Of a stretch of 64,000 bases of DNA, positions 1 to 64,000 are shown in pieces. Every line of letters starts with the position of its first letter. The first letter of the stretch is position 1. The stretch is taken from positions 558,001 through 622,000 of the forward strand of contig JAMYGW020000001.1 in assembly GCA_025617375.2 (NCBI GenBank), written 5' to 3'. The notes beneath the pieces are model-generated. The model was not told where the DNA came from. It saw nothing but the letters and a program-made list of their open reading frames with translations, and did no database searches. This DNA comes from Acarospora socialis. Taxonomy: Eukaryota > Ascomycota > Lecanoromycetes > Acarosporales > Acarosporaceae. Both the position numbers and the translations under genes were made by a program.

Positions 1-153
1 TTTTTTTTAGAAAAATAATTATGTTTAATTTAATCAGTTACTTAACAATTTACTAAGAAATTAAATTTTACTGTTGCAGTTAAGTAATTATTATATTAAT
101 AAATATAAACTTTTAACTCATATATTAAAGAAATCTCTGATTAAAATGTAATA
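1..153 (+). mobile_element. LTR 3' end, Ty3/gypsy family G (fossil)
   Basis: This matches the last ~150 bp of the 5' LTR of G1 (3751-4082) and, in reverse complement, the solo LTRs at 14811 and 23429. It ends in the degraded family terminus TGTAATA (family end CGTAACA). The window cuts it on the left, so it may be a solo LTR or the end of an element lying outside. It is heavily mutated. Confidence 0.8.
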
Positions 154-1003
154 TTTATTAAATAAATAAACTTTTTATTAATTAATGTACTTTAACTTTG
201 TATTAAATATTTAATACAATAAATAATTTATAATATTTACATATAATGTTTATAAAGTATATTATAAATATATAGTTAAATAAAAAGTACTTTGTAAAAT
301 TATTATTAAACAATTTTATGTTAATAATATTTATCAGTTAAATTTTACTTAATTATTATGTATTAACTGATTTTAGTTTATTCTGAACTATTAAAAAAAA
401 TCTGATTCAGTTTTATCTGAAACTCAGTTCTGAACAGAATTAAGTTAAGTTATAAAGTTAAACTCAGTAAACTGAATCAGATTTTAAAATCTAAGTTTAA
501 TTTAATTCAGTGATCACTTTAACTATTAAAAGTTATGTCAGTAATATAGTTAATTTAAAAACTTTCTTTAAAGAAAAAAAAATTATAATAATAAAAATAT
601 AAAAATTCATGAGTTTAAATCTATAAGTTTAGAAAGTAAATATAACATAAAATTAATAATATTAAATATCTTTTTTACTAATTATAATTATAATCATTAA
701 AATTTAAACTAAATGTTTAAATTAAGTTAAACTTTTAAATTAAATCTGACTTAAATCTTTAAACTTAAAATTTTAACTTAACTCAGTTTAAATTAAAAGT
801 TCAGGTTAAATCAGTCAGAATTGACTTAACTCAGTGATTACTTTAGTTATAGTATTTTTATAATTTTTAAAACATTAATTTTTGACTATTATTTATTAAA
901 TACATTATAACTTAATATATCTGATATAGAAAATTAAAACTTAATATTTTTTATTTAATATTTTATTATTACTCATTTATTTTTTTTATTAATATTATTT
1001 AAT

Positions 1004-1106
1004 GTATTAAAAATTAAGTCTAGTTACTCATCTGTCTTACTGTATTACATAGAAAATACTCACAGTATTTAGTTTAATAATAATAATACTAATTATTTTA
1101 ACAAAT
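1004..1106 (+). repeat. Direct repeat, copy 1
   Basis: It shares the core CTGTATTACATAGAAAATA, and the sequence around it, with 2210-2310 in the same orientation. The 1.1 kb between the copies contains the only longish open frame of this block. The pair could be terminal direct repeats of a small element or a simple duplication. I do not recognise the family. Confidence 0.6.
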
Positions 1107-2209
1107 TATGAGTTTAAACTTCATGTAATTTACACTTAAATCTGCTTCATTGTTATTGTTCTGTTTTAAACTACAAAAAGTTTTATGTTCATAAGTTATT
1201 TTTTATCTTATTATTATCTTTATTACAATGTTAAATCTTAGTGTTAACATCTTTATTATTTTTAAACTTACAGAATATAACTTTACAAAATGACTTATTA
1301 ATATATAAATTTATTTATAATAAAGTAAACTATAAAAGTATATTCAGAAGACTGCATCAAAAAAAACTAAGAAAATTAAATGAAAAAAAAGCAGTAAATA
1401 TTATAACACTAACATTATCTGTTAAAATTAAAAGAAAACTGACAGAAAAAAACTTTAATGATAAGTATAAAATATTTACAGAGTTAAGTAAACTTTTGTA
1501 ATTTAATAATGATACTCAGTTTATGCATCTTATCTGTAAATATTATACTTTACAGTATAATGAGTATAAAAATAAATTTTTTTTTAACTTTCTTATACAT
1601 GTGAAAGTTCTTAAAGAATGTATTAATTTAATAAACATTTAAATAAACAATGATAAATAAACTCTTCTTTATTTATTAATAAGTCTGTTAGTTCAGTATC
1701 ACTTTCTTATATAAATCTAAAGTGTTACTGATGATATAATAACAGTAAAGATAACAGAAATGTTACTAGAAAAAAAGTAAAAATTAAAGAACAATAATAA
1801 ACTTAATAATAAACTTATTATGATGTCTATACAGAGTGAAAAAAAAGAAATAAACAAGAAAATATAATACAGTTACTGTAAATAATCAGAACATACTGTT
1901 AATTAATGCTGAAAGAAACATCTGAAATTAACTTTAAAAAAAAAACTAACTCTTTAATAACTTTAAGTTTTTAAAATATATTAATGATACATTAATAGTT
2001 ATTACATTGATATTACATTAATAATGAACACTGATAACACACTGATTAAATTATGTTAATAATATATCAGTAACTATTATATAAGTAATACATCTGTAAT
2101 ATATACTGATAAAACACTGATACAGTTATTAAACTGATGATACACTAATAAAATATAATGTTTTTACTTTTCTGACAGTGACAGTAACAATATTTAAACT
2201 CAGAAAATA

Positions 2210-2310
2210 TATTAAAAATTAAGTTTAATCACTTATTTATTTTACTGTATTACATAGAAAATATTCACAGTGTTTAGTTTAATAACAATAACATTAATCA
2301 TTTTAATATA
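2210..2310 (+). repeat. Direct repeat, copy 2
   Basis: This is the partner of 1004-1106, in the same orientation and diverged by transitions. The inverted-repeat arm starting at 2403 follows about 95 bp downstream. Confidence 0.6.
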
Positions 2311-2755
2311 ATGTTAGAATTAATTATTTTTTACTTTACTAGACTTTTATTTTTATTATTATCTTAGAATTTTTAACTTTTTAACTTTTTAATAACTTTA
2401 ATTAAAGTGATAACTGAACTAAGTTAAGTTTAGATTTTAAAACTCAGTTTAATTTAACTCTGCTTAAAACTGAGTTTTAAACAGAGTTAAGTTAAATTTT
2501 TCTTAACAGTTCAGACTAAATTAAAATCAGTTAATACATAATAACTAAGTAGAATTTAAATTAATAAATATTACTAACACAAAACTATTTAATAATAATT
2601 TTATAAAAAGCTTTTTATTTAACTATATAATTACAGTATACTTTATAAGCATTATATGTAAATATTATAAACTATTTATTACATTATATATTTAATACAG
2701 AACTAAAGTATATTAATTAATAAGAATATTTTCTTAATAAAGTTAAAAAGTATTA

Positions 2756-3750
2756 AACATTATTTTGTTTTTTGTAATTTTACTGGTGTAATTAGATCTT
2801 TTTTCTTATGTAACTTTATTTATTAATTATAATTATAATTATTAAAATTTATTGAAATTAAAGAGCTCTTTAAAAGTTTAACTCTATCTGATCTAGTGTC
2901 AGAATCTTTTGAGTCACATGATATTGCTTAGTCATTACATGTAACTGTTATTCTTTATGTATTCTAGTCTTTTAGAAAATTAAGACATTTAATATTAAGT
3001 AATAAAAATGTTTCATTTTAACAGATTATGAGTCTGACTTTTCATTTTATCTAAAATGTTTTCTTGTCTTTAATTAATCTTGCTGTTATCATTTTCAACA
3101 GTATCTTTTATTATTTTAATAATTTATCTGAGTGCTTTCTTACATAATCTTTCTTAATAGTTTATCTGTGTACTTTCTTGAGTTATCATCTTAATATTCT
3201 TAAATGATGTTTTTCTTTTGTTTTTTTAATAGTCTATGTGTTTTAATGTTTATTTTACAGAAATAACTCACATAATTATGACTTTCTTAAATAATACTTT
3301 TAATTTCTCTTGTTTTACTGACACTGATAACTATATTTTATGAACTATTAATGTTAAGTTTATTCTTATGAACAAAAATCTATAAACTGTTGTTTCTGAC
3401 ACATTCTCTGAACCTGTCATTATATCTGAAGTGATTAATAATTTAAACTTAAAGTTCTTGTCAGAATACATCATCTGAAGTAGAAAAAATGACAGAACAT
3501 GTTTTATTATAACTCTTTTTTGTTAAAATGACTCTAAAAACTTCATTTAAGATTTATCTGTTCATTAAATGTAGTTAAAACTGAAGAAATTGTATAAGAT
3601 TTAAGAATTTAATGTCAGATATCTCACATTCACTATACTTCTTAGTCATTATTATAATATCTTTAAGTTCATTGAGAACTATGTTGATTTACTTAAGATT
3701 TCATCATGATATTTAAAAAAAATGAATTTTATCTTTTTAAACTGAGTTAT
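2756..3750. other. AT-rich stretch without a recognised gene
   Basis: The composition is less extreme than that of 1-2755. Minus-strand translation around 3000-3350 is fairly continuous in lysine- and isoleucine-rich residues if TGA is read as former TGG, which may be a decayed coding sequence. No family motif is visible, so no function is proposed. Confidence 0.3.
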
Positions 3751-4082
3751 TGTTATAATCATACTTTAAAGAGTAAAGTGTGTCAGAAACTGCACTAAAA
3801 GAAGCATAGTTGACAGTACAGAATGATGAAATACTGAGTGTTTTCTTATAAGTATGTACTTAAAGTACATCAGAATGTCAGAACACCAGGTGTGCTGATA
3901 TGTCTGTTGATATATAGTAAAGTTATTTTTTCTATGAAAACAATCATATTCAACTTAACTCATCTAGTTACCTAATAATCTACTATTAATTTACTTTACT
4001 GCTGCAGACCTGTATAGTTGTTATATTAACAAGCACAAATCACTAGCTCTATATTAGAGAAAGCTCTGATTGAGATGTAACA
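3751..4082 (+). repeat. 5' LTR of G1
   Basis: It is 332 bp and begins TGTTA and ends TGTAACA. It aligns along its length with the reverse complement of the solo LTRs at 14811-15143 and 23429-23781. No matching 5-bp duplication follows its 3' end, which fits an internal region starting there. Confidence 0.85.
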
Positions 4083-7000
4083 CTTTGAACACTCTTATAA
4101 TATAATGATGATGACTACAGCAGTGACACAGAAAGCAGCTTTAATTAATCAGATTAATCTTCAGAATCTTACTGAAACAAATAATGTTTTTAAGATCTCT
4201 GTGTTTAATGTATTCAGTGATGAATAAAAGAAGTTATGAGACTTCTTAATTAAACTTAACTTATATATTGAATTTAATCAAAAGAAGTTTAAGATTAACA
4301 TGAACAAAGAACTGTTCACAGCAACTTATCTTAAAGATGTAGTGTTCAACTGAATTAACTTTCAACTGCATAAGTTTCTTAATAAGTCACTTTATGAAAG
4401 AAACTGAGATCAGAAATTCATTTTTAACAACTTTGTGTGACTTAAGTAAGAGCTTAAATGAGCTTTCAGTGTTGTTAATGAGAAGAAAGTGACAAAAAGA
4501 TAACTTTATGTTCTCAGACAGAATGAGTTAACAATTAAGTATGTTATGAAGTTTCAGAGACTTGTGATTCTAATGAATTAAAATGACAATGCACTCACAT
4601 CACAGTATTACTGAAAACTTTAAGAAGTCATTAAGAATGAATTAATCAGAATGAAATGTTCTGAAGATCTTCAAGAAATGATTGACATAAGTATTAATGT
4701 TAACAATCATCATTAAAAACAATAAATAAAGCATACTAAGCATTACACACTGTGAATATAAGAAAGCAAGAAGACTTCTATGTATTAAAACAATCTGATG
4801 AATCTTGATACAATTGAGAAGTGTCATTAGAAGTCAGATAAGACTAGATAAGCAGAGCATAAACATTAATCAGAATGATTCATTAAGTTTTGACAGCATG
4901 AAGCAGAGACTTAAAGATGCTATAACTGTAAAAAATTCAAACATCTTGCACAAAAATGCAACAGATCTTGAACAGATCAGAAAGAAATTGCAGTAACAAA
5001 TACACACATAATGCACAACATTCTGAGCTGAACAGCTTGTTATGATAATATGTGCAGAGTACACATGAGTGAAAAGAATGAAGTCAAATGGTATTCACAG
5101 AAACTAAGAAAACAAAGAAACTTAAAAAGAACTGAAATTAGAAATTTAGCAGTTATCACAACTGATATTAAAGAAACTAATGATTGAGAAGCTTAAGAAA
5201 ATCATTACTCAGAGCTTAATACTGAGTTCAATACACTTAAAGATGAGTATGAACTCATACAACTCTATTTTAGTGAGAATGAGAAAGATGACTGAGCAGA
5301 AAATCAAAAGAATCACAAACTTTAAAAAGAAACAGAAGTTATAGTGACAGAAAAAAAGTCTGAATCATCTAAGAAAGCATATAAAGTCACTGAGATGATG
5401 AGTGAACAAGTACAATTATATTAACTTCAGAACTAAATCAGCACTCTATGACAAGAGACTGAGTCAGAAGAACTCTCTGCAGAGTTGAATCACTTAAATA
5501 AGTTAATAAGTGAAGTAGTGCACAAAGATATGTCATAAGCACTGATGTGAAAGACAAAATCACACAAGATTAAGATTGATTTACTTTTAAAAAAAGTCAC
5601 AAAGAATGATGAACTGTAAACTCACTTAAAAGACTACATACTGAATAATTTTCTGAAATACATCAGAAAGACTGAATTAAAACTTTAGGTTAAGTATGAC
5701 TGATTTAAATCACATTTATATTCAAAACAATACATTGTAAGAGATATGATGCAATACTAAAGATGTCTTGACTGCACAAAAAGAATTTAAGAATTGACTG
5801 AGTTATTAAAGAATTATGCACAGTTAAAGACACATATAAGATTCTGAAACAATCAGAGATGAGCTTGTCAGAACATAAGTTATGAAATCATAAGATACTG
5901 CTTATAGATGAAAGACAGCTTTAGTGAATGTCACTGTACTCAATGAGCAAGAATTAACTCAAGAAAGTCAGAACTTACTTTGATGAGAATCTTAAGAAAG
6001 AATTCATTAAATTATTAAAATCATCAGCAGAATATCTAATTCTGTTTGTATCAAAAAAGAATGATAAGAAGTGACTATGTGTCAATTACAGACAACTTAA
6101 TGAGATAACACACTGCAATAATTATTCTTTACTGTTAATAAAAGAGTTGCAAGACTGATTAAATAAGACTAAGTAATTCATCAGCTTAGATCTTAAGAAT
6201 GTTTACTATCATGTAAGAATAAAGAACAGTGAAGAATGAAAAACAGCATTTCAAACAAGATACAGACACTATAAATACACAGTCATGCTGTTTAAGCTGA
6301 AGAACACTTTCATTATCTTTCAGCATTTAATTAATGATACACTGAGAGAATATCTTGATGACTTTATAATCACATATTTTAATGATATTCTGATATACTC
6401 AGAAGACTTGAAGACACATCACAAGCATGTGTGAATGATGCTTAAAAAACTCAAGAAATAAGTATTATATATAAAAAAGTTAAAGAGCTGATTCAAGATC
6501 AAGAAAGTGAAATTTCTAGATTATGTGATTTAACTGAACATCATTAAAAAGAATTCTAAGAAAACAGAGACAATCAGAAACTGATTTACACTGAAATGAA
6601 TCAAGAAAGTACAAGTCTTTTTAAAATTAATGAACTATTATTGAAAGTTTGTGTCAAGCTATATAAAGATAACTGAATCATTAATGCATTTAACACATAA
6701 AAGTGAGTCATAACATTGAGATTAAGAGTAGAAGAATGTGTTTCACATATTAAAGAAAAGTCTTAGTGAAACAGCACATCTGAGAATACTCAATTCAGCA
6801 TGCAAGAAAGTACTAAAAATCAATGCTTTAAATTTTGTAATAAAAGTATGTCTGTATCAGATTGAGAATAAACAACAAAGACTCATAGCATACTGATTTA
6901 GAAAACTGTCAGAACTGAAGAAAAGATATGAGATTTACAACAAGAAACTTCTTGTAATAGTGAAAGCACTGCAAGACTAAAGATCTTATCTTGCAAAAAT

Positions 7001-8335
7001 AAGCAAGTTAATTCAGATCTACACAGATCACAAAAATCTAAGAAACTTTGTAACAACAAAGTAACTCAATCAATGACAGATTTGTTAAGCAGAACAGTTA
7101 GTGAACTTTGAATTTCAGATTCATTACAAAAAGAATAATGAAAATGATGAAGTCAACACTTTAAATAGACATTCAGATCATGAAGAAATGAAGATTATTT
7201 ACACAGAAATTTTAAGTGAAGATGAAGAAGAAATTCTCACAAAAGATTTAACAGCAATGTACAAGATAAAGCAAGCTCTCTTAACAAATGAAGAACTCAT
7301 TAAGATGTATTACAGCAGCAGAATTAATAAATATTTAAAAGTTAAATACACAGAAGATCTAGTGCAGAGAAGATATAATATTAGTGACTTTAGAAACTGA
7401 ATCACTCAGATGATCACTGTGTATGATTCATGTTAAAGAAATAAGATTAACTGAGACAAACAATATGATGAAGTAACATAACTAGATGCATCAGATGTAT
7501 TATGAGAGTCAATCATCATGAACTTTATAACAAAGCTATCATCATTAAAGAATTCAGCATGAAGAGTGAGATTTAATAGCATATTGATGATAGTGAATAA
7601 ATTGATTAAGTACACAATGTTCATTTCATTTAAAGAAACTGCAACAGCATCAGTATTAATATACATCATACTGCAAGAATTGATTAGTAATCATGAACTA
7701 TTAAAGAAATTTATCACTGATAAAGATAAGCTGTTTATGAGCAAATTTTGAGAAACACTTACAGCAGAACTCAGAATAAAACATAAAATGTTAACAGCAT
7801 ATCATTCACAGATAGATGAGCAGAGTAAATGAATGAATTAAATAGTAAAAACATACTTAAAATACTATGTTAACAGAAATCAGAACAACTGAATACAGCT
7901 GTTGCTGACAACACAGTTCATATATAATAACATAAAGAATGAGATCACAGAAAGAATGTTTTTCTATGTAAACTACAGTTATCACTTAAAGATATGATGA
8001 GATTCACAAAATCATGAATCATAAAGTCAGAAAGCAATACTAAACATTGTAGAACTCAAGAAACTGCACTAAAATCTGAAAAAACAGATTGAAAAGCAGA
8101 CAGAACAAACAACAAAAGCAAAATCATTTGAAGTAAAAGAAAAGATATATCTTAAAACAGATAATCTTTAAATCAAAGAAAGAAGCAAGAAACTGAATAG
8201 TAAGAGCATAGAATCTTTTAAGATTATATGAAGCATCAAAGAGTTAAGCTATGAGTTAAACTTACTTAAGAAAATGTGAATACACTCAGTATTTAATGCA
8301 TTTATGCTTCAGTGCTGCAATCTTAATTCAGGTTC
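3751..8335 (+). mobile_element. Ty3/gypsy (chromovirus-type) retrotransposon fossil G1, missing its 3' LTR
   Basis: The element has a 5' LTR (3751-4082) followed by gag-like sequence from about 4100, reverse transcriptase at about 5980-6560 (YRQLN, AFQTRY and ILIYSED-type motifs), RNase H at about 6800-7090 and integrase at about 7280-8240. The end of integrase carries the usual 'pushing-through' segment ahead of a chromodomain in this clade. The copy is badly broken, with many breaks in every domain, and cannot be active. The 3' end stops near 8335 against a hAT-like fragment and no 3' LTR follows, so the element is truncated. A second copy of the same family, G2, covers the right edge of the window on the minus strand. 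The age looks old, since the copy is saturated for the local mutation pattern. Confidence 0.9.
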
Positions 8336-8339
8336 ATAA

Positions 8340-8945
8340 TCTGTGATCTTTATCTCTTCATTAAGACACTATTAACTTCTTAATCTTTAGTTTTGTTGAG
8401 AAAGCTCACAGTTTTTTGTCTGTACTACATTGCTGACTTTTTTTCATAAATTGTTAAATTACTCAAACTCTTTCTCTAGATTCATCAGATTCTGATACTT
8501 CTTACTGTCAGTTACTTTTAATTCAGAAGTTTATATGCAGCATTGAGAGCTGTAATAAAGTCACACATAGAGACTTTCTCATATGTATTGAATGAGCAAG
8601 CATCTCATGTAAATTGTCATTGCTTTCTTGATGTGTAAGACTTTCAGAGTCTTTTAACTAAGAGATGAAATCTGAAGATGTGACTGCTGTTATAAAGTAA
8701 TGTGATTGATCTCATTTTTAGTCTTTATAGCACATAGATAAGATTCACACTCAGCTAAGTGATTCTGCTGTTGAAAAATGTTTTTGATCTTCTTGTTCTT
8801 ACAGTATATGCACTTCATAATGAGAGTCTTTGAAAAATCTGTTTCAATGACTCAAAAGTCTGTAATGACATTTTGATTTATGGAATGTTCTTAAATTGAA
8901 GATATAATTGCATGTGGTTAGAGTTGCACAGTGATACTTCAATTT
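8340..8945 (-). pseudogene. hAT transposase N-terminal (BED-type zinc finger) fragment
   Basis: Read on the minus strand near 8840-8700, a CxxC...HLxxC pattern (CIYCKNKKIKN, then NHLAECESYL) resembles the BED zinc finger that opens many fungal hAT transposases. A following segment, DFITALNAAYKL, resembles the region just before the hAT catalytic domain. The reading shifts frame between these parts and several former Trp codons read TGA, so it is dead. The left edge abuts the truncated end of gypsy G1 at about 8335, and the catalytic domain and dimerisation domain are absent here. The right edge near 8945 probably lies close to the element's end, but I could not fix a terminal inverted repeat. 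Confidence 0.45.
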
Positions 8946-9240
8946 GTATGGTAGTCTCTTATAAAACTATGTACATTAATCTTCTTACAATCACATGGTG
9001 TCAACACCAAGATTAAATGACTACTAAACTTAAAAAACTACACTAAATGTTTTAAAACATTGTCATCAATTAAAAAACATTTTTAATTCACTTCTAAAAG
9101 AGTTGGCTTTAGAGCTGCTAGGCAAGACTCAGATTATATATGCAAATTGAACATAGTTTACAAGAGATAAATTGCAAGAATCAAGTCATCATGACATGAT
9201 CTGCTGCTCTACTCATCAATTAAGTTTGTAATAATATATG
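8946..9240. other. Spacer between two head-to-head hAT fragments
   Basis: No coding signal is recognised. The spacer keeps a few GG/CC dinucleotides (for example near 8960 and 9110), more than its flanks. Confidence 0.3.
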
Positions 9241-9960
9241 TGACTTTATTCACACAGAAGAAAAGCAAATACATTTATTTATAGATCTCTGAAGAGCTAC
9301 TCATGATGAAAATCAAGATGGTATAATTTCTCTGAATTCAGCACTCAAAGTTGATGAATGCATGTTGTCTCAGATATTGAATTGATGTTTACTCATCTAC
9401 AATGATGTGAAACAACATCTGAATAAGTTGAATCATGTTTCAACATCATTTCTCTCATTTGAAACATGAAAGCTCATTAGCAGTCATGTGCACATGTAAA
9501 AGAAGCATAATGTACACAATATTCACTTGCACTTCATAGCAACCAACCTACTTTCTAATATAATCCCAATGTATTAAGTAAAAGATCTTGTGCAGCAGAT
9601 GAATCTCAAGTTTAAATCTTATTATGAAGAAAAGTATCTCATTCATGAACAAGTGTCAGCATCAGCTTTTCTTCTTCATCTATTCAGTGAAGAAAAGAAC
9701 TGTCTCATAGAGCTGTCTCTTACTAGAAAGGCACTGATGTCAGAATTGAAATGCAGTTCAATAATGTGTGTTTTTTCTACTTGATTTTTTGAAGACACAA
9801 GATCATCTTTTCACTGATCAAAAGACAGTTTGAGTACTGTGATATATGATGTCAAATATCTTAGTGTCTTCTTGATTATGTCAGATTCTATCACATGTGA
9901 AAAGTTGTTCATCATTGTGAATGAAGTGAAGTACTACTCATGATGTACTTAACATATGTA
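9241..9960 (+). pseudogene. hAT transposase C-terminal fragment
   Basis: Read with TGA as former TGG, this plus-strand stretch is nearly continuous. It ends in a segment resembling the hAT dimerisation domain: hydrophobic YLSVFLIMSDSITCEKLF, compared with the family pattern of a LSIPxxSxxxERLFS block. An upstream helical, acidic and basic region is typical of the part before it. It lies in the opposite orientation to the BED-type fragment at 8340-8945, so the two are separate or rearranged copies. No function remains. A protein search of the TGA-as-W translation against hAT_C (Dimer_Tnp_hAT) would decide. Confidence 0.4.
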
Positions 9961-10063
9961 CATAGCAATCACATTGCTCATCAGTGATTCTGATGCATCA
10001 TTCTGAGATTAAAGACATCTGTGACATAGTAACATCTGCTTGAGTAGTCACAATTATTTATTT

Positions 10064-10988
10064 TCAAATTAAGTGTTTCATATTGATGTTCTGTTCAATA
10101 TCATTGTCTTTAGTTTTTAACTTTTCATTGTCTTCTCAGTGTCTTCACTTCTTGCTCATTATCTCTTTAAATCAACACACATTGAAGAGTTCTTCATTCA
10201 CTGCATCAAAAAATGTCTCAACTCTCTTCATTGATGTCATTTTGACATTCAGATCTGACACTACAAACAAGACTGCTGATAATCTTTGCATTTCAGACAC
10301 ATATCTAATGTGATGATGCACAGCTGTCATTTTCAAGTCATTTAGCACAATTACACATCACTCACACAACAGCACAGTTGCATTGTCTAACACAGATAAT
10401 TATGTGCTGAGTTCTTTGAGTGCTTTCATCTCAAGTTCTGCTGTATCATCTTGAAAGATTATGCTAAAGATATTATAGTCAGTATGAGTATTGTATTCAT
10501 TATAACTTGCTGAGAACATCATTGCAGAAGTATAATCAATGAAATAAAAGTTAATGTTGTACATTGCATGCAACAACATCAGATCACAATCAGTAACTGT
10601 ATTAAGCAAGATTATGATCAATGAAACATGATAGGTCACAATAGTATCAAAAAAGCTTAAGATATCAGTGAGACTGTGTGATTTAAGATGTAATGTGTGC
10701 AATTTGAGTGAATGATAGATCAATAATGAGCTTTTGATCACACACAAAATCTTTGATGACAGCAGTCTTAAAGATGCTGTGTAGAGCATAAATATTGTTA
10801 AGTATCTCTGCTACAGCAGAGTTCTGTGTTAAATAATCAAAGAGAGTCTTTATGATGATGAATGAAGTCACAGCAATTGAATTAATAAATGTGATAGTCA
10901 AACTGAGAAGCTCAGCTACAGTGAGACTTGAATAAATCAGTGTTGATTTGTCAGCTGAGAGTTGATAGTTGAAGATTTGAGTCAACAT
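10064..10988 (-). pseudogene. 2-oxoglutarate/Fe(II)-dependent dioxygenase (clavaminate synthase-like), decayed
   Basis: A cupin-type oxygenase core is readable on the minus strand. HTDY (about 10474-10488) supplies the His and Asp iron ligands and is followed by IIFQDDTAELEMK, the standard strand after it (family: GT-HTDYGTxxLLFQDDxxGLEV). Further on, HHHIRYVSEMQRLSAVLFV gives the distal His and the Arg-x-Ser co-substrate motif. The N-terminal half (from 10988) and the core lie in different frames near 10690-10780, so there is a frameshift or an undetected intron. Glycines and prolines of the family are replaced by Asp, Glu and Ser, as CpC/CpG mutation predicts. The gene is transcribed away from the kinase gene that starts at 11474. 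The substrate cannot be told, and the gene is no longer functional. Confidence 0.6.
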
Positions 10989-11473
10989 GACAAATATAAA
11001 GTTGAGAACATGAAAGTAGAACTGCTGTTTTCAGTTGAGTGAGGTTCAACTTTATGATTAATTGATTGATTTTATTCTACTTAATTGTGATCACTTAATC
11101 ATGCAGCTATGTCTGTTGACTGAAAATTAAAGAATGAGCAATCAGATTATTGTGAAGTTCATATGAAGAATGTGTTTGTGCAGAAAAAATTCAACAGATT
11201 TTGCAAGTATCTGTATCTTCACATCAATTGTTTCTTAGCATTCTGATCACTTTTAATGCTATGCAGCTTTTAAAAAATGTACACTTAGATATCTATCAAG
11301 TACAAATACATCTGTGACTTCATCAAAGACAAGTTTTGAGTTGAACTGTGTAACAACTCAGACTGTGACATCATTATCAAAGACAAATATCTCAAACAGA
11401 CAACAAAGAGAGAGAAATGCTCTGATCATAGCTAATGTGAGTATTTCTGACTTTTAACAATTCAGTATTGACA
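10989..11473. other. Intergenic space between divergent oxygenase and kinase genes
   Basis: This 485-bp mutated stretch presumably held a bidirectional promoter. No box or coding signal survives that I can support. Confidence 0.3.
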
Positions 11474-12560
11474 ATGAGAATTTCAGTGATCTTTGAATTT
11501 TCTCATGCAAGACTCAGTCTTCAACACAATTTATTTTCTCAACATTATCTTGACAAGCTAGTTGCAACAGATTCTCTACATTCTTTCTTACAAATTCTTA
11601 AGTTTTTGTCAGATATGACATCTTCATCATTGATCATTAATGATGCAGTTTAAAGAGCAAAGTTATTGCAGAAACTCTGTTTTTCTGTGCTGAAATCTTT
11701 TATGAATCATTAAAAACAGATGAACTTTTCAGGAAGCTGTTCTGCTGTTTGAATGTGTGAAAATGACATAACAGTTTTCAAAATGATTCTTGCATTTCAT
11801 CTTGATGACTGCAATAGTGAGAAGACAAAAAAGTACAAGAATCTTGAGCAAGAGTCAGTCAAACTTCTGAAATAAGAAAAGAAGATTTACAGTTATCTTG
11901 AAAGACATTCAACAATTCTTCATTGTCTGAAGATTTTGAATGCTGAACTCAAATTTTCTTATATGAAGAATAAAAATCTTTGAATCTTTCTGTGCAACAA
12001 TGTTTTAAAACTGTTTTATATTAAGTTGAGGTGAATTGAGATCACATTGATGACATTTGATTACATTCATTCTTAAGAAGTATTTCAAGACAATATGAGC
12101 ACTCAAAATTTTCTCATCACTGACAACTTGTCTATTGTTCTCTCTGATTTTTCTGACTCAAAGATTGAAGATGAGAAGAGTCTAGTTCAATCAAAGACAC
12201 AGTACAAAAAACAAGATAAAAAATTTATCAGAATCTTCAGAGTCACAGATATCTTTGTCATTGAAAGTTTTATCTATGAGATTGTCACAAGAAAGTTATT
12301 TTATGATGAGCTTGAAGATAATGATGTTAAGAAGTTCTTCAAATGAGCAGAGTTTTCATCAACAATCAATGTATACTTGAGAGAAATCATCAGAGAATGT
12401 TGAATCAGCAAATTTGAAACTGTAAAGCAAGTATTGAATGCTATGTTGACATGTGAAAATGAAGAATTCAATAATATTGAACTCAAAAATATCTTTAGAC
12501 TGATGTATGAAGTCATAAGAAAGATGACTTCAATATGAAAAGTTTGAATTGATTGATGAT
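11474..12560 (+). pseudogene. Protein kinase-like gene, decayed
   Basis: Translation with TGA as former TGG gives an almost continuous kinase fold. An N-lobe region (about 11770-11990) contains EKTKKYKNLEQESVKLLK and an ERHSTILHCL strand. The catalytic loop QDNMSTQNFLI (Asp at 12089-12091) keeps the DxxxxN spacing of HRDxxxxN. LSDFSDSK (12146 onward) stands in the DFG position, and TDIFVIESFIYEIVT matches the DxxxxGxxxYE helix of the C-lobe. The open tail MSTQNFLITDN...DVKKFFK (12095-12346) is the longest uninterrupted part. The catalytic Asp survives but the glycines of DFG and of the helix are lost. It is probably one of the short fungal Ser/Thr kinases. The substrate is unknown, and the gene diverges from the oxygenase upstream. 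Confidence 0.6.
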
Positions 12561-13190
12561 AAAAAGCATAAACAAGATACTGTACAATTCTGTTTCACTT
12601 TTACAGTAAAGTTGTTGTATTATGTTCTACTTTAATTATTGTTTCATCTGTATTCAAAGCTTCAAATGTGAATTAGAATTACACAACTTCTCAGAGTGTG
12701 ATTCACTCATTTTAACATCACACAATGTGAGCACTGTGCACATATCTCATTCAAACAAACCTGTCAGGTGGGAAGAAACCTCAAGATTCATTGTGAATAT
12801 TGAAATTATTTGATCTGCAAGAGAGTCTTCTTCTTAATTGTTACTCAGTGCAATCTCAAGAACTTGAGAATCATGAGCAGCTGAAAATAGACACACTTAA
12901 AAAGAGATTCTTCTTTTAAAGTCTGACTTGATTTCATCTCAGCATGCACTCTGAGTTTGTCACACTCACTTTATGTCTTGCTTGTTTCTTTTTCATCATC
13001 ATCATCACAGTAAGCTAATATGAACAGAGTCAGTCAGACACTCATGCTAGACTAGATCTTTCTTCTGATGTGTTCAATACATATGCTGCTCAAGTAGAAC
13101 ATGATACAGTGCAAATGAAGTACATAGCTTTAATAGTGTTCAGTGCCACCTACTAGCAGTCTTCAACTAATAGATTACTCAAGTCTTCAG
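12561..13190. other. Gap between kinase and pogo transposase
   Basis: No gene is recognised. A short patch near 12760-12790 keeps GG and CC and so is less mutated than its surroundings. The DNA-binding (CENP-B-type) half of the transposon would be expected here but I could not read it. Confidence 0.3.
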
Positions 13191-13760
13191 ACATAAACTG
13201 AGTCAAAACACTCAAGAAACACTGTTCAGAGCTCAAAGCAAGAAAAAACAGATCACTGAACTGAAACTATTACAATATTTATGACAAGATCATGCACTGA
13301 TTTGAGATGATCAGAAAGATATTGTATAAGCTGAACATTGTGTCAAAAAACATCTACAACATGAATGAAACTGAAATCATATTAAGTATGTCAGATTCTG
13401 TCAAAGTTCTTGTAGATAAAGATGATATCTGAGACTATAGAGATGTGCATATTAAGTGAACAATGATAACTGCTATTGAATGCATTTCTGTGAATGATCA
13501 CTCTCTGACACTCATGATAATTTGGTTAGCTAACACTCATAGAAGCAATTGAATCACATATTTCATCTCTGAATGACTTTATGTGTACTTTGATACAGAA
13601 TTTTCTGACTTCTACATCAGCTTGCAGTGACTTACTCTTTGTATTTCTGGTCACAGAGCATCTCAAAATCTATTCAGCATCAGCTTGCAACTTCTGAACA
13701 TGTGTGATGAGCTGTTGACAGCATGTAATAAATTACATTGTTGCTCTCTGCACACCTGAC
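13191..13760 (+). pseudogene. Fot1/pogo-type DDE transposase fragment (Tc1/mariner superfamily)
   Basis: The reading from about 13199 contains NIYNMNETEIILSM, which corresponds to the pogo block NIYNMDETGxxLS. The first catalytic Asp is now Asn (AAT at 13364-13366) and the Gly is Glu, both expected from GG-to-GA change. SVKVLVDKDDI, TMITAIECIS and LMIIWLANTHRSN follow in the right order for fungal pogo transposases. The second part, with the central Asp and CDG-type segment, is damaged: after the ISLQ block it departs from the family, suggesting a deletion. No terminal inverted repeats with TA duplication were found. This is a plain, dead DNA transposon. Confidence 0.7.
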
Positions 13761-13799
13761 TGCACTTACTTTATATTTAAGTTTGTCACTGTTCTTTCT

Positions 13800-14030
13800 T
13801 TGTGCTACAATGATGATGACAATGATGACAAGCACAGCAATGTACACAATGATGGTGGCAACTGCCACCACAAGACATGATGAGACATATTGAAGAAGCA
13901 CACAACAATAGTGAGCACAATGGTGAGTACAACAGCAGACACAACAATAATGACAACAGTCATCACAAGACTAAACAAACAGCAGCTGGTGAGCATGATG
14001 ACAGAAACAACTATTGCAAGACATAAGAAG
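13800..14030. repeat. Low-complexity GAT/GAC/ACA-rich tract
   Basis: The tract is built of short imperfect repeats such as GATGATGACAATGATGAC and CACAACAATAATGAC. It can be read in several frames, which explains the minus-strand open frames here. The repeats GGTGG and CCACC near 13855-13870 survive. Confidence 0.6.
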
Positions 14031-14810
14031 TAGAGAGACAGTCAAGAATGTGCATGCATAGAACTCACCAGTAGTTCTTGAGACTGAAAGCTGTCTTGAT
14101 TCTGTTGTAGCAATTCAACATTTATTTTCAGAAGATCTTGAAAATTCAGCACTTGTGCTACTTTGAAGAAGATCTCAGAGTTATGGTCAAGCTTGTCACA
14201 GAATCTAGTTAGTGAATTAGTGACAGCAGCAGATCATGATGAAAGATATCTTATCTCTTTTATTTTCTCAACATCAATAACAGGTTCTTTCTAGTGTGAT
14301 GTGAATATTTTAATTATTCTAAGTGTTTCAACATTGTAAATTAAGCAACAGTGAGATGGTCTGACAAGAGGGATGACTCAGATAACAGAGAAATACATTA
14401 TATCTTTCATTGCTTTCAGTACTCTGTAGTTAACACTGCAGAAGAAAGTCATACAAAGATGATATGACTGTTGTTAGAGCAAGATGTGTCTGTACAAGAT
14501 CTGTGATGACTTTCATCTCTTCATGATGCAGGTTGAGAATCTGTGAGTACTCATAGAAGTGCTATATAATGAGTCAAGACTTAATGGTAAAGAACCACCA
14601 AAAGTATGCAATAGAGACACTAAACAGTGAGAAGTTAGCTGGTCTTCAGTTTCAATGAGAAGATTTTGTCAAATGATAATCTGCATGTACATTGTTGCTT
14701 CAAAATAAGAAAAGCAAGTCTTCTGACATATTGATTCTTGATTTCTTCATCATCAACAATATTATCTACACTAGTGCAGACAAAATCTATACTTCATTCT
14801 GCAATCATTC
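14031..14810. other. Mutated stretch, possible decayed minus-strand coding sequence
   Basis: On the minus strand around 14400-14100 a fairly continuous reading exists if TGA is taken as Trp, but no family is recognised. The stretch ends at the target-site duplication (CATTC, 14806-14810) of the next solo LTR. Confidence 0.3.
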
Positions 14811-15143
14811 TGTTACATCTCAATTGAAAATTTCTCTGATATAGAGTTAAGAATTTGTGCTTATTGATATAATGATTACTTGACTGCAACAGTAGAGTAA
14901 ATCTTTAGTAGATTGCTAGATAACTGATTGCTTTGAACATAATCATTTTCATAGAGAAAACAATTCTACTATATACCAGACCACTTAATGGTCTCATTAC
15001 TGAGTCTATTGAGCTGCTGAGCATCTGCTTGTAGTGTTCACTCTGCTCACTGTCAATCTTGTTGACTTATTGAGCAGTGCTTTCTGTACACATATTCAGT
15101 ACATCTGATTCTGTTTTAAGTCTATTTCAGCTTGACTGTAACA
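14811..15143 (-). mobile_element. Solo LTR of gypsy family G, mutated
   Basis: It is 333 bp, starts TGTTAC and ends GTAACA, and is flanked by a perfect 5-bp duplication CATTC (14806-14810 and 15144-15148). No internal element sequence is present, so it arose by LTR-LTR recombination. It aligns end to end with the clean solo LTR at 23429-23781 and carries the local transition pattern. It sits 51 bp past the stop codon of the AAA+ gene. Confidence 0.93.
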
Positions 15144-15194
15144 CATTCAACATCAAGTTTATTGAGAAAGACATTATCTCAGAATCACAGATAA

Positions 15195-17687
15195 CTACAT
15201 ATAGCACTGATTATTTGCAATTTGATCAGCACCATTGTAGTCATTCTGAAATTCTTCATCAAGAGCAATGACAGCTTCTAGATGCAATTGCAACAATGAC
15301 TTTTTCTCACTCACAGCAAGAGCACAAGAAGTAGTTATGATATTCTTGATCTAAATTAGAGAAAATCATCAGCAAACACATGCACACATGTTGAATCAAA
15401 GACATATCTGTCAACCATTGACTTCTTTTTAAGTCAATCAATTAAGTTCTTTGAAAGTATATTTTGCTGAGTCTTGAGCTGTAGTCACTCTTTCTAAAAG
15501 ACTTTTTCATATTATTTTTCTTGTATCAAAATTCAGAGATTCATAATGCAATGTCACTGATATTCTGCTTTGAATTGCATTGTTAAAATTCTTAAGTTAT
15601 CTTAACACAATTTGTGATAAGAAACATGATTTCTTGATAATATTCAAGTGTACACAGAAATACAGAGACAAGATTGTTATGTAAATTGATGCAAGAGTGT
15701 GTCTGCACAAAAATGTTGATTTCATTAAGTAGAACAATTGTCTTTCAGTGATGAGCAAGACAAAAGATACAAGATAGTTAATCTTCAAGCTGCTTAAGTT
15801 TCTGATCAAGCTTTCTGACAGATATCTGCAAAGTTAGTGTGACTAGTTTAAGTGAAGAAAGTGTACAATCTACTGTATATAATGATCTTTTAAGATATTC
15901 AGACAGTTCTTCTACAGTCAAGATCTTGTCAACTTCAGAAGAATCACTAGAAGAATAAATTAGTTTTGTGATAAGAAAATCATTCATTGAATCTTATACT
16001 GCAGAAGTGCAATCAAATCTTGTTTTTTTCTCTCTACAAAGTCATCAAACATATCATCAGATGTACAAAATATATGAGTCTGAGTCAGAGCAGTAATGAT
16101 CTTCTTTTTTGTCAATGAAATTGTGAGATTGTCAAAAGAAGAAGAATTTCACTTGATGAGTCTGATATTGTCAACTACAAATTCAACTTTACAATAACAT
16201 TAGTACAGCTATTCTCTACTAAAGTCTGACAAGAACAAGAACATACATCATTGTTTATTGTCAAAACTTCAATCATACACAGTCTGACTACAGATCATTA
16301 AGTTGTCATTACTTATCAATTGTGAATCAAGATCTTTAATCTTAATCTTCTTCAAATTTGCATCAGAAAAGTAAATGTAGATATAATCTGACAAGCTTTG
16401 TTTGATTAATTTGTTGATGAATAATCTGACATAATTTGAGTTAACTTTGCAGAAGTAAATCACATCAATCATGATGTGACTGTTAACAGAAACTTAAATG
16501 TACTCTTCATTCTTCAGATAGACAGCATTGTCATGATATTGAATGTGATGTTCATTCATGAATGAGATAAAATATTGATCACATCTCACAAGATATGTTC
16601 TCATTTCTTCATGTTGTTGATGAAACTCTAAAGAATATATCTCAAGACTGTCAATTTGTTTCTTGTCTTGAAAGCTTCAGATTTCAAGTGCTGTTGAGAC
16701 TTCTTCAAAGACTTTCTCATTGTGGTTAAGATAGCAGCATTTCACACAAAAGCACATTATTTCATTAAAATTTGTTTTCTTCTTTTCAGAATCAAATCTG
16801 AAGCAAGCTGGCTTCTTTATATTGAGAATAGTAGTATATATTGCTGTGTTTGACTTAAAAAGAGCTCAAATCAAGTTGTATGTGATCTTCTGATATTTGA
16901 GATATCACTCAAGACAGAATGTGATTGATGTGTAGATAGTTCTGATGTAGTTCATCAACAAACTGAGGTGCTTGAACTTTGCATTGTTATGATCATCATT
17001 TCTAAGTTCTGTTTGACACATGTCTAGCTCAGCAATGTAGTGAAACAAGAGATTTTGCTTGATCTATTTCAGCATTAGAGATTATTAGACAAGATATAAA
17101 CAATTCATATCATGATTTTGTTCTCTACAAGAGATATTCAGTTCATGTTTTGTAGAACAATTCTTAGAATGTCTCTCAATCTCTTCAATTTAACATTAAC
17201 ATAGAATATATGTTCAAGAATTCTTTTCTCTAAAGTAATTATGTTAGTATCTGAATTCTTCAGATTCATATAAACTTACTGACTTGAGTGCAGACAACAA
17301 ATACATATTCATTCAGCTCTGTTATCTCTTCTGACAGCACTGTTGACTTCACAATCTTGTATCTCAATACTGTACTATCTCAACTGTATGACTGAACATG
17401 AGTAAAATCATAGCTATAGAGTAGATAGTGTACACTTTGTCCACCAGTTTGTATTTCAACTTTGAAGCTTGAGCCTTTGGTTCATCAGCTTTAGCAACCT
17501 CTGCTGCTTCAGGCTTGGCTGCTTTGGCCTCATTTGTGGTGTTCAGTTTCCCCAACACTTGCACCAACCTCTCAATGGCTTGCTCAAACCGGCCGATCGA
17601 ACCGACTTGCGAGGATGCGTTGATGCGTGGGCTATTGGGAGGTGTATCGGACTGAAGGCATGGCGACGGAGGGGTAGGTAGAGCCAT
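15195..17687 (-). pseudogene. AAA+ ATPase with N-terminal DUF7025 domain, hypermutated after its first exon
   Basis: This is a fungal DUF7025/AAA+ protein gene. The chosen start, ATG at 17687-17685, opens MALPTPPSPCLQ, a low-complexity leader; an ATG at 17819 is also in frame. A helical, Lys/Ala-rich region leads into SKLKYKLVDKV. An intron (17384-17433, GT..AG) splits the conserved VDKV/WD motif, and the first base triplet after it is TGA where the family has Trp. DUF7025 continues to about 16100 with at least two more introns. The Walker A region (15922-15948) reads SDSSEVDKI where the family has HGPPGVGKT, and an intron ends just before it. Walker B reads IVLLNEINIF for VVLLDEADVF. The C-terminus ends IANNQCYM, stop at 15195. 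Exon 1 is unmutated and everything after about 17430 is saturated. The gene diverges from the FKBP gene. Confidence 0.85.
17384..17433 (-). other. Intron 1 of the AAA+ gene
   Basis: It is 50 bp with donor GTACAC and acceptor ATACAG. Removing it joins VDKV to a DSTVLRYKIV reading that matches the family, with only the Trp codon turned to TGA. It also marks the left edge of the unmutated island. Confidence 0.75.
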
Positions 17688-18590
17688 CTCTGAGAGCGTC
17701 GTGTTCTCGAAAGAGTAATCGTAGACAATGAGTCTGTGATATAAGGGATTTGTACGTGAATTTGAGGCAAGAGTGTGCTTCGAGGGCTGTATACGAGTAG
17801 AGTGAGCAGTAACGTTCAAGGCAGAGAAAAGTCAAGGCTTTATATACCCATCAATTCCCGTTTTGGTGTCCGCCATCTTCTCTGTATTTGGCTCAACAGC
17901 TCAGAGGCAACAGTGGGAGCTTCATGATGCATGGGTTCAGTCTTCATGCCTCATAGTCTGCATCATCGATGCTAAAGCAGTCCTTCCGTCGTCCCACACC
18001 TAATTCGTGACAGTCTTCAGAGGTACTTCGATCATCGAGGCTAAGGATGCTAGCCCCCTCAAGGACATCATGTTATCTCCCTGCAATTGAGAGCATTGGT
18101 ATTTGCAGAGTTAGAAGGGGCTGGGAGCTAAATTTCGCCTGTGATGCACATTGTGCAGTTCGTCTGGTGTACTGTCTGCATATTGAAGACTATCATCGTT
18201 ATCAGAGGAAACATGGCAGGGGTTCCGGCAGCTAATCTTGCTTCCGTGCTTCCCCACAGGCAATAATGAATAATTTGGGGCTCGTTCTGGTTTGCACCGA
18301 CCGACATCGTCAATTGACTTCCCTTGCTGGGTCAAATTCCCACAAGGGGTTGGGTCTATGGGCCACTTGCCCGCCCTGTCGGCAGCCCACCGCCCTATTG
18401 GCAGCCCACCGCCCTGTCGGCAGCCCACCGCCCTATCGGCAGCCCACCGCCCTATCGGCAGCCCACCGCCCTGTCGGCAGACCTACTGCAAGGGTTGTGG
18501 ATTGTGAATATCAACATTATTGTGACCACAGTCCCTTGCCGGTCTTGTTTTCAGCTTTAACATCAAGTGCAAAAACGGGTGTTACGAGGA
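17688..18590. promoter_or_regulatory. Unmutated divergent promoter region between AAA+ and FKBP genes
   Basis: This is a normal-composition segment with plentiful CG, CC and GG. It holds the presumed promoters and 5' leaders of both flanking genes, plus a 19-bp minisatellite at 18371-18480. No TATA or CCAAT box can be assigned with confidence. The long open frames across 18111-18916 come from the repeat and are not genes. Confidence 0.5.
18371..18480 (+). repeat. 19-bp minisatellite, about 5.8 copies
   Basis: The unit is CCGCCCTGTCGGCAGCCCA, with copies varying only at TGTC/TATC/TATT. It is GC-rich and contains CC, CG and GG in every unit, yet is unmutated. It lies between two divergent genes. 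Confidence 0.92.
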
Positions 18591-19230
18591 AGACAATGAA
18601 AGATGGAGACGGGGTAAACAAACCGAAAATGGGCGACAAGATAAAGGTATCCTACATTGGCTACCTCTACAACGAGCACAAATCCAACAACAAGCACAAT
18701 CCCAACGACAACTATAAGGGCAAGAAGTATGAATGGGACGCTATCGCTTCTGAGACGCAGCTAATATTTCATGCATCATCTAGGTTTGATAGGAAAGAGG
18801 ACTTTGTGACCCCTATTGACAAAGGCGAAGTAATTCCAGGTAGCACGTCTTCAACGGCCAAATCACTTTCTATAGTAATGATGTTGCCAAAACAGGATGA
18901 GAGGAAGAGATTTTGAGCACGAGCTTAGGTGAATGCGCGATTCTTACAGTTACAAGGTATAAACCACCCACTTTTTAAGCCATTTAATTCATCTCAAGGC
19001 TAATATGATCTCCTGTCACAGCGATCTTGCGTATGGTGCTATGTAAGGCAGATGAAGCTCCTACTTTATATGTGGAGATAGCTTACCACAGTCAAATTGA
19101 TGCAAGTGGCTTTCCAAGCTATATACCTCCTAACAGCAACCTTGTTTTGTAAGTGACCTTACTTTTGATTTGATGGTCAGCAATGTACAACTCAAGTGCA
19201 TCAACAACATTGAAGAGAAGACAGCTAATA
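18584..19230 (+). pseudogene. FKBP-type peptidyl-prolyl cis-trans isomerase gene, broken by a Trp-to-stop change
   Basis: The FKBP fold is spread over six short exons. Exon 1 (to 18726) encodes KDGDGVNKPKMGDKIKVSYI and the NDNYKGKK loop; introns follow at 18727-18783, 18840-18895, 18957-19021, 19043-19106 and possibly 19149-19180 (only 32 bp, so doubtful). Spliced, the exons give FDR..DFVTPIDKGEVIPG, then EEEILSTSLGECAILTVT, DLAYGA, GFPSYIPPNSNLVF and NVQLKCI, the standard order of an FKBP12-type domain. The active-site Trp of VIPGW is TGA (18898-18900), the only clear break; GG-to-GA at TGG explains it. The first coding exon is not certain: an ATG at 18597 is in frame but starts inside the domain. 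The reading stays open past the usual FKBP end into the next feature, so it may be a longer protein. Confidence 0.8.
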
Positions 19231-20370
19231 TGGAAGGGAACCAGGTTGAAAAGGAAAAGTACTTTGGTAGATTGAATGACTTCACCAACTGTTTCATGAT
19301 ATATAACCTATTTGTGTAGATTAAGAAGTTTGCACAAAGTCTTCTAGTTGATGAATGCTTCCACCTGCTCTACCAAGACCAAAGAACTCAGGGTAAAGTT
19401 CAGGCTGCTCTTGTCTCTCTCATTGTACCTGTTGCACCTCTTCTGACAAACAGCCAATTTGACTTCTATGTATTCAATCAGTCTATGAAGAGGGAAGACA
19501 AAAATAATATGTACTCAGATTTCTCACATGCTTTTGAAGTGTCTGCATTGATTGCACAACCACAGGATTATGAGACACCAGTTCTTTGTGCTTGTCATGA
19601 GTTCAGTCCAATGTTAAAGGTATCAGTCCTTGAGCTGCATAGTGAAAATGTGCTAAGAGCATGTTGCTAAAGTGAATAATTTTCCCTACCAATGCAGGAG
19701 ATCAAGAAGAATGTTATCACATGTTGGTCTAAGCTCTGTCAGTAAGACACTTTGGCACTTGAACAAAACAGCTTATCTCTTCTTGATGATGCACTCAATA
19801 TAACAGCCTTCACAAATCATGCTCTAGGACGTGCAGTATGATGACTATTGTCAAGAAAATGATGACTCAGTCACTGTGATGTGAACTCCTCATGATGCCT
19901 TGAAGCACTCTCAGAAGATGCTGCTCAATCTTAACAATTCTAGATTCAAGTAAATGGTTCAGCTGATTCTGCAGTACACAGAAAGCAGGAACAGTCTTAT
20001 GTAGAGGAAAGTTCACTTGGTTGATAATGTTCATTCTCAAGCATTCATCACCCACTATCACCCAATCTTTCATCAGCATGCAATTGGCGACCCAGAGCTT
20101 CAGCAAAAGATGTATTATTATATTCTGCAGAGCCAATGAGAAGAGTGATTTCAAAGTGTTTGAAGTTACTCACATCTCAATACAGTTGTGCCAGCTGAAA
20201 GAGCTGACCAAGATAGGCATCCTCACTGACTCTTTGCTGATAAAAGAAAGAATATTGGTTGATATAGAAGCTCAAGTTCACATTGAGTGTTTTCAAGCTG
20301 AACACAGTCATACCAATTCAGTTCCATTCAGATTGATCCTTTCAAAAGAGCTGAATCTGGTTGATTGAGG
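19231..20370 (+). pseudogene. Coding-like plus-strand region of unknown function, continuing from FKBP
   Basis: Reading continues in the frame of the last FKBP exon (EKTANMEGNQVEKEKYFGRL) and, after one TAG near 19318, through KKFAQSLLVDECFHLLYQDQ and a VSLIVPVAPLLTNSQFDFYVFNQ block to 19619. An intron (about 19620-19698, GTATCA..TGCAG) would join it to EIKKNVITC. From about 19830 another frame gives LNLNNSRFK and HYHPIFHQHAIGDPELQQKM, with several TGA codons where Trp would fit. I do not recognise a family. It may be a C-terminal extension of the isomerase or a separate gene. This is the intermediate mutation zone: CC and GG persist while CG is nearly gone. Confidence 0.4.
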
Positions 20371-20640
20371 TTGAAATGAATTCATGGCAGTTCACTCACA
20401 AGTTTGAACCTTCTTTCTCATGTCTTAGCAGAACAGTCTTCAAGATAGAACTCTGTTGCAACATCTTTCAAATGATTTTCAACTTGTAGAATACTTCCTT
20501 TCCTGCTAGAGTGCTCAGTATGTTGTCATATGTATACATGCAAGATGTACATTTGGAAAACACAGCATCATCTATCACACAGACTCACAAACATAAATGT
20601 TTGAGCAAATCAATTGTTGTTGGACTGCAGCATCTCTTAC
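20371..20640. other. Short gap, nothing recognised
   Basis: This is CpG-poor, moderately mutated DNA between a plus-strand and a minus-strand coding-like region that face each other. Confidence 0.3.
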
Positions 20641-20659
20641 ATGGGGTTTCAGTGTCACA

Positions 20660-21310
20660 CTAACATACAATGAGTTGGTGCCTGTCATTTCTACTATGTG
20701 ATGACCCATGATGAAGACATATCTTCTTCTTGTCAACCCAGCATCTGATGCATGTCAGAGAATGACTTCTTGAAAAGATGAATGACTGAAGTGAGCTCTT
20801 GATATTCTCAAGAAGATTATTGTTGATCAAGAAGGGTGGTCTATGATTTTGAGTGAACATGACACTTTTCACACTCAGACCAGTTTTGATCACCACATAT
20901 TGCATTATCATGACATCAAAAGATACTTGACTTTGTTTGAGTTGCAGTGCTGTCAGAGCAATTGTGGCATCTTCATTTGCTTCAAAAAGCTCACCATTAT
21001 TGTTGCCATCAGCATTGTGTGGAAAAGTGACAGGGGCAAAATTGCCTTGAGAGAACATGAAAACACTCTCATGATTGAATAATAGTTGATCAGATGAATA
21101 TAAGAAGATAATACTCAAAAGTGCATTGAAGACATTCTCTTTGATACCATAAGCAAGTCACCAGGTGTAGAGAGCTTGATTCATTGTTGTTGCATTGAGC
21201 TCTGAAGCACACTGTGTGAATAAGCATTTGATGTGAGTCTGGTTCACATGACTTGTCTGTTAAGGTCAAAAAGTAATGTCAGCTGCATGGGACAAAAAGA
21301 TTGTCTACAT
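20660..21310 (-). pseudogene. Unknown minus-strand coding-like region
   Basis: There is a 152-codon open frame from 21118 to 20660. Its central part has a normal, non-repetitive protein composition (FAPVTFPHNADGNNNGELFE, then EDATIALTALQLKQSQVSFD). Upstream on the same strand, to about 21310, the reading CASELNATTMNQALYTW seems to belong to it. Staying open this long in a zone where TGG becomes TGA suggests former coding sequence, but no domain is recognised. The gene lies 3' of the HDDC2-like gene on the same strand. Confidence 0.35.
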
Positions 21311-22079
21311 CTTCAATCTGCTAAATGAGTTGCATTGTACTTTGAAGAAATGACTACTATTTCTTTCTATGAACTATGTTCTGCAATATGAATCAAGACC
21401 TTCATCTCTGACTTAAACAAAGCATAAACATCTTCTGAGGAGCTGTCACATTTGATTTTTTGACTCTTTGTTAGCAATTTGCCTACAGATTTTTATAGAG
21501 CTGGTCATACTGTCTTAATGATGCCCCTCTTTCAAAGATGATCAACAATGAGCAAGCTTTTCTTTCAGAATGTATTGAGTCTCTTCTCAATAGCATTCAA
21601 ATTGTCATCAATCTGCTCTGATGATTCTGCTCATCTTCTCAGACATCTTATTATTTTCTCATGTGAACATTTCAAAACAACTGTATAATTCTGATCCTGA
21701 ATCTGGCACATCTGGTTAGTGGCAGTCAGAAATACAGAAAAGAGTAACAATCTTCTCTTCAAACATCATCACTTGATTCATACTTCTCAGATATTCATCT
21801 ATCAAGAACCTTCTTCATCTCTGAGCTTTTGACTCATTCATCTTGACTTTCAGTAAACTAATCATCAACTGTGCAGAAATAATAATGAAGTTCTGCATGC
21901 TTTTTCTGATGAAATTTGCAAATGAAGAACCTGAACAATCAATTTCTTCATGTAATAGATTGTCAGCAGATAGATGCTGAAATTCAAAGTCTTGCATCAG
22001 TCAAGCACATTGTGTTTCTTTTTCAACACCTGAACCTCCTGTAATCTGGTCAGGGCATGTGTGAAACAAAGGTGTGAGA
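21311..22079. other. Mutated stretch between the unknown minus-strand region and the HDDC2-like gene
   Basis: Minus-strand reading at 21997-21815 is open for 60 codons and rich in Ser and Asn (SADNLLHEEIDCSGSSF). It could be an upstream part of the unknown gene. No family is identified. Confidence 0.25.
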
Positions 22080-22814
22080 TCAAATATCAAGTACAAAGAT
22101 GATCAATGCATTGATCTTACTCCTAAACCAGAACATCTCCCTTTTCTGAACTAGCAACTTCATTCACTTCTTGATTTCAGAAGTAGTAATTCTTTCCTTT
22201 CACTGCAGAAAAAAGTCATTGAGATCTTTCTCTTCACAATATTAAATCTCATATTTCTTGATCTGTAAGAGACACTCATACACATCTATGTCATGAACAA
22301 GCTGAGTCTTCACAATACTATCCTCCTCAAACTTCTCTCAAAGACTGTCTAGGTCAGTGGTGAACATCAGATTGTCAGATTGATTAAGGCACAAAAGAAA
22401 CTGTATGTTCAGGTGTTCTCAAAGATGTTTCTCTTCTATGAAGAGTCAGAACTCTTGAAAGAAAGCAATTGTTCAGCAGGGGTCTATGTCTGAATATGTC
22501 ATCATATGGAGTAATGTCTTTGATAATTGCCTCTTCCATGTCATGAATCAGTGCCATACACATACATTTCATTTGATCCACTACAATGTCCTACTCTGGG
22601 TTAAAAGTTTTCACTCTTGGAATGGATTTTGATGGTGCACCTCAAGCATCATACAAAGAACTATCATTTGAAACGTGTGGTCGCCGACACTCTTGGGTGA
22701 CGAAACACCACGCTTCACCCAGCCAGCGCGGGGAGTGTTTTTGAGATGTTCCAAGGCATGGAGAAATGGAAGAGATGGGTTGTGCAATGTGTGACAGTTT
22801 TGCACTCTTTCCAT
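22080..22814 (-). pseudogene. HD-domain 5'-deoxynucleotidase (HDDC2/YfbR-like), decayed in its 3' part
   Basis: The start MERVQNCHTLHNPSLPFL leads to LEHLKNTPRAGWVKRGVSS, PKSVGDHTFQM (first metal His) and, after an intron, MALIHDMEEAIIKDITPYDD (the HD pair, family ALVHDLAEALVGDITPxD). LVHDIDVYECLLQIKKYE (about 22298-22245) carries the last metal Asp, and EIKKXMKLLVQKRE is the usual C-terminal helix. Family members remove phosphate from deoxynucleoside 5'-monophosphates. All metal ligands can still be read. The likely intron is 22581-22640 (GTGCAC..GTAG), although that junction leaves the frame one base off, so the boundary or a small indel needs checking. Before about 22640 the gene is unmutated. 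Downstream, frames shift near 22440-22340 and Trp codons read TGA. It is probably inactive. Confidence 0.8.
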
Positions 22815-23428
22815 GATGTCTGATCAACGTCTGCCAGAGTAAAGTGTATTGAGAATGCTCATCTTCCAATTCAGTCAAGCTTCTCTGCCTCATGATCACG
22901 TAATCATTCTGAATGCACATCTCGTTTAAACACACCGCGGTAATGATGCTTGAAACGCACACAAATTGCTGGAAACATCTACGGCTCTCTGCTCTGCCTT
23001 TGAATCCTGTTCATGCCAAGCTTGCTTGTTCACATGCCCCTTCATGTTCTCAGAGAGCGAGATAAGTACCTACATGGTATAGACTTGCAGGTCACCATAG
23101 CTCAGGAAGGTATCTAGATTCTTAAAGTCGGCAAATATCATCATCTCGGCGATCGAGTAGCCAATATCTATTGTCAGCTTCTTTTCACCGCAGGTATCTC
23201 GTCCCGAAGAACTTACCGTTTGCTTTGACGAGCACCAAGTAGCCTTGACACCTTAATGAGAGGCTTGGGCCCCTCAGATAGGGATTCCAAAACTATATAA
23301 GGTATTGTGGAGCATCTACCCGTTTTCTGGGCGAGTTATCTAGGGACGTCTCACTAAGGTGCGTAAAATGTTACAGTTGGACAGGATTTGGAATCAATCA
23401 TTGATGGTAATGCAGTCAGCCCACTAGC
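22815..23428. other. Unmutated island, left part; possible small minus-strand reading
   Basis: The composition is normal, with many CG. On the minus strand about 23255-23075, a reading KKLTIDIGYSIAEMMIF followed by KNLDTFLSYGDLQVYTM ends at TAG and looks protein-like, about 60 codons, with a plausible intron donor GTAAGT upstream near 23218. It could be the last exon of a small or truncated gene, but no family is recognised. The rest presumably contains the promoter of the HDDC2-like gene. Confidence 0.35.
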
Positions 23429-23781
23429 TGTTACGTCCCGATCGGAGATTCCTCTGATATGTGGGCTAAGGGTTGGTGCTTGTTGATATAACGGTTATTC
23501 GGCTGCGACAGGAGGGTTTAATCCTTAGTAGTTTGCTAGGTAACTGATTGAGTTGAACACGATCGTTTTCATAGGGGAAATGATCCTACTATATAACCTG
23601 TGGCTCGATGCCTCGCTGTCGAGCTGTCGAGCACACAGCTCGCTGCCTCGACGTCGACCAGTCGAGCTGCCGAGCACACAGTTCGCTGCCTCAACGTCGA
23701 CCCGTCGAGCAGTATGCCTTACACGCGCTATCCGCGTGCATGCTGTCCCAGCCTAAGCTTATCCGGGCTTTGGTCGTAACA
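23429..23781 (-). mobile_element. Solo LTR of gypsy family G, essentially unmutated
   Basis: It is 353 bp, bounded by TGTTACG and CGTAACA, and flanked by a perfect 5-bp duplication CTAGC (23424-23428 and 23782-23786). It contains an internal ~43-bp tandem duplication rich in GTCGAG at about 23618-23705. It is the only clean copy of this LTR in the window and shows what the other three derive from. The sharp ends, intact duplication and preserved CpG mean either a recent insertion or residence in protected DNA. Confidence 0.95.
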
Positions 23782-23786
23782 CTAGC

Positions 23787-24288
23787 CTTCTGTAATCAAT
23801 TCCAGAGTTCAGTAATAGCATGTGAGCCGGTATTGATGTAACCTACAGTACTAGGTCTCCTGGGAGTGCGCTTGGGAGATCTCTCCTAGGAAACCAGCCT
23901 TTTTCAGGTAGCAGGTCAGAAGCAACCACATACTGGAGGAATACCAAAAACTGGAGCAGGGCGCCAAAACTGGAGCAAAGTGTCAAAACTGGAGTAGGAG
24001 GCCGAAGCTGAAACAGAGTGCTGATACGCGAACAGCACTGTTGGCGCTATATATATCATCACCTATTAATAGAGTGATGCTCGACAGTATTGCTTTGCCC
24101 AGTCATATTAATAGAGATAATATAATGGGAAACAGTGCTGTGGCGGCGATATCCTACTCCGGTGAGCAGTACTGTCAGTACTGCTCGAGTGTATTCCCAA
24201 AGTGGGCTTCTCTAAAACCTGTGGCTCAGTTAAACCCTTCCCAATGCCCTGCTGGCTAAATTTAGGACGCACCAGAAATTGCTGCAAT
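23787..24288. other. Unmutated non-coding spacer
   Basis: There is no gene I can support. The short open frames (for example 24041-24259) have no recognisable product. The spacer contains short palindromes such as CAGTACTGTCAGTACTG near 24168 and two similar TATTAATAGAG motifs (24063 and 24106). Confidence 0.35.
23928..24003 (+). repeat. 19-bp tandem repeat, 3 full copies plus a partial
   Basis: The units start at 23947, 23966 and 23985 with a shared AAAACTGGAG start and a more variable half. A partial unit (TACTGGAGGAATACC) precedes them. They lie in unmutated non-coding DNA. Confidence 0.8.
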
Positions 24289-24606
24289 GTGCACATCCTC
24301 TAAGTGTGTTCCAATTGTGCATACCTTCTGAGCGTGTACACCTCCTGAGTGCGCATACCTTCTGGGCACGCACACCTTCTGAGTGCGCACACCTCCTGAG
24401 TGCGCATACCTTCCAAGGTGCACACACATTCCAATCATGCATACCTTCTGAGCATGTACACCTCCTGAGTGCACATACCTTCTGAGCACGCACACCTTCT
24501 GAGCACACACACCTCCTGAGTGTGCATACCTTTCAAGTGTGCACACCTCCTGAGTGTGCATACCTTTCAAGTGTGCACACATTCCAATCGTGCATACCTT
24601 CCGAGT
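24289..24606 (+). repeat. 17-bp minisatellite, about 18 units
   Basis: The core unit is like GCGCATACCTTCTGAGC, alternating with ACACACCTCCTGAGT-type units. Three interspersed variants carry CACATTCCAATC at roughly regular spacing, so a higher-order unit is likely. Because 17 is not a multiple of 3 and the unit lacks stops, all frames stay open over 51-bp periods; this produces the 164- and 92-codon minus-strand frames, which I do not call genes. It ends close to the right boundary of the unmutated island. Confidence 0.93.
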
Positions 24607-24853
24607 GCTCATTTTCAACACTCTCACTGGTTCCCACACATCAAACACGCTTTTCCAAGACTCTATTCGTGTTCCTAGGATCAAAATGTCTATGAAGAAC
24701 TGGGGAAGCACTACATCAATACAGCTCCACATAGATAATAACAGGAATACATACACACAACATGGTCACCAGTACGCCATACCAAAAACATGTAGACAAG
24801 TTGATGACATGTGGGACAAGAAATAAGCGATAGAAAGCATCAAGTGCAAGAGC

Positions 24854-27430
24854 CTAAGCATGCAAAAGAATCTTGTGCACTGTCACAGTGTGATTCTTGA
24901 ACACCATAACATGTGAAAGAATCAGTTCACTGGTCTTGCACCTGGGATGCAGACATGAGATTGGGTCATCTGTGGCAAATCTTTTCAGGTGTCTCTCAAC
25001 CTCATTCATTATCTTGTTGAATCAAGCATACTCAGCAGTTCACCCTTGATAAGATTTGCATTCATCACTGAGACAGAAGATACATTGTGTAGACTTGCAC
25101 ACCAGGGAAAAGCAGTCTTTCATATTCTCTTTCAAGTTCTTTGGGAATGTTTTGAGAGCAGTCATCAAGTTTCTTGATGATTGAGTTGACCATGACTGAC
25201 TACATCAACTTTCTTGTCAATCACATAATGTCATCTGAGCTTGAAGAATCTCAATTCTCTGAGCATGCTTTTCATGATCTGAAAGGTTGACAATTGACTT
25301 GCATGTTATTCAGACTATTTCATCTCACTCAGGAATATTGTATTGGTGAGATGTTGAGGGCTTGACATCTTCATCAAATGCTGTGAAAGACAAATCAGCA
25401 AACTGAGTCTCAAGAGTTGCAGTGTCAGCATATTGAAAATGTCTCTTTCAGACCTTTTCTAACATCCTGTTTCAACAATTGATTTTAGCATGGTGCAAGA
25501 TGACATTCACTTCTTTCTTTTTCTTGAGCAACAAGTCATTTGAAGAAGCTAGATGAACAAATTGATATCTTTTCTTGAGTTTCTTGATGAGATCTTTGCT
25601 TGTATGACTGAGCTGAACTACTTGCTTGCTGTTAGTCATCTTCTTTGACAGCTTGTTGAACAGTTTATTTAATGCATTAAGATCAACAGTCAATGTCATA
25701 AGTTTGATCAGCATTTGCACAATGTTGTTAAAAGAACAGTCTAAGAAGACCACTTGCATATTGAATTGAATCTTCTGATTCAGATAGTATTGAACTGCAT
25801 TGAAGTAATGATTAAATATCTGATTTTGAACAGATGATGATGCTTTATCTACAGTAATCTCAAGTATCAGTATTGACATTGTCAAACAAGAAGAATGCAT
25901 TGATAGAAGAACCAACTTACTATTAACTGCATTGACTAAGTCATGTTGTGCACAATACTGAGTAAAGAACTGCTTCAACTCAAAGTTGTGACTCAGTTGT
26001 TGAAGATAATGAAGTCATGTAATCAATCACAAAGACTGCATTGACAATGTGCAGTACCCATTCACAGTGTGTTCAGACTCACAAAAGACTGAAATATTGA
26101 GAACATTGTGTTTCATTTTCAACTGAAGACTTTTTTTCCCAGAGAAAACCTTAGCACTGAAAATATAGCTGACATTTCTTATGAACTCAGTGACAAAAAC
26201 ATCATCATGAAGAGTCATGAAGAGTAGATGATTGAGAAGACAAAGAAGAAAGTTATCTTCTTGCTCAATGATAAATGTCTTTCTGTTTGAGAATAGTTCA
26301 GTGATGATGTTGAAGATGCACAGAAATAAGAAAAAAACTTACTCTTAAGAATGATTATCTTCTTCTTTTGTATGAGTGAGCATCACTTTAACAAATAGAA
26401 TGTTAAACTTTCTGAGAATGCAATTAGAAGTAATGATAAAAGTGATGTGTCTTCAAAGTAAGCACTTGATCTCATCTAGACCTGCATTAACATCATTGTC
26501 AGTTTCACTATCACTGTCACTATCATAGTATGTGCTGACACTATCATTGATGTCAAGATCACAGTTCAACTTAACAAGCATGACTTAATCATTCTTTCAG
26601 TTCACATTCTTGTCTAAATCTTGATTCTTACCACTATTTTTTGATCTGCTGACCACTGTGACATGATTGACAAACTTGTGAGTGTTGTTCTTATGTTCAA
26701 ACTGTAACTGCATGTTAAACATTGATACTGATCAACAATCAAAATATGAAGTCATGAGAATGTTTGCAGCAACATAGTTTCATTGCTGCTTGTCTCAAAA
26801 TACAGCATTGTCATGAATTCAGTAATAAAAGAAAATGTGATATAAATCATCAACACTACTAATGCCTCACTTCTTCAGAAGTCTGCAGAGCTTGTAGTTG
26901 TTTACAAGAACTTTCTTGTACTGTCATTGATATATCAGTTAGCATGACTGACTTTCATGTGAGAGTTCACTGCACAGTCTCTTACATTGATCACATCTCT
27001 TCTAATACTGTTATTCAATTTATAACTGTTTTGTTTGAAAATGTGTATATTCAAAATCTGTCAGTAATTATTCAGACTCTTGCTGACTTGCACTTTCAAA
27101 TAGTGATCTAAGATTCACTGTAAGAATGTCTTGAAGTCTTCTGTGAGAATATTTTGAAGAAAGCTTTTGAGATATTCATTGATCTTGAAGCAAAACCTGA
27201 TCATAGATTGATCAGTTACAGTAATACATGAGTACTTGAAGAGTTTCAATATGACTAATCTGCTTCATTTCTTAAAAAGTGAAGCTTTACTTTTCTTGAT
27301 GTTGTCAACATGTTTCAAAGTCATTCAACTCTTTGCTGCAAGCTTTTGACAGAGTTTTATGTAGTAACTTGATGATTGTTTAATAGTCTTGCAATATGTC
27401 TATAAAGTTTTACTGATTGTCATGATGATC
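24854..27430 (-). pseudogene. DUF3435 tyrosine recombinase (Starship captain-family), hypermutated
   Basis: On the minus strand, segments come in DUF3435 order: an N-terminal SAM-like part (TFLQWILDHYLKVQVSKSLN read with TGA as Trp, about 27130); VDDLYHIFFYYWIHDNAVF; then DC-stop-SVSMF at about 26740, where the family's catalytic Arg-Pro stands. Arg is TGA (26732-26734) and Pro is Ser. SAKVFSGKKSLQLKMKHNVL and CTLSMQSL follow, then FTQYCAQHDLVNAVNSK (box II, former RR now QH), then VQYYLNQKIQFNMQ with the Tyr retained and FLDCSF. The C-terminal zinc-finger-like tail FCLSDEC...MVFKNHTVTVHK ends with the stop at 24854-24856. The 168-codon open frame (25472-25978) is the best-preserved part. The start is unclear, and frames shift in the first third. 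Such recombinases move giant Starship elements and relatives. Confidence 0.85.
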
Positions 27431-29756
27431 TGTTGCTGCAGTGAAGAGTAGATATAATGCTGTAATTAAGAACAAAAGATAAAAGCTGTCTAGAATTAGT
27501 AATGATGTAGCAACAGAGAAGATGATGATGATACAGTATTGAAGATGACAGTATGAAGAATGAGCTAAGTGTTCACAGTGAGTAACAGAAATTTGCTGTG
27601 CATGTGAACAGAAGAAAAAATGAGGTATGACATGATCAGAGTGAGTCATGTCTCTATTTATGATCACTATTCTTCTTACAAAGAACAGTCAACAGTAAAG
27701 TGTAACATGTTGATTCAACTGTCTGATTCAGCACTTTATTCAATGAAGAGTTACAAAGTTTCTCAGTGTTCTAACAGCATAAAGTGACTGCTGAATCATC
27801 TCTTTTCAGCTGCTTAAACACTAAAAAGAAAATACTGTCTGTTATTATTAGATTAGAATTTTCTGATCATTGTCTTACATAATTAAATTTTAAGAAGTAG
27901 TTTTTAACTTCATGACACATATTCAGTATAAGTATGATTAAAATCTTTATTTGAGACAATAAAATTACTTTATTAGTATCTGTTTCAGAAAGCAGTGTTT
28001 AATGAATTGCTGTAATGTTCAATGAATCATTGCTGTGTATATTCAATAAATAGTTGCAACTAAGATATCTGATGTGATTCATGAGTAAAGCTGTATTGAT
28101 TTAACTTTTATGCTTATAATACAATGCAACTTTAGTATCTTGCTCTAGAAAGTCTTTCTTATATATTGAATTGTAAAAGTTTCAGTTAACAAAGTTGTTA
28201 AGATAATAAATAACACTTTTGCTTGTATAACTCTTCTCAATAAATGCTGACATTACATGAACACTTTATACTATGATAGACATGATGTAAAATCTTAGAT
28301 TCTCTATGATTCATGACTTCTTAAAGTTATACTCTGATTAGTTAGTGAACTTAATTATGTTATGTATTAAATTTAAACAATCATTGTTCAATAATTTAAA
28401 AAAATCAACAAAAGTATCTGTATACTTTATGAGCTTATTTCAACTATCTTCTTGTAGAGTGTCTCTCACAGATAAGATAACTCACAATTATTAAGATAAT
28501 TGATCATTTAATATTGTCAGTGAATCTTATGTATTACTTAGTCATTCTTAAATCAAAACAAAGTTGTTTTTTCATGACTCTACTTTGTTCTGTCAGTTTG
28601 AGATGCAGTAAACTTTTTTTTTAACAAAATTCTCAAAATCTTGAATCTTCTTTCTATCTCACTTTCAGCACTTAAGTGAATCATAAATACATACATGATA
28701 TGATTCAACATCAAATTGATTTTCTGCTCTTTAATTCAAGTCTTAATTTGTTATGTTGATTTCATTTAGTGTTTTTTGACAGTTACATACAAACACAGTC
28801 AATGCATCAAGAAGTTCTGATATACTAAGCAAAGCATTCAGTGCTAATACTGAACATCATTATTTGTAATTAAGATCTGTTCAGAAAATCTGTTTTTTTT
28901 TTTCTGAAGCAGTAGATCATCAATTTTTTTTAGTGAGATTGTCTGACTTAATTGAGTAATCAATGCAATTATAAAATCTAATTTAAGCTTGTTAACTTAC
29001 ATTTTTTTTCACAGAATCAGATTCTTCATCATGAGTATGTTTAAATGATGAAAGTTGTGAAACAACAGCTGTTGTTGAAAGTCTTTTTGTTTGTTTGTTT
29101 AATTAAAGAATGTTTTGATCAAAAACTTATAAGTAGTTTCATCATGTTCAGTATTGACATTGTTTGCACTGTAATACTGATGAATGTGTTGTGTATAGTG
29201 AATCATAACATATAATTTAAAGATGTTAAAGTGTTCTGCACTTATATCTGAGTTAATGAAATGTAGATGACAGAAAACATTCTTTAGTTTGTTTATTTAA
29301 AACAAAGTATATTTCAGATATTGAAGCATATCATTGTCATAAGAACTATACTGAGTTAAGATTACAAAATTCACAACTGTCTAAGTGAAATATATTGCAG
29401 CAGATGCTCATTGAGTCAGAAGTGATGTCACTACAAATACAATTTAATGTATAATTATTCTTCAATTCACTTCAGTTCACTGTTTTACACTGTTGTATCT
29501 TTGAAATTTCTTCAGTTTCATAAATGCTAAAACAAAATAAAATCACTGATCAAATTATATTGCTTCTGATGCATCTGAGATGAAGTTTTTGATTTTTTTC
29601 TTTTTTTTGTGTCTAAAATGTTTTTCTTGATAAGTTATTTCAATCAGTGTATCAAATATATAACTATTTTCTTGAGCAGTTGATGCAGTACATTGATCAT
29701 CATTATTTTATGAATATTGATCAAATAATAAGCTCAAGTGAAGTTGTCAACAGAAT
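27431..29756. other. AT-rich stretch without a recognised gene
   Basis: The stretch has saturated composition. Loose repeats of TTCAATGAAT-type words near 27990-28070 resemble those after the helicase genes (42890-42970, 58800-59050). It would contain the promoter side of the DUF3435 gene and, if a Starship existed, its 5' terminal repeat; none could be identified. Confidence 0.3.
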
Positions 29757-30147
29757 TAAAGTGATCATCAAGTCAGTCTAACTCTGACTTGACTCAGTCT
29801 GACTCTGACTTGATCTGCAGATCAGGTCAAAATTTTAAGATTGACTTAATCTGACTCACAGATCAGGTCAGAACTTCTGATCTGAATTAACTCACAAGTC
29901 AATATATATACTATATTTAGCTCTAGAGTCTCATTTTGAGTTTCATTTTGAGTCTTAATCTGAAGTTTTCATTAGAAATATGCATTAAATCTACTATATT
30001 TAGTATGTGTGAATCATCAAGACTGACTCAACTCAACTCTGACTCAGTCTGTGAGTCAGATTAAAATCATAAATCTAGATCTGACTTGATCTGTGAGTCA
30101 GATTAAGTCAGAAATTCTTGATCTGATCTGACTTGATGATCACTTTA
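29757..30147. mobile_element. hAT-like MITE, copy E1
   Basis: It is 391 bp with 20-bp terminal inverted repeats (TAAAGTGATCATCAAGTCAG) and a perfect 8-bp target duplication AACAGAAT (29749-29756 and 30148-30155). The interior carries many subterminal repeats of the TGACTCACAGATCAGGTCAG type in both orientations and an AT-rich centre. There is no coding capacity. The 8-bp duplication and subterminal repeats point to the hAT superfamily. Unlike the flanks, it retains some GG. Confidence 0.88.
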
Positions 30148-30155
30148 AACAGAAT

Positions 30156-32876
30156 GAATTTATACAACATCATTTTCAGATAAATCTATCTTTTATTGTT
30201 AACTGATCTGATTCTGAGTCAATTTATGTGTTTAGAGTGATTAAACTTCTTTGAGATTTTCTTACTTTTATAATAATACTTCACATATTATACAGTGTTG
30301 ATTCATCTTAACATCTGTAATCAGAATCTACTTTTTATAGTTTATCATGAAGTCAGTAATTACAGAATGACATCTGTGACTTTGAACATCAGTACACACT
30401 ATATTGAGTTTGTTCTTTACAGTAACTCAGATAGCTATTCAATGACTGTAAGAGATATTCAGTATACAGACAATAGATTAACTCATAGTTAAGTATGATT
30501 GACAAGATTATGTGTCAAATTCTTAACTTAATATTATCACTGTTGTTCTCAATCATCAGAAGAAAATCAAGAAGAATTAAGCTAGATCTTAATTGAATTC
30601 ATTTTGTACATTAATTTAAATTTTCAATTATCAAATACATTAATTAAGTAGATAGATCATTCTGATGTTGAATGAGAATGATTTTATCAATAAATATTAA
30701 TAACAACACAAGTATTACATCATTCAGAAGCTTCTTCTGCATTTGTTATCATCAATTTTTAGTATGTATCTCACTGTAAACTTACTTGTTCTCATCATTA
30801 TTGTTATAAAATCTTAATCATTAAGATAAAAGATCTGTCTGACTGTGAGATCAGATTCTAAGTGAATGTATAAGTGAATGTGCAGATTGTGTGATGCACA
30901 ATCATAACAATTATAGTAATGAACTGACACATATACAAGATCATTGTGAAAAGACTTATGACTCAGTAAAAAGTGAAGAATGTTTATAACATCACAATAT
31001 TATATGACATATTGATGATCTGTCATCTCATTATAAACAGATTTAACTATAAAGATCTGTAACATCTATTTTTAATTTTCTTGCACAGCACTGATTCTGT
31101 ATGAAATTTTATACAAATAATTATGTTATTTGTTTGCACTGTTGAAGCTTAAGTGACTGTGCATCTTTCTCAGTTATGAATCTTGAAAGAATGTATTCAT
31201 CTTGTTCTTTGTAGGTTGATTGTTGTGAAGTTATAATGTAAAGACAAAGTCATTTTCATTATGAAAAGAATAGTAATTGATATTCTTAATTTCATAATGA
31301 TTATTACTGACAGATTTGTTTATTGAACAATAAAGTGTTTTCTCAGTACACTGAACTGTATCTACACTGCAATCTGTGATCTTCTCAAAGATTTTCACTT
31401 AAATGATTGATGACATCAACAGAAGACTGCATTGACATTATAAACTGATTGTCTGTTCTATGTAAGATGTCTGTTCATTGTTTGATATATAAGTTGCTGA
31501 CTCACTATAAAGAGTTGTTGAATCTTTGATATTAATCAAGAAATTTGTCTCTGAAGCATCAAACTCATTGATGAAAGAATTCATATTTATCTTTCAGCTG
31601 TTCTTTACTCAAGTCAGAAATAATTCATCAATCAATATATTTTTACTATCATGTTCAGTGTACTCTGACAATCATGCATTTGATGATGTTTTGTTTTTGA
31701 GAATTTTTTAAGATTGATCATGCAGTAAAACAGAACATTTCATTATGTAATACTTTAATTCATTGATGTTGTTCACTTTCTTGTTGCAGTAATCACAAAC
31801 TTAATATATAATTAAGAAGATGTCTTGCTCACAGAACAGTGAATGATGAAAATAACTGATATAATAAATTCAATAAACTCTACATGATGTTCAATAAACT
31901 TCACAGAATGATTAAGTGAAATATAAGTGCAGTTTGTATAGTGAAAAGTGCTTTAATCATGAGATGCTTGTACTATTACAACATCAATCATGTCATCATT
32001 GATCAAGCATCTCATGATTGTTAACTTTAATCATTAATATATTCAGCTATTGTAGATATAATCTGTTGCATCATATAATCATTACTCAATTCATAGTAAC
32101 ATAATTAATATGTTTGTGACTGCAGATTGTGTTGAATCAATCTCACTGCATTATGATTAAGAATGTATCAACAACTTTTTCAGTTTAACATTTACATATT
32201 TGAAGTACACTTTAGTCTTGATGATCTGATGATGTCTATACAATTATATATTTTATGCATATTTTCTGATACTACAGCAGACTCAGAATTTATCTTGAAA
32301 AAAAGAATATGCTGCATTTAGTGTAGTGTGAATTGAATAAAAAAACATACATTTTACTTCAGAACAGAATTGATTCACAAGTAGTATAGTTTTGAGAAAT
32401 TGAATTATGATAAGATCAAGATATTTCTTTAAATATCTGTAAATATTGAGAAATCATGTCTAACACTGTTGAGACAATTACAATTGAAAAAAGTTGTTAA
32501 TGCAAGATCAGTATATTTAGAGAGCATATGTGAATCAAGTATCTATCTTTATAACAAAACAAGCTGACTTCTCATCAACAGAGACTCATGTGCACAATAG
32601 ATTTTATGATTCATGAGTTCTTAAATGACAGTTGAGAGAAATTCATGATATTATGATAGACTGTGAAGTTCAATAAACATGAGTTATGTTCACTGAACAA
32701 GTCATTATGCTGTGAACAAAGCTTAACTGTATATAAATTAATGTTTAACATTCTATTTTAAGATTAAAGTGTTACTGAATGCATTAACTTCAATCATTCA
32801 AGTGCTGTTTACATTCAATTTTCTAAAACAGTGATGATTCAGTTAAAGAAAACTTGTCATATATAATCACTTGTAC
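30156..32876. other. AT-rich stretch without a recognised gene
   Basis: The short open frames at 30295 and 31526 have no recognisable family, and minus-strand reading is no better. It may be a decayed repeat that is not otherwise present in the window. It ends at the copia A target duplication (TGTAC, 32872-32876). Confidence 0.3.
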
Positions 32877-33086
32877 TATTAAGAGATAAAAGAATACTTG
32901 TGCTATACTGCTGACTAACTGTCTATTTAGTGAAACATACACTGTCAACTTAATTGTGATTGATGTAAGTTGTAAAAATTGTCTGTTCACATGCTCTGTC
33001 ATACAGACTATATAAGTAATGAGCAATTTTTGATGTTAATCTTAACTAAGACTATGAAAGCAGCTAGAACACTGCACTTCTCAACA
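32877..33086 (-). repeat. 3' LTR of copia A
   Basis: It is 210 bp with a coding-strand start of TGTTGAGAAG. It aligns with the LTRs at 38127, 50443, 55698 and 61763. Confidence 0.92.
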
Positions 33087-36000
33087 TTTTTACTTGATGA
33101 TGCTGCATCTATTGACTCTCATTAACAGCAAGTCTCAGTTGTTCAATAAAGTGCTTAAAAATTTATTTAAATAAAAACTTAATTAGTTCATCAGTCATCA
33201 TGTCTTGACTAAGCACAAAGTTTACATCAATTTGATTTTGCTTGTGCAGATCACAAATATGATGATAAATAATGTTAATGTATTTTAATCACTTATACAC
33301 ATGTGCATTCTTAATCAGAATCAAGACAGTCTGATTATCTTTCTTGAACTGAAAAAATGAAACTGCTTGATGAACTTCATTTTTCTTGATGTTTACACAG
33401 TATGAATTGTCTTTAAAATACTTGTTCATATTCATGTTTTGCAGCATCTGTGTAAGTTAAATCTCAGTTTTTACATATATTGACATAATTATGTATTCAG
33501 TCTCTGTAATTGAGATGATAACAGATTTCTGTTTTTAATTTGTTTATAACATTGATTTATTTTTAAACATGTACACATGTCTCAGAATTAAATTTCAATC
33601 TTGTTTATTTGATGCATAGTTGAAGTCAGAATATTTAAGTATGACTTGACTCTCACTGAACTCATAAACAATGTCAAAATTAATAATTAATTTCATATAT
33701 TGCAGCAGTTTCTTAAATGCATGTTCATGATGTTCTGTGAAATCACTAAAATATTGACTTAATTGATTTAAAATAAAGATAATGTTCAGTTAAGTATGAA
33801 TTGCTGTATATATCAGACTTTCAATTGTATGTTGATACTATCTTTAATTTATTTTTTAATCAGCTGAACTGATGAGATAAAAAGCATTATATTTATTAAA
33901 TGAAACTGTTGTGATCTTGTGCTTATCAGACTGCATGTGAAGATCTTTTAACATTTTATTTACATAGTGAGTTTGATTTAGATGTAGAGTTCTTCTCTTA
34001 TGATTGTGTGTAACTTGTATGTTAAGAATTTTCTGTATCTTTTTTAAATTCTTAACTTTGAACATCTTCACAAGAACTTTCTTAAATCAAAGAATGTGTG
34101 TCAGACTTGCTGAAACTACAATCATATTGTTTACATAGAGAAGCAGCATAATTCTTTTGATGCTGTTGATGAAAAAACATAAATCAATATTACTTTAATG
34201 AAAGTTTAACTTGCACACATCAGTGACACATCATTTATATCAGTTTTGTGCAATTTACTTCAGATCATAAAGACTACACAGTATATATAGTACACAGTTA
34301 AATGCAATTTGAACTTCAGAAGAAGCTGTTATGTAGATAATCTTTTTAAAAAAGAATTCTGTGAAGACATTGTTGATATTTACTTAATGATATTTAAGAT
34401 TCTCAAGAGCAACAATGACAAGAAAGACTTAAAGAGTGTTAAACTTAACTGTAAATGTAAAGATGTTTTCATAGTTAATGATATACATCTGTGAGAAATT
34501 TCTTGTCATAACTTTTGTTTTAAACTTGTTCAAAAATTCATCAATATTCAGCTTAAGTTTGAACATTCACTTGCTGATCATTATGTTTGCATTTTTTGAT
34601 GATATAATTTCTTTTCATGTTTCATTAACTGTCAGAGTCATCAACTCTGCATAAATAGCATTTTTTTACATTTTTTCTCAGAGTGAGTTTCTTACTGCTT
34701 TAATATAGATGACAAATGTGAAAATGTCAGATCTAATGTTTTCAGTGTTTTTCTTATTATTTACAGTGAATGTTGTGAATATCAGCATAGTTTATAATAT
34801 CTTAATTATGAACTTATTGAAGTCTTTATTGTTGCTGTTCTGTTTTCTCTTTGAAATTTTGACACACAAGAATGTCTTGACTTCTTCAATTAAAATATTC
34901 AGTGTTTTGCTGATAGAAACTTCAATATATAAAAACTGTTTGATCTTATTCTATTCATTTGTCTGTAATTTATTTAAGTTGATTACAATCAATTTATTCA
35001 TCATATGAATGTCTGATGAAAATGTATCAAGATTGTTTGCAATTAATTTAAACTTTTCTTTGTCATTTAAACTCATGAGTCTGAATCTGTAAATTTGTTC
35101 AGAGATAGTAGACAGAGTTGTAGATACTGTGAAATTCATGATGACTGCATTTTTTTGTAATCACTCAACTGACTTTTGTTCAGACAGAATATTCAGCATT
35201 TATCTTTGCAGTTTGAGATCAACACTGTCTTTCTTCTCATTTTTGATGAACTTTACAGCATAACTCTTGATGATTCACTTGAGATCTGAAGCTCAAAACA
35301 GATACTGTTTTGTGATTTTATTTATATAGTTTATAAAAACTCTCACTCATTTTTAATTCATGAACTTGTTCTGTCTGCTCTCTGACAAGAATTTGAGATC
35401 AACATAGAAGTAGTATTTGCAATCTTAGACATAAATGTGATCAATGAATAATTGCACTTCAGTGAAGATCTTCTTTGAAATTATTTATCTATCATTGATT
35501 AAGAAATCAGTTGCTGTTCAGTTGCAAAAATAAATATTTGTTTGTGCTGTCTCTGCTCAGAACTTTATTGAAAGTTTTGTTTTTTTAATCATAATGTGTA
35601 CTGAATTCTCAGTGATACAAATGACTCTTTTAACAATATTATTCTGAATAAACATGTAAAACATAATATATTGCAATGTAATGTTAAAGAATCTGCATCA
35701 GTCATTTAAAATTGATTTTAACTTTGTAACATTGTCACTTTATACAGCAAGCACTCTTGCACTGATCTGAAGCTCAATCTTTAATTGTTACTTTTGCAGT
35801 TTCTGTGAAACATTATTGTGTTACTTTAACAATATTGTTTATGTCTTTCAAGAATAGTTGTTCACAATCTTTAAAAAGTATTGATATTCAGTAAATGACA
35901 GAGATAAAAGACTACATATATCAATGAAAATTAAAGCAAGAATATTGATCTTCTGCTCATTCACAGTGTGTTTTTACTGATTGATAAACTTATTGATAAT

Positions 36001-38126
36001 ATAAACTTTACACATGTTCTTCTTGTCTTCAGCAATGAAAATTGACTTTTTAAAAATCATAACTTTATAAAGATTGTGAAGCTTTACAGAGTCAAGATAA
36101 ATAAATTATTAATGTTACAGCTTGTAGATCTTAATCTTTTCACTTAAAAATGAAGTGTCAACAGAGAATGAAGTGTCAGCAGAGCTTAATGAGTCAGTTT
36201 GTGTCTGAAAATTTATATCTAATACTGTGACTGAAAGAGTCATCTCTGAATTGAATAATATGTGTATGACAGATAACAGAACAAACTTATTCAGTTTTTT
36301 TGCAATGTGTTTGATTATATAGACACTGCTCTGCTCAAACACTTCTATTATGATATTATTATGTTTATTTTACATGTAAAGATTGTGCTGATCAAAGCTT
36401 CTCTGCAATTTCATTTTATATATTTGTTTTCTTAATAAAAGATTAACTTCTAATTCAGATACATAAAGTGTTGAACTTAGATTTATAAAGTTTCTGAATT
36501 TATCTTGCATTACAGTTACTTCACAATAATAAGAGTATAAGTGTTCTTTCTCAACTTTAATTCTTCAACACTGTATATGTATTAAAGAGCTGCTGAAAAG
36601 TTGACATTGATTAATTATGTGTGTGAAGTATTCAGAATTCACAATTTATTTAAAGCTAAATATCTTACTGACAGCTTTCTTAAACAGAATAACAATCTCA
36701 TCATCTTTCTCTGCATCAGACTCAGATAAGAATGAGTCATTGTTTTTCTCAGTTTCAGTATCAAAAACTCTATGCTTTCTGTCTCTGTACTTAAATCTTA
36801 TTTTATTTTTATGATGTGAATTGTTTGCAAACAACTTGTTTAACTTTCTGACTGATTTGACTGTAGTTAAAATAAATAACTTTTTTAATTTAATGTTCTT
36901 GCAAGCAGCAGAAAGATATTCACAGTCTTGAATGCAATGAGAATCACAATAGAAAAAATATTTAACTGATTTATAGTGAGAAGAATGATTATTGCTGAAG
37001 TTTAACAATCTTCAATAATGATATCTCACATCATACTGATATAAGTGTGTTAGATTTCTCTCTTTGTGTTGATTTGCTTATAAGACAGTTTCAACAATCT
37101 TTAATTATATCTTTTTTTCTTGAAGCTTCTGCAGACTTCTTTCAATGTTTAAAATATTTTAAGTGTTAATTGTGTTGCAAATCACTGTGTAATTCTCAAA
37201 TAATGTTTGAAGAAATATCTGAAATTGTTGTTCAGACTTAAATAGATCAGTTATATCAGACTGAATTGCAGCAATTTTTCTGCTCAGCTTGCTGAAATGT
37301 ATTTATACTTTATTGATGAACATATTTGTTGATATTCTGTATTTAATAAACTTCATTAAATATTGTTTTTCAGTGATCTGCAGCTTTTTCTTGTATTTGA
37401 ACTTTAAGATGTTTCAAGTGTTCTTTGCATTAATTTTGTTTACAATGTATTTCTGATCATCTGCATTAATGTAGATGATGAGTCAGTATAAAGTTTTTAT
37501 GTCAGACTTCTGATTTCTGAAGTCAAGATTGCTGAGTAAAAAGAAGAAGTTATTGACAAAAGTGTCAATCACTGAGATCTTAATGATATATCAAAGATCT
37601 TCATCTATCAGTCATCTTCTCATGAAAGTGAATCATTGATTGCAGTTCTTGTGACTGAAAATTGAGATGAGTTGTTTCTTTGTGAAAGAGTCATTGAAAT
37701 TCATAATATAGCTTTTGATGTTAGTTGATATGTAGTATAAGAAATGAATAAAATGAAGTATTAAGATGTATAAAAGAAGATAATGTAAATAAGAAAAAGA
37801 AGAAGTGTGTGTGCTTGTTTGCTCAACTGTTGAACATCATATTAAGTTGTTAGTAAGTCTTGTTTTGCTCAATCTTAAAGCTCTGTATCAAATGTCAAGA
37901 ATATTGTTTTGTTTAATCTTTGAGTTCTGTATTGACAGTCAAGAGTGTTTGTTTTGATTCTGTATTAAGCTGCTGAAAGTGTTATTTTGTTCAATTTTAA
38001 AGTTTTATATTGATGATCAGTAATGTTTGTTTTACTCAATCTTTAAGTTTTTGTATCAAGATGTCAAGATATTAAAACAGTATGCACTTTCTCTGAGAAG
38101 CTTCTTGCTAACTTGAGCTCATAATT

Positions 38127-38336
38127 TATTGAGAAATAAAAGAATACTTGTGCTATACTGCTGACTAACTGTCTATTTAGTGAAATATACACTGTTAACT
38201 TAATCATGATCAATGTGAATTGAAAAGATTGTCTATTCACATGCTCTGTTATACAGACTATATGAATAATGAGTAATTTCTGACATTAGTCTCAACTAAG
38301 ACTATGAAAGTAGCTAGAACACTGCACTTCTCAACA
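38127..38336 (-). repeat. 5' LTR of copia A
   Basis: It is 210 bp and pairs with 32877-33086, differing by scattered transitions. Confidence 0.92.
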
Positions 38337-38341
38337 TATAC

Positions 38342-39349
38342 TTTCTTTCACTTGTTTTTCAAAGCTGTGTCATCTGACATTTACAGTTTTCTTATGATAT
38401 ACAATGTTGACAAAATAAGATATAACACTGAGACATAATGAGAACAAGATTGATTCAGATAACTCAGTTTTCATTAACATGACTTAAGTTTTAAAGATCA
38501 TTTCTTTAAAGCAAGTCAATATTGAGCAGATGAACTGTATGATCAAGAACTAACTTAAAAACAATGAGTTCAACATCATCAACATGAAGTCAAATGTCAA
38601 AAAGACAGTCTTGAGATCTCTGATCAAGATTATCTATGATGAGTATGAAGATTTATTTCTGAATAAGAAGTCTATCTATATTAGAGCTGTCATGAAGTTT
38701 GTAATTCAGTGAAAATTGTCAAATATGTGTTGTGTTAATGAAAATTAAATTGAATCACAACTCACTATTTCAATCACATCAAAAGAAGTGAACATCAAAC
38801 AACATTCTGTTGCATTAACATTTAATTCAGTATTAATGACAGTTAATATTAAGAACTTTAATATATAAACATATGTTTTACAAAATCTCAATACTGAATG
38901 TTTAAACAGCACTTCTGAGTTAAGTGTTGTCACTTTTGAGAATATTCTGTCAGACTCACAACAAGAAAACAAGAATTTACTTATTTAGACATCATTCACA
39001 CTCTAAATCAATATTTTACATTAAAATATCAATTATACTGAATTTCATACAATCAGATATACTTTCACTGACAATTTACTGCACATAAATCAGAACAGAC
39101 AGTTTCATACTGTTTTACTTGATGTTTAAAATTTAAAATTCTTGTATATTATGTTCAACATCACTGTTCTGTTCACTGCTCATGAGTATATATACATGTA
39201 AATGACACTCAAGCAAGTTAATCTTCTACATAGATTCTGCTTTCATGCTTTTTACTTAATTAGAATTACAAAGAATATCATTGATAAACAATAATGATGA
39301 TGATACTATATTCATGTGCTTAGAATTGATCAAACAAGAAAAATGATCA
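38342..39349. other. AT-rich gap before helicase copy 1
   Basis: There is no recognised gene. The open frame 38745-38972 (-) has no family features. It presumably contains the upstream region of the SNF2-like gene. Confidence 0.3.
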
Positions 39350-39476
39350 ATGACTTCTCAAGAAGAACATAAGATAACAAAAAGATCAGTTATTGAGACT
39401 TTTGAATCAGATGACAGCATTATGACTGAAATAAATATTTATGAGATGTCAAAAGATCTGCAGTCAATCATTATAA

Positions 39477-39745
39477 ACTCATTAAATCAACTCAACATTC
39501 TGAAGAGTTCATTGAATCAACTTAATATCTTAAAAAATTCATTAAATCAGCTCAACATTTCAGAGAGTTTATTGAATCAGCTCAACATTCTGAAGAGTTT
39601 ATTAAATCAGCTTAATATTTTTATAAATTTATCAAATTAACTCAATATCTCAGAGAGTTCATCAAAGCAGTTTACTCTTCTCAAAGATTCATCAAAGCAA
39701 CTCAACATTTAAGTAAGTTCATCAAATCAGTTCAATGTTCAAGTA
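39477..39745 (+). repeat. 30-bp coding minisatellite (10-residue SLNQLNILKS units, about 9)
   Basis: The units read SLNQLNILKS, SLNQLNILKN, SLNQLNISES, LLNQLNILKS and so on; the later ones diverge to SSKQ and SSNQ. The phase is kept for nine units, so it was selected or expanded as protein. It sits at the N-terminus of SNF2-like copy 1. Confidence 0.88.
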
Positions 39746-41348
39746 ACAGACAATGATATAACTGTTGAGATAAATATTACAGAAAATCTAAACATCATTA
39801 TGTCAAAAAAAGTTGCAGAGACTACTGCAGAGCAGTGAGTCATTTAATATATTGTGAAATTTGAGTTCTGACTAATAAAACACTATAGACTGATGATAAA
39901 GATTAAACTTGTAGTAACTGAACATCTTAGTAATTCAGATTGTTGACAACAATACTGTAAACTCTTCTTACATGATCATCTCAAGACAATATTTAATGAA
40001 AAAATTCATATTTCAGAATTACAGACATCTCTATTTCTTTATCAGATCTTTGATGTGTTTATAATGTTTGAGATAAAGATATTTTAAAATGATGATTACA
40101 ATACTGATGACATGAATCTGAGAAAGATATATGATTCTTCTTTTCAAATCACAAAACATCAAGTTGATCTTGCAATTAAACAATAAAGATATTAGCACTC
40201 ATCTGTCTAAATCATATTCTGAAAGTAACTTATTTGAAGATTTGACAGTCTTATAACAAGTAACAGTTTCATCAACATCTGTCTAGAAAAATCATCAAAA
40301 ACTCTCAATTTAAAGATGTGAAATGTTCTTTTGACACACAATAAAGAATATTGTGCTTGTGTATTGACAGTAGTTTAGTTCATCAAATGATACTGTAATT
40401 TGAAGTCAATTTAATGATAATATTAGTCATTCTTGTTTTTAATTAACTTCAAGAAACTTAAACACATTTAAATCTGAATAATCAGCTCAAGAAATGAGTA
40501 GTGAGACATGTTTATAATAATGTAAAAATGAACAAATTTGCTTTTAAGTTCTCTAAAGAGAATTGAGCATTGATAGAATGTCAATCTTATTTTGTAAATC
40601 ACTTTACTGATTTTCAAAACACTATTGAGTAATCATGCATCATTGTGATCACTACAAGAGAATTGTATAAAGATTATATTTGAAATATTATGAAAAATAT
40701 TTACTATTCATCAAAGTTATCAAGAAGTAGAAAGCAGTCAGCTTCTGTACATAGATATTGAAAGATTGACTGAGATAGAGTTATTGCAGATGAGACTCAT
40801 TTTGAGATGACATTTATGTCTGAAATGATTCAACTATTCAAAAATGTTAAGACACACAAGTGATTCTTAACTAACATCTCATTTGAGTGATCATCTGCTC
40901 AGATAACAGACTGAACTGTGACTTTTAAAATTAAAGAATAAATTAAATCACAGCAATACTTTAACTGATCAGAAAGAGAGATGCATTGTGTTAAACTTTC
41001 ACTTTGCACTGTGCACTCACTTTATCAGATGAAAAAGACACATAATTACATTATTGTCAAAAAGAAAATCAATTGAAAAGTCATCAATCAATATATTACA
41101 TCACTGTCAGACATTCTCAAGACTTTATAACTCAAATAAAGTGTAAATCAGTCTACATTTTTCAGCAATTTTCTGATCAATGTTATCATCAATACTCATT
41201 ACATTATTAACTGTTCACTATCTGTCAAGTTTAAAAAACTTGTAAACTCTTGACTAATAATCATAACAAATCAGTTAAAGAGAAATCAGATAAATGCAAA
41301 AGTGAAATGAATCATTGAAAATTATATAAATACAAAATTAACTATTAC

Positions 41349-41728
41349 TAAAGTGATCATTAAGTCAAATCAAATCAAGATTTTCTGACCTGACTCAATC
41401 TGCAAGTCAAGTCAGACCTAGAATTTTGACTCAACTCAACTCACAGATCAGGTCAGAGTCAGGTTGAGTTAGGCTTGACAATCTGTTCATACTAAATATA
41501 GTATATTTAATGCTTATTTCTAATGAATCTAGTTCTAGATCAATAGATTGAGACTTAAAATTTCTAATAATAGTATATATTCTGATTCTGATTGACTCAC
41601 AGATTAGATTAAAGCAATTAATTTAACTTTGACTCAATCTACAAACCAAAATTTCTGATCTGATCTGCAGATCAGATCAAAATCAAGTTGAGTTGAGTCA
41701 GAGTCAGACTGGTTCAATGATTACTTTA
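41349..41728. mobile_element. hAT-like MITE, copy E2, inside SNF2-like copy 1
   Basis: It is 380 bp with TAAAGTGATCATTAAGTC at the left end and its imperfect complement at the right. The flanking 8 bp are ACTATTAC (41341-41348) and ACTATTAT (41729-41736), one transition apart. It has the same subterminal repeat style as E1. It keeps several CC and GG (for example near 41390, 41435, 41455 and 41710), in contrast to the surrounding gene. Confidence 0.86.
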
Positions 41729-43990
41729 ACTATTATAGTCAATCATTGAATGTTTCTGATGCAGTGTCTCAGAATTTTGAGCAGTTTTTCATGATTAAAA
41801 AAATTAAACATCATTAAGTCACTTATCTTCTTGAGCACAGAGAATCAAGAAAAAAATTGAGTGCATATAAGAACAGAACAATTGTACAAGCTTGAGAAAC
41901 ATGAGTTTTTTTATGAAAGACATATTGCAGATATATACTCAGAGATCAATTGTTTGAAGATTAAAATTATTAATGACAGAATTAAGAAGTGAGATAAAGA
42001 TAAGAAGACAGTTTTTTATTCAATAAGCTTAACAAATGCACTGATTCTGTACTGAGTATGTTTGATATCATTAATAACATTAAGCTTTGACTTGAAGCAA
42101 CTTAAATGAAATCATATTGACTTTCATCAGTATTTCAGACTCATGTTGAAGACTCTGATTGTTTTTATTCATGAAACAATGTTGAAATTGAATGTTATAA
42201 ACATTGTGTGACTATTTCAGAAAGAGTCAAATATCATGATTAAATATTCAGTCTTAACACTTTCTTAATATATTGTAAGCATCATTAAGCTCATCAAAGT
42301 TAAGTACACACTGTATAGAGTTAAACAACTGATTCAACTTGATTCTGAATGAATGAAATGTGATTAAAAATAAGTAAAGAAGTGAATTAACAGAGTTGAT
42401 CAACAAAAGATGATGTTCATTTATACACTACAGTGTGTGAACTTCAAAGTCAAAAAAATCATTTACAATTAACAAAACTGAAGAACACATCTCATAAAAC
42501 TGATTCTAAATTCTGATCAGTTTGTTCAAGCAATAATTAAAAAAAAAGTAAACAATAATGAGAATGATAATCTGCAGATCATTGAGAAGAATAATGAGAT
42601 TGAGAAAGAAGAGAGTATGAATGAGATTTGAATTAATGATGAGATTTTCAAATTGATGTCAAATTACATATCTTGTTGCACTATATAGCTGCATGATATT
42701 CTAGCTGACTGCAATTACTTACTCTTCATGCTCACTGCAAGTGCATCTATAGTAAATGACTTGATAAAAGAATTCTCAAAAATGTCAATGAATAAAAACT
42801 AGAATAGATCTTCTATCTACTTGCTGACTTGAAATTGAAGATTACACATACAATAAAGTGAATCATAATGTAGTTTGAGAAACAGAGAGTAGAGTTCAAT
42901 GAACATAGATTATGATTCAATGAATAAAGATCATGATTCACTGATCAGAAAATATGATTCAATGAATTATACTTTACATAGTTGTAATTACAGCATTATA
43001 TCAAAAGTTTCACTTGCAATCACTAAGATAGTTGTTGCTTTCAAACTGACTGAATAGACAATAGTGTTGAGATTGACAATACTTGAGACATAACTGATAT
43101 CACTAATGATGCACTTACACATAACTTCTATCTGAACTTCATCAAACTCTATGTTCAATATATTAAAAAAGCAAAGCACAATGTTGAGATTTTAACACAT
43201 GACTGTTGCAGATCAAGTACAAGAAAAGAATTCATGAATCACATATTTATAATGTAGTGACAAAACAAGTCAAATATGCATCAAGACAACTCATATCATG
43301 TTTAAACACTCAACTCAACACATCTATCAGACATTATCAATGACAGTCACAATTTACTGTACAATGTGAAGAATCTGAAGATTGAAGTTAAAAGAAGTCT
43401 GAAATTACACAATGAGCAAGATAATATATTTAGCACTCACTCATCAATGAAAGCAACTGTTCTTCTGTACAGTTTACAACATTAATGAATTGTAAATTTT
43501 GAAATGAAAGTACACAGAAGAACAAGTAATGAACACTTAAAATAAATCAAGAAAGATTTTCTGTTCTTAAAGCTTCATACTATGAACTTGTATGATCAGA
43601 TATGTTGTGACTTTCAACAAGAAACACTGCAAATTCATTAATAAGCTGTTCAATTCATATAGAAATTGAATGTTGATGTTTTAAAACATAATGACTGATG
43701 ATATCTTTGATGTGAACAAATTTATCTTTGTTAATTACTCAAAAATGTGTGCAATGAGCTGTCTACAGTCTCAACTTCTAGTAATGTCTGATCTACAAAT
43801 GATTCAAATATATTAAAACTCTGAGCAGAATATTCAAGCTATTATCAGAGCATTGAATCTATCATCACTATTTGCAAATATAAACTCTTCATGCAAAACA
43901 ATAAAAAGTTAATCAAGCAAGTCACATTAAATAAAATCTTCAATAAAACAAGATTAATCTTCACATCATACAGAATCACAGATCAAGTAA

Positions 43991-44581
43991 GCTTCATATA
44001 CTTAATAACTCTTTATTTCTTTTGTCAACTAATATTTTAACATTGATCTGTGCAGATTTACTCTTGTGTCTTTAATATAATTTTGTTGAATATGAACTTG
44101 TTTTGTGCTGAATGATTCATATAATATTCACTTTAATTGCTTACATCATTAACACATTGCACTTATTTCTCAGCAAAGAACTAAAACAAACAGTTATTTA
44201 CTTCAATTATCACTTTCTTTTCATCAGTTTACTTTACTTCTTCATGTTTAAACATCACATCTGAAGCTTATCTTCACATTTTACATTTAAATTTATCATT
44301 CAAAGTTTATGTTCATACATCACATCTGAACATTTTGTTTGAGACTGACATTTATATCTCACTTCATATCTTGTGAGTTTCTACTTCTCATCTTCAAATT
44401 TTATGATTAAAGTTTACAATTAAAGTTCACAGTCAAAATTCACATTCATAACTCACATTTATAGCTCATGTTCAGAAGCTCACAAAGCTCATATTTATAT
44501 CTTATAAGTTCATATTTCTTACATCTACACATCACACTCAAAGCTCACAGTTACATTTTATAGTCATATCTTACTTTTAAA
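43991..44581. repeat. Degenerate CACATTTATAGCTCAT-like repeats between helicase genes
   Basis: From about 44225 to 44570 the sequence is made of imperfect reiterations of words such as CACATCTGAA, TTCATACATCACAT, CTCACATTTATAGCTCA and AAAGCTCACAGT. The unit length is irregular. No coding signal is seen. Confidence 0.5.
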
Positions 44582-47500
44582 TTGCAATCAATTTATAATG
44601 ATACAATCATGATGAAGAAAAAATTCAAAGTCAACAAGACTGAGAAGATTAACAAGAATGCTTATTACTCAGACAATGAAGATGTAAAACAAAACTCTTT
44701 CAAATATAGAATCATCATTATCTACAAAAATAAGACAGAAAATACTTTAGATCTTGATCAGTTTATTCATAGTGACATTTTATATTGCTGCATCTTTCTC
44801 ATATTTGATTTGACTCATAAATGAAAGTCAACTCTTCAAATTCAAATCATCTTGAAAAAGAAAAACACAGATGATCAAATCATTGTTATTTAACTTAAAA
44901 GCAGTGTTATTTTAGACAGAAATATAATTAAGAAGTTTGTGCAGTCAGAACTTCTTTCTTTGAGTATTAAAGATATTGCAAAGATGAAGCAGATCAATGA
45001 AGAAAATCTTATATACTGAGTCAATATGTTGTTCAAATCTGAAGAAGTGATTTCTGATTAATTGTGAATTAATATTATTGAACATGCAGATCTTAGTATT
45101 ATTGTTGAAAAGTTTTGAAAGATTTTTCAAGAAATCATTCTCAAGTTATACATGCATAGTTCAACAGACATAACTAAAGATGTCAATGAGTTTCTTGACA
45201 TCATAAAAATGAAGAAAATCAATAATCTGTTTAATGCATGATACTCAGCAAACTTAAGCAAACATTTTGTTCAATTAAATTAAATTGCATCTTCAGAATA
45301 TCAATCTTCAATCAAATTATCATCTCAAATTTTATTTCTAACTACTTCAGAATGAATTACAATCATGAAATATGAAGTTATAGTTGAGCATAAAGTCACT
45401 GCTGATTAAGTTAAGAATATTTAAGCATTCTTTTTTACTTTACAAGTCATCACTGTATCAAATGAAGAAATGCACTGTTATTTGACTCTGATAGACAGTT
45501 TGAAGAATATATCAGTGAGATTTGATTAAGATGAAACATTATGCATTAACTTCAATGCTGAAATTGATGATTGTGTGAAAGATTGAAGTATGATTGTTAT
45601 TGAACATCTATTATTTAAACAGACTGATTAAACATTCATTGTTCTCTGTAAACTCTGAGACTGTGAAAGCAAAAATTATAAAGATAAATTGTTGACAGCA
45701 ATCTCACATCACTTTAAGACTGATAAGAATATTTGAACTGAATATCAAAAGAATTTTAAAATAAAAATGAAGATTCAAATAATTCTGCAAGATAAAACAC
45801 TCAAGTATTAGATCAATGTGTTAAGAATGTTTCAGATGAGTAAGACAAAATGTATAAAATGATTTGTGAATTAAATTACACTTAAGTCTGAATTAAAAAC
45901 ATTTTCATCAGCATTTCATCAAACATCATTGATTGTTAAATTGAAGCACTAAATCTCACTTTATCACAGATAGAGACACTCATCTACTGTTGAGCATTGT
46001 TATATGAAATTGATATTTTACAAAAATCACTGAGCACAGACAAAAACTGATGATATGCAGAGATGATATGATCATTTTTTTACAATAACATCATTGCACA
46101 TTAAGTTCTGATGTTAACTTCTACAAATAGTATAATTGATGAACTTATTGAGAAGATTGACACAGCTGTGTTCAAAAAGACTGAGATTAGAGATAGAATC
46201 ATCATTTAATTGTATTTTCTGATTATGAAAGAGAATATTATCTGAAACATCATTAAAGAAGAATGTAATTCACATTCATCAGTCATTGATGAAAAAGAAT
46301 TAAGTATTTTTACAGACTTTAATGTGATCAGAACAATCTATAAGATATATAAGAACATGAATTGATTTGAAGTGATCATTATGAACAAAAGAGTGTGTTT
46401 TATTAAGTATAATCTGATAAACTGAATACTAAAAGTCACTGATATAATTCTACACACTATTTTTGACTCTGATAACTGAAAGAGATTTTGAGAACAGTAT
46501 AATTTGTACAATAATGATGATCTGAATAGTACACAGTGAATACAATTTAAAAAGACTCTCATCAATCTACAAAAATATGTACTTCATATGACATTCATTG
46601 TGATCTGCATCATCAACAATGCAAATATGTCTAAACTGTTTATAATGTTCAAATCAGTGATTGTCTTCATGAATGAAGCTGTTAAGATAATTAAATCTGA
46701 TGTAATTATCATCTTTGCACACTATGTACAAGCATCAATTATGATGATTAAAGATTACAAGTAAATTAAAGTTGACAATGCTTAACAAAACAGATTTTAG
46801 TCAGCAATTTGCAGAACAGATGACTATGTCATTATTTACATATTTCATACAATTAAATCATTCATCAAAAATGTTCACTGAACAGCATTAAATAAACTTC
46901 AACATCTTTAAAATCAGCTTCAAGCTCTTTTACAACAATGAACTCACTGACATCATTACTACACACTTAGTTTTTTGTTCACTGAAACAAATAATGATGA
47001 ACTTTATGCAAAAAAAATATAAAATAACTGATCTTGCACTGATGCTAAATGTTAAAAGAAGAACAGATCTGATAAAGAACTTAATTTGCAATTTAATTAA
47101 TGCAAATATCTTCATGAATATCATGAAGAAACTACTGAAGCAGTTTGAATCAAAGAATTTAACAATTATTTCTTTTTACTGAGCACAACATGAAATCTAT
47201 CATTGTGCACTTCATCAACTGCAGTTCAACTTCAAGAACAAGAATCTGCATGCAATTCAGAATAAAATTATTGATTTATTTCAAGAAAATAAAACTATCA
47301 TCATCATTCTAAATTTAATTGTCACAAAGAAACTTAAGTTCACTCATAAAATGAATAAACTCAATGTTGCTTTGATCAGAGTGTGAAATGAAATGATTAT
47401 TATAATGAATATAGTTGTTAATAAGAGTCAAGATAGTCATGAGTTTGTATGTTGAGTGAGTAAGTTTATTAGTCACTTCAAGCAGTCAAGATTAGTTTGA

Positions 47501-47800
47501 GTAGTCAAGAATATAACAAAGAACTCATGTGTGTCTGAGAGTGTGAAGATCAATAAAACTTTGATGTAAAAAGAAGATTGAGTGTCTGCTGAAAATAAGA
47601 CTGATATACAAACAGAAATAAAAGATAACTCATCTTTGAATTCTTTGTTGAAAGAAAACAAAGACATCAATATTTCATCAAATATCTCTATTCTTAATGA
47701 TAGTGTCAATATTGAACTGAATACTTTTATGTACAATAATGAGATCAGTTTTCAGCAGAATACTTCTATGCATGATGATGAAGTCAGTTTTTAATTACAT
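44582..47800 (+). pseudogene. UPF1-like superfamily 1 helicase (AAA_11/AAA_12 type), decayed
   Basis: The gene opens MQSIYNDTIMMKKKFKVNK. Reading with TGA as Trp passes a long N-terminal region (45080-45900: RYSANL-type and ERTD-type blocks seen in fungal UPF1-like proteins) to the helicase core. TIIDELIEKIDTA at about 46130 follows a very damaged Walker A region that I could not place. IVFMNEAVKIIKSDVIII (46660-46700) is motif II, family DEAA, with Asp now Asn. MMIKDYKXIK (about 46740-46768) is motif III, family GDxxQ. Later blocks (47000-47340) read as AAA_12 (QLQFNFKNKNLHAIQ). An acidic, repetitive tail (47582-47794; YNNEISFQQNTSMHDDEVSF) follows. It lies 0.6 kb downstream of SNF2-like copy 1, on the same strand. 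Confidence 0.6.
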
Positions 47801-49680
47801 ATCTTTATTTCTGATGACAGTAATGATGCACAGTTAAGTGCTTTCATTGATGACTAAAATTTATTTCTTTCAGATTCTTTCACTACTGTATAAGTTTTAC
47901 ACAATATATCAGAAAATTCTGATTTCAGCTGAGATGTCAAGAATAAAAATGCTTAAAATGACATTATTGACAACTAAAAGATAGTTAAAACAGCTCTGAT
48001 AATATTTTTAATAATTTCTGTTAAGATGATTGAGAGCTTCTGTAGTGTATTATGATGAAATATGATTGTTTTAGTCAAATAGATATGCATCTTGTCAAAT
48101 TATGAATTCAAACTTACAATATTCACTGAACATGTGACAGATTCAATGAACACAACATGATAATTATAAAGCTGTGTGAACTTCTATGCAGTGATCATTT
48201 AAATATACACATTATTTTATCACAAATTCACTCTTCAATGAATTTGCATCAAACAAAAGATAACACTTCAGCTGCATATCAATTCATATTTTATTTTACT
48301 CAATTCTTTGTCTAATCTGCTGCTTCATTACAAGTATTTAAAACTGATTCAGATTGCTTTCTTGCTGTTATAGATGATTCAACTTTAAATTTCACAATGT
48401 TATTATATTAATTAAGAGAAATACTACACTTAAACACACTGATGATTTGACAAATGAAGAGAAATTAAAAATAAAGAATCTCACACAGTTACAAAAGATC
48501 ATTTTTATAATTCTGAGCAACAAAAATAAAATTAATATTCTGATTGATGAATGACTAGAAGAGCATGTACTGAATTTAAAAAATCTTCAATTCAATGTGA
48601 GTCAAGAAACAATAAAATCATTGTTGCAGTTACTTTACACTCAGTTAACACATTACTTTGAGAATAAATCTTACAGATTCATTAAACTGTGCATGAAGTT
48701 TCTGATTCAATGCAGACTTGTTAATAAAAGATGAAAATTAAAATTCAAAAACTCAAAGAAAAATTTACTTGTCAGAAGCACAGCTCACTCAACTTCAAAG
48801 TTTACTTCAGAGAAGACAGAGTCAGAATTAAACATTATGTCAATAATTATTTTATCACAAGAAATACTGATCATGACTGAAGCTAAGATCTATAATATAC
48901 AAACAAAACACATATTACATACTGAAAAAATCACAGAGCTCAGTTCAGTCACAATACTTGATGTTACACTTTTCAATGTGAATTCAGAAAGAAACAAATA
49001 CAGTTAGCTGTTTTTTGTAATGTGAAAGAAGTTACTCAGCAAAGATATTGAATACATTAAAGATAACATTATCAGCTACAACTTCAAGAACTTTTAAATG
49101 AAGATCAATAAAGATAGAAAGTTCTGTACAGCTGTCATTGATGTTAGATAAAAAAAAAATATTGTACATTAAGTTTGAAGTTATTTTTCTGAAGAAGATC
49201 TATAAGTTTAAATACTTCTTGAATGTAAGATAACTATTTAAATAGCTTTATTCTAATATTCTGTCACTCAATATTGATCAAACATGCTATAGAACTGAGT
49301 GAAAGTGTAAATACAACAGACATCAGTAAAATTGCATTTCACAATTATAAATCTGACTTGAAACAATCTGTTAAACATTGAAAGATCAGTAAACAAAGAC
49401 AAAGAACAGCATGTTTATCTGCAAAACTGAGAAATAAAAATCTTCATAATCAGAGAAAAATGTATTCTGATATATCAGAAGAGCAAACTTTAATAGATAT
49501 TTTTAACAATGTTATGAGTATGATATCTGAATCTTGCATGATTAACAACTCATTGTTGACAATATTGCAACAACTAACACAATAATAACTATCATCAATA
49601 ACACTTCTGAACAACAGTTTATCATTAATGTTACAGAGTTATAAGTATCAAAATCTTTAACAACTTTTATCATTAAAACT
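47801..49680 (+). other. Possible decayed coding region upstream of SNF2-like copy 2
   Basis: Between about 48480 and 49160 the plus strand reads fairly continuously (LEEHVLNLKNLQFNVSQ, MTEAKIYNIQTKHILHTEKI) with few stops for this compartment, suggesting former coding sequence. I recognise no family. 47801-48400 shows nothing. Confidence 0.3.
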
Positions 49681-50442
49681 ATGAAGACTCAAGCAGCAGC
49701 AACTTCAACAACATTTATTATCAAAATTATAAAATCACAAACATTAACAATTCTGACAACATCTATCATTAAAGTTACAGAGTCACAAACATTAACAACT
49801 TCAACAGTATTTATCATCAAAACTACAGAGTTACAAACATCAAAAACTTCAATAACTTTTATTATCAAAACTACAGAGTCACAAGCAGCAGCAACTTCAA
49901 CAACATTTATTATTGAGACTATAAAGTCACAAGCATCAGCAACTCTGACAACATCTATCATTAAAGTTACAGAATTATGAGTATCAGCAACTTCAATAAT
50001 ATTTATTATTAAAGTTACAGATTTACAAGCATTAAAAACTTTAACAACTTCTATCATTAAAGTTACAGAGTCATAAGCAGCAGCAACTTTGACAGTATTT
50101 ATCATTGAGACTATAAAGTCATGAACATCAGCAACTCTAACAACATTTATTATTGAAGTTATAGAGTTATGAGTATTAACAACTTCAACAACTTCTATCA
50201 TCAATGTTACAAAAACTCAAGCAGCAGCAGCTCTGACAGTGTCTATTACTGAAGTTATAAAGTCACAAGCAGCAGCAACTTTGACAGCATTTATCATTAA
50301 AACTATAGAGTCACAAGCATCAGCAACTCTAACAACATCTATTACTGAAGTTACAGAGTCATAAGCAGCAGCAAATTCAACAGCAACTGTGACACTAACT
50401 ACAATCAATGATATTGCAAAGAAAACATCTATTATCAGTACT
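49681..50442 (+). pseudogene. SNF2-like helicase gene, copy 2, 5' part (N-terminal repeat region)
   Basis: The part starts MKTQAAATSTTF and consists almost wholly of a 48-bp coding repeat (16 residues). It is cut at 50442 by copia B. The duplicated GTACT at 50438-50442 and 55918-55922 shows that the gene resumes at 55923. Copy 1 has an unrelated 10-residue repeat at the same place. Confidence 0.6.
49690..50400 (+). repeat. 48-bp coding minisatellite (16-residue QAAATSTTFIIKTTES units, about 15)
   Basis: The units vary as QTLTILTTSIIKVTES, QASATLTTSIIKVTEL and similar. Phase is kept through about 15 units, even where Gln has become a stop. The antisense frame is also open (171 codons, Val-rich), which I reject as a gene. 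Confidence 0.92.
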
Positions 50443-50662
50443 TGTTGAGAAGTGCAGTGTTCTAGCTGCTTTCATAGTCTTAGTTGAGACTAACATCAAA
50501 AGTTACTCATTACTCATATAGTCTGCATAACAGAGTATGTGAATAAATAATCTCTACAATTCATATTGATCATGATCAAATCAACAGTGTATGTTTCACT
50601 AAATAGACAGTTAGTCAGCAGTATAGCATGAGTATTCTTTTTATTTTTCAATAAATTCAATA
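50443..50662 (+). repeat. 5' LTR of copia B
   Basis: It is 220 bp and starts TGTTGAGAAGTGCAGTGTTC. It is the best-preserved start of this LTR family in the window. Confidence 0.92.
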
Positions 50663-53600
50663 AATTATGAGCTCAAGTTAGCAAGAAGTTTCTCAGAGAA
50701 AATACATACTGTTCTAATATCTTGACAGCTTGATACAAAAACTCAAAGATTAAACAAAATAAACATTACTAATCATTGATACAGAACTTTAAAATTGAAC
50801 AAAATAACACTCTCAACAGCTTAATACAAGATCAAAACAAACACTTTTGATCATTGATACAGAGTTCAAAGATTGAGCAAAATGACATTTTTGACACTTG
50901 ATATGAAACTTTAAGATTGAGCAAAATGAAACTTATTGACAACTCAATATGATGCTCAACAATTAAGCAAACAAACACACATACTTCTTCTTTCTCTTAT
51001 TTACATTATCTTCTTCTGTACATCTTAATACTTCATTTTATTTATTTTTTATATTATGTGCTGACTGTCATCAAAAGCTACATCATAAATTTCAACAACT
51101 CTTTCACAAAACAACAACTCATTTCAATTCTCAGTCACAAGAACTGTAATTAATGATTCACTTTTATGAGAAAATGACTGATAGATGAAGATTTATGATA
51201 TATTGTTGAGATCTCAGTGATCAACACTTCTGTCAGTAACTTCTTCTTTTTATTCAGCAATTTTAACTTTAGAAGTCAGAAGTCTGACATAAAAACTTTG
51301 TACTGATTCATTATTTATATCAGTGTAGATGATTAGAAGTACATTGCAGACAAAATCAATGCAAAAAATATTTAAAATATCTTGAAATTCAAATACAAGA
51401 AGAAGCTGCAGATCACTGAAAGACAATATTTGATAAAGTTTATTGAATATAGAATGTTGACAAATATATTCATTAATGAAGCATGAACACATCTCAGCAA
51501 GTTGAACAGAAAAATTGCTGTAACTCAGTCTGATATGACTGATCTATTTAAGTCTGAGTAATGATTTCAGACACTTCTTCAAGCATTATCTGAGAATTAC
51601 ACAATGATTTATAATACAATCAATGTTCAAAACATCTTAAACATTGAAAGAAGTCTGCAGAAGCTTTAAGAGAAAAAAATACAATTAAAAACTATTGAGA
51701 CTGTCTTGTGAGCAGATTGACACAAAGAGAAAAATTCAACACACTCATATCAGTATGATGTGAAATATCATTATTGAAGATTGTCAAGCTTCAGCAATAA
51801 CTGTTCTTCTCAGTATAAATTAGTTAAATATTTTCTCTGTTGTGATTCTCATCACATTTAAGACTGTAAATATCTTTCTGCTGCTCACAAGAATATTAAA
51901 TTAAAAAAGTTATTTATTTTAATTGTGATCAAATCAGTCAGAAAGTTAGACAAGTTGTTTGCAGACAACTCACATCATAAAAACAAAAAAAGATTTAAGA
52001 ACAGAAACAGAAAGTATAAAGTTGTTAATGTTAAGACTGAGAAAAACAATGACTCATTCTCATCTGAGTCTGATGCAGAGAAAAATAATGAGATTGTCAC
52101 TCTGTTTAAGAAAACTGTCAGTAAAATATTCAGTTTTGAATGAGTTGTGAATTCTAAATACTTCACACACATAATTGATCAATATTAACTTTTCAGTGAC
52201 TCTTTGATATGCATATGATGCTGAAGAATTAAAGTTGAGAAAAAACAATTATACTCTTATTACTGTGAAGTAGCTGTAATGTAAGACAAATTCAGAAACT
52301 TTATAAATCTGAGTTCAACACTCTATGTGTTTAAACTAAAAGTTAATCTTCTATTGAAAAAGCAAATGTGCAAAATGAAATTGCAGAAAAGCTTTGATCA
52401 GCACAGTCTTTATATGTGAAATAAACATGACAATATCATGATAAAAGTATCTGAGTGAGACAGTGTCTACATAATCAAACACATTGTAAAAAAACTGAAC
52501 AAGTTCACTCTGTTATCTGTTATACACATGTTATTTAATTCAGAAATGATTCTTTCAGTCACAGTATCAAATGTAAACTTTCAGATGCAGACTGATCTGT
52601 TAAGCTTTGCTGACACTTTATTTTCTGCTGACACTTCATTCTTAAGTGAAAAGATCAAGATCTACAAGTTATAACATCAATGATTTGTTCATCTTGACTC
52701 TATAAAACTTCACAATCTTCACAAAGTTATAACTCTTGAGAAGTCAATCTTCATTGCTGAAGACAAGAAGAACATGTGTGAAGTTTGTGCTATCATCAAG
52801 TTTGTCAATCAGTAAAAACACACTGTAAATGAGTAAAAGATCAACATTCTTGTTTTAATTTTCATTGACATATACAATTTCTTATCTCTATCATTTGTTG
52901 AACATCAGTACTTTTTGAAGATTGTAAACAACTATTCTTGAAAGACATAAACAATATTGCTGAAGTGATGTGATAATGTTTTACAAAAACTATAAAAGTA
53001 ATGATTAAAAATTGAGCTTCAGACTAATATGAGAATGCTTACTATACAGAGTAACAATGTTACAGAATTAAGATCAATTCTGAATGACTGATGCAAATTT
53101 TTTGACATTACACTGCAGTACACTATGCTCTACATGTTTATTCAGAATAATGTTGCTGAAAAAGTCATTTGTATCACTGAGAATTCAGTGCACATCATAA
53201 TCAAGAAGACAAAACTTTCAATAAAGTTTTAAGCAGAGATAGTGCAAATAGATATTTATTTTCACAACTGAAACTAATTTCTTAATCAATAACAGATAAA
53301 TAATTTTGAAGAAGATCTTCACTGATGTACAGCTATTCATTGATCATATCTGTGTTTAAGATTGCAAGTACTACTTCTATGTTGATCTCAAGTTGTTGTT
53401 GAAGAATAGACAGAATAAGTTCATGAATTAAGAATAAGTAAGAATTTTCATGAACTATATGAATAAAATCACAAAACAGTATTTGCTTTAAGTCTCAGAT
53501 CTTAAGTAAATCATTAAAAGTTATGCTGTGAAGTTTGTTGAGAATGAAAAGAAAAACAGTGTTGATCTCAAACTGCAAAGATAAATGCTGAACATTCTGT

Positions 53601-55697
53601 CTGAATAAAAGTTAATTGAGTAATCACAAAAAAATGCAGTCATCACAAATTCTACAACATCTACAACTCTGTTTACTGTCTTTGAACAGACTTATAAATT
53701 CAGATTTATGAGTTCAGATGACAAAGAAAAGTTTAAGTTAACTATAAACAATTTTGACACATTCTCATCAGACATTCATATGATAAATAAATCAACTGTA
53801 ATCAATTTAAACAGATCACAGACAAGTGAACAGAGTGAGATCAAACAGTTTTTATACATTGAAGTTTCTGTCAGCAAAGCATCAAATATTTTAATTGAGA
53901 AAGTCAAGATATTTTTGTGTGTCAAGATTTCAAAAAGAAAATGAAATGACAACAATAAAGACTTCAATAAACTCATGATTAAGATATGATGAACTATGCT
54001 GACACTCACAATATTCATTACAGATAATGAGAAAGACACTGAAAACATTAAATTTAACATTTTCACATCTGTCATCTATGTTGAAGCAGTGAGAGACTCA
54101 GTTTGAAAAAAGATATAAAAGAATGTTATTCATGCAGAGTTGACAGTTCTGACAGTCAATGAAACATAAAAAAAGATTATATCATCAAAAAATACAAATA
54201 TAGTGATCAGCAAGTGAGTATTCAAATTTAAGCTGAACACTGATGAATTTCTGAATAAATTTAAAATAAAAGTTATGACAAGAGATTTCTCACAGATGTA
54301 TAACATTGATTATGAAAACATCTTTACATTTATAGTTAAGTTCAACATTCTTTGAGTCTTTCTTGTCATTATTATTCTTGAGAATCTTGAATATCATTAA
54401 GTAAACATCAACAATGTCTTCACAAAATTCTTTTTTAAAAAAATCATCTACATAACAGTTTCTTTTAAAGTTCAAGTTGCATCTGACTGTGCATTGTGTA
54501 TACTGTGTAGTCTCTATGATTTAAAATAAACTATGTAAAATTGATATAAATGATGCATCACTGATCTGCATAAGTTAAACTTTCATTAAAGCAATATTAA
54601 CTTATGTCTTCTCATCAACAGTGTCAAAAGAATCATGCTGCTTCTTTATGTAAACAATATAATTATAGTCTCAGTAAGTCTGATACATGTTCTCTGATTC
54701 AAGAAAGCTTTTGTGAAAATGTTCAAAATTAAGAATTTAAGAGAGACACAGAAAATTCTTAACATATAAATTACACACAACTGCAAAAGAAGAACTTTAT
54801 ATCTAGATTAGACTCATTATGTAAATAAGATGCTGAGAGATCTTTATATGTGATTTAATAAGCACAAGATCATGACAATCTCACTCAATAAATATAATGT
54901 TCTTTGTCTTATCAGCTCAGCTGATCAAAGAATAGATTAAAGATAGTATTAATATGTAATTAAAAGTCTGATATATGCAGTGATTCATACTTAATTAAAC
55001 ATTGTCTTTACTTTAAATCAATTAAGTCAGTATCTTAGTGATCTCACAGAACATCATGAATATGTGTTTAAGAAATTGCTGTAATATGTGAGATCAATTA
55101 TTAATTTTAATATTGTGTATAAATTCAGTGAGAGTCAAGTCATGCTTAAATACTCTGACTTTAACTAGGCATCAGACAAGCAAGATTGAAAGTTAATTTT
55201 AAAACATATATACATGCTTAAAGACAAATCAGTATCATGAACAAGTCAAAAACAGAAATCTGTTATCATTTCAATTACAGAGACTGAATACATGATTATA
55301 TCAATATGTATAAAGACTGAGATTTAACTTACACAGATGTTGCAAGACATGAATATGAACAAGTATCTTGAAGACAATTTATATCATGTAAATATCAAAA
55401 AAAATGAAGTTCATTGAGCAGTCTCATCTCTTTAGCTCAAGAAAAATAATCAGATTGTCTTGATTCTGATTAAGAATGTACATGTGCATGAGTGATTAAA
55501 ACATATTGACATTATTTATCATCATATTTGTGATCTGCACAAGCAAAATCAGATTGATGTGAATTTTGTGCTCAGTCAAGACATGATGACTGATGAATTA
55601 ATTAAGTTTTTATCTAAATAAATCTTTAAGCACTTTGTTGAACAACTGAAACTTGCTGTTAGTAAAAGTCAATAGATGCAGCATTATTGAGTGAAAA

Positions 55698-55917
55698 TAT
55701 TAAGAAATATGATGTTCTAACTGCTTCTATAGTCTTAGTTAAAATTAACATCAGAGATTACTCATTACTCATATAGTCTGCATGACAGAGTATATGAATA
55801 AATAATCTTTACAATTTACATTGATCATGATCAAGTCAACAGTGTATGTTTCACTAAATAGACAGTTAGTCAGCAGTATAGCACAAGTATTCTTTTTATC
55901 TTTCAATAGATTCAATA
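55698..55917 (+). repeat. 3' LTR of copia B
   Basis: It is 220 bp, the same length as its partner, and followed directly by the GTACT duplication. Confidence 0.92.
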
Positions 55918-55922
55918 GTACT

Positions 55923-58640
55923 AAAGATTTATGACTGACAGCAAACTCAATTAGTACTGCAACAATAACTTCAATTAGCAACACTTTTAAACTTATATCT
56001 ATTATCAATATTACTGAGTCAGCAACATCAGTAAGATCATTCAAAGTCAGACTTGCTGACAACATAACTTCAATATTTCACAATGATATTGTAAAAGATA
56101 TTTTGAGCATCAAAATTCATCAGTTAAAGTCATCATCTATAATTAAAGAGTATGTTAGATTCAATTATGTGAAATTGAGAATCTGACTAACTAAATTTTG
56201 CAGACTTATAACAAACATTAAATTAACAGTTACTGAACATCTTCATGAGAAAGAATGCTGACAAAAATATACATAACTGTTTTTTCATGATTCAGTAAAC
56301 ATTGTCTTAAATGAAAAAATATATATTCTGAAGCTTCACACTTCATTATATCTGTATCAGATTTTTAAGATATTTGTAATGTTTAAGATGAAATTATTTC
56401 AAGAAGAAGAGTACAATGCTGATGACATAAAATTAAAAAAGATAGACAACAACTTTAATTCATTGTCTTTTAAGTAAACAGTAAACACTGAATTTACTGA
56501 ACAGATCATCAAGTTGTTGAAAGTTATTTGTTTAAATTGAACTTTTGAGAAAGCTCATGCAGAAGTTTTAACTGCTCATAAGAATAAGTAGTTCAACAAA
56601 CATTTAATTTAAGAAACAGTTATTTCATCTCAGTCATTAAATACACAATGTTCATCTGACAGAAAGTTCAGCATAGAGTATTTTTGTGTTGATGATGATT
56701 CAGTAAGTTGTTTAAAGTCTCAATAAAGTTCTAATTTAATTGTGATCTCAGTTGACTTAATTCTTAATTAATTGCAGAAAGTTAAGAAACATCTTGATTT
56801 AAATAACAAGTTGATTAAATGAGAAGTATGTCATGCATATAAGAATAATAAGATAAACATACATGTCAAAAAGCTTTTTGCTAAAGATCAAAGTCTTTTT
56901 AAATATTAAGTTAATATAAATAATATTATACATCTGCAGTTCAGACAGTTACAAATCATCATCATCATAATTAAGAGATCATATAATAATTATGTGAAAT
57001 CAATCATGCAAGACATAATTCATCTGTTTAAATTACTCAGAAAGAGAAAAGTGCTGTCTTCAGTGATTAAATCTTGAGATATAAACTGAAAAAGAGTTGT
57101 CATCAACAAAACTCATACTGAGATTAGTTTTAGTGTCACAACAGTACATATGTTTGCAATCTTTGATCTCACTGTCAAAAAAATAATTTCTTACTGACAC
57201 ATCATTTGAATTCTTGTCTATTCAAATGATAGAGTGAATCAATATCATTGAGAATGTCTATTAAATCAAGTCTACTTCTCATTCTGACTGATTAAAGAAA
57301 CAAATATATCAAAAAAAGCTTAAATACTGCACTGAGAGTCAGATTTGAGAATTGAATAAAACATACAAACATTTTATGAAAAACAAAAAGTCAAATTCAA
57401 CAGTCAGAGCTCAGCACATCAAATCATTGATGATAGTTCTTGAAACTTTATGACTGAAGTGAAGTGCAATTCAGTTCACATTCTTTGATCATTTTCTAAT
57501 TGATGTATTACTCAATATACATCAAATTATTGACTGTTCATTATCATCTGAGTTTTACAATATTGTCAATGAATCAATTGCAAACATCTCAAACAAAATG
57601 AAGAAAAATCTTCAAAAAAAGTAACAAATGTAAAAGCAGAGCAACAAACTGAGAGTTCAGTTAACAATAAGTGTAAATGACTGACTGTAGATAATAAGAA
57701 AAGTATGTGTTCTAAGTACATTTTCATTGTTAAAGAAGTTAAAAGTTACAAAAGATCTAAGTTTATCTGAAAAGCAAGACAAAAATAATGATTGATTTTG
57801 CATGAAGCAAGAAAGTCTGTATGAGCTTGTGTGATATAATTCATTATATGAGAAACACATTGTTGAGATATGTGCAAATCACAACTTCATCAAGATTCAC
57901 ACAATTAACAATCTTATTTAAACAAAATAAGAATCAGATAAGAAAGCAGTATTTTATTCAATGAATTTTACAGTTGCTCTTATTCTATACTGAGTAAGTT
58001 AAGAGTATATGCACTGATAATTTATTGATACAGTATCAACTTCATTAAGAAAAATGATCAGAGCAATGCTGACTTTAATATAGTACATATATTTAGTTCT
58101 TAAAGCTTCAGTAATTCTCATTTACTCTGAATTGTTCAAATTCAGATTGATTAAAATTGTGTGATTGTTTCAAAAGATGTCAAAAGTTATTAAATGTAAT
58201 TTAAATACATCACATTCTCAGTACATTGTTGACATCACAAAACTTATTGAAATAGAATATACATTACACAGAGCAAAGAAATTGATGATCATTGATTCAG
58301 AATAAATAAATTGCAATTATAAACAAATTAAGAAGTAAATAAATCAGATAAAACAGAAGACACAGACAATTACATATGTTTTATACTGTGTAAAGTTAAA
58401 AGTTAAAAAGATCTTCTATGATCAACAGAATTGAAGAACTTATCTTTTGTGATAAATTTTAAATCTAAACACTTTTAATCAGAATGATGTAATCAGAGAG
58501 ATGAACAATGATGAGAATAATGATGTGAAATTTATTGCAGATGAGAATTTACTGCATGAAGATAATGATTATGTGAAGAACAATTAAAAGTAAAAGATAT
58601 AAAATGATACTAGAGTGTCAAGAAGATAGTTTAGTTCAAG
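55923..58640 (+). pseudogene. SNF2-like helicase gene, copy 2, 3' part
   Basis: The part resumes after the copia insertion with SNTFKLISIINITESATS-like Ser/Thr repeat remnants, then the conserved pre-helicase region (56100-56460; VTEHLHEKE, LYLYQIFKIFVMFKMKLFQ) shared with copy 1. The helicase core is more damaged than in copy 1. After it, HFLIDVLLNIHQIIDCSLSS (about 57490-57550) and the block at 57840-58560 align with 41880-42660 of copy 1. The divergence between copies, beyond shared transitions, indicates separate paralogues rather than a recent duplication. The gene is non-functional. Confidence 0.65.
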
Positions 58641-58799
58641 ATTAAAAATATTTTGAAGTGATCTTCTGTTCTAAGTGTGTGCATAGTTAGTGTTGTGATT
58701 GATATTCATACATCAACTCAACAATGTATGTGTGTATTCTGCAAGTAACTCAATAAGTACATTGAATATACTTACATCATCAACAAGTATTAATTGAAC

Positions 58800-59050
58800 A
58801 TGATTTCATATTTTTACATGTTCAATGAACAAGACACACAACATTGCATGTTCAATGAATGAAACACACAATGTTGCATGTTCAGCAAATGAGATTCTCA
58901 TTGTTGAAGATTCAGTGAATGAGTCACTCATGATTGCATGTTCAATGAACAAGTCTCTCATTCTTCAAATTTCAATTAGTAAATCACTTATGATTGCATG
59001 TTCAACAAATAAGTTGCTCATCTTCACTAACAGTTCAAATATTCATTGAA
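58800..59050 (+). repeat. About 33-bp TTCAATGAAC-type tandem repeats
   Basis: The units contain GCATGTTCAATGAACAAG and are read as MIACSMNKSLI-like peptides over 74 codons (58825-59049). Similar words occur after SNF2-like copy 1 (42890-42970). This is probably a decayed minisatellite, not a gene. Confidence 0.6.
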
Positions 59051-59188
59051 CATGTGAAATAATGCAGCTCAAAGAGCTCAGAGCTGTTTTATGAAGCTTG
59101 AAGTGTGCTTTGAGTCAGAAAATATCACTTTAAGCTTAATAATCTTTGCTTATATTTGTGAGCTGTCTTTCAACTTATCAATGTGTGC

Positions 59189-61972
59189 TTTACATGTTTA
59201 TTCAGAATAATATTGCTGAAAAAGTCATCTGTATCACTGAAAATTCAGTGTACATCATGATTAAGAAAACAGAACTTTCAATAAAGTTCTAAGTGAAGAT
59301 AATGTAAACAGATGTTTATTTTCACAATTGAATAGCAATTACTTTCTTGATTAACAACAGACAAATAACTTTGAAGAAGATCTTCACTGATGTACAGTTA
59401 TTTATTGATTACATTTGTGTCTGAAATTGCAAATACTACTTTTATATTAATCTTAAGTTGTTGCTGAAAAACAGACAGAACAAATTTATAAATTAAAAAT
59501 GAATAAAAGTCTTCATGAACTATACAGATAAAAATACAAAGCAGTATTTGCTTTGAGTTTCAGATCTTAAGTGAATCATCAAGAATTATGCTGTAAAGTT
59601 TGTCAAGAATGAGAAGAAAAACAGCATTAATTTCAAATTGCAAAGATAAATACTGAACATTCTGTCTGAACAGAAGTTAGTTAAATGATCATGAAAAAAT
59701 ATAATTCTTATGAATTTCACAATATCTACAACTCTGTCTACTGTCTTTAAGCAAATTCACAGACTCAGACTCATGAGTTTAAATGACAAAGAAAAATTTA
59801 AATTAATTGCAGACAATCTTAACACATTCTTATTAGACATTTATATGATGAATAAATCAATCATAATTAACTCAAACAGATTACAAACAAATAAACAGAG
59901 TAAGATCAAACAGTTTTCACATATTGAAGTTTCTATCAGCAAAGCATCAAATATTTTAACTGAAGAAGTTAAGACATTCTTGTGCATTAAGATTTCAAAA
60001 AAAAAACAAAACAATAACAATGAAGACTTTAACAAGTTCATGATTAAGATATCACAAATTATGCTGACACTTACAGCATTCATCACAGATAATAAGAAAA
60101 ACACTGAGAACATTAAATTTAATATTTTCACATTTGTTATCTATGCTGAAGCAGTGAGAGACTCAATCTGAGAAAAGATGTAAAAAAATACTATTTATGC
60201 AGAATTAATGATTCTGACAGTCAATAGAATATAAAAAGAAATTGTATCATCAAAGAATACAAATATAATAATCAACAAATAAATATTTAAACTTAAACTG
60301 AACACTGATGAATTTCTGAACAAGTTTAAAACAAAAATTATGATGAAAGATTTCTCACAAATGTATAACATTGATTATGAGAACATCTTTATATTTATAA
60401 TTAAATTCAACATTCTTTGAGTCTTTCTTATCATCATTGTTTTTAAAAATCTTGAATGTCATCAGATAGATATTAACAACATTTTTACAAAATTCTTTCT
60501 TAAAAAAATTATCTACATAACAGTTTCTTCTGAAATTCAAGTTGCATTTAACTGTGTATTGTGTATATTGTGTAGTCTTTATAATCTGAAGTAAATCATA
60601 CAAAACTGACATAAATGATGCATCACTGATCTGTGCAAACTAAACTTTCATTAAAACAATATTAATTCATGTTTTTTCATCAACAGCATCAAAAGAATCA
60701 TACTGCTTCTTTATGTAAACAATATAATTATAGTTTCAGTAAATCTGACACATGTTCTCTGATTTAAGAAAGTTCTTATGAAGATGTTTAAAGTTAAGAA
60801 CTTGAAAAAAATACAGAAAATTCTTGACATACAAGTTACACACAACTATAAGAGAAAAACTCTACATCTAAATCAAACTCACTATGTAAATAAGATGCTG
60901 AAAAATCTTTATATGTAATTTGACAAGCACAAGATCACAATGATCTTACTTAATAAATATGATATTTTTCATCTCATCAGTTCAGCTGATCAAAAAATAG
61001 ATTAAAGATAGTATTAACAGATAATTGAAAATCTGATGTATATAATAATTTATATTCAATTAAACATCATTTTTGTTCTAAATTAATTAAATTAATATTT
61101 TAGTGATTCTGCAGAACATCATGAACATGCATTTAAGAAATTATTGTGATATGTGAGATCAATCATTAATTTTAATATTGTGTATGAACTCAATAAAAGT
61201 TAAGTCATATTTGAATATTCTGACTTTAACTATGCATCAGACAAATAAGGTTGAAAGTCAATTCTGAGACATATATATATGCTTGAAAATAGATTAATAT
61301 TATAAATAAGTTAAAAACAGAAATCTGTTATCATTTCAATTACAGAGACTGAATACATAATTATATCAATATGTGTAAAGACTGAAGTCTGACTTACATA
61401 GATGCTGCAAGACATGAATATGAACAAGTATCTTGAAGATAATTCATATCATGTAAACATTAAGAAAAATAAAGCTCATTAAGCAGTCTTATCTCTTCAG
61501 CTCAAGAAAGACAATCAGATTGTTTTGACTTTAATTAAAAATGTATATATGCATGAGTGATCAAAACATATTAACATTATCTATCATTATATTCATAATC
61601 TGCACAAGTGAAATCAGATTAATGTAAACTTTATATTCAGTTAAGACATAATGATTGATGAATTAATCAAGTTCTTATTTAAATGAATCTTTAAGTGCTT
61701 TGTTGAATAACTGAAACTTACTGTTAGTGAAAGTCAATAGATGCAGTATTACTGAGTAAGAATGTTGAGAAGTACAGTGTTTTAACTGCTTTTATAGTCT
61801 TAATTAAAATTAACATCAGAAATTATTCATTACTCATATAGTCTGTATAACAGAGTATGTGAATAGACAATCTTTACAATTTACATTGATCATGATTAAG
61901 TCAACAGTGTATGTTTCACTAAATAGACAGTTAGTCAGCAGTATAGCACAAGTATTCTTTTATCTCTCAATA
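59189..61972 (+). mobile_element. 5'-truncated Ty1/copia fossil C
   Basis: It aligns with copia B from about 53.13 kb (late integrase) through reverse transcriptase and RNase H to a 3' LTR at 61763-61972 (210 bp). LTR, gag, protease and the first part of integrase are missing at the left. The 153-codon frame at 59710-60171 corresponds to the linker after integrase. The copy is broken many times. Its right end abuts gypsy G2 directly, so it inserted into that element or a deletion joined them. Confidence 0.9.
61763..61972 (+). repeat. 3' LTR of copia C
   Basis: It is 210 bp and starts TGTTGAGAAG. It ends CTCAATA, matching the TGTTGAG terminal inverted repeat. Confidence 0.9.
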
Positions 61973-64000
61973 TTCTTTTCATTTCATGAGATAGTAAACT
62001 TTCTCTTTAATCATTCTTTTCTTTAAATGTTCTTAACTTTGTATTCTTTATCAGATTCAACAGATGTTTCAGTGACTTGAAGTAATATGAATTGATTGCA
62101 GTGCTGTAACATGAATGCATAAAATACTGAGTGTATTTTCATCTTCTTGAGTAAGTTTAACTCATAACTTAATTTCTTGATATCTCATATGATCTTAAAT
62201 AATTCAATGCTCTTATTCTTCAGCTTCTTGCTTCTTTCTTTTGTTTTTATTTTGTTTATTTTTAAATATATCTTTTCTTCTTTCTTAAATAATTTCATCT
62301 TTATCATTTGTCTCATCTGCTGTTCAATTCATCTCATTAGATCTCAATGCAGTTTTTTCAGTTGAGTAATGTTCAAAATTGCTTTTTGACTTTGTGATTT
62401 ATATCTCTGTGAATCTTATCACATCTTTGAATTGTAGTTATAGTTCATGAAGAAAGATGTTTTTTTTGTGATCTCATTCTTTGCATTATTGTACACAAAC
62501 TGTATCATTAACAACAGTTGTACTCAGTTGTTCTGATTCTCATTGATGTAGTGTTTTAAGTATGTTTTTACTGTTTAATTCATTCATTTGCTTTGTTCAT
62601 TTATCTGTGAATAATATATCATTAATATTTTGTGTCTTACTTCAAGTTTTGCTGTGAATGTTTCTCAAAACTTGCTTGTGAACAGCTTGTCTTTATTGAT
62701 GATAAACTCTTTTGATAATTTATGATTACTAATCAATTCTTACAATATAATATACATCAATACTGATGCTGTCACAGTTTCTCTAAATGAAATGAATATT
62801 GTGTACTTAATTAATTTGTTCACTATAATCAATATACTGTTAAATTTCATTCTTCATGCTAAATCTTTTAATGATGATAACTTCATGATGAAGTTCATAA
62901 TAATTAACTTTCATGATGCATCTAATGCATTTAGTTGTATTACTTCATTGTATTATTTATCTCAGTTAATTTTATTTCTTCAGCATGAGTTGTACACAGC
63001 AATCATTTTAATGATTTAATTTTTAAAATTGTTAATGTTGTATCTTCTTTACACTAAATTCTCAGTGCATTTAACTTTTAGATGTTCTCTGACTTTATTG
63101 TAGTGATATATTTTAATAAGTTTTTTGTTTGTCAAGAAAGCTTATTCTATCTTGTGTGTTGCTGCTAAATTCTTTGTGAGAATTTCATTTTTGTTTTTGC
63201 TGAAAATTTCAACATATATTGTCTGTACATTTTTATGATCAGATTATCTACTTAAGATATTTGCTTCATCATTTTTATTATTTTTCTTGTAATAAATCTA
63301 AAATTCATAGTCTGTCAACTGCTCTGCTCAATGAATCTGTCATTAGTTAAGTTATTTAGTTGTTGTGAAGTTTCTCAGATTCTTATGATTCATATAGATT
63401 TAAATTGACTTGTTTGTTTTTGTGAGATAAAATCTTCAATCTTATAGTACTTTCACTATTGCAAGAAGTTTCTTATTGTGAATCTCATATCTTTTCTTGA
63501 ATTCTGATAGTTTTTTAAATTGATATGTTATGAGTTTTTGTTGTTCATTTTCAATTTAATATAAACATACTTTTACTGCAAAATTTGAAGTGTTGATCTT
63601 CAGTATTTTCTTGCATACTGAATTGAGTATTCTCAAATGCACTGTTTCACTAAGACTTTTCTTTAATATGTGAAATGCATTTTTCTGATCTTTTTCTCAA
63701 TGTTATTCTTTGCTCTTGTGTGTTAAACACATTAGCAGTTTTGCAATCTTTGTGTATTCAGATACAAACTTTCAATAGTAATTCATTAATTTCAGAAAGA
63801 CTTGTACTTTCTTAATTCATTTTAATGTTAATTAGTTTCTGACTGCTTCTGTCTTTTTTAAATTCTTTTTAATTTGTTCAGATTGAATTATATAGTCTAG
63901 AAACTTAATTTTCTTGATCTTGAATCTGTTTTTTGACTTTTTTCATGTACAAGACTTTCTCATTGAGTCTTGTCAATATCTTGTGTACATACTCTCAATG
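61973..64000 (-). mobile_element. Ty3/gypsy fossil G2, 3' half, continues beyond window
   Basis: The reverse complement of about 62100-64000 aligns with 6500-8330 of G1: RNase H and integrase read right to left, ending at the conserved segment near 62130. The stretch 61973-62090 reads like the start of a chromodomain (EYKVKNI), absent from G1, which places this family among chromoviruses. The element is broken many times. Its 5' part lies outside the window and its 3' LTR is not seen because copia C starts there. Confidence 0.88.

Follow-up and report, generated by a model that had tools for sequence, protein, structure and literature searches.

In the lichen-forming fungus Acarospora socialis, repeated DNA undergoes C-to-T change on both strands at cytosines with a 3' C or G until almost no CG or CC remains, and we regard it as near certain that CpC and CpG are mutated at rates far above those of CpA and CpT. 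This context had been proposed from a single window, the whole 64,000-nucleotide stretch of contig JAMYGW020000001.1 analyzed here, and was borne out by comparison of mutated with intact copies from the same genome, with transposons taking the place of the host-type genes first suggested. Our preferred reading is a RIP-like process, probably led by RID, whose specificity for the 3' base has changed; both the enzyme and the timing are deduced.

Dinucleotide depletion in the window

The largest feature of the window is a block of fully mutated transposons (Table 1) in which counting of dinucleotides gave 0 CG, 3 CC, and 10 GG, together with 2948 CA (observed/expected ratio, 1.58), 2751 TG (1.57), 2080 CT (1.16), 2180 AG (1.19), 2409 TC (1.35), and 2419 GA (1.32); TA, at 3244 (0.67), was not raised. 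Over 200 mononucleotide shuffles of the block, the expectation was 680 CG (standard deviation [SD], 22) and 1360 CC plus GG (SD, 31), against 0 and 13 seen, and 3631 CA plus TG (SD, 46) and 3621 CT plus AG (SD, 44), against 5699 and 4260 seen. Seven of the 13 surviving CC/GG lie inside a single short element. The description in the initial annotation of CG, CC, and GG as nearly absent amid common CA, TG, CT, and AG is therefore accurate for this block, but the depletion does not extend across the whole stretch: two islands have ordinary composition (CG and CC ratios of 0.69 and 1.03 in the left-hand island and of 0.66 and 0.85 in the right-hand one), and the flanks are only partly affected. 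CG has been lost ahead of CC in places, with ratios of 0.03 for CG and about 0.6 for CC/GG between the islands and of 0.00 and about 0.26 beside the block. Nor does the sparing of CpA hold over positions 1 to 4000, which have a GC of 0.14 to 0.24 and only 53 to 113 CA plus TG per kb.

Table 1. Features of the 64,000-nucleotide window
Feature	Positions	Strand	Remarks
Deeply AT-rich zone	1..3200		GC 0.14-0.24; CpA and CpT depleted too; inverted arms of ~350 bp, widely repeated in the genome
Mutated flank	13000..17449		1-kb bins of 13001-17000: CG 0, CC+GG 2-14 per kb
Unaffected island	17450..18950		GC 0.49
Partly mutated stretch	18951..22649		CG depleted more than CC/GG
Unaffected island	22650..24850		GC 0.47
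Partly mutated flank	24851..27430		CG 0; CC/GG declining toward block
Transposon block, fully mutated	27431..64000		No CG, 13 CC/GG; GC 0.273
5.46-kb LTR-type element, copy 1	32877..38342	+	Direct terminal repeats of ~211 bp
Short element, ~380 bp, inside block	41348..41728		Keeps 7 CC/GG; copies in GC-rich DNA
Tandem array, 48-bp unit	49570..50445		Directly left of copy 2
5.46-kb LTR-type element, copy 2	50437..55920	-	From alignment to copy 1
5.46-kb LTR-type element, copy 3	55690..61985	-	Longer; alignment in several pieces

When the classic RIP call was applied (TpA/ApT above 0.89 and [CpA+TpG]/[ApC+GpT] below 1.03), the block gave 0.72 and 1.51, and none of its 72 one-kb windows was positive; the exception is positions 1 to 4000, where 6 of 6 windows passed. 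A Pfam search of the stop-free frames of the window returned a single match above the cut-off, DUF3435; a weak FKBP domain likeness in one frame of the left-hand island (E = 0.013) fell below it. The partly mutated stretch between the islands matched only itself when used as a query against the genome. Adjoining DNA that yielded no second copy is partly mutated, the effect fading over a few kilobases. At least 17 more stretches of the 5.46-kb element exceeding 4 kb occur elsewhere at 83 to 86% identity (17 of 251 candidates were scored). The short element is missing from a homologous position (C4:843302-846897).

Context of change in young retrotransposon copies

All compared copies of the 5.46-kb element are saturated, making it unsuitable for rates, and we turned to a young non-LTR retrotransposon of which intact and freshly damaged copies coexist. 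Six damaged long copies were compared with two intact ones, leaving out columns that differed between the intact copies or had gaps nearby, as well as stretches in which non-transition differences, counting gaps, exceeded 3 per 81 columns. C-to-T change affected 414 of 1091 CpC (38%) and 23 of 66 CpG (35%), against 104 of 3717 CpA (2.8%) and 98 of 2815 CpT (3.5%), with T-to-C at 159/13833. Mutation of CpA as often as CpC, which would have spoken against the proposed rule, was not seen. Taken singly, each copy had a CpC rate 11 to 20 times its CpA rate (in copy L059, 88/142 and 14/448), and the effect of the 5' base was modest, from 0.28 for ACC to 0.46 for TCC.

A second set comprised 12 mutated short copies, 95 to 99% identical to intact, and eight intact ones, 12 of 1153 columns that varied among the latter having been dropped. 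Here C-to-T reached 23.6% at CpC and 30% at CpG and was 1.2% at CpA and 0.8% at CpT; CpT is spared along with CpA in young copies, and CpC and CpG change more than 10 times faster than either. Within CC, it is the 5' C that changes. CpG is lost at least as fast as CpC, and CCA and CCT are lost faster than CCC. Distinct positions changed in at least one of the 12 copies numbered 47/54 for CC, 5/5 for CG, 15/202 for CA, and 10/141 for CT, with 15/737 for T-to-C (Fisher's exact test for CC versus CA, P = 1.5e-30, for copies that share ancestry). CA and CT positions exceeded the T-to-C background (P = 0.0004 and 0.003, respectively) and are not untouched. Positions changed in exactly one copy run against the simple count (CC, 9; CA, 11; CT, 7; T-to-C, 7) because most CC positions changed in several copies, through recurrence or shared descent, a problem that the per-copy counts escape.

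Other elements agree. Of 16 mutated copies of the ~380-bp element, 13 were each aligned to the nearest GC-rich copy in a set of 10, and three members of that set came into use as references; the other three mutated copies had no alignment or one of less than 100 bases. C-to-T stood at 472/775 for CC and 309/562 for CG (0.5 corresponding to every site changed once), at 57/308 for CA, and at 71/387 for CT, with T-to-C at 9/1710; the GC-rich matches, in ten loci, span 113 to 255 bp, which bears on whether short repeats escape, a trait of RIP in the broad sense, but location is confounded with length. Changes are C:G-to-T:A transitions with few others, copies 1 and 2 of the 5.46-kb element differing by 844 transitions and 23 transversions. 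In old copies, about 10 to 25% of both CpA and CpT has been lost, at proportions of 0.21 to 0.25 for CpA and 0.23 to 0.25 for CpT between pairs of 5.46-kb copies and of 0.11 to 0.17 and 0.09 to 0.17 between terminal repeats; the sparing of CpA proposed in the initial annotation describes the main block and young copies but coexists with slow loss in old ones. Likewise, the equal loss of CpC and CpG that it envisaged fits the similar rates in fresh copies and not those places where CG went first. A search for reverse transcriptases, in which 150 of 435 candidates were scored and 150 of 151 matches listed, gave 418 TGA, 60 TAA, and 21 TAG in-frame stops among the listed matches; 127 of the 150 carry stops, TGA being in the majority in 113, tied in 12, and fewer in 2. 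Eighteen of the 35 loci fetched first, spread over eight contigs, have GC below 0.30 and hold, in 67 kb, 2 CG and 116 CC/GG against 10293 CA/TG, several overlapping one another or the window; three methyltransferase gene loci have a GC of 0.51 and many CG. In this sample of the genome, the mutated loci examined were transposon copies or adjoined them, in keeping with change directed at repeats that leaves normal single-copy genes alone.

Origin of the mutations

Decay of methylated CpG alone is ruled out, since CpC is mutated at a like rate. Classical CpA-directed RIP, with CpA replenished through CpG decay, could be invoked for the first 4 kb, where the classic thresholds are passed, but the initial annotation was right to set it aside for the main block: TpA is not raised there, the indices are negative, stops are mainly TGA rather than TAA or TAG, and the context counts in young copies refute it, leaving it exceedingly improbable. 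CC is also a target of UV damage and of APOBEC3G, and a cytidine deaminase of the APOBEC/AID type or UV might be considered on that account. It is the 3' base that decides here, however: the 5' C of CC changes, the middle C of CCA was altered in only 2 of 432 cases in the short copies (TCA, 4/684; TCT, 4/456), the 5' base has its modest effect only, and the PF00383 deaminase family has only 7 exon-level matches in the genome. As the sole cause such agents are refuted, and that they made the changes is scarcely credible.

Single-round RIP in Neurospora is usually strand biased. We found no clustering of changes by strand in the six long copies (runs test, P = 0.28 to 0.87) or in the 12 short ones (lowest P = 0.25), which counts against a RIP-like reading, though many rounds could erase clustering. 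Slow vegetative deamination of 5-methylcytosine in heterochromatin methylated at CpG and CpC, without any burst, would explain this absence and the occurrence of copies in all degrees of damage; it fits poorly with copies that are still 95 to 99% identical to intact and have lost on average 23.6% of their CpC, and with copies some 30 kb apart in one cluster that retain 59 (L048) and only 20 (L056) CC plus GG, and we consider it unlikely. Somewhat less unlikely, though still doubtful, is a division of labor in which CpG is lost throughout heterochromatin by DNMT5/DIM-2 maintenance methylation and deamination while a repeat-aimed RID takes CpC only. A DNMT5-like gene is encoded, CG disappears ahead of CC in the flanks, and the intact retrotransposon has 6 CG in 4.15 kb yet about 210 CC/GG, a CpG poverty which indicates that CpG is also lost outside destroyed copies; against it stand the similar rates in fresh copies, although the CpG numbers are small. 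A RID-led, RIP-like genome defense with changed context is, as the whole explanation, a proposition that we hold in even balance.

Such a process would be led by a RID/Masc1-type cytosine methyltransferase, acting through methylation followed by deamination or through direct deamination, perhaps in the sexual stage, and methylation of the DNMT5 or DIM-2 type may add to the loss of CpG. The RID-like and DIM-2-like enzymes that had been suggested as worth seeking are both encoded in the 31-Mb genome, as is the DNMT5-like one, and a differently targeted enzyme is a plausible basis for the context rule. The altered preference may reside in its DNA-reading surface, for which a Trp in the catalytic loop is one candidate. 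The RID protein, whose nearest relatives are from lichen fungi (the nearest named being Pleopsidium), has the loop PPCQVFS-Trp-AHT, and most relatives have Pro at the Trp position. Among the proteins fetched (one underlying listing gave 120 of 717 rows), Trp or Phe occupies this position in 9 of the 11 closest relatives; it was seen in none of the remaining 110, the pattern having missed the loop in 10. A profile search for further RID proteins returned the same 13 and added none. The position, after PCQxFS, aligns with the Ile after PCQAFS of M.HhaI. The ordinary Pro in 2 of the 11 counts against this reading of the loop. From these sequences, we offer only tentatively, as a possibility that is not the likelier outcome, that in one clade of lichen fungi the 3'-base reading of RID switched from A/T to C/G via replacement of the loop Pro by Trp or Phe, so that the RIP code would be inverted, with CpG and CpC greatly preferred over CpA and CpT.

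Relation to known systems

The process shares with RIP in Neurospora crassa and other Pezizomycotina both-strand C-to-T change in repeats, leakage into adjoining DNA, AT-rich blocks beside normal genes, and RID and DIM-2 homologues. The order of preference is given as CpA>CpT>CpG>CpC in N. crassa and as CpA~CpG, then CpT>CpC in Trichoderma reesei in the available text of PMC5496416; here, CpG and CpC stand far above CpA and CpT, and classic indices are negative. CpG-biased RIP-like mutation of transposons in Tuber, Microbotryum, and Aspergillus is also comparable, but CpC is about as strongly affected in our material; a ten-genome survey (PMC4352252), in which the word CpC does not occur, reports CpA, CpT, and CpG signatures. 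For Rhizoctonia solani AG8, a basidiomycete whose authors describe a CpG bias and genes affected like repeats, the section seen of PMC4014442 gives one single-nucleotide polymorphism per 214 bp for CpC, 370 for CpG, 422 for CpA, and 491 for CpT, likewise CpC/CpG above CpA/CpT but with a weak contrast in figures uncorrected for site numbers; the contrast here is more than tenfold and confined to repeats and flanks. Mutated AT-rich repeats occur in other lichen-forming fungi: from the parts available, Cladonia rangiformis has RID and DIM-2 homologues and a peak of ripped DNA at ~16% GC, for which those parts give no dinucleotide context (PMC12542154), and repeats of Endocarpon pusillum are positive by classic CpA indices (1.47 and 0.70; PMC3897900), unlike our main block. 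MIP (methylation induced premeiotically) in Ascobolus involves the same RID/Masc1-type family but, according to excerpts of PMC7862722, methylates reversibly, whereas the changes in our material are fixed mutations of the DNA.

A search of open-licence papers found no RIP described as CpC preferring, and a survey published in 2025, which covered 1,239 fungal genomes, concludes in its available text that RIP-like defenses have a CpA preference in common (PMC12543289). Near-complete destruction of repeats in A. socialis has among its main targets CpC, the least favored context in N. crassa and T. reesei, and the stop codon outcome differs from that of classical RIP, Trp becoming TGA rather than Gln becoming TAA or TAG. 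Because standard indices were negative in all 72 main-block windows, species that follow the same rule might be scored as having no RIP. If the proposed switch in RID is real, RIP would be retunable through a single enzyme surface and would have been missed in genomes screened by CpA indices, and a natural enzyme with the opposite preference and a visible sequence difference would make the site choice of RID directly testable.

Dinucleotide composition of the mutated DNA

The genome of A. socialis comprises 31.15 Mb in 38 contigs, and the window occupies positions 558001-622000 of contig 1. Most of it is hypermutated DNA with a GC content of ~0.27-0.30, and the transition from normal to mutated sequence spans ~600 bases about 8 kb to the left (L036:1800-2400, in a separately fetched flanking locus). 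The near-absence of CG, CC, and GG alongside common CA, TG, CT, and AG, reported in the initial annotation, was borne out by counting: the transposon block at 27431-64000 contains no CG and 13 CC+GG, compared with 680 and 1360 in shuffled sequence, whereas CA+TG (5699 versus 3631) and CT+AG (4260 versus 3621) are in excess. Observed/expected ratios are raised for TC (1.35) and GA (1.32), which arise when CC and GG are lost, and for CA (1.58) and TG (1.57), which arise when CG is lost, but not for TA (0.67), which CpA loss would yield; (CC+GG)/(TC+GA) is 0.003 in the block versus 0.77-0.99 in the GC-rich islands. The pattern extends beyond the window and is not local: 18 of the 35 first-fetched loci, spread over eight contigs, have a GC content below 0.30, and these 18 (67 kb, several overlapping one another or the window) hold 2 CG, 116 CC/GG, 10293 CA/TG, and 8222 CT/AG.

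Features in and beside the window
Feature	Position	Strand	Property	Remark
AT-rich zone	1-3200 and L036:8000-10000		GC 0.12-0.24	composition
GC-rich islands	17450-18950, 22650-24850		GC 0.47-0.49	composition
Short tandem repeats	18111-18560, 24230-24765		PPYRQPTALSAAHR and VCALRRC types (translated frames)	in GC-rich islands
DUF3435 match (PF11917)	25475-26014	-	E 4.5e-7, above cut-off	in mutated stretch
~380-bp element	41348-41728		copies in GC-rich and in mutated DNA	used for rate comparison
48-bp tandem array	49570-50445		length fits ~18 units; registers of 300 nt match at 66-81%	beside LTR element

In Starship elements, DUF3435 is the domain of the captain recombinase. Palindromic repeats of ~350-380 bp occur in the AT-rich zone and at many other places in the genome.

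Sequence context of C-to-T change

A reverse-transcriptase domain search led to a non-LTR retrotransposon family with both open and broken copies; in one intact copy, a frame of 1327 residues encodes endonuclease, reverse transcriptase, and RNase H domains. In twenty 1.15-kb pieces, eight that were 99-100% alike served as the reference and the other twelve were scored at columns invariant in the eight, giving C-to-T changes at CC 153/648, CG 18/60, CA 30/2424, and CT 14/1692. A longer set of six damaged copies compared with two intact ones over 4.15 kb supported the proposed dependence on the 3' base (CC, 414/1091 [38%]; CG, 23/66 [35%]; CA, 104/3717 [2.8%]; CT, 98/2815 [3.5%]), with T-to-C changes at 159/13833 (1.1%). 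Every one of the six copies, taken singly, had CpC mutated at 11 to 20 times the rate of CpA; once the T-to-C rate was subtracted, CpC in the pooled data exceeded CpA 22-fold and CpT 16-fold. It is the 5' C of CC that mutates, as a C between C and A changed in 2/432 cases in the short pieces. In the long set, rates were higher at CCA (0.42) and CCT (0.39) than at CCC (0.17), a difference expected in part, since loss of the second C shields the first, and higher at TCC (0.46) than at ACC (0.28). No strand runs of mutations were found in short or long copies, both strands being intermixed. All 40 copies scored out of 57 candidates (L037-L064 and further places; contigs C1-C12 and C14) were clustered, each of the 13 contigs having a single cluster of at most ~150 kb (e.g., C1 2.65-2.80 Mb and C5 1.54-1.59 Mb), and the family is probably a centromere-specific element.

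Two independent checks were made. Mutated and GC-rich copies of the ~380-bp element differed at CC 472/775, CG 309/562, CA 57/308, and CT 71/387, with T-to-C at 9/1710. In-frame stops among the 150 reverse-transcriptase matches listed were TGA (418), TAA (60), and TAG (21), raw counts with Trp and Gln codon numbers not factored in; an excess of TGA is expected if TGG becomes TGA while CAA and CAG are mostly untouched. Older LTR elements have lost ~10-25% of CpA and CpT, and the AT-rich zone at 1-3200 has lost ~40-50% (one pair of short arms). The rule is therefore quantitative, with CpG and CpC mutated fast and CpA and CpT slowly and alike; the targeting of CpG and CpC initially proposed stands, but absolute sparing of CpA does not.

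The flank at 18951-22649, for which a genome search found no second copy, has lost nearly all CG and retains ~60% of CC/GG; CC+GG per kb runs 52, 42, and 26 over 19-22 kb and 18, 9, and 2 over 25-28 kb. The intact retrotransposon has 6 CG versus ~210 CC/GG in 4.15 kb. CpG was thus lost first in some settings, and an additional CpG-specific process, acting beside the one that hits CpC, is possible. The intact copies L057 and L058 (6 CG in 4.15 kb; GC 0.36) look as if they belong to an active lineage surviving or adapted to the mutation process.

Relation to classical RIP and the candidate enzyme

Classical CpA-directed RIP was rejected as a reading of the main block, where TpA/ApT is 0.72, (CpA+TpG)/(ApC+GpT) is 1.51, and 0 of 72 windows are positive; unlike the block, the AT-rich zone (1-3200 with L036:8000-10000) passes these indices. 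Together with mutation of 2.8% of CpA versus 38% of CpC, the negative indices agree with the earlier view that this is not classical RIP. In one account, the order of preference is CpA>CpT>CpG>CpC in N. crassa and CpA~CpG, then CpT>CpC, in T. reesei (PMC5496416), so that CpC comes last in both, whereas it is a main target in A. socialis repeats. A ten-genome study names CpA, CpT, and CpG signatures, with RID linked to CpA/CpT and Masc2-type enzymes to CpG (PMC4352252), and a survey of 1,239 genomes describes CpA preference as common to RIP-like defenses (PMC12543289). The accessible text of published accounts of RIP in lichen fungi does not contain the CpC/CpG rule. Complete novelty is countered by a Rhizoctonia solani SNP table with one change per 214 (CpC), 370 (CpG), 422 (CpA), and 491 bp (CpT), but that excess is weak, uncorrected for site numbers, and present in genes as well as repeats (PMC4014442).

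The search for RID- and DIM-2-like methyltransferases suggested at the outset found both, plus a DNMT5-like protein (L003, so named by its layout). The best solved relative of the DIM-2-like protein is 9bap (E 1.3e-191), labeled there only DNA cytosine-5 methyltransferase and presumably Neurospora DIM-2. The RID-like protein (L002) has a first exon of 665 residues with a DNA methylase domain at 501-663. Among the matches listed, its relatives are mostly from lichen fungi, the nearest named being Pleopsidium flavum, of the Acarosporaceae, followed by Sarea, Candelaria/Candelina, and Teloschistales; catalytic-domain identity is 80-92% for the 11 closest (P0001-P0011) and 67% for the next. By these affinities, an Acarosporaceae-like lichen fungus is the probable host. 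Some lichen fungi (e.g., Loekoesia and Haloplaca) have two RID-like proteins among these matches, with loops that differ where both could be read.

The motif IV loop of RID reads PPCQVFSWAHT. PPCQVFS followed by Trp or Phe occurs in 9 of 121 fetched proteins (the loop pattern found no match in 10), all within the 11 closest relatives, which carry Trp (5), Phe (4), or Pro (2); outside them the residue is mostly Pro, with Asp in 22 (PPCQFFSDAH or PPCQYFSDAH, e.g., P0027, P0032, and P0036). In M.HhaI the aligned position is the Ile that follows PCQAFS, residue 86, which contacts DNA. Any association of loop residue with mutation rule would be a correlation within one clade only, the rule having been measured in one species' genome.

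The rule is genuine, with a strong effect that recurs in the loci sampled throughout the genome, and the process is RIP-like in its working and is not classical CpA RIP. We hypothesize that RID is the enzyme responsible and that the loop residue may set its sequence context.
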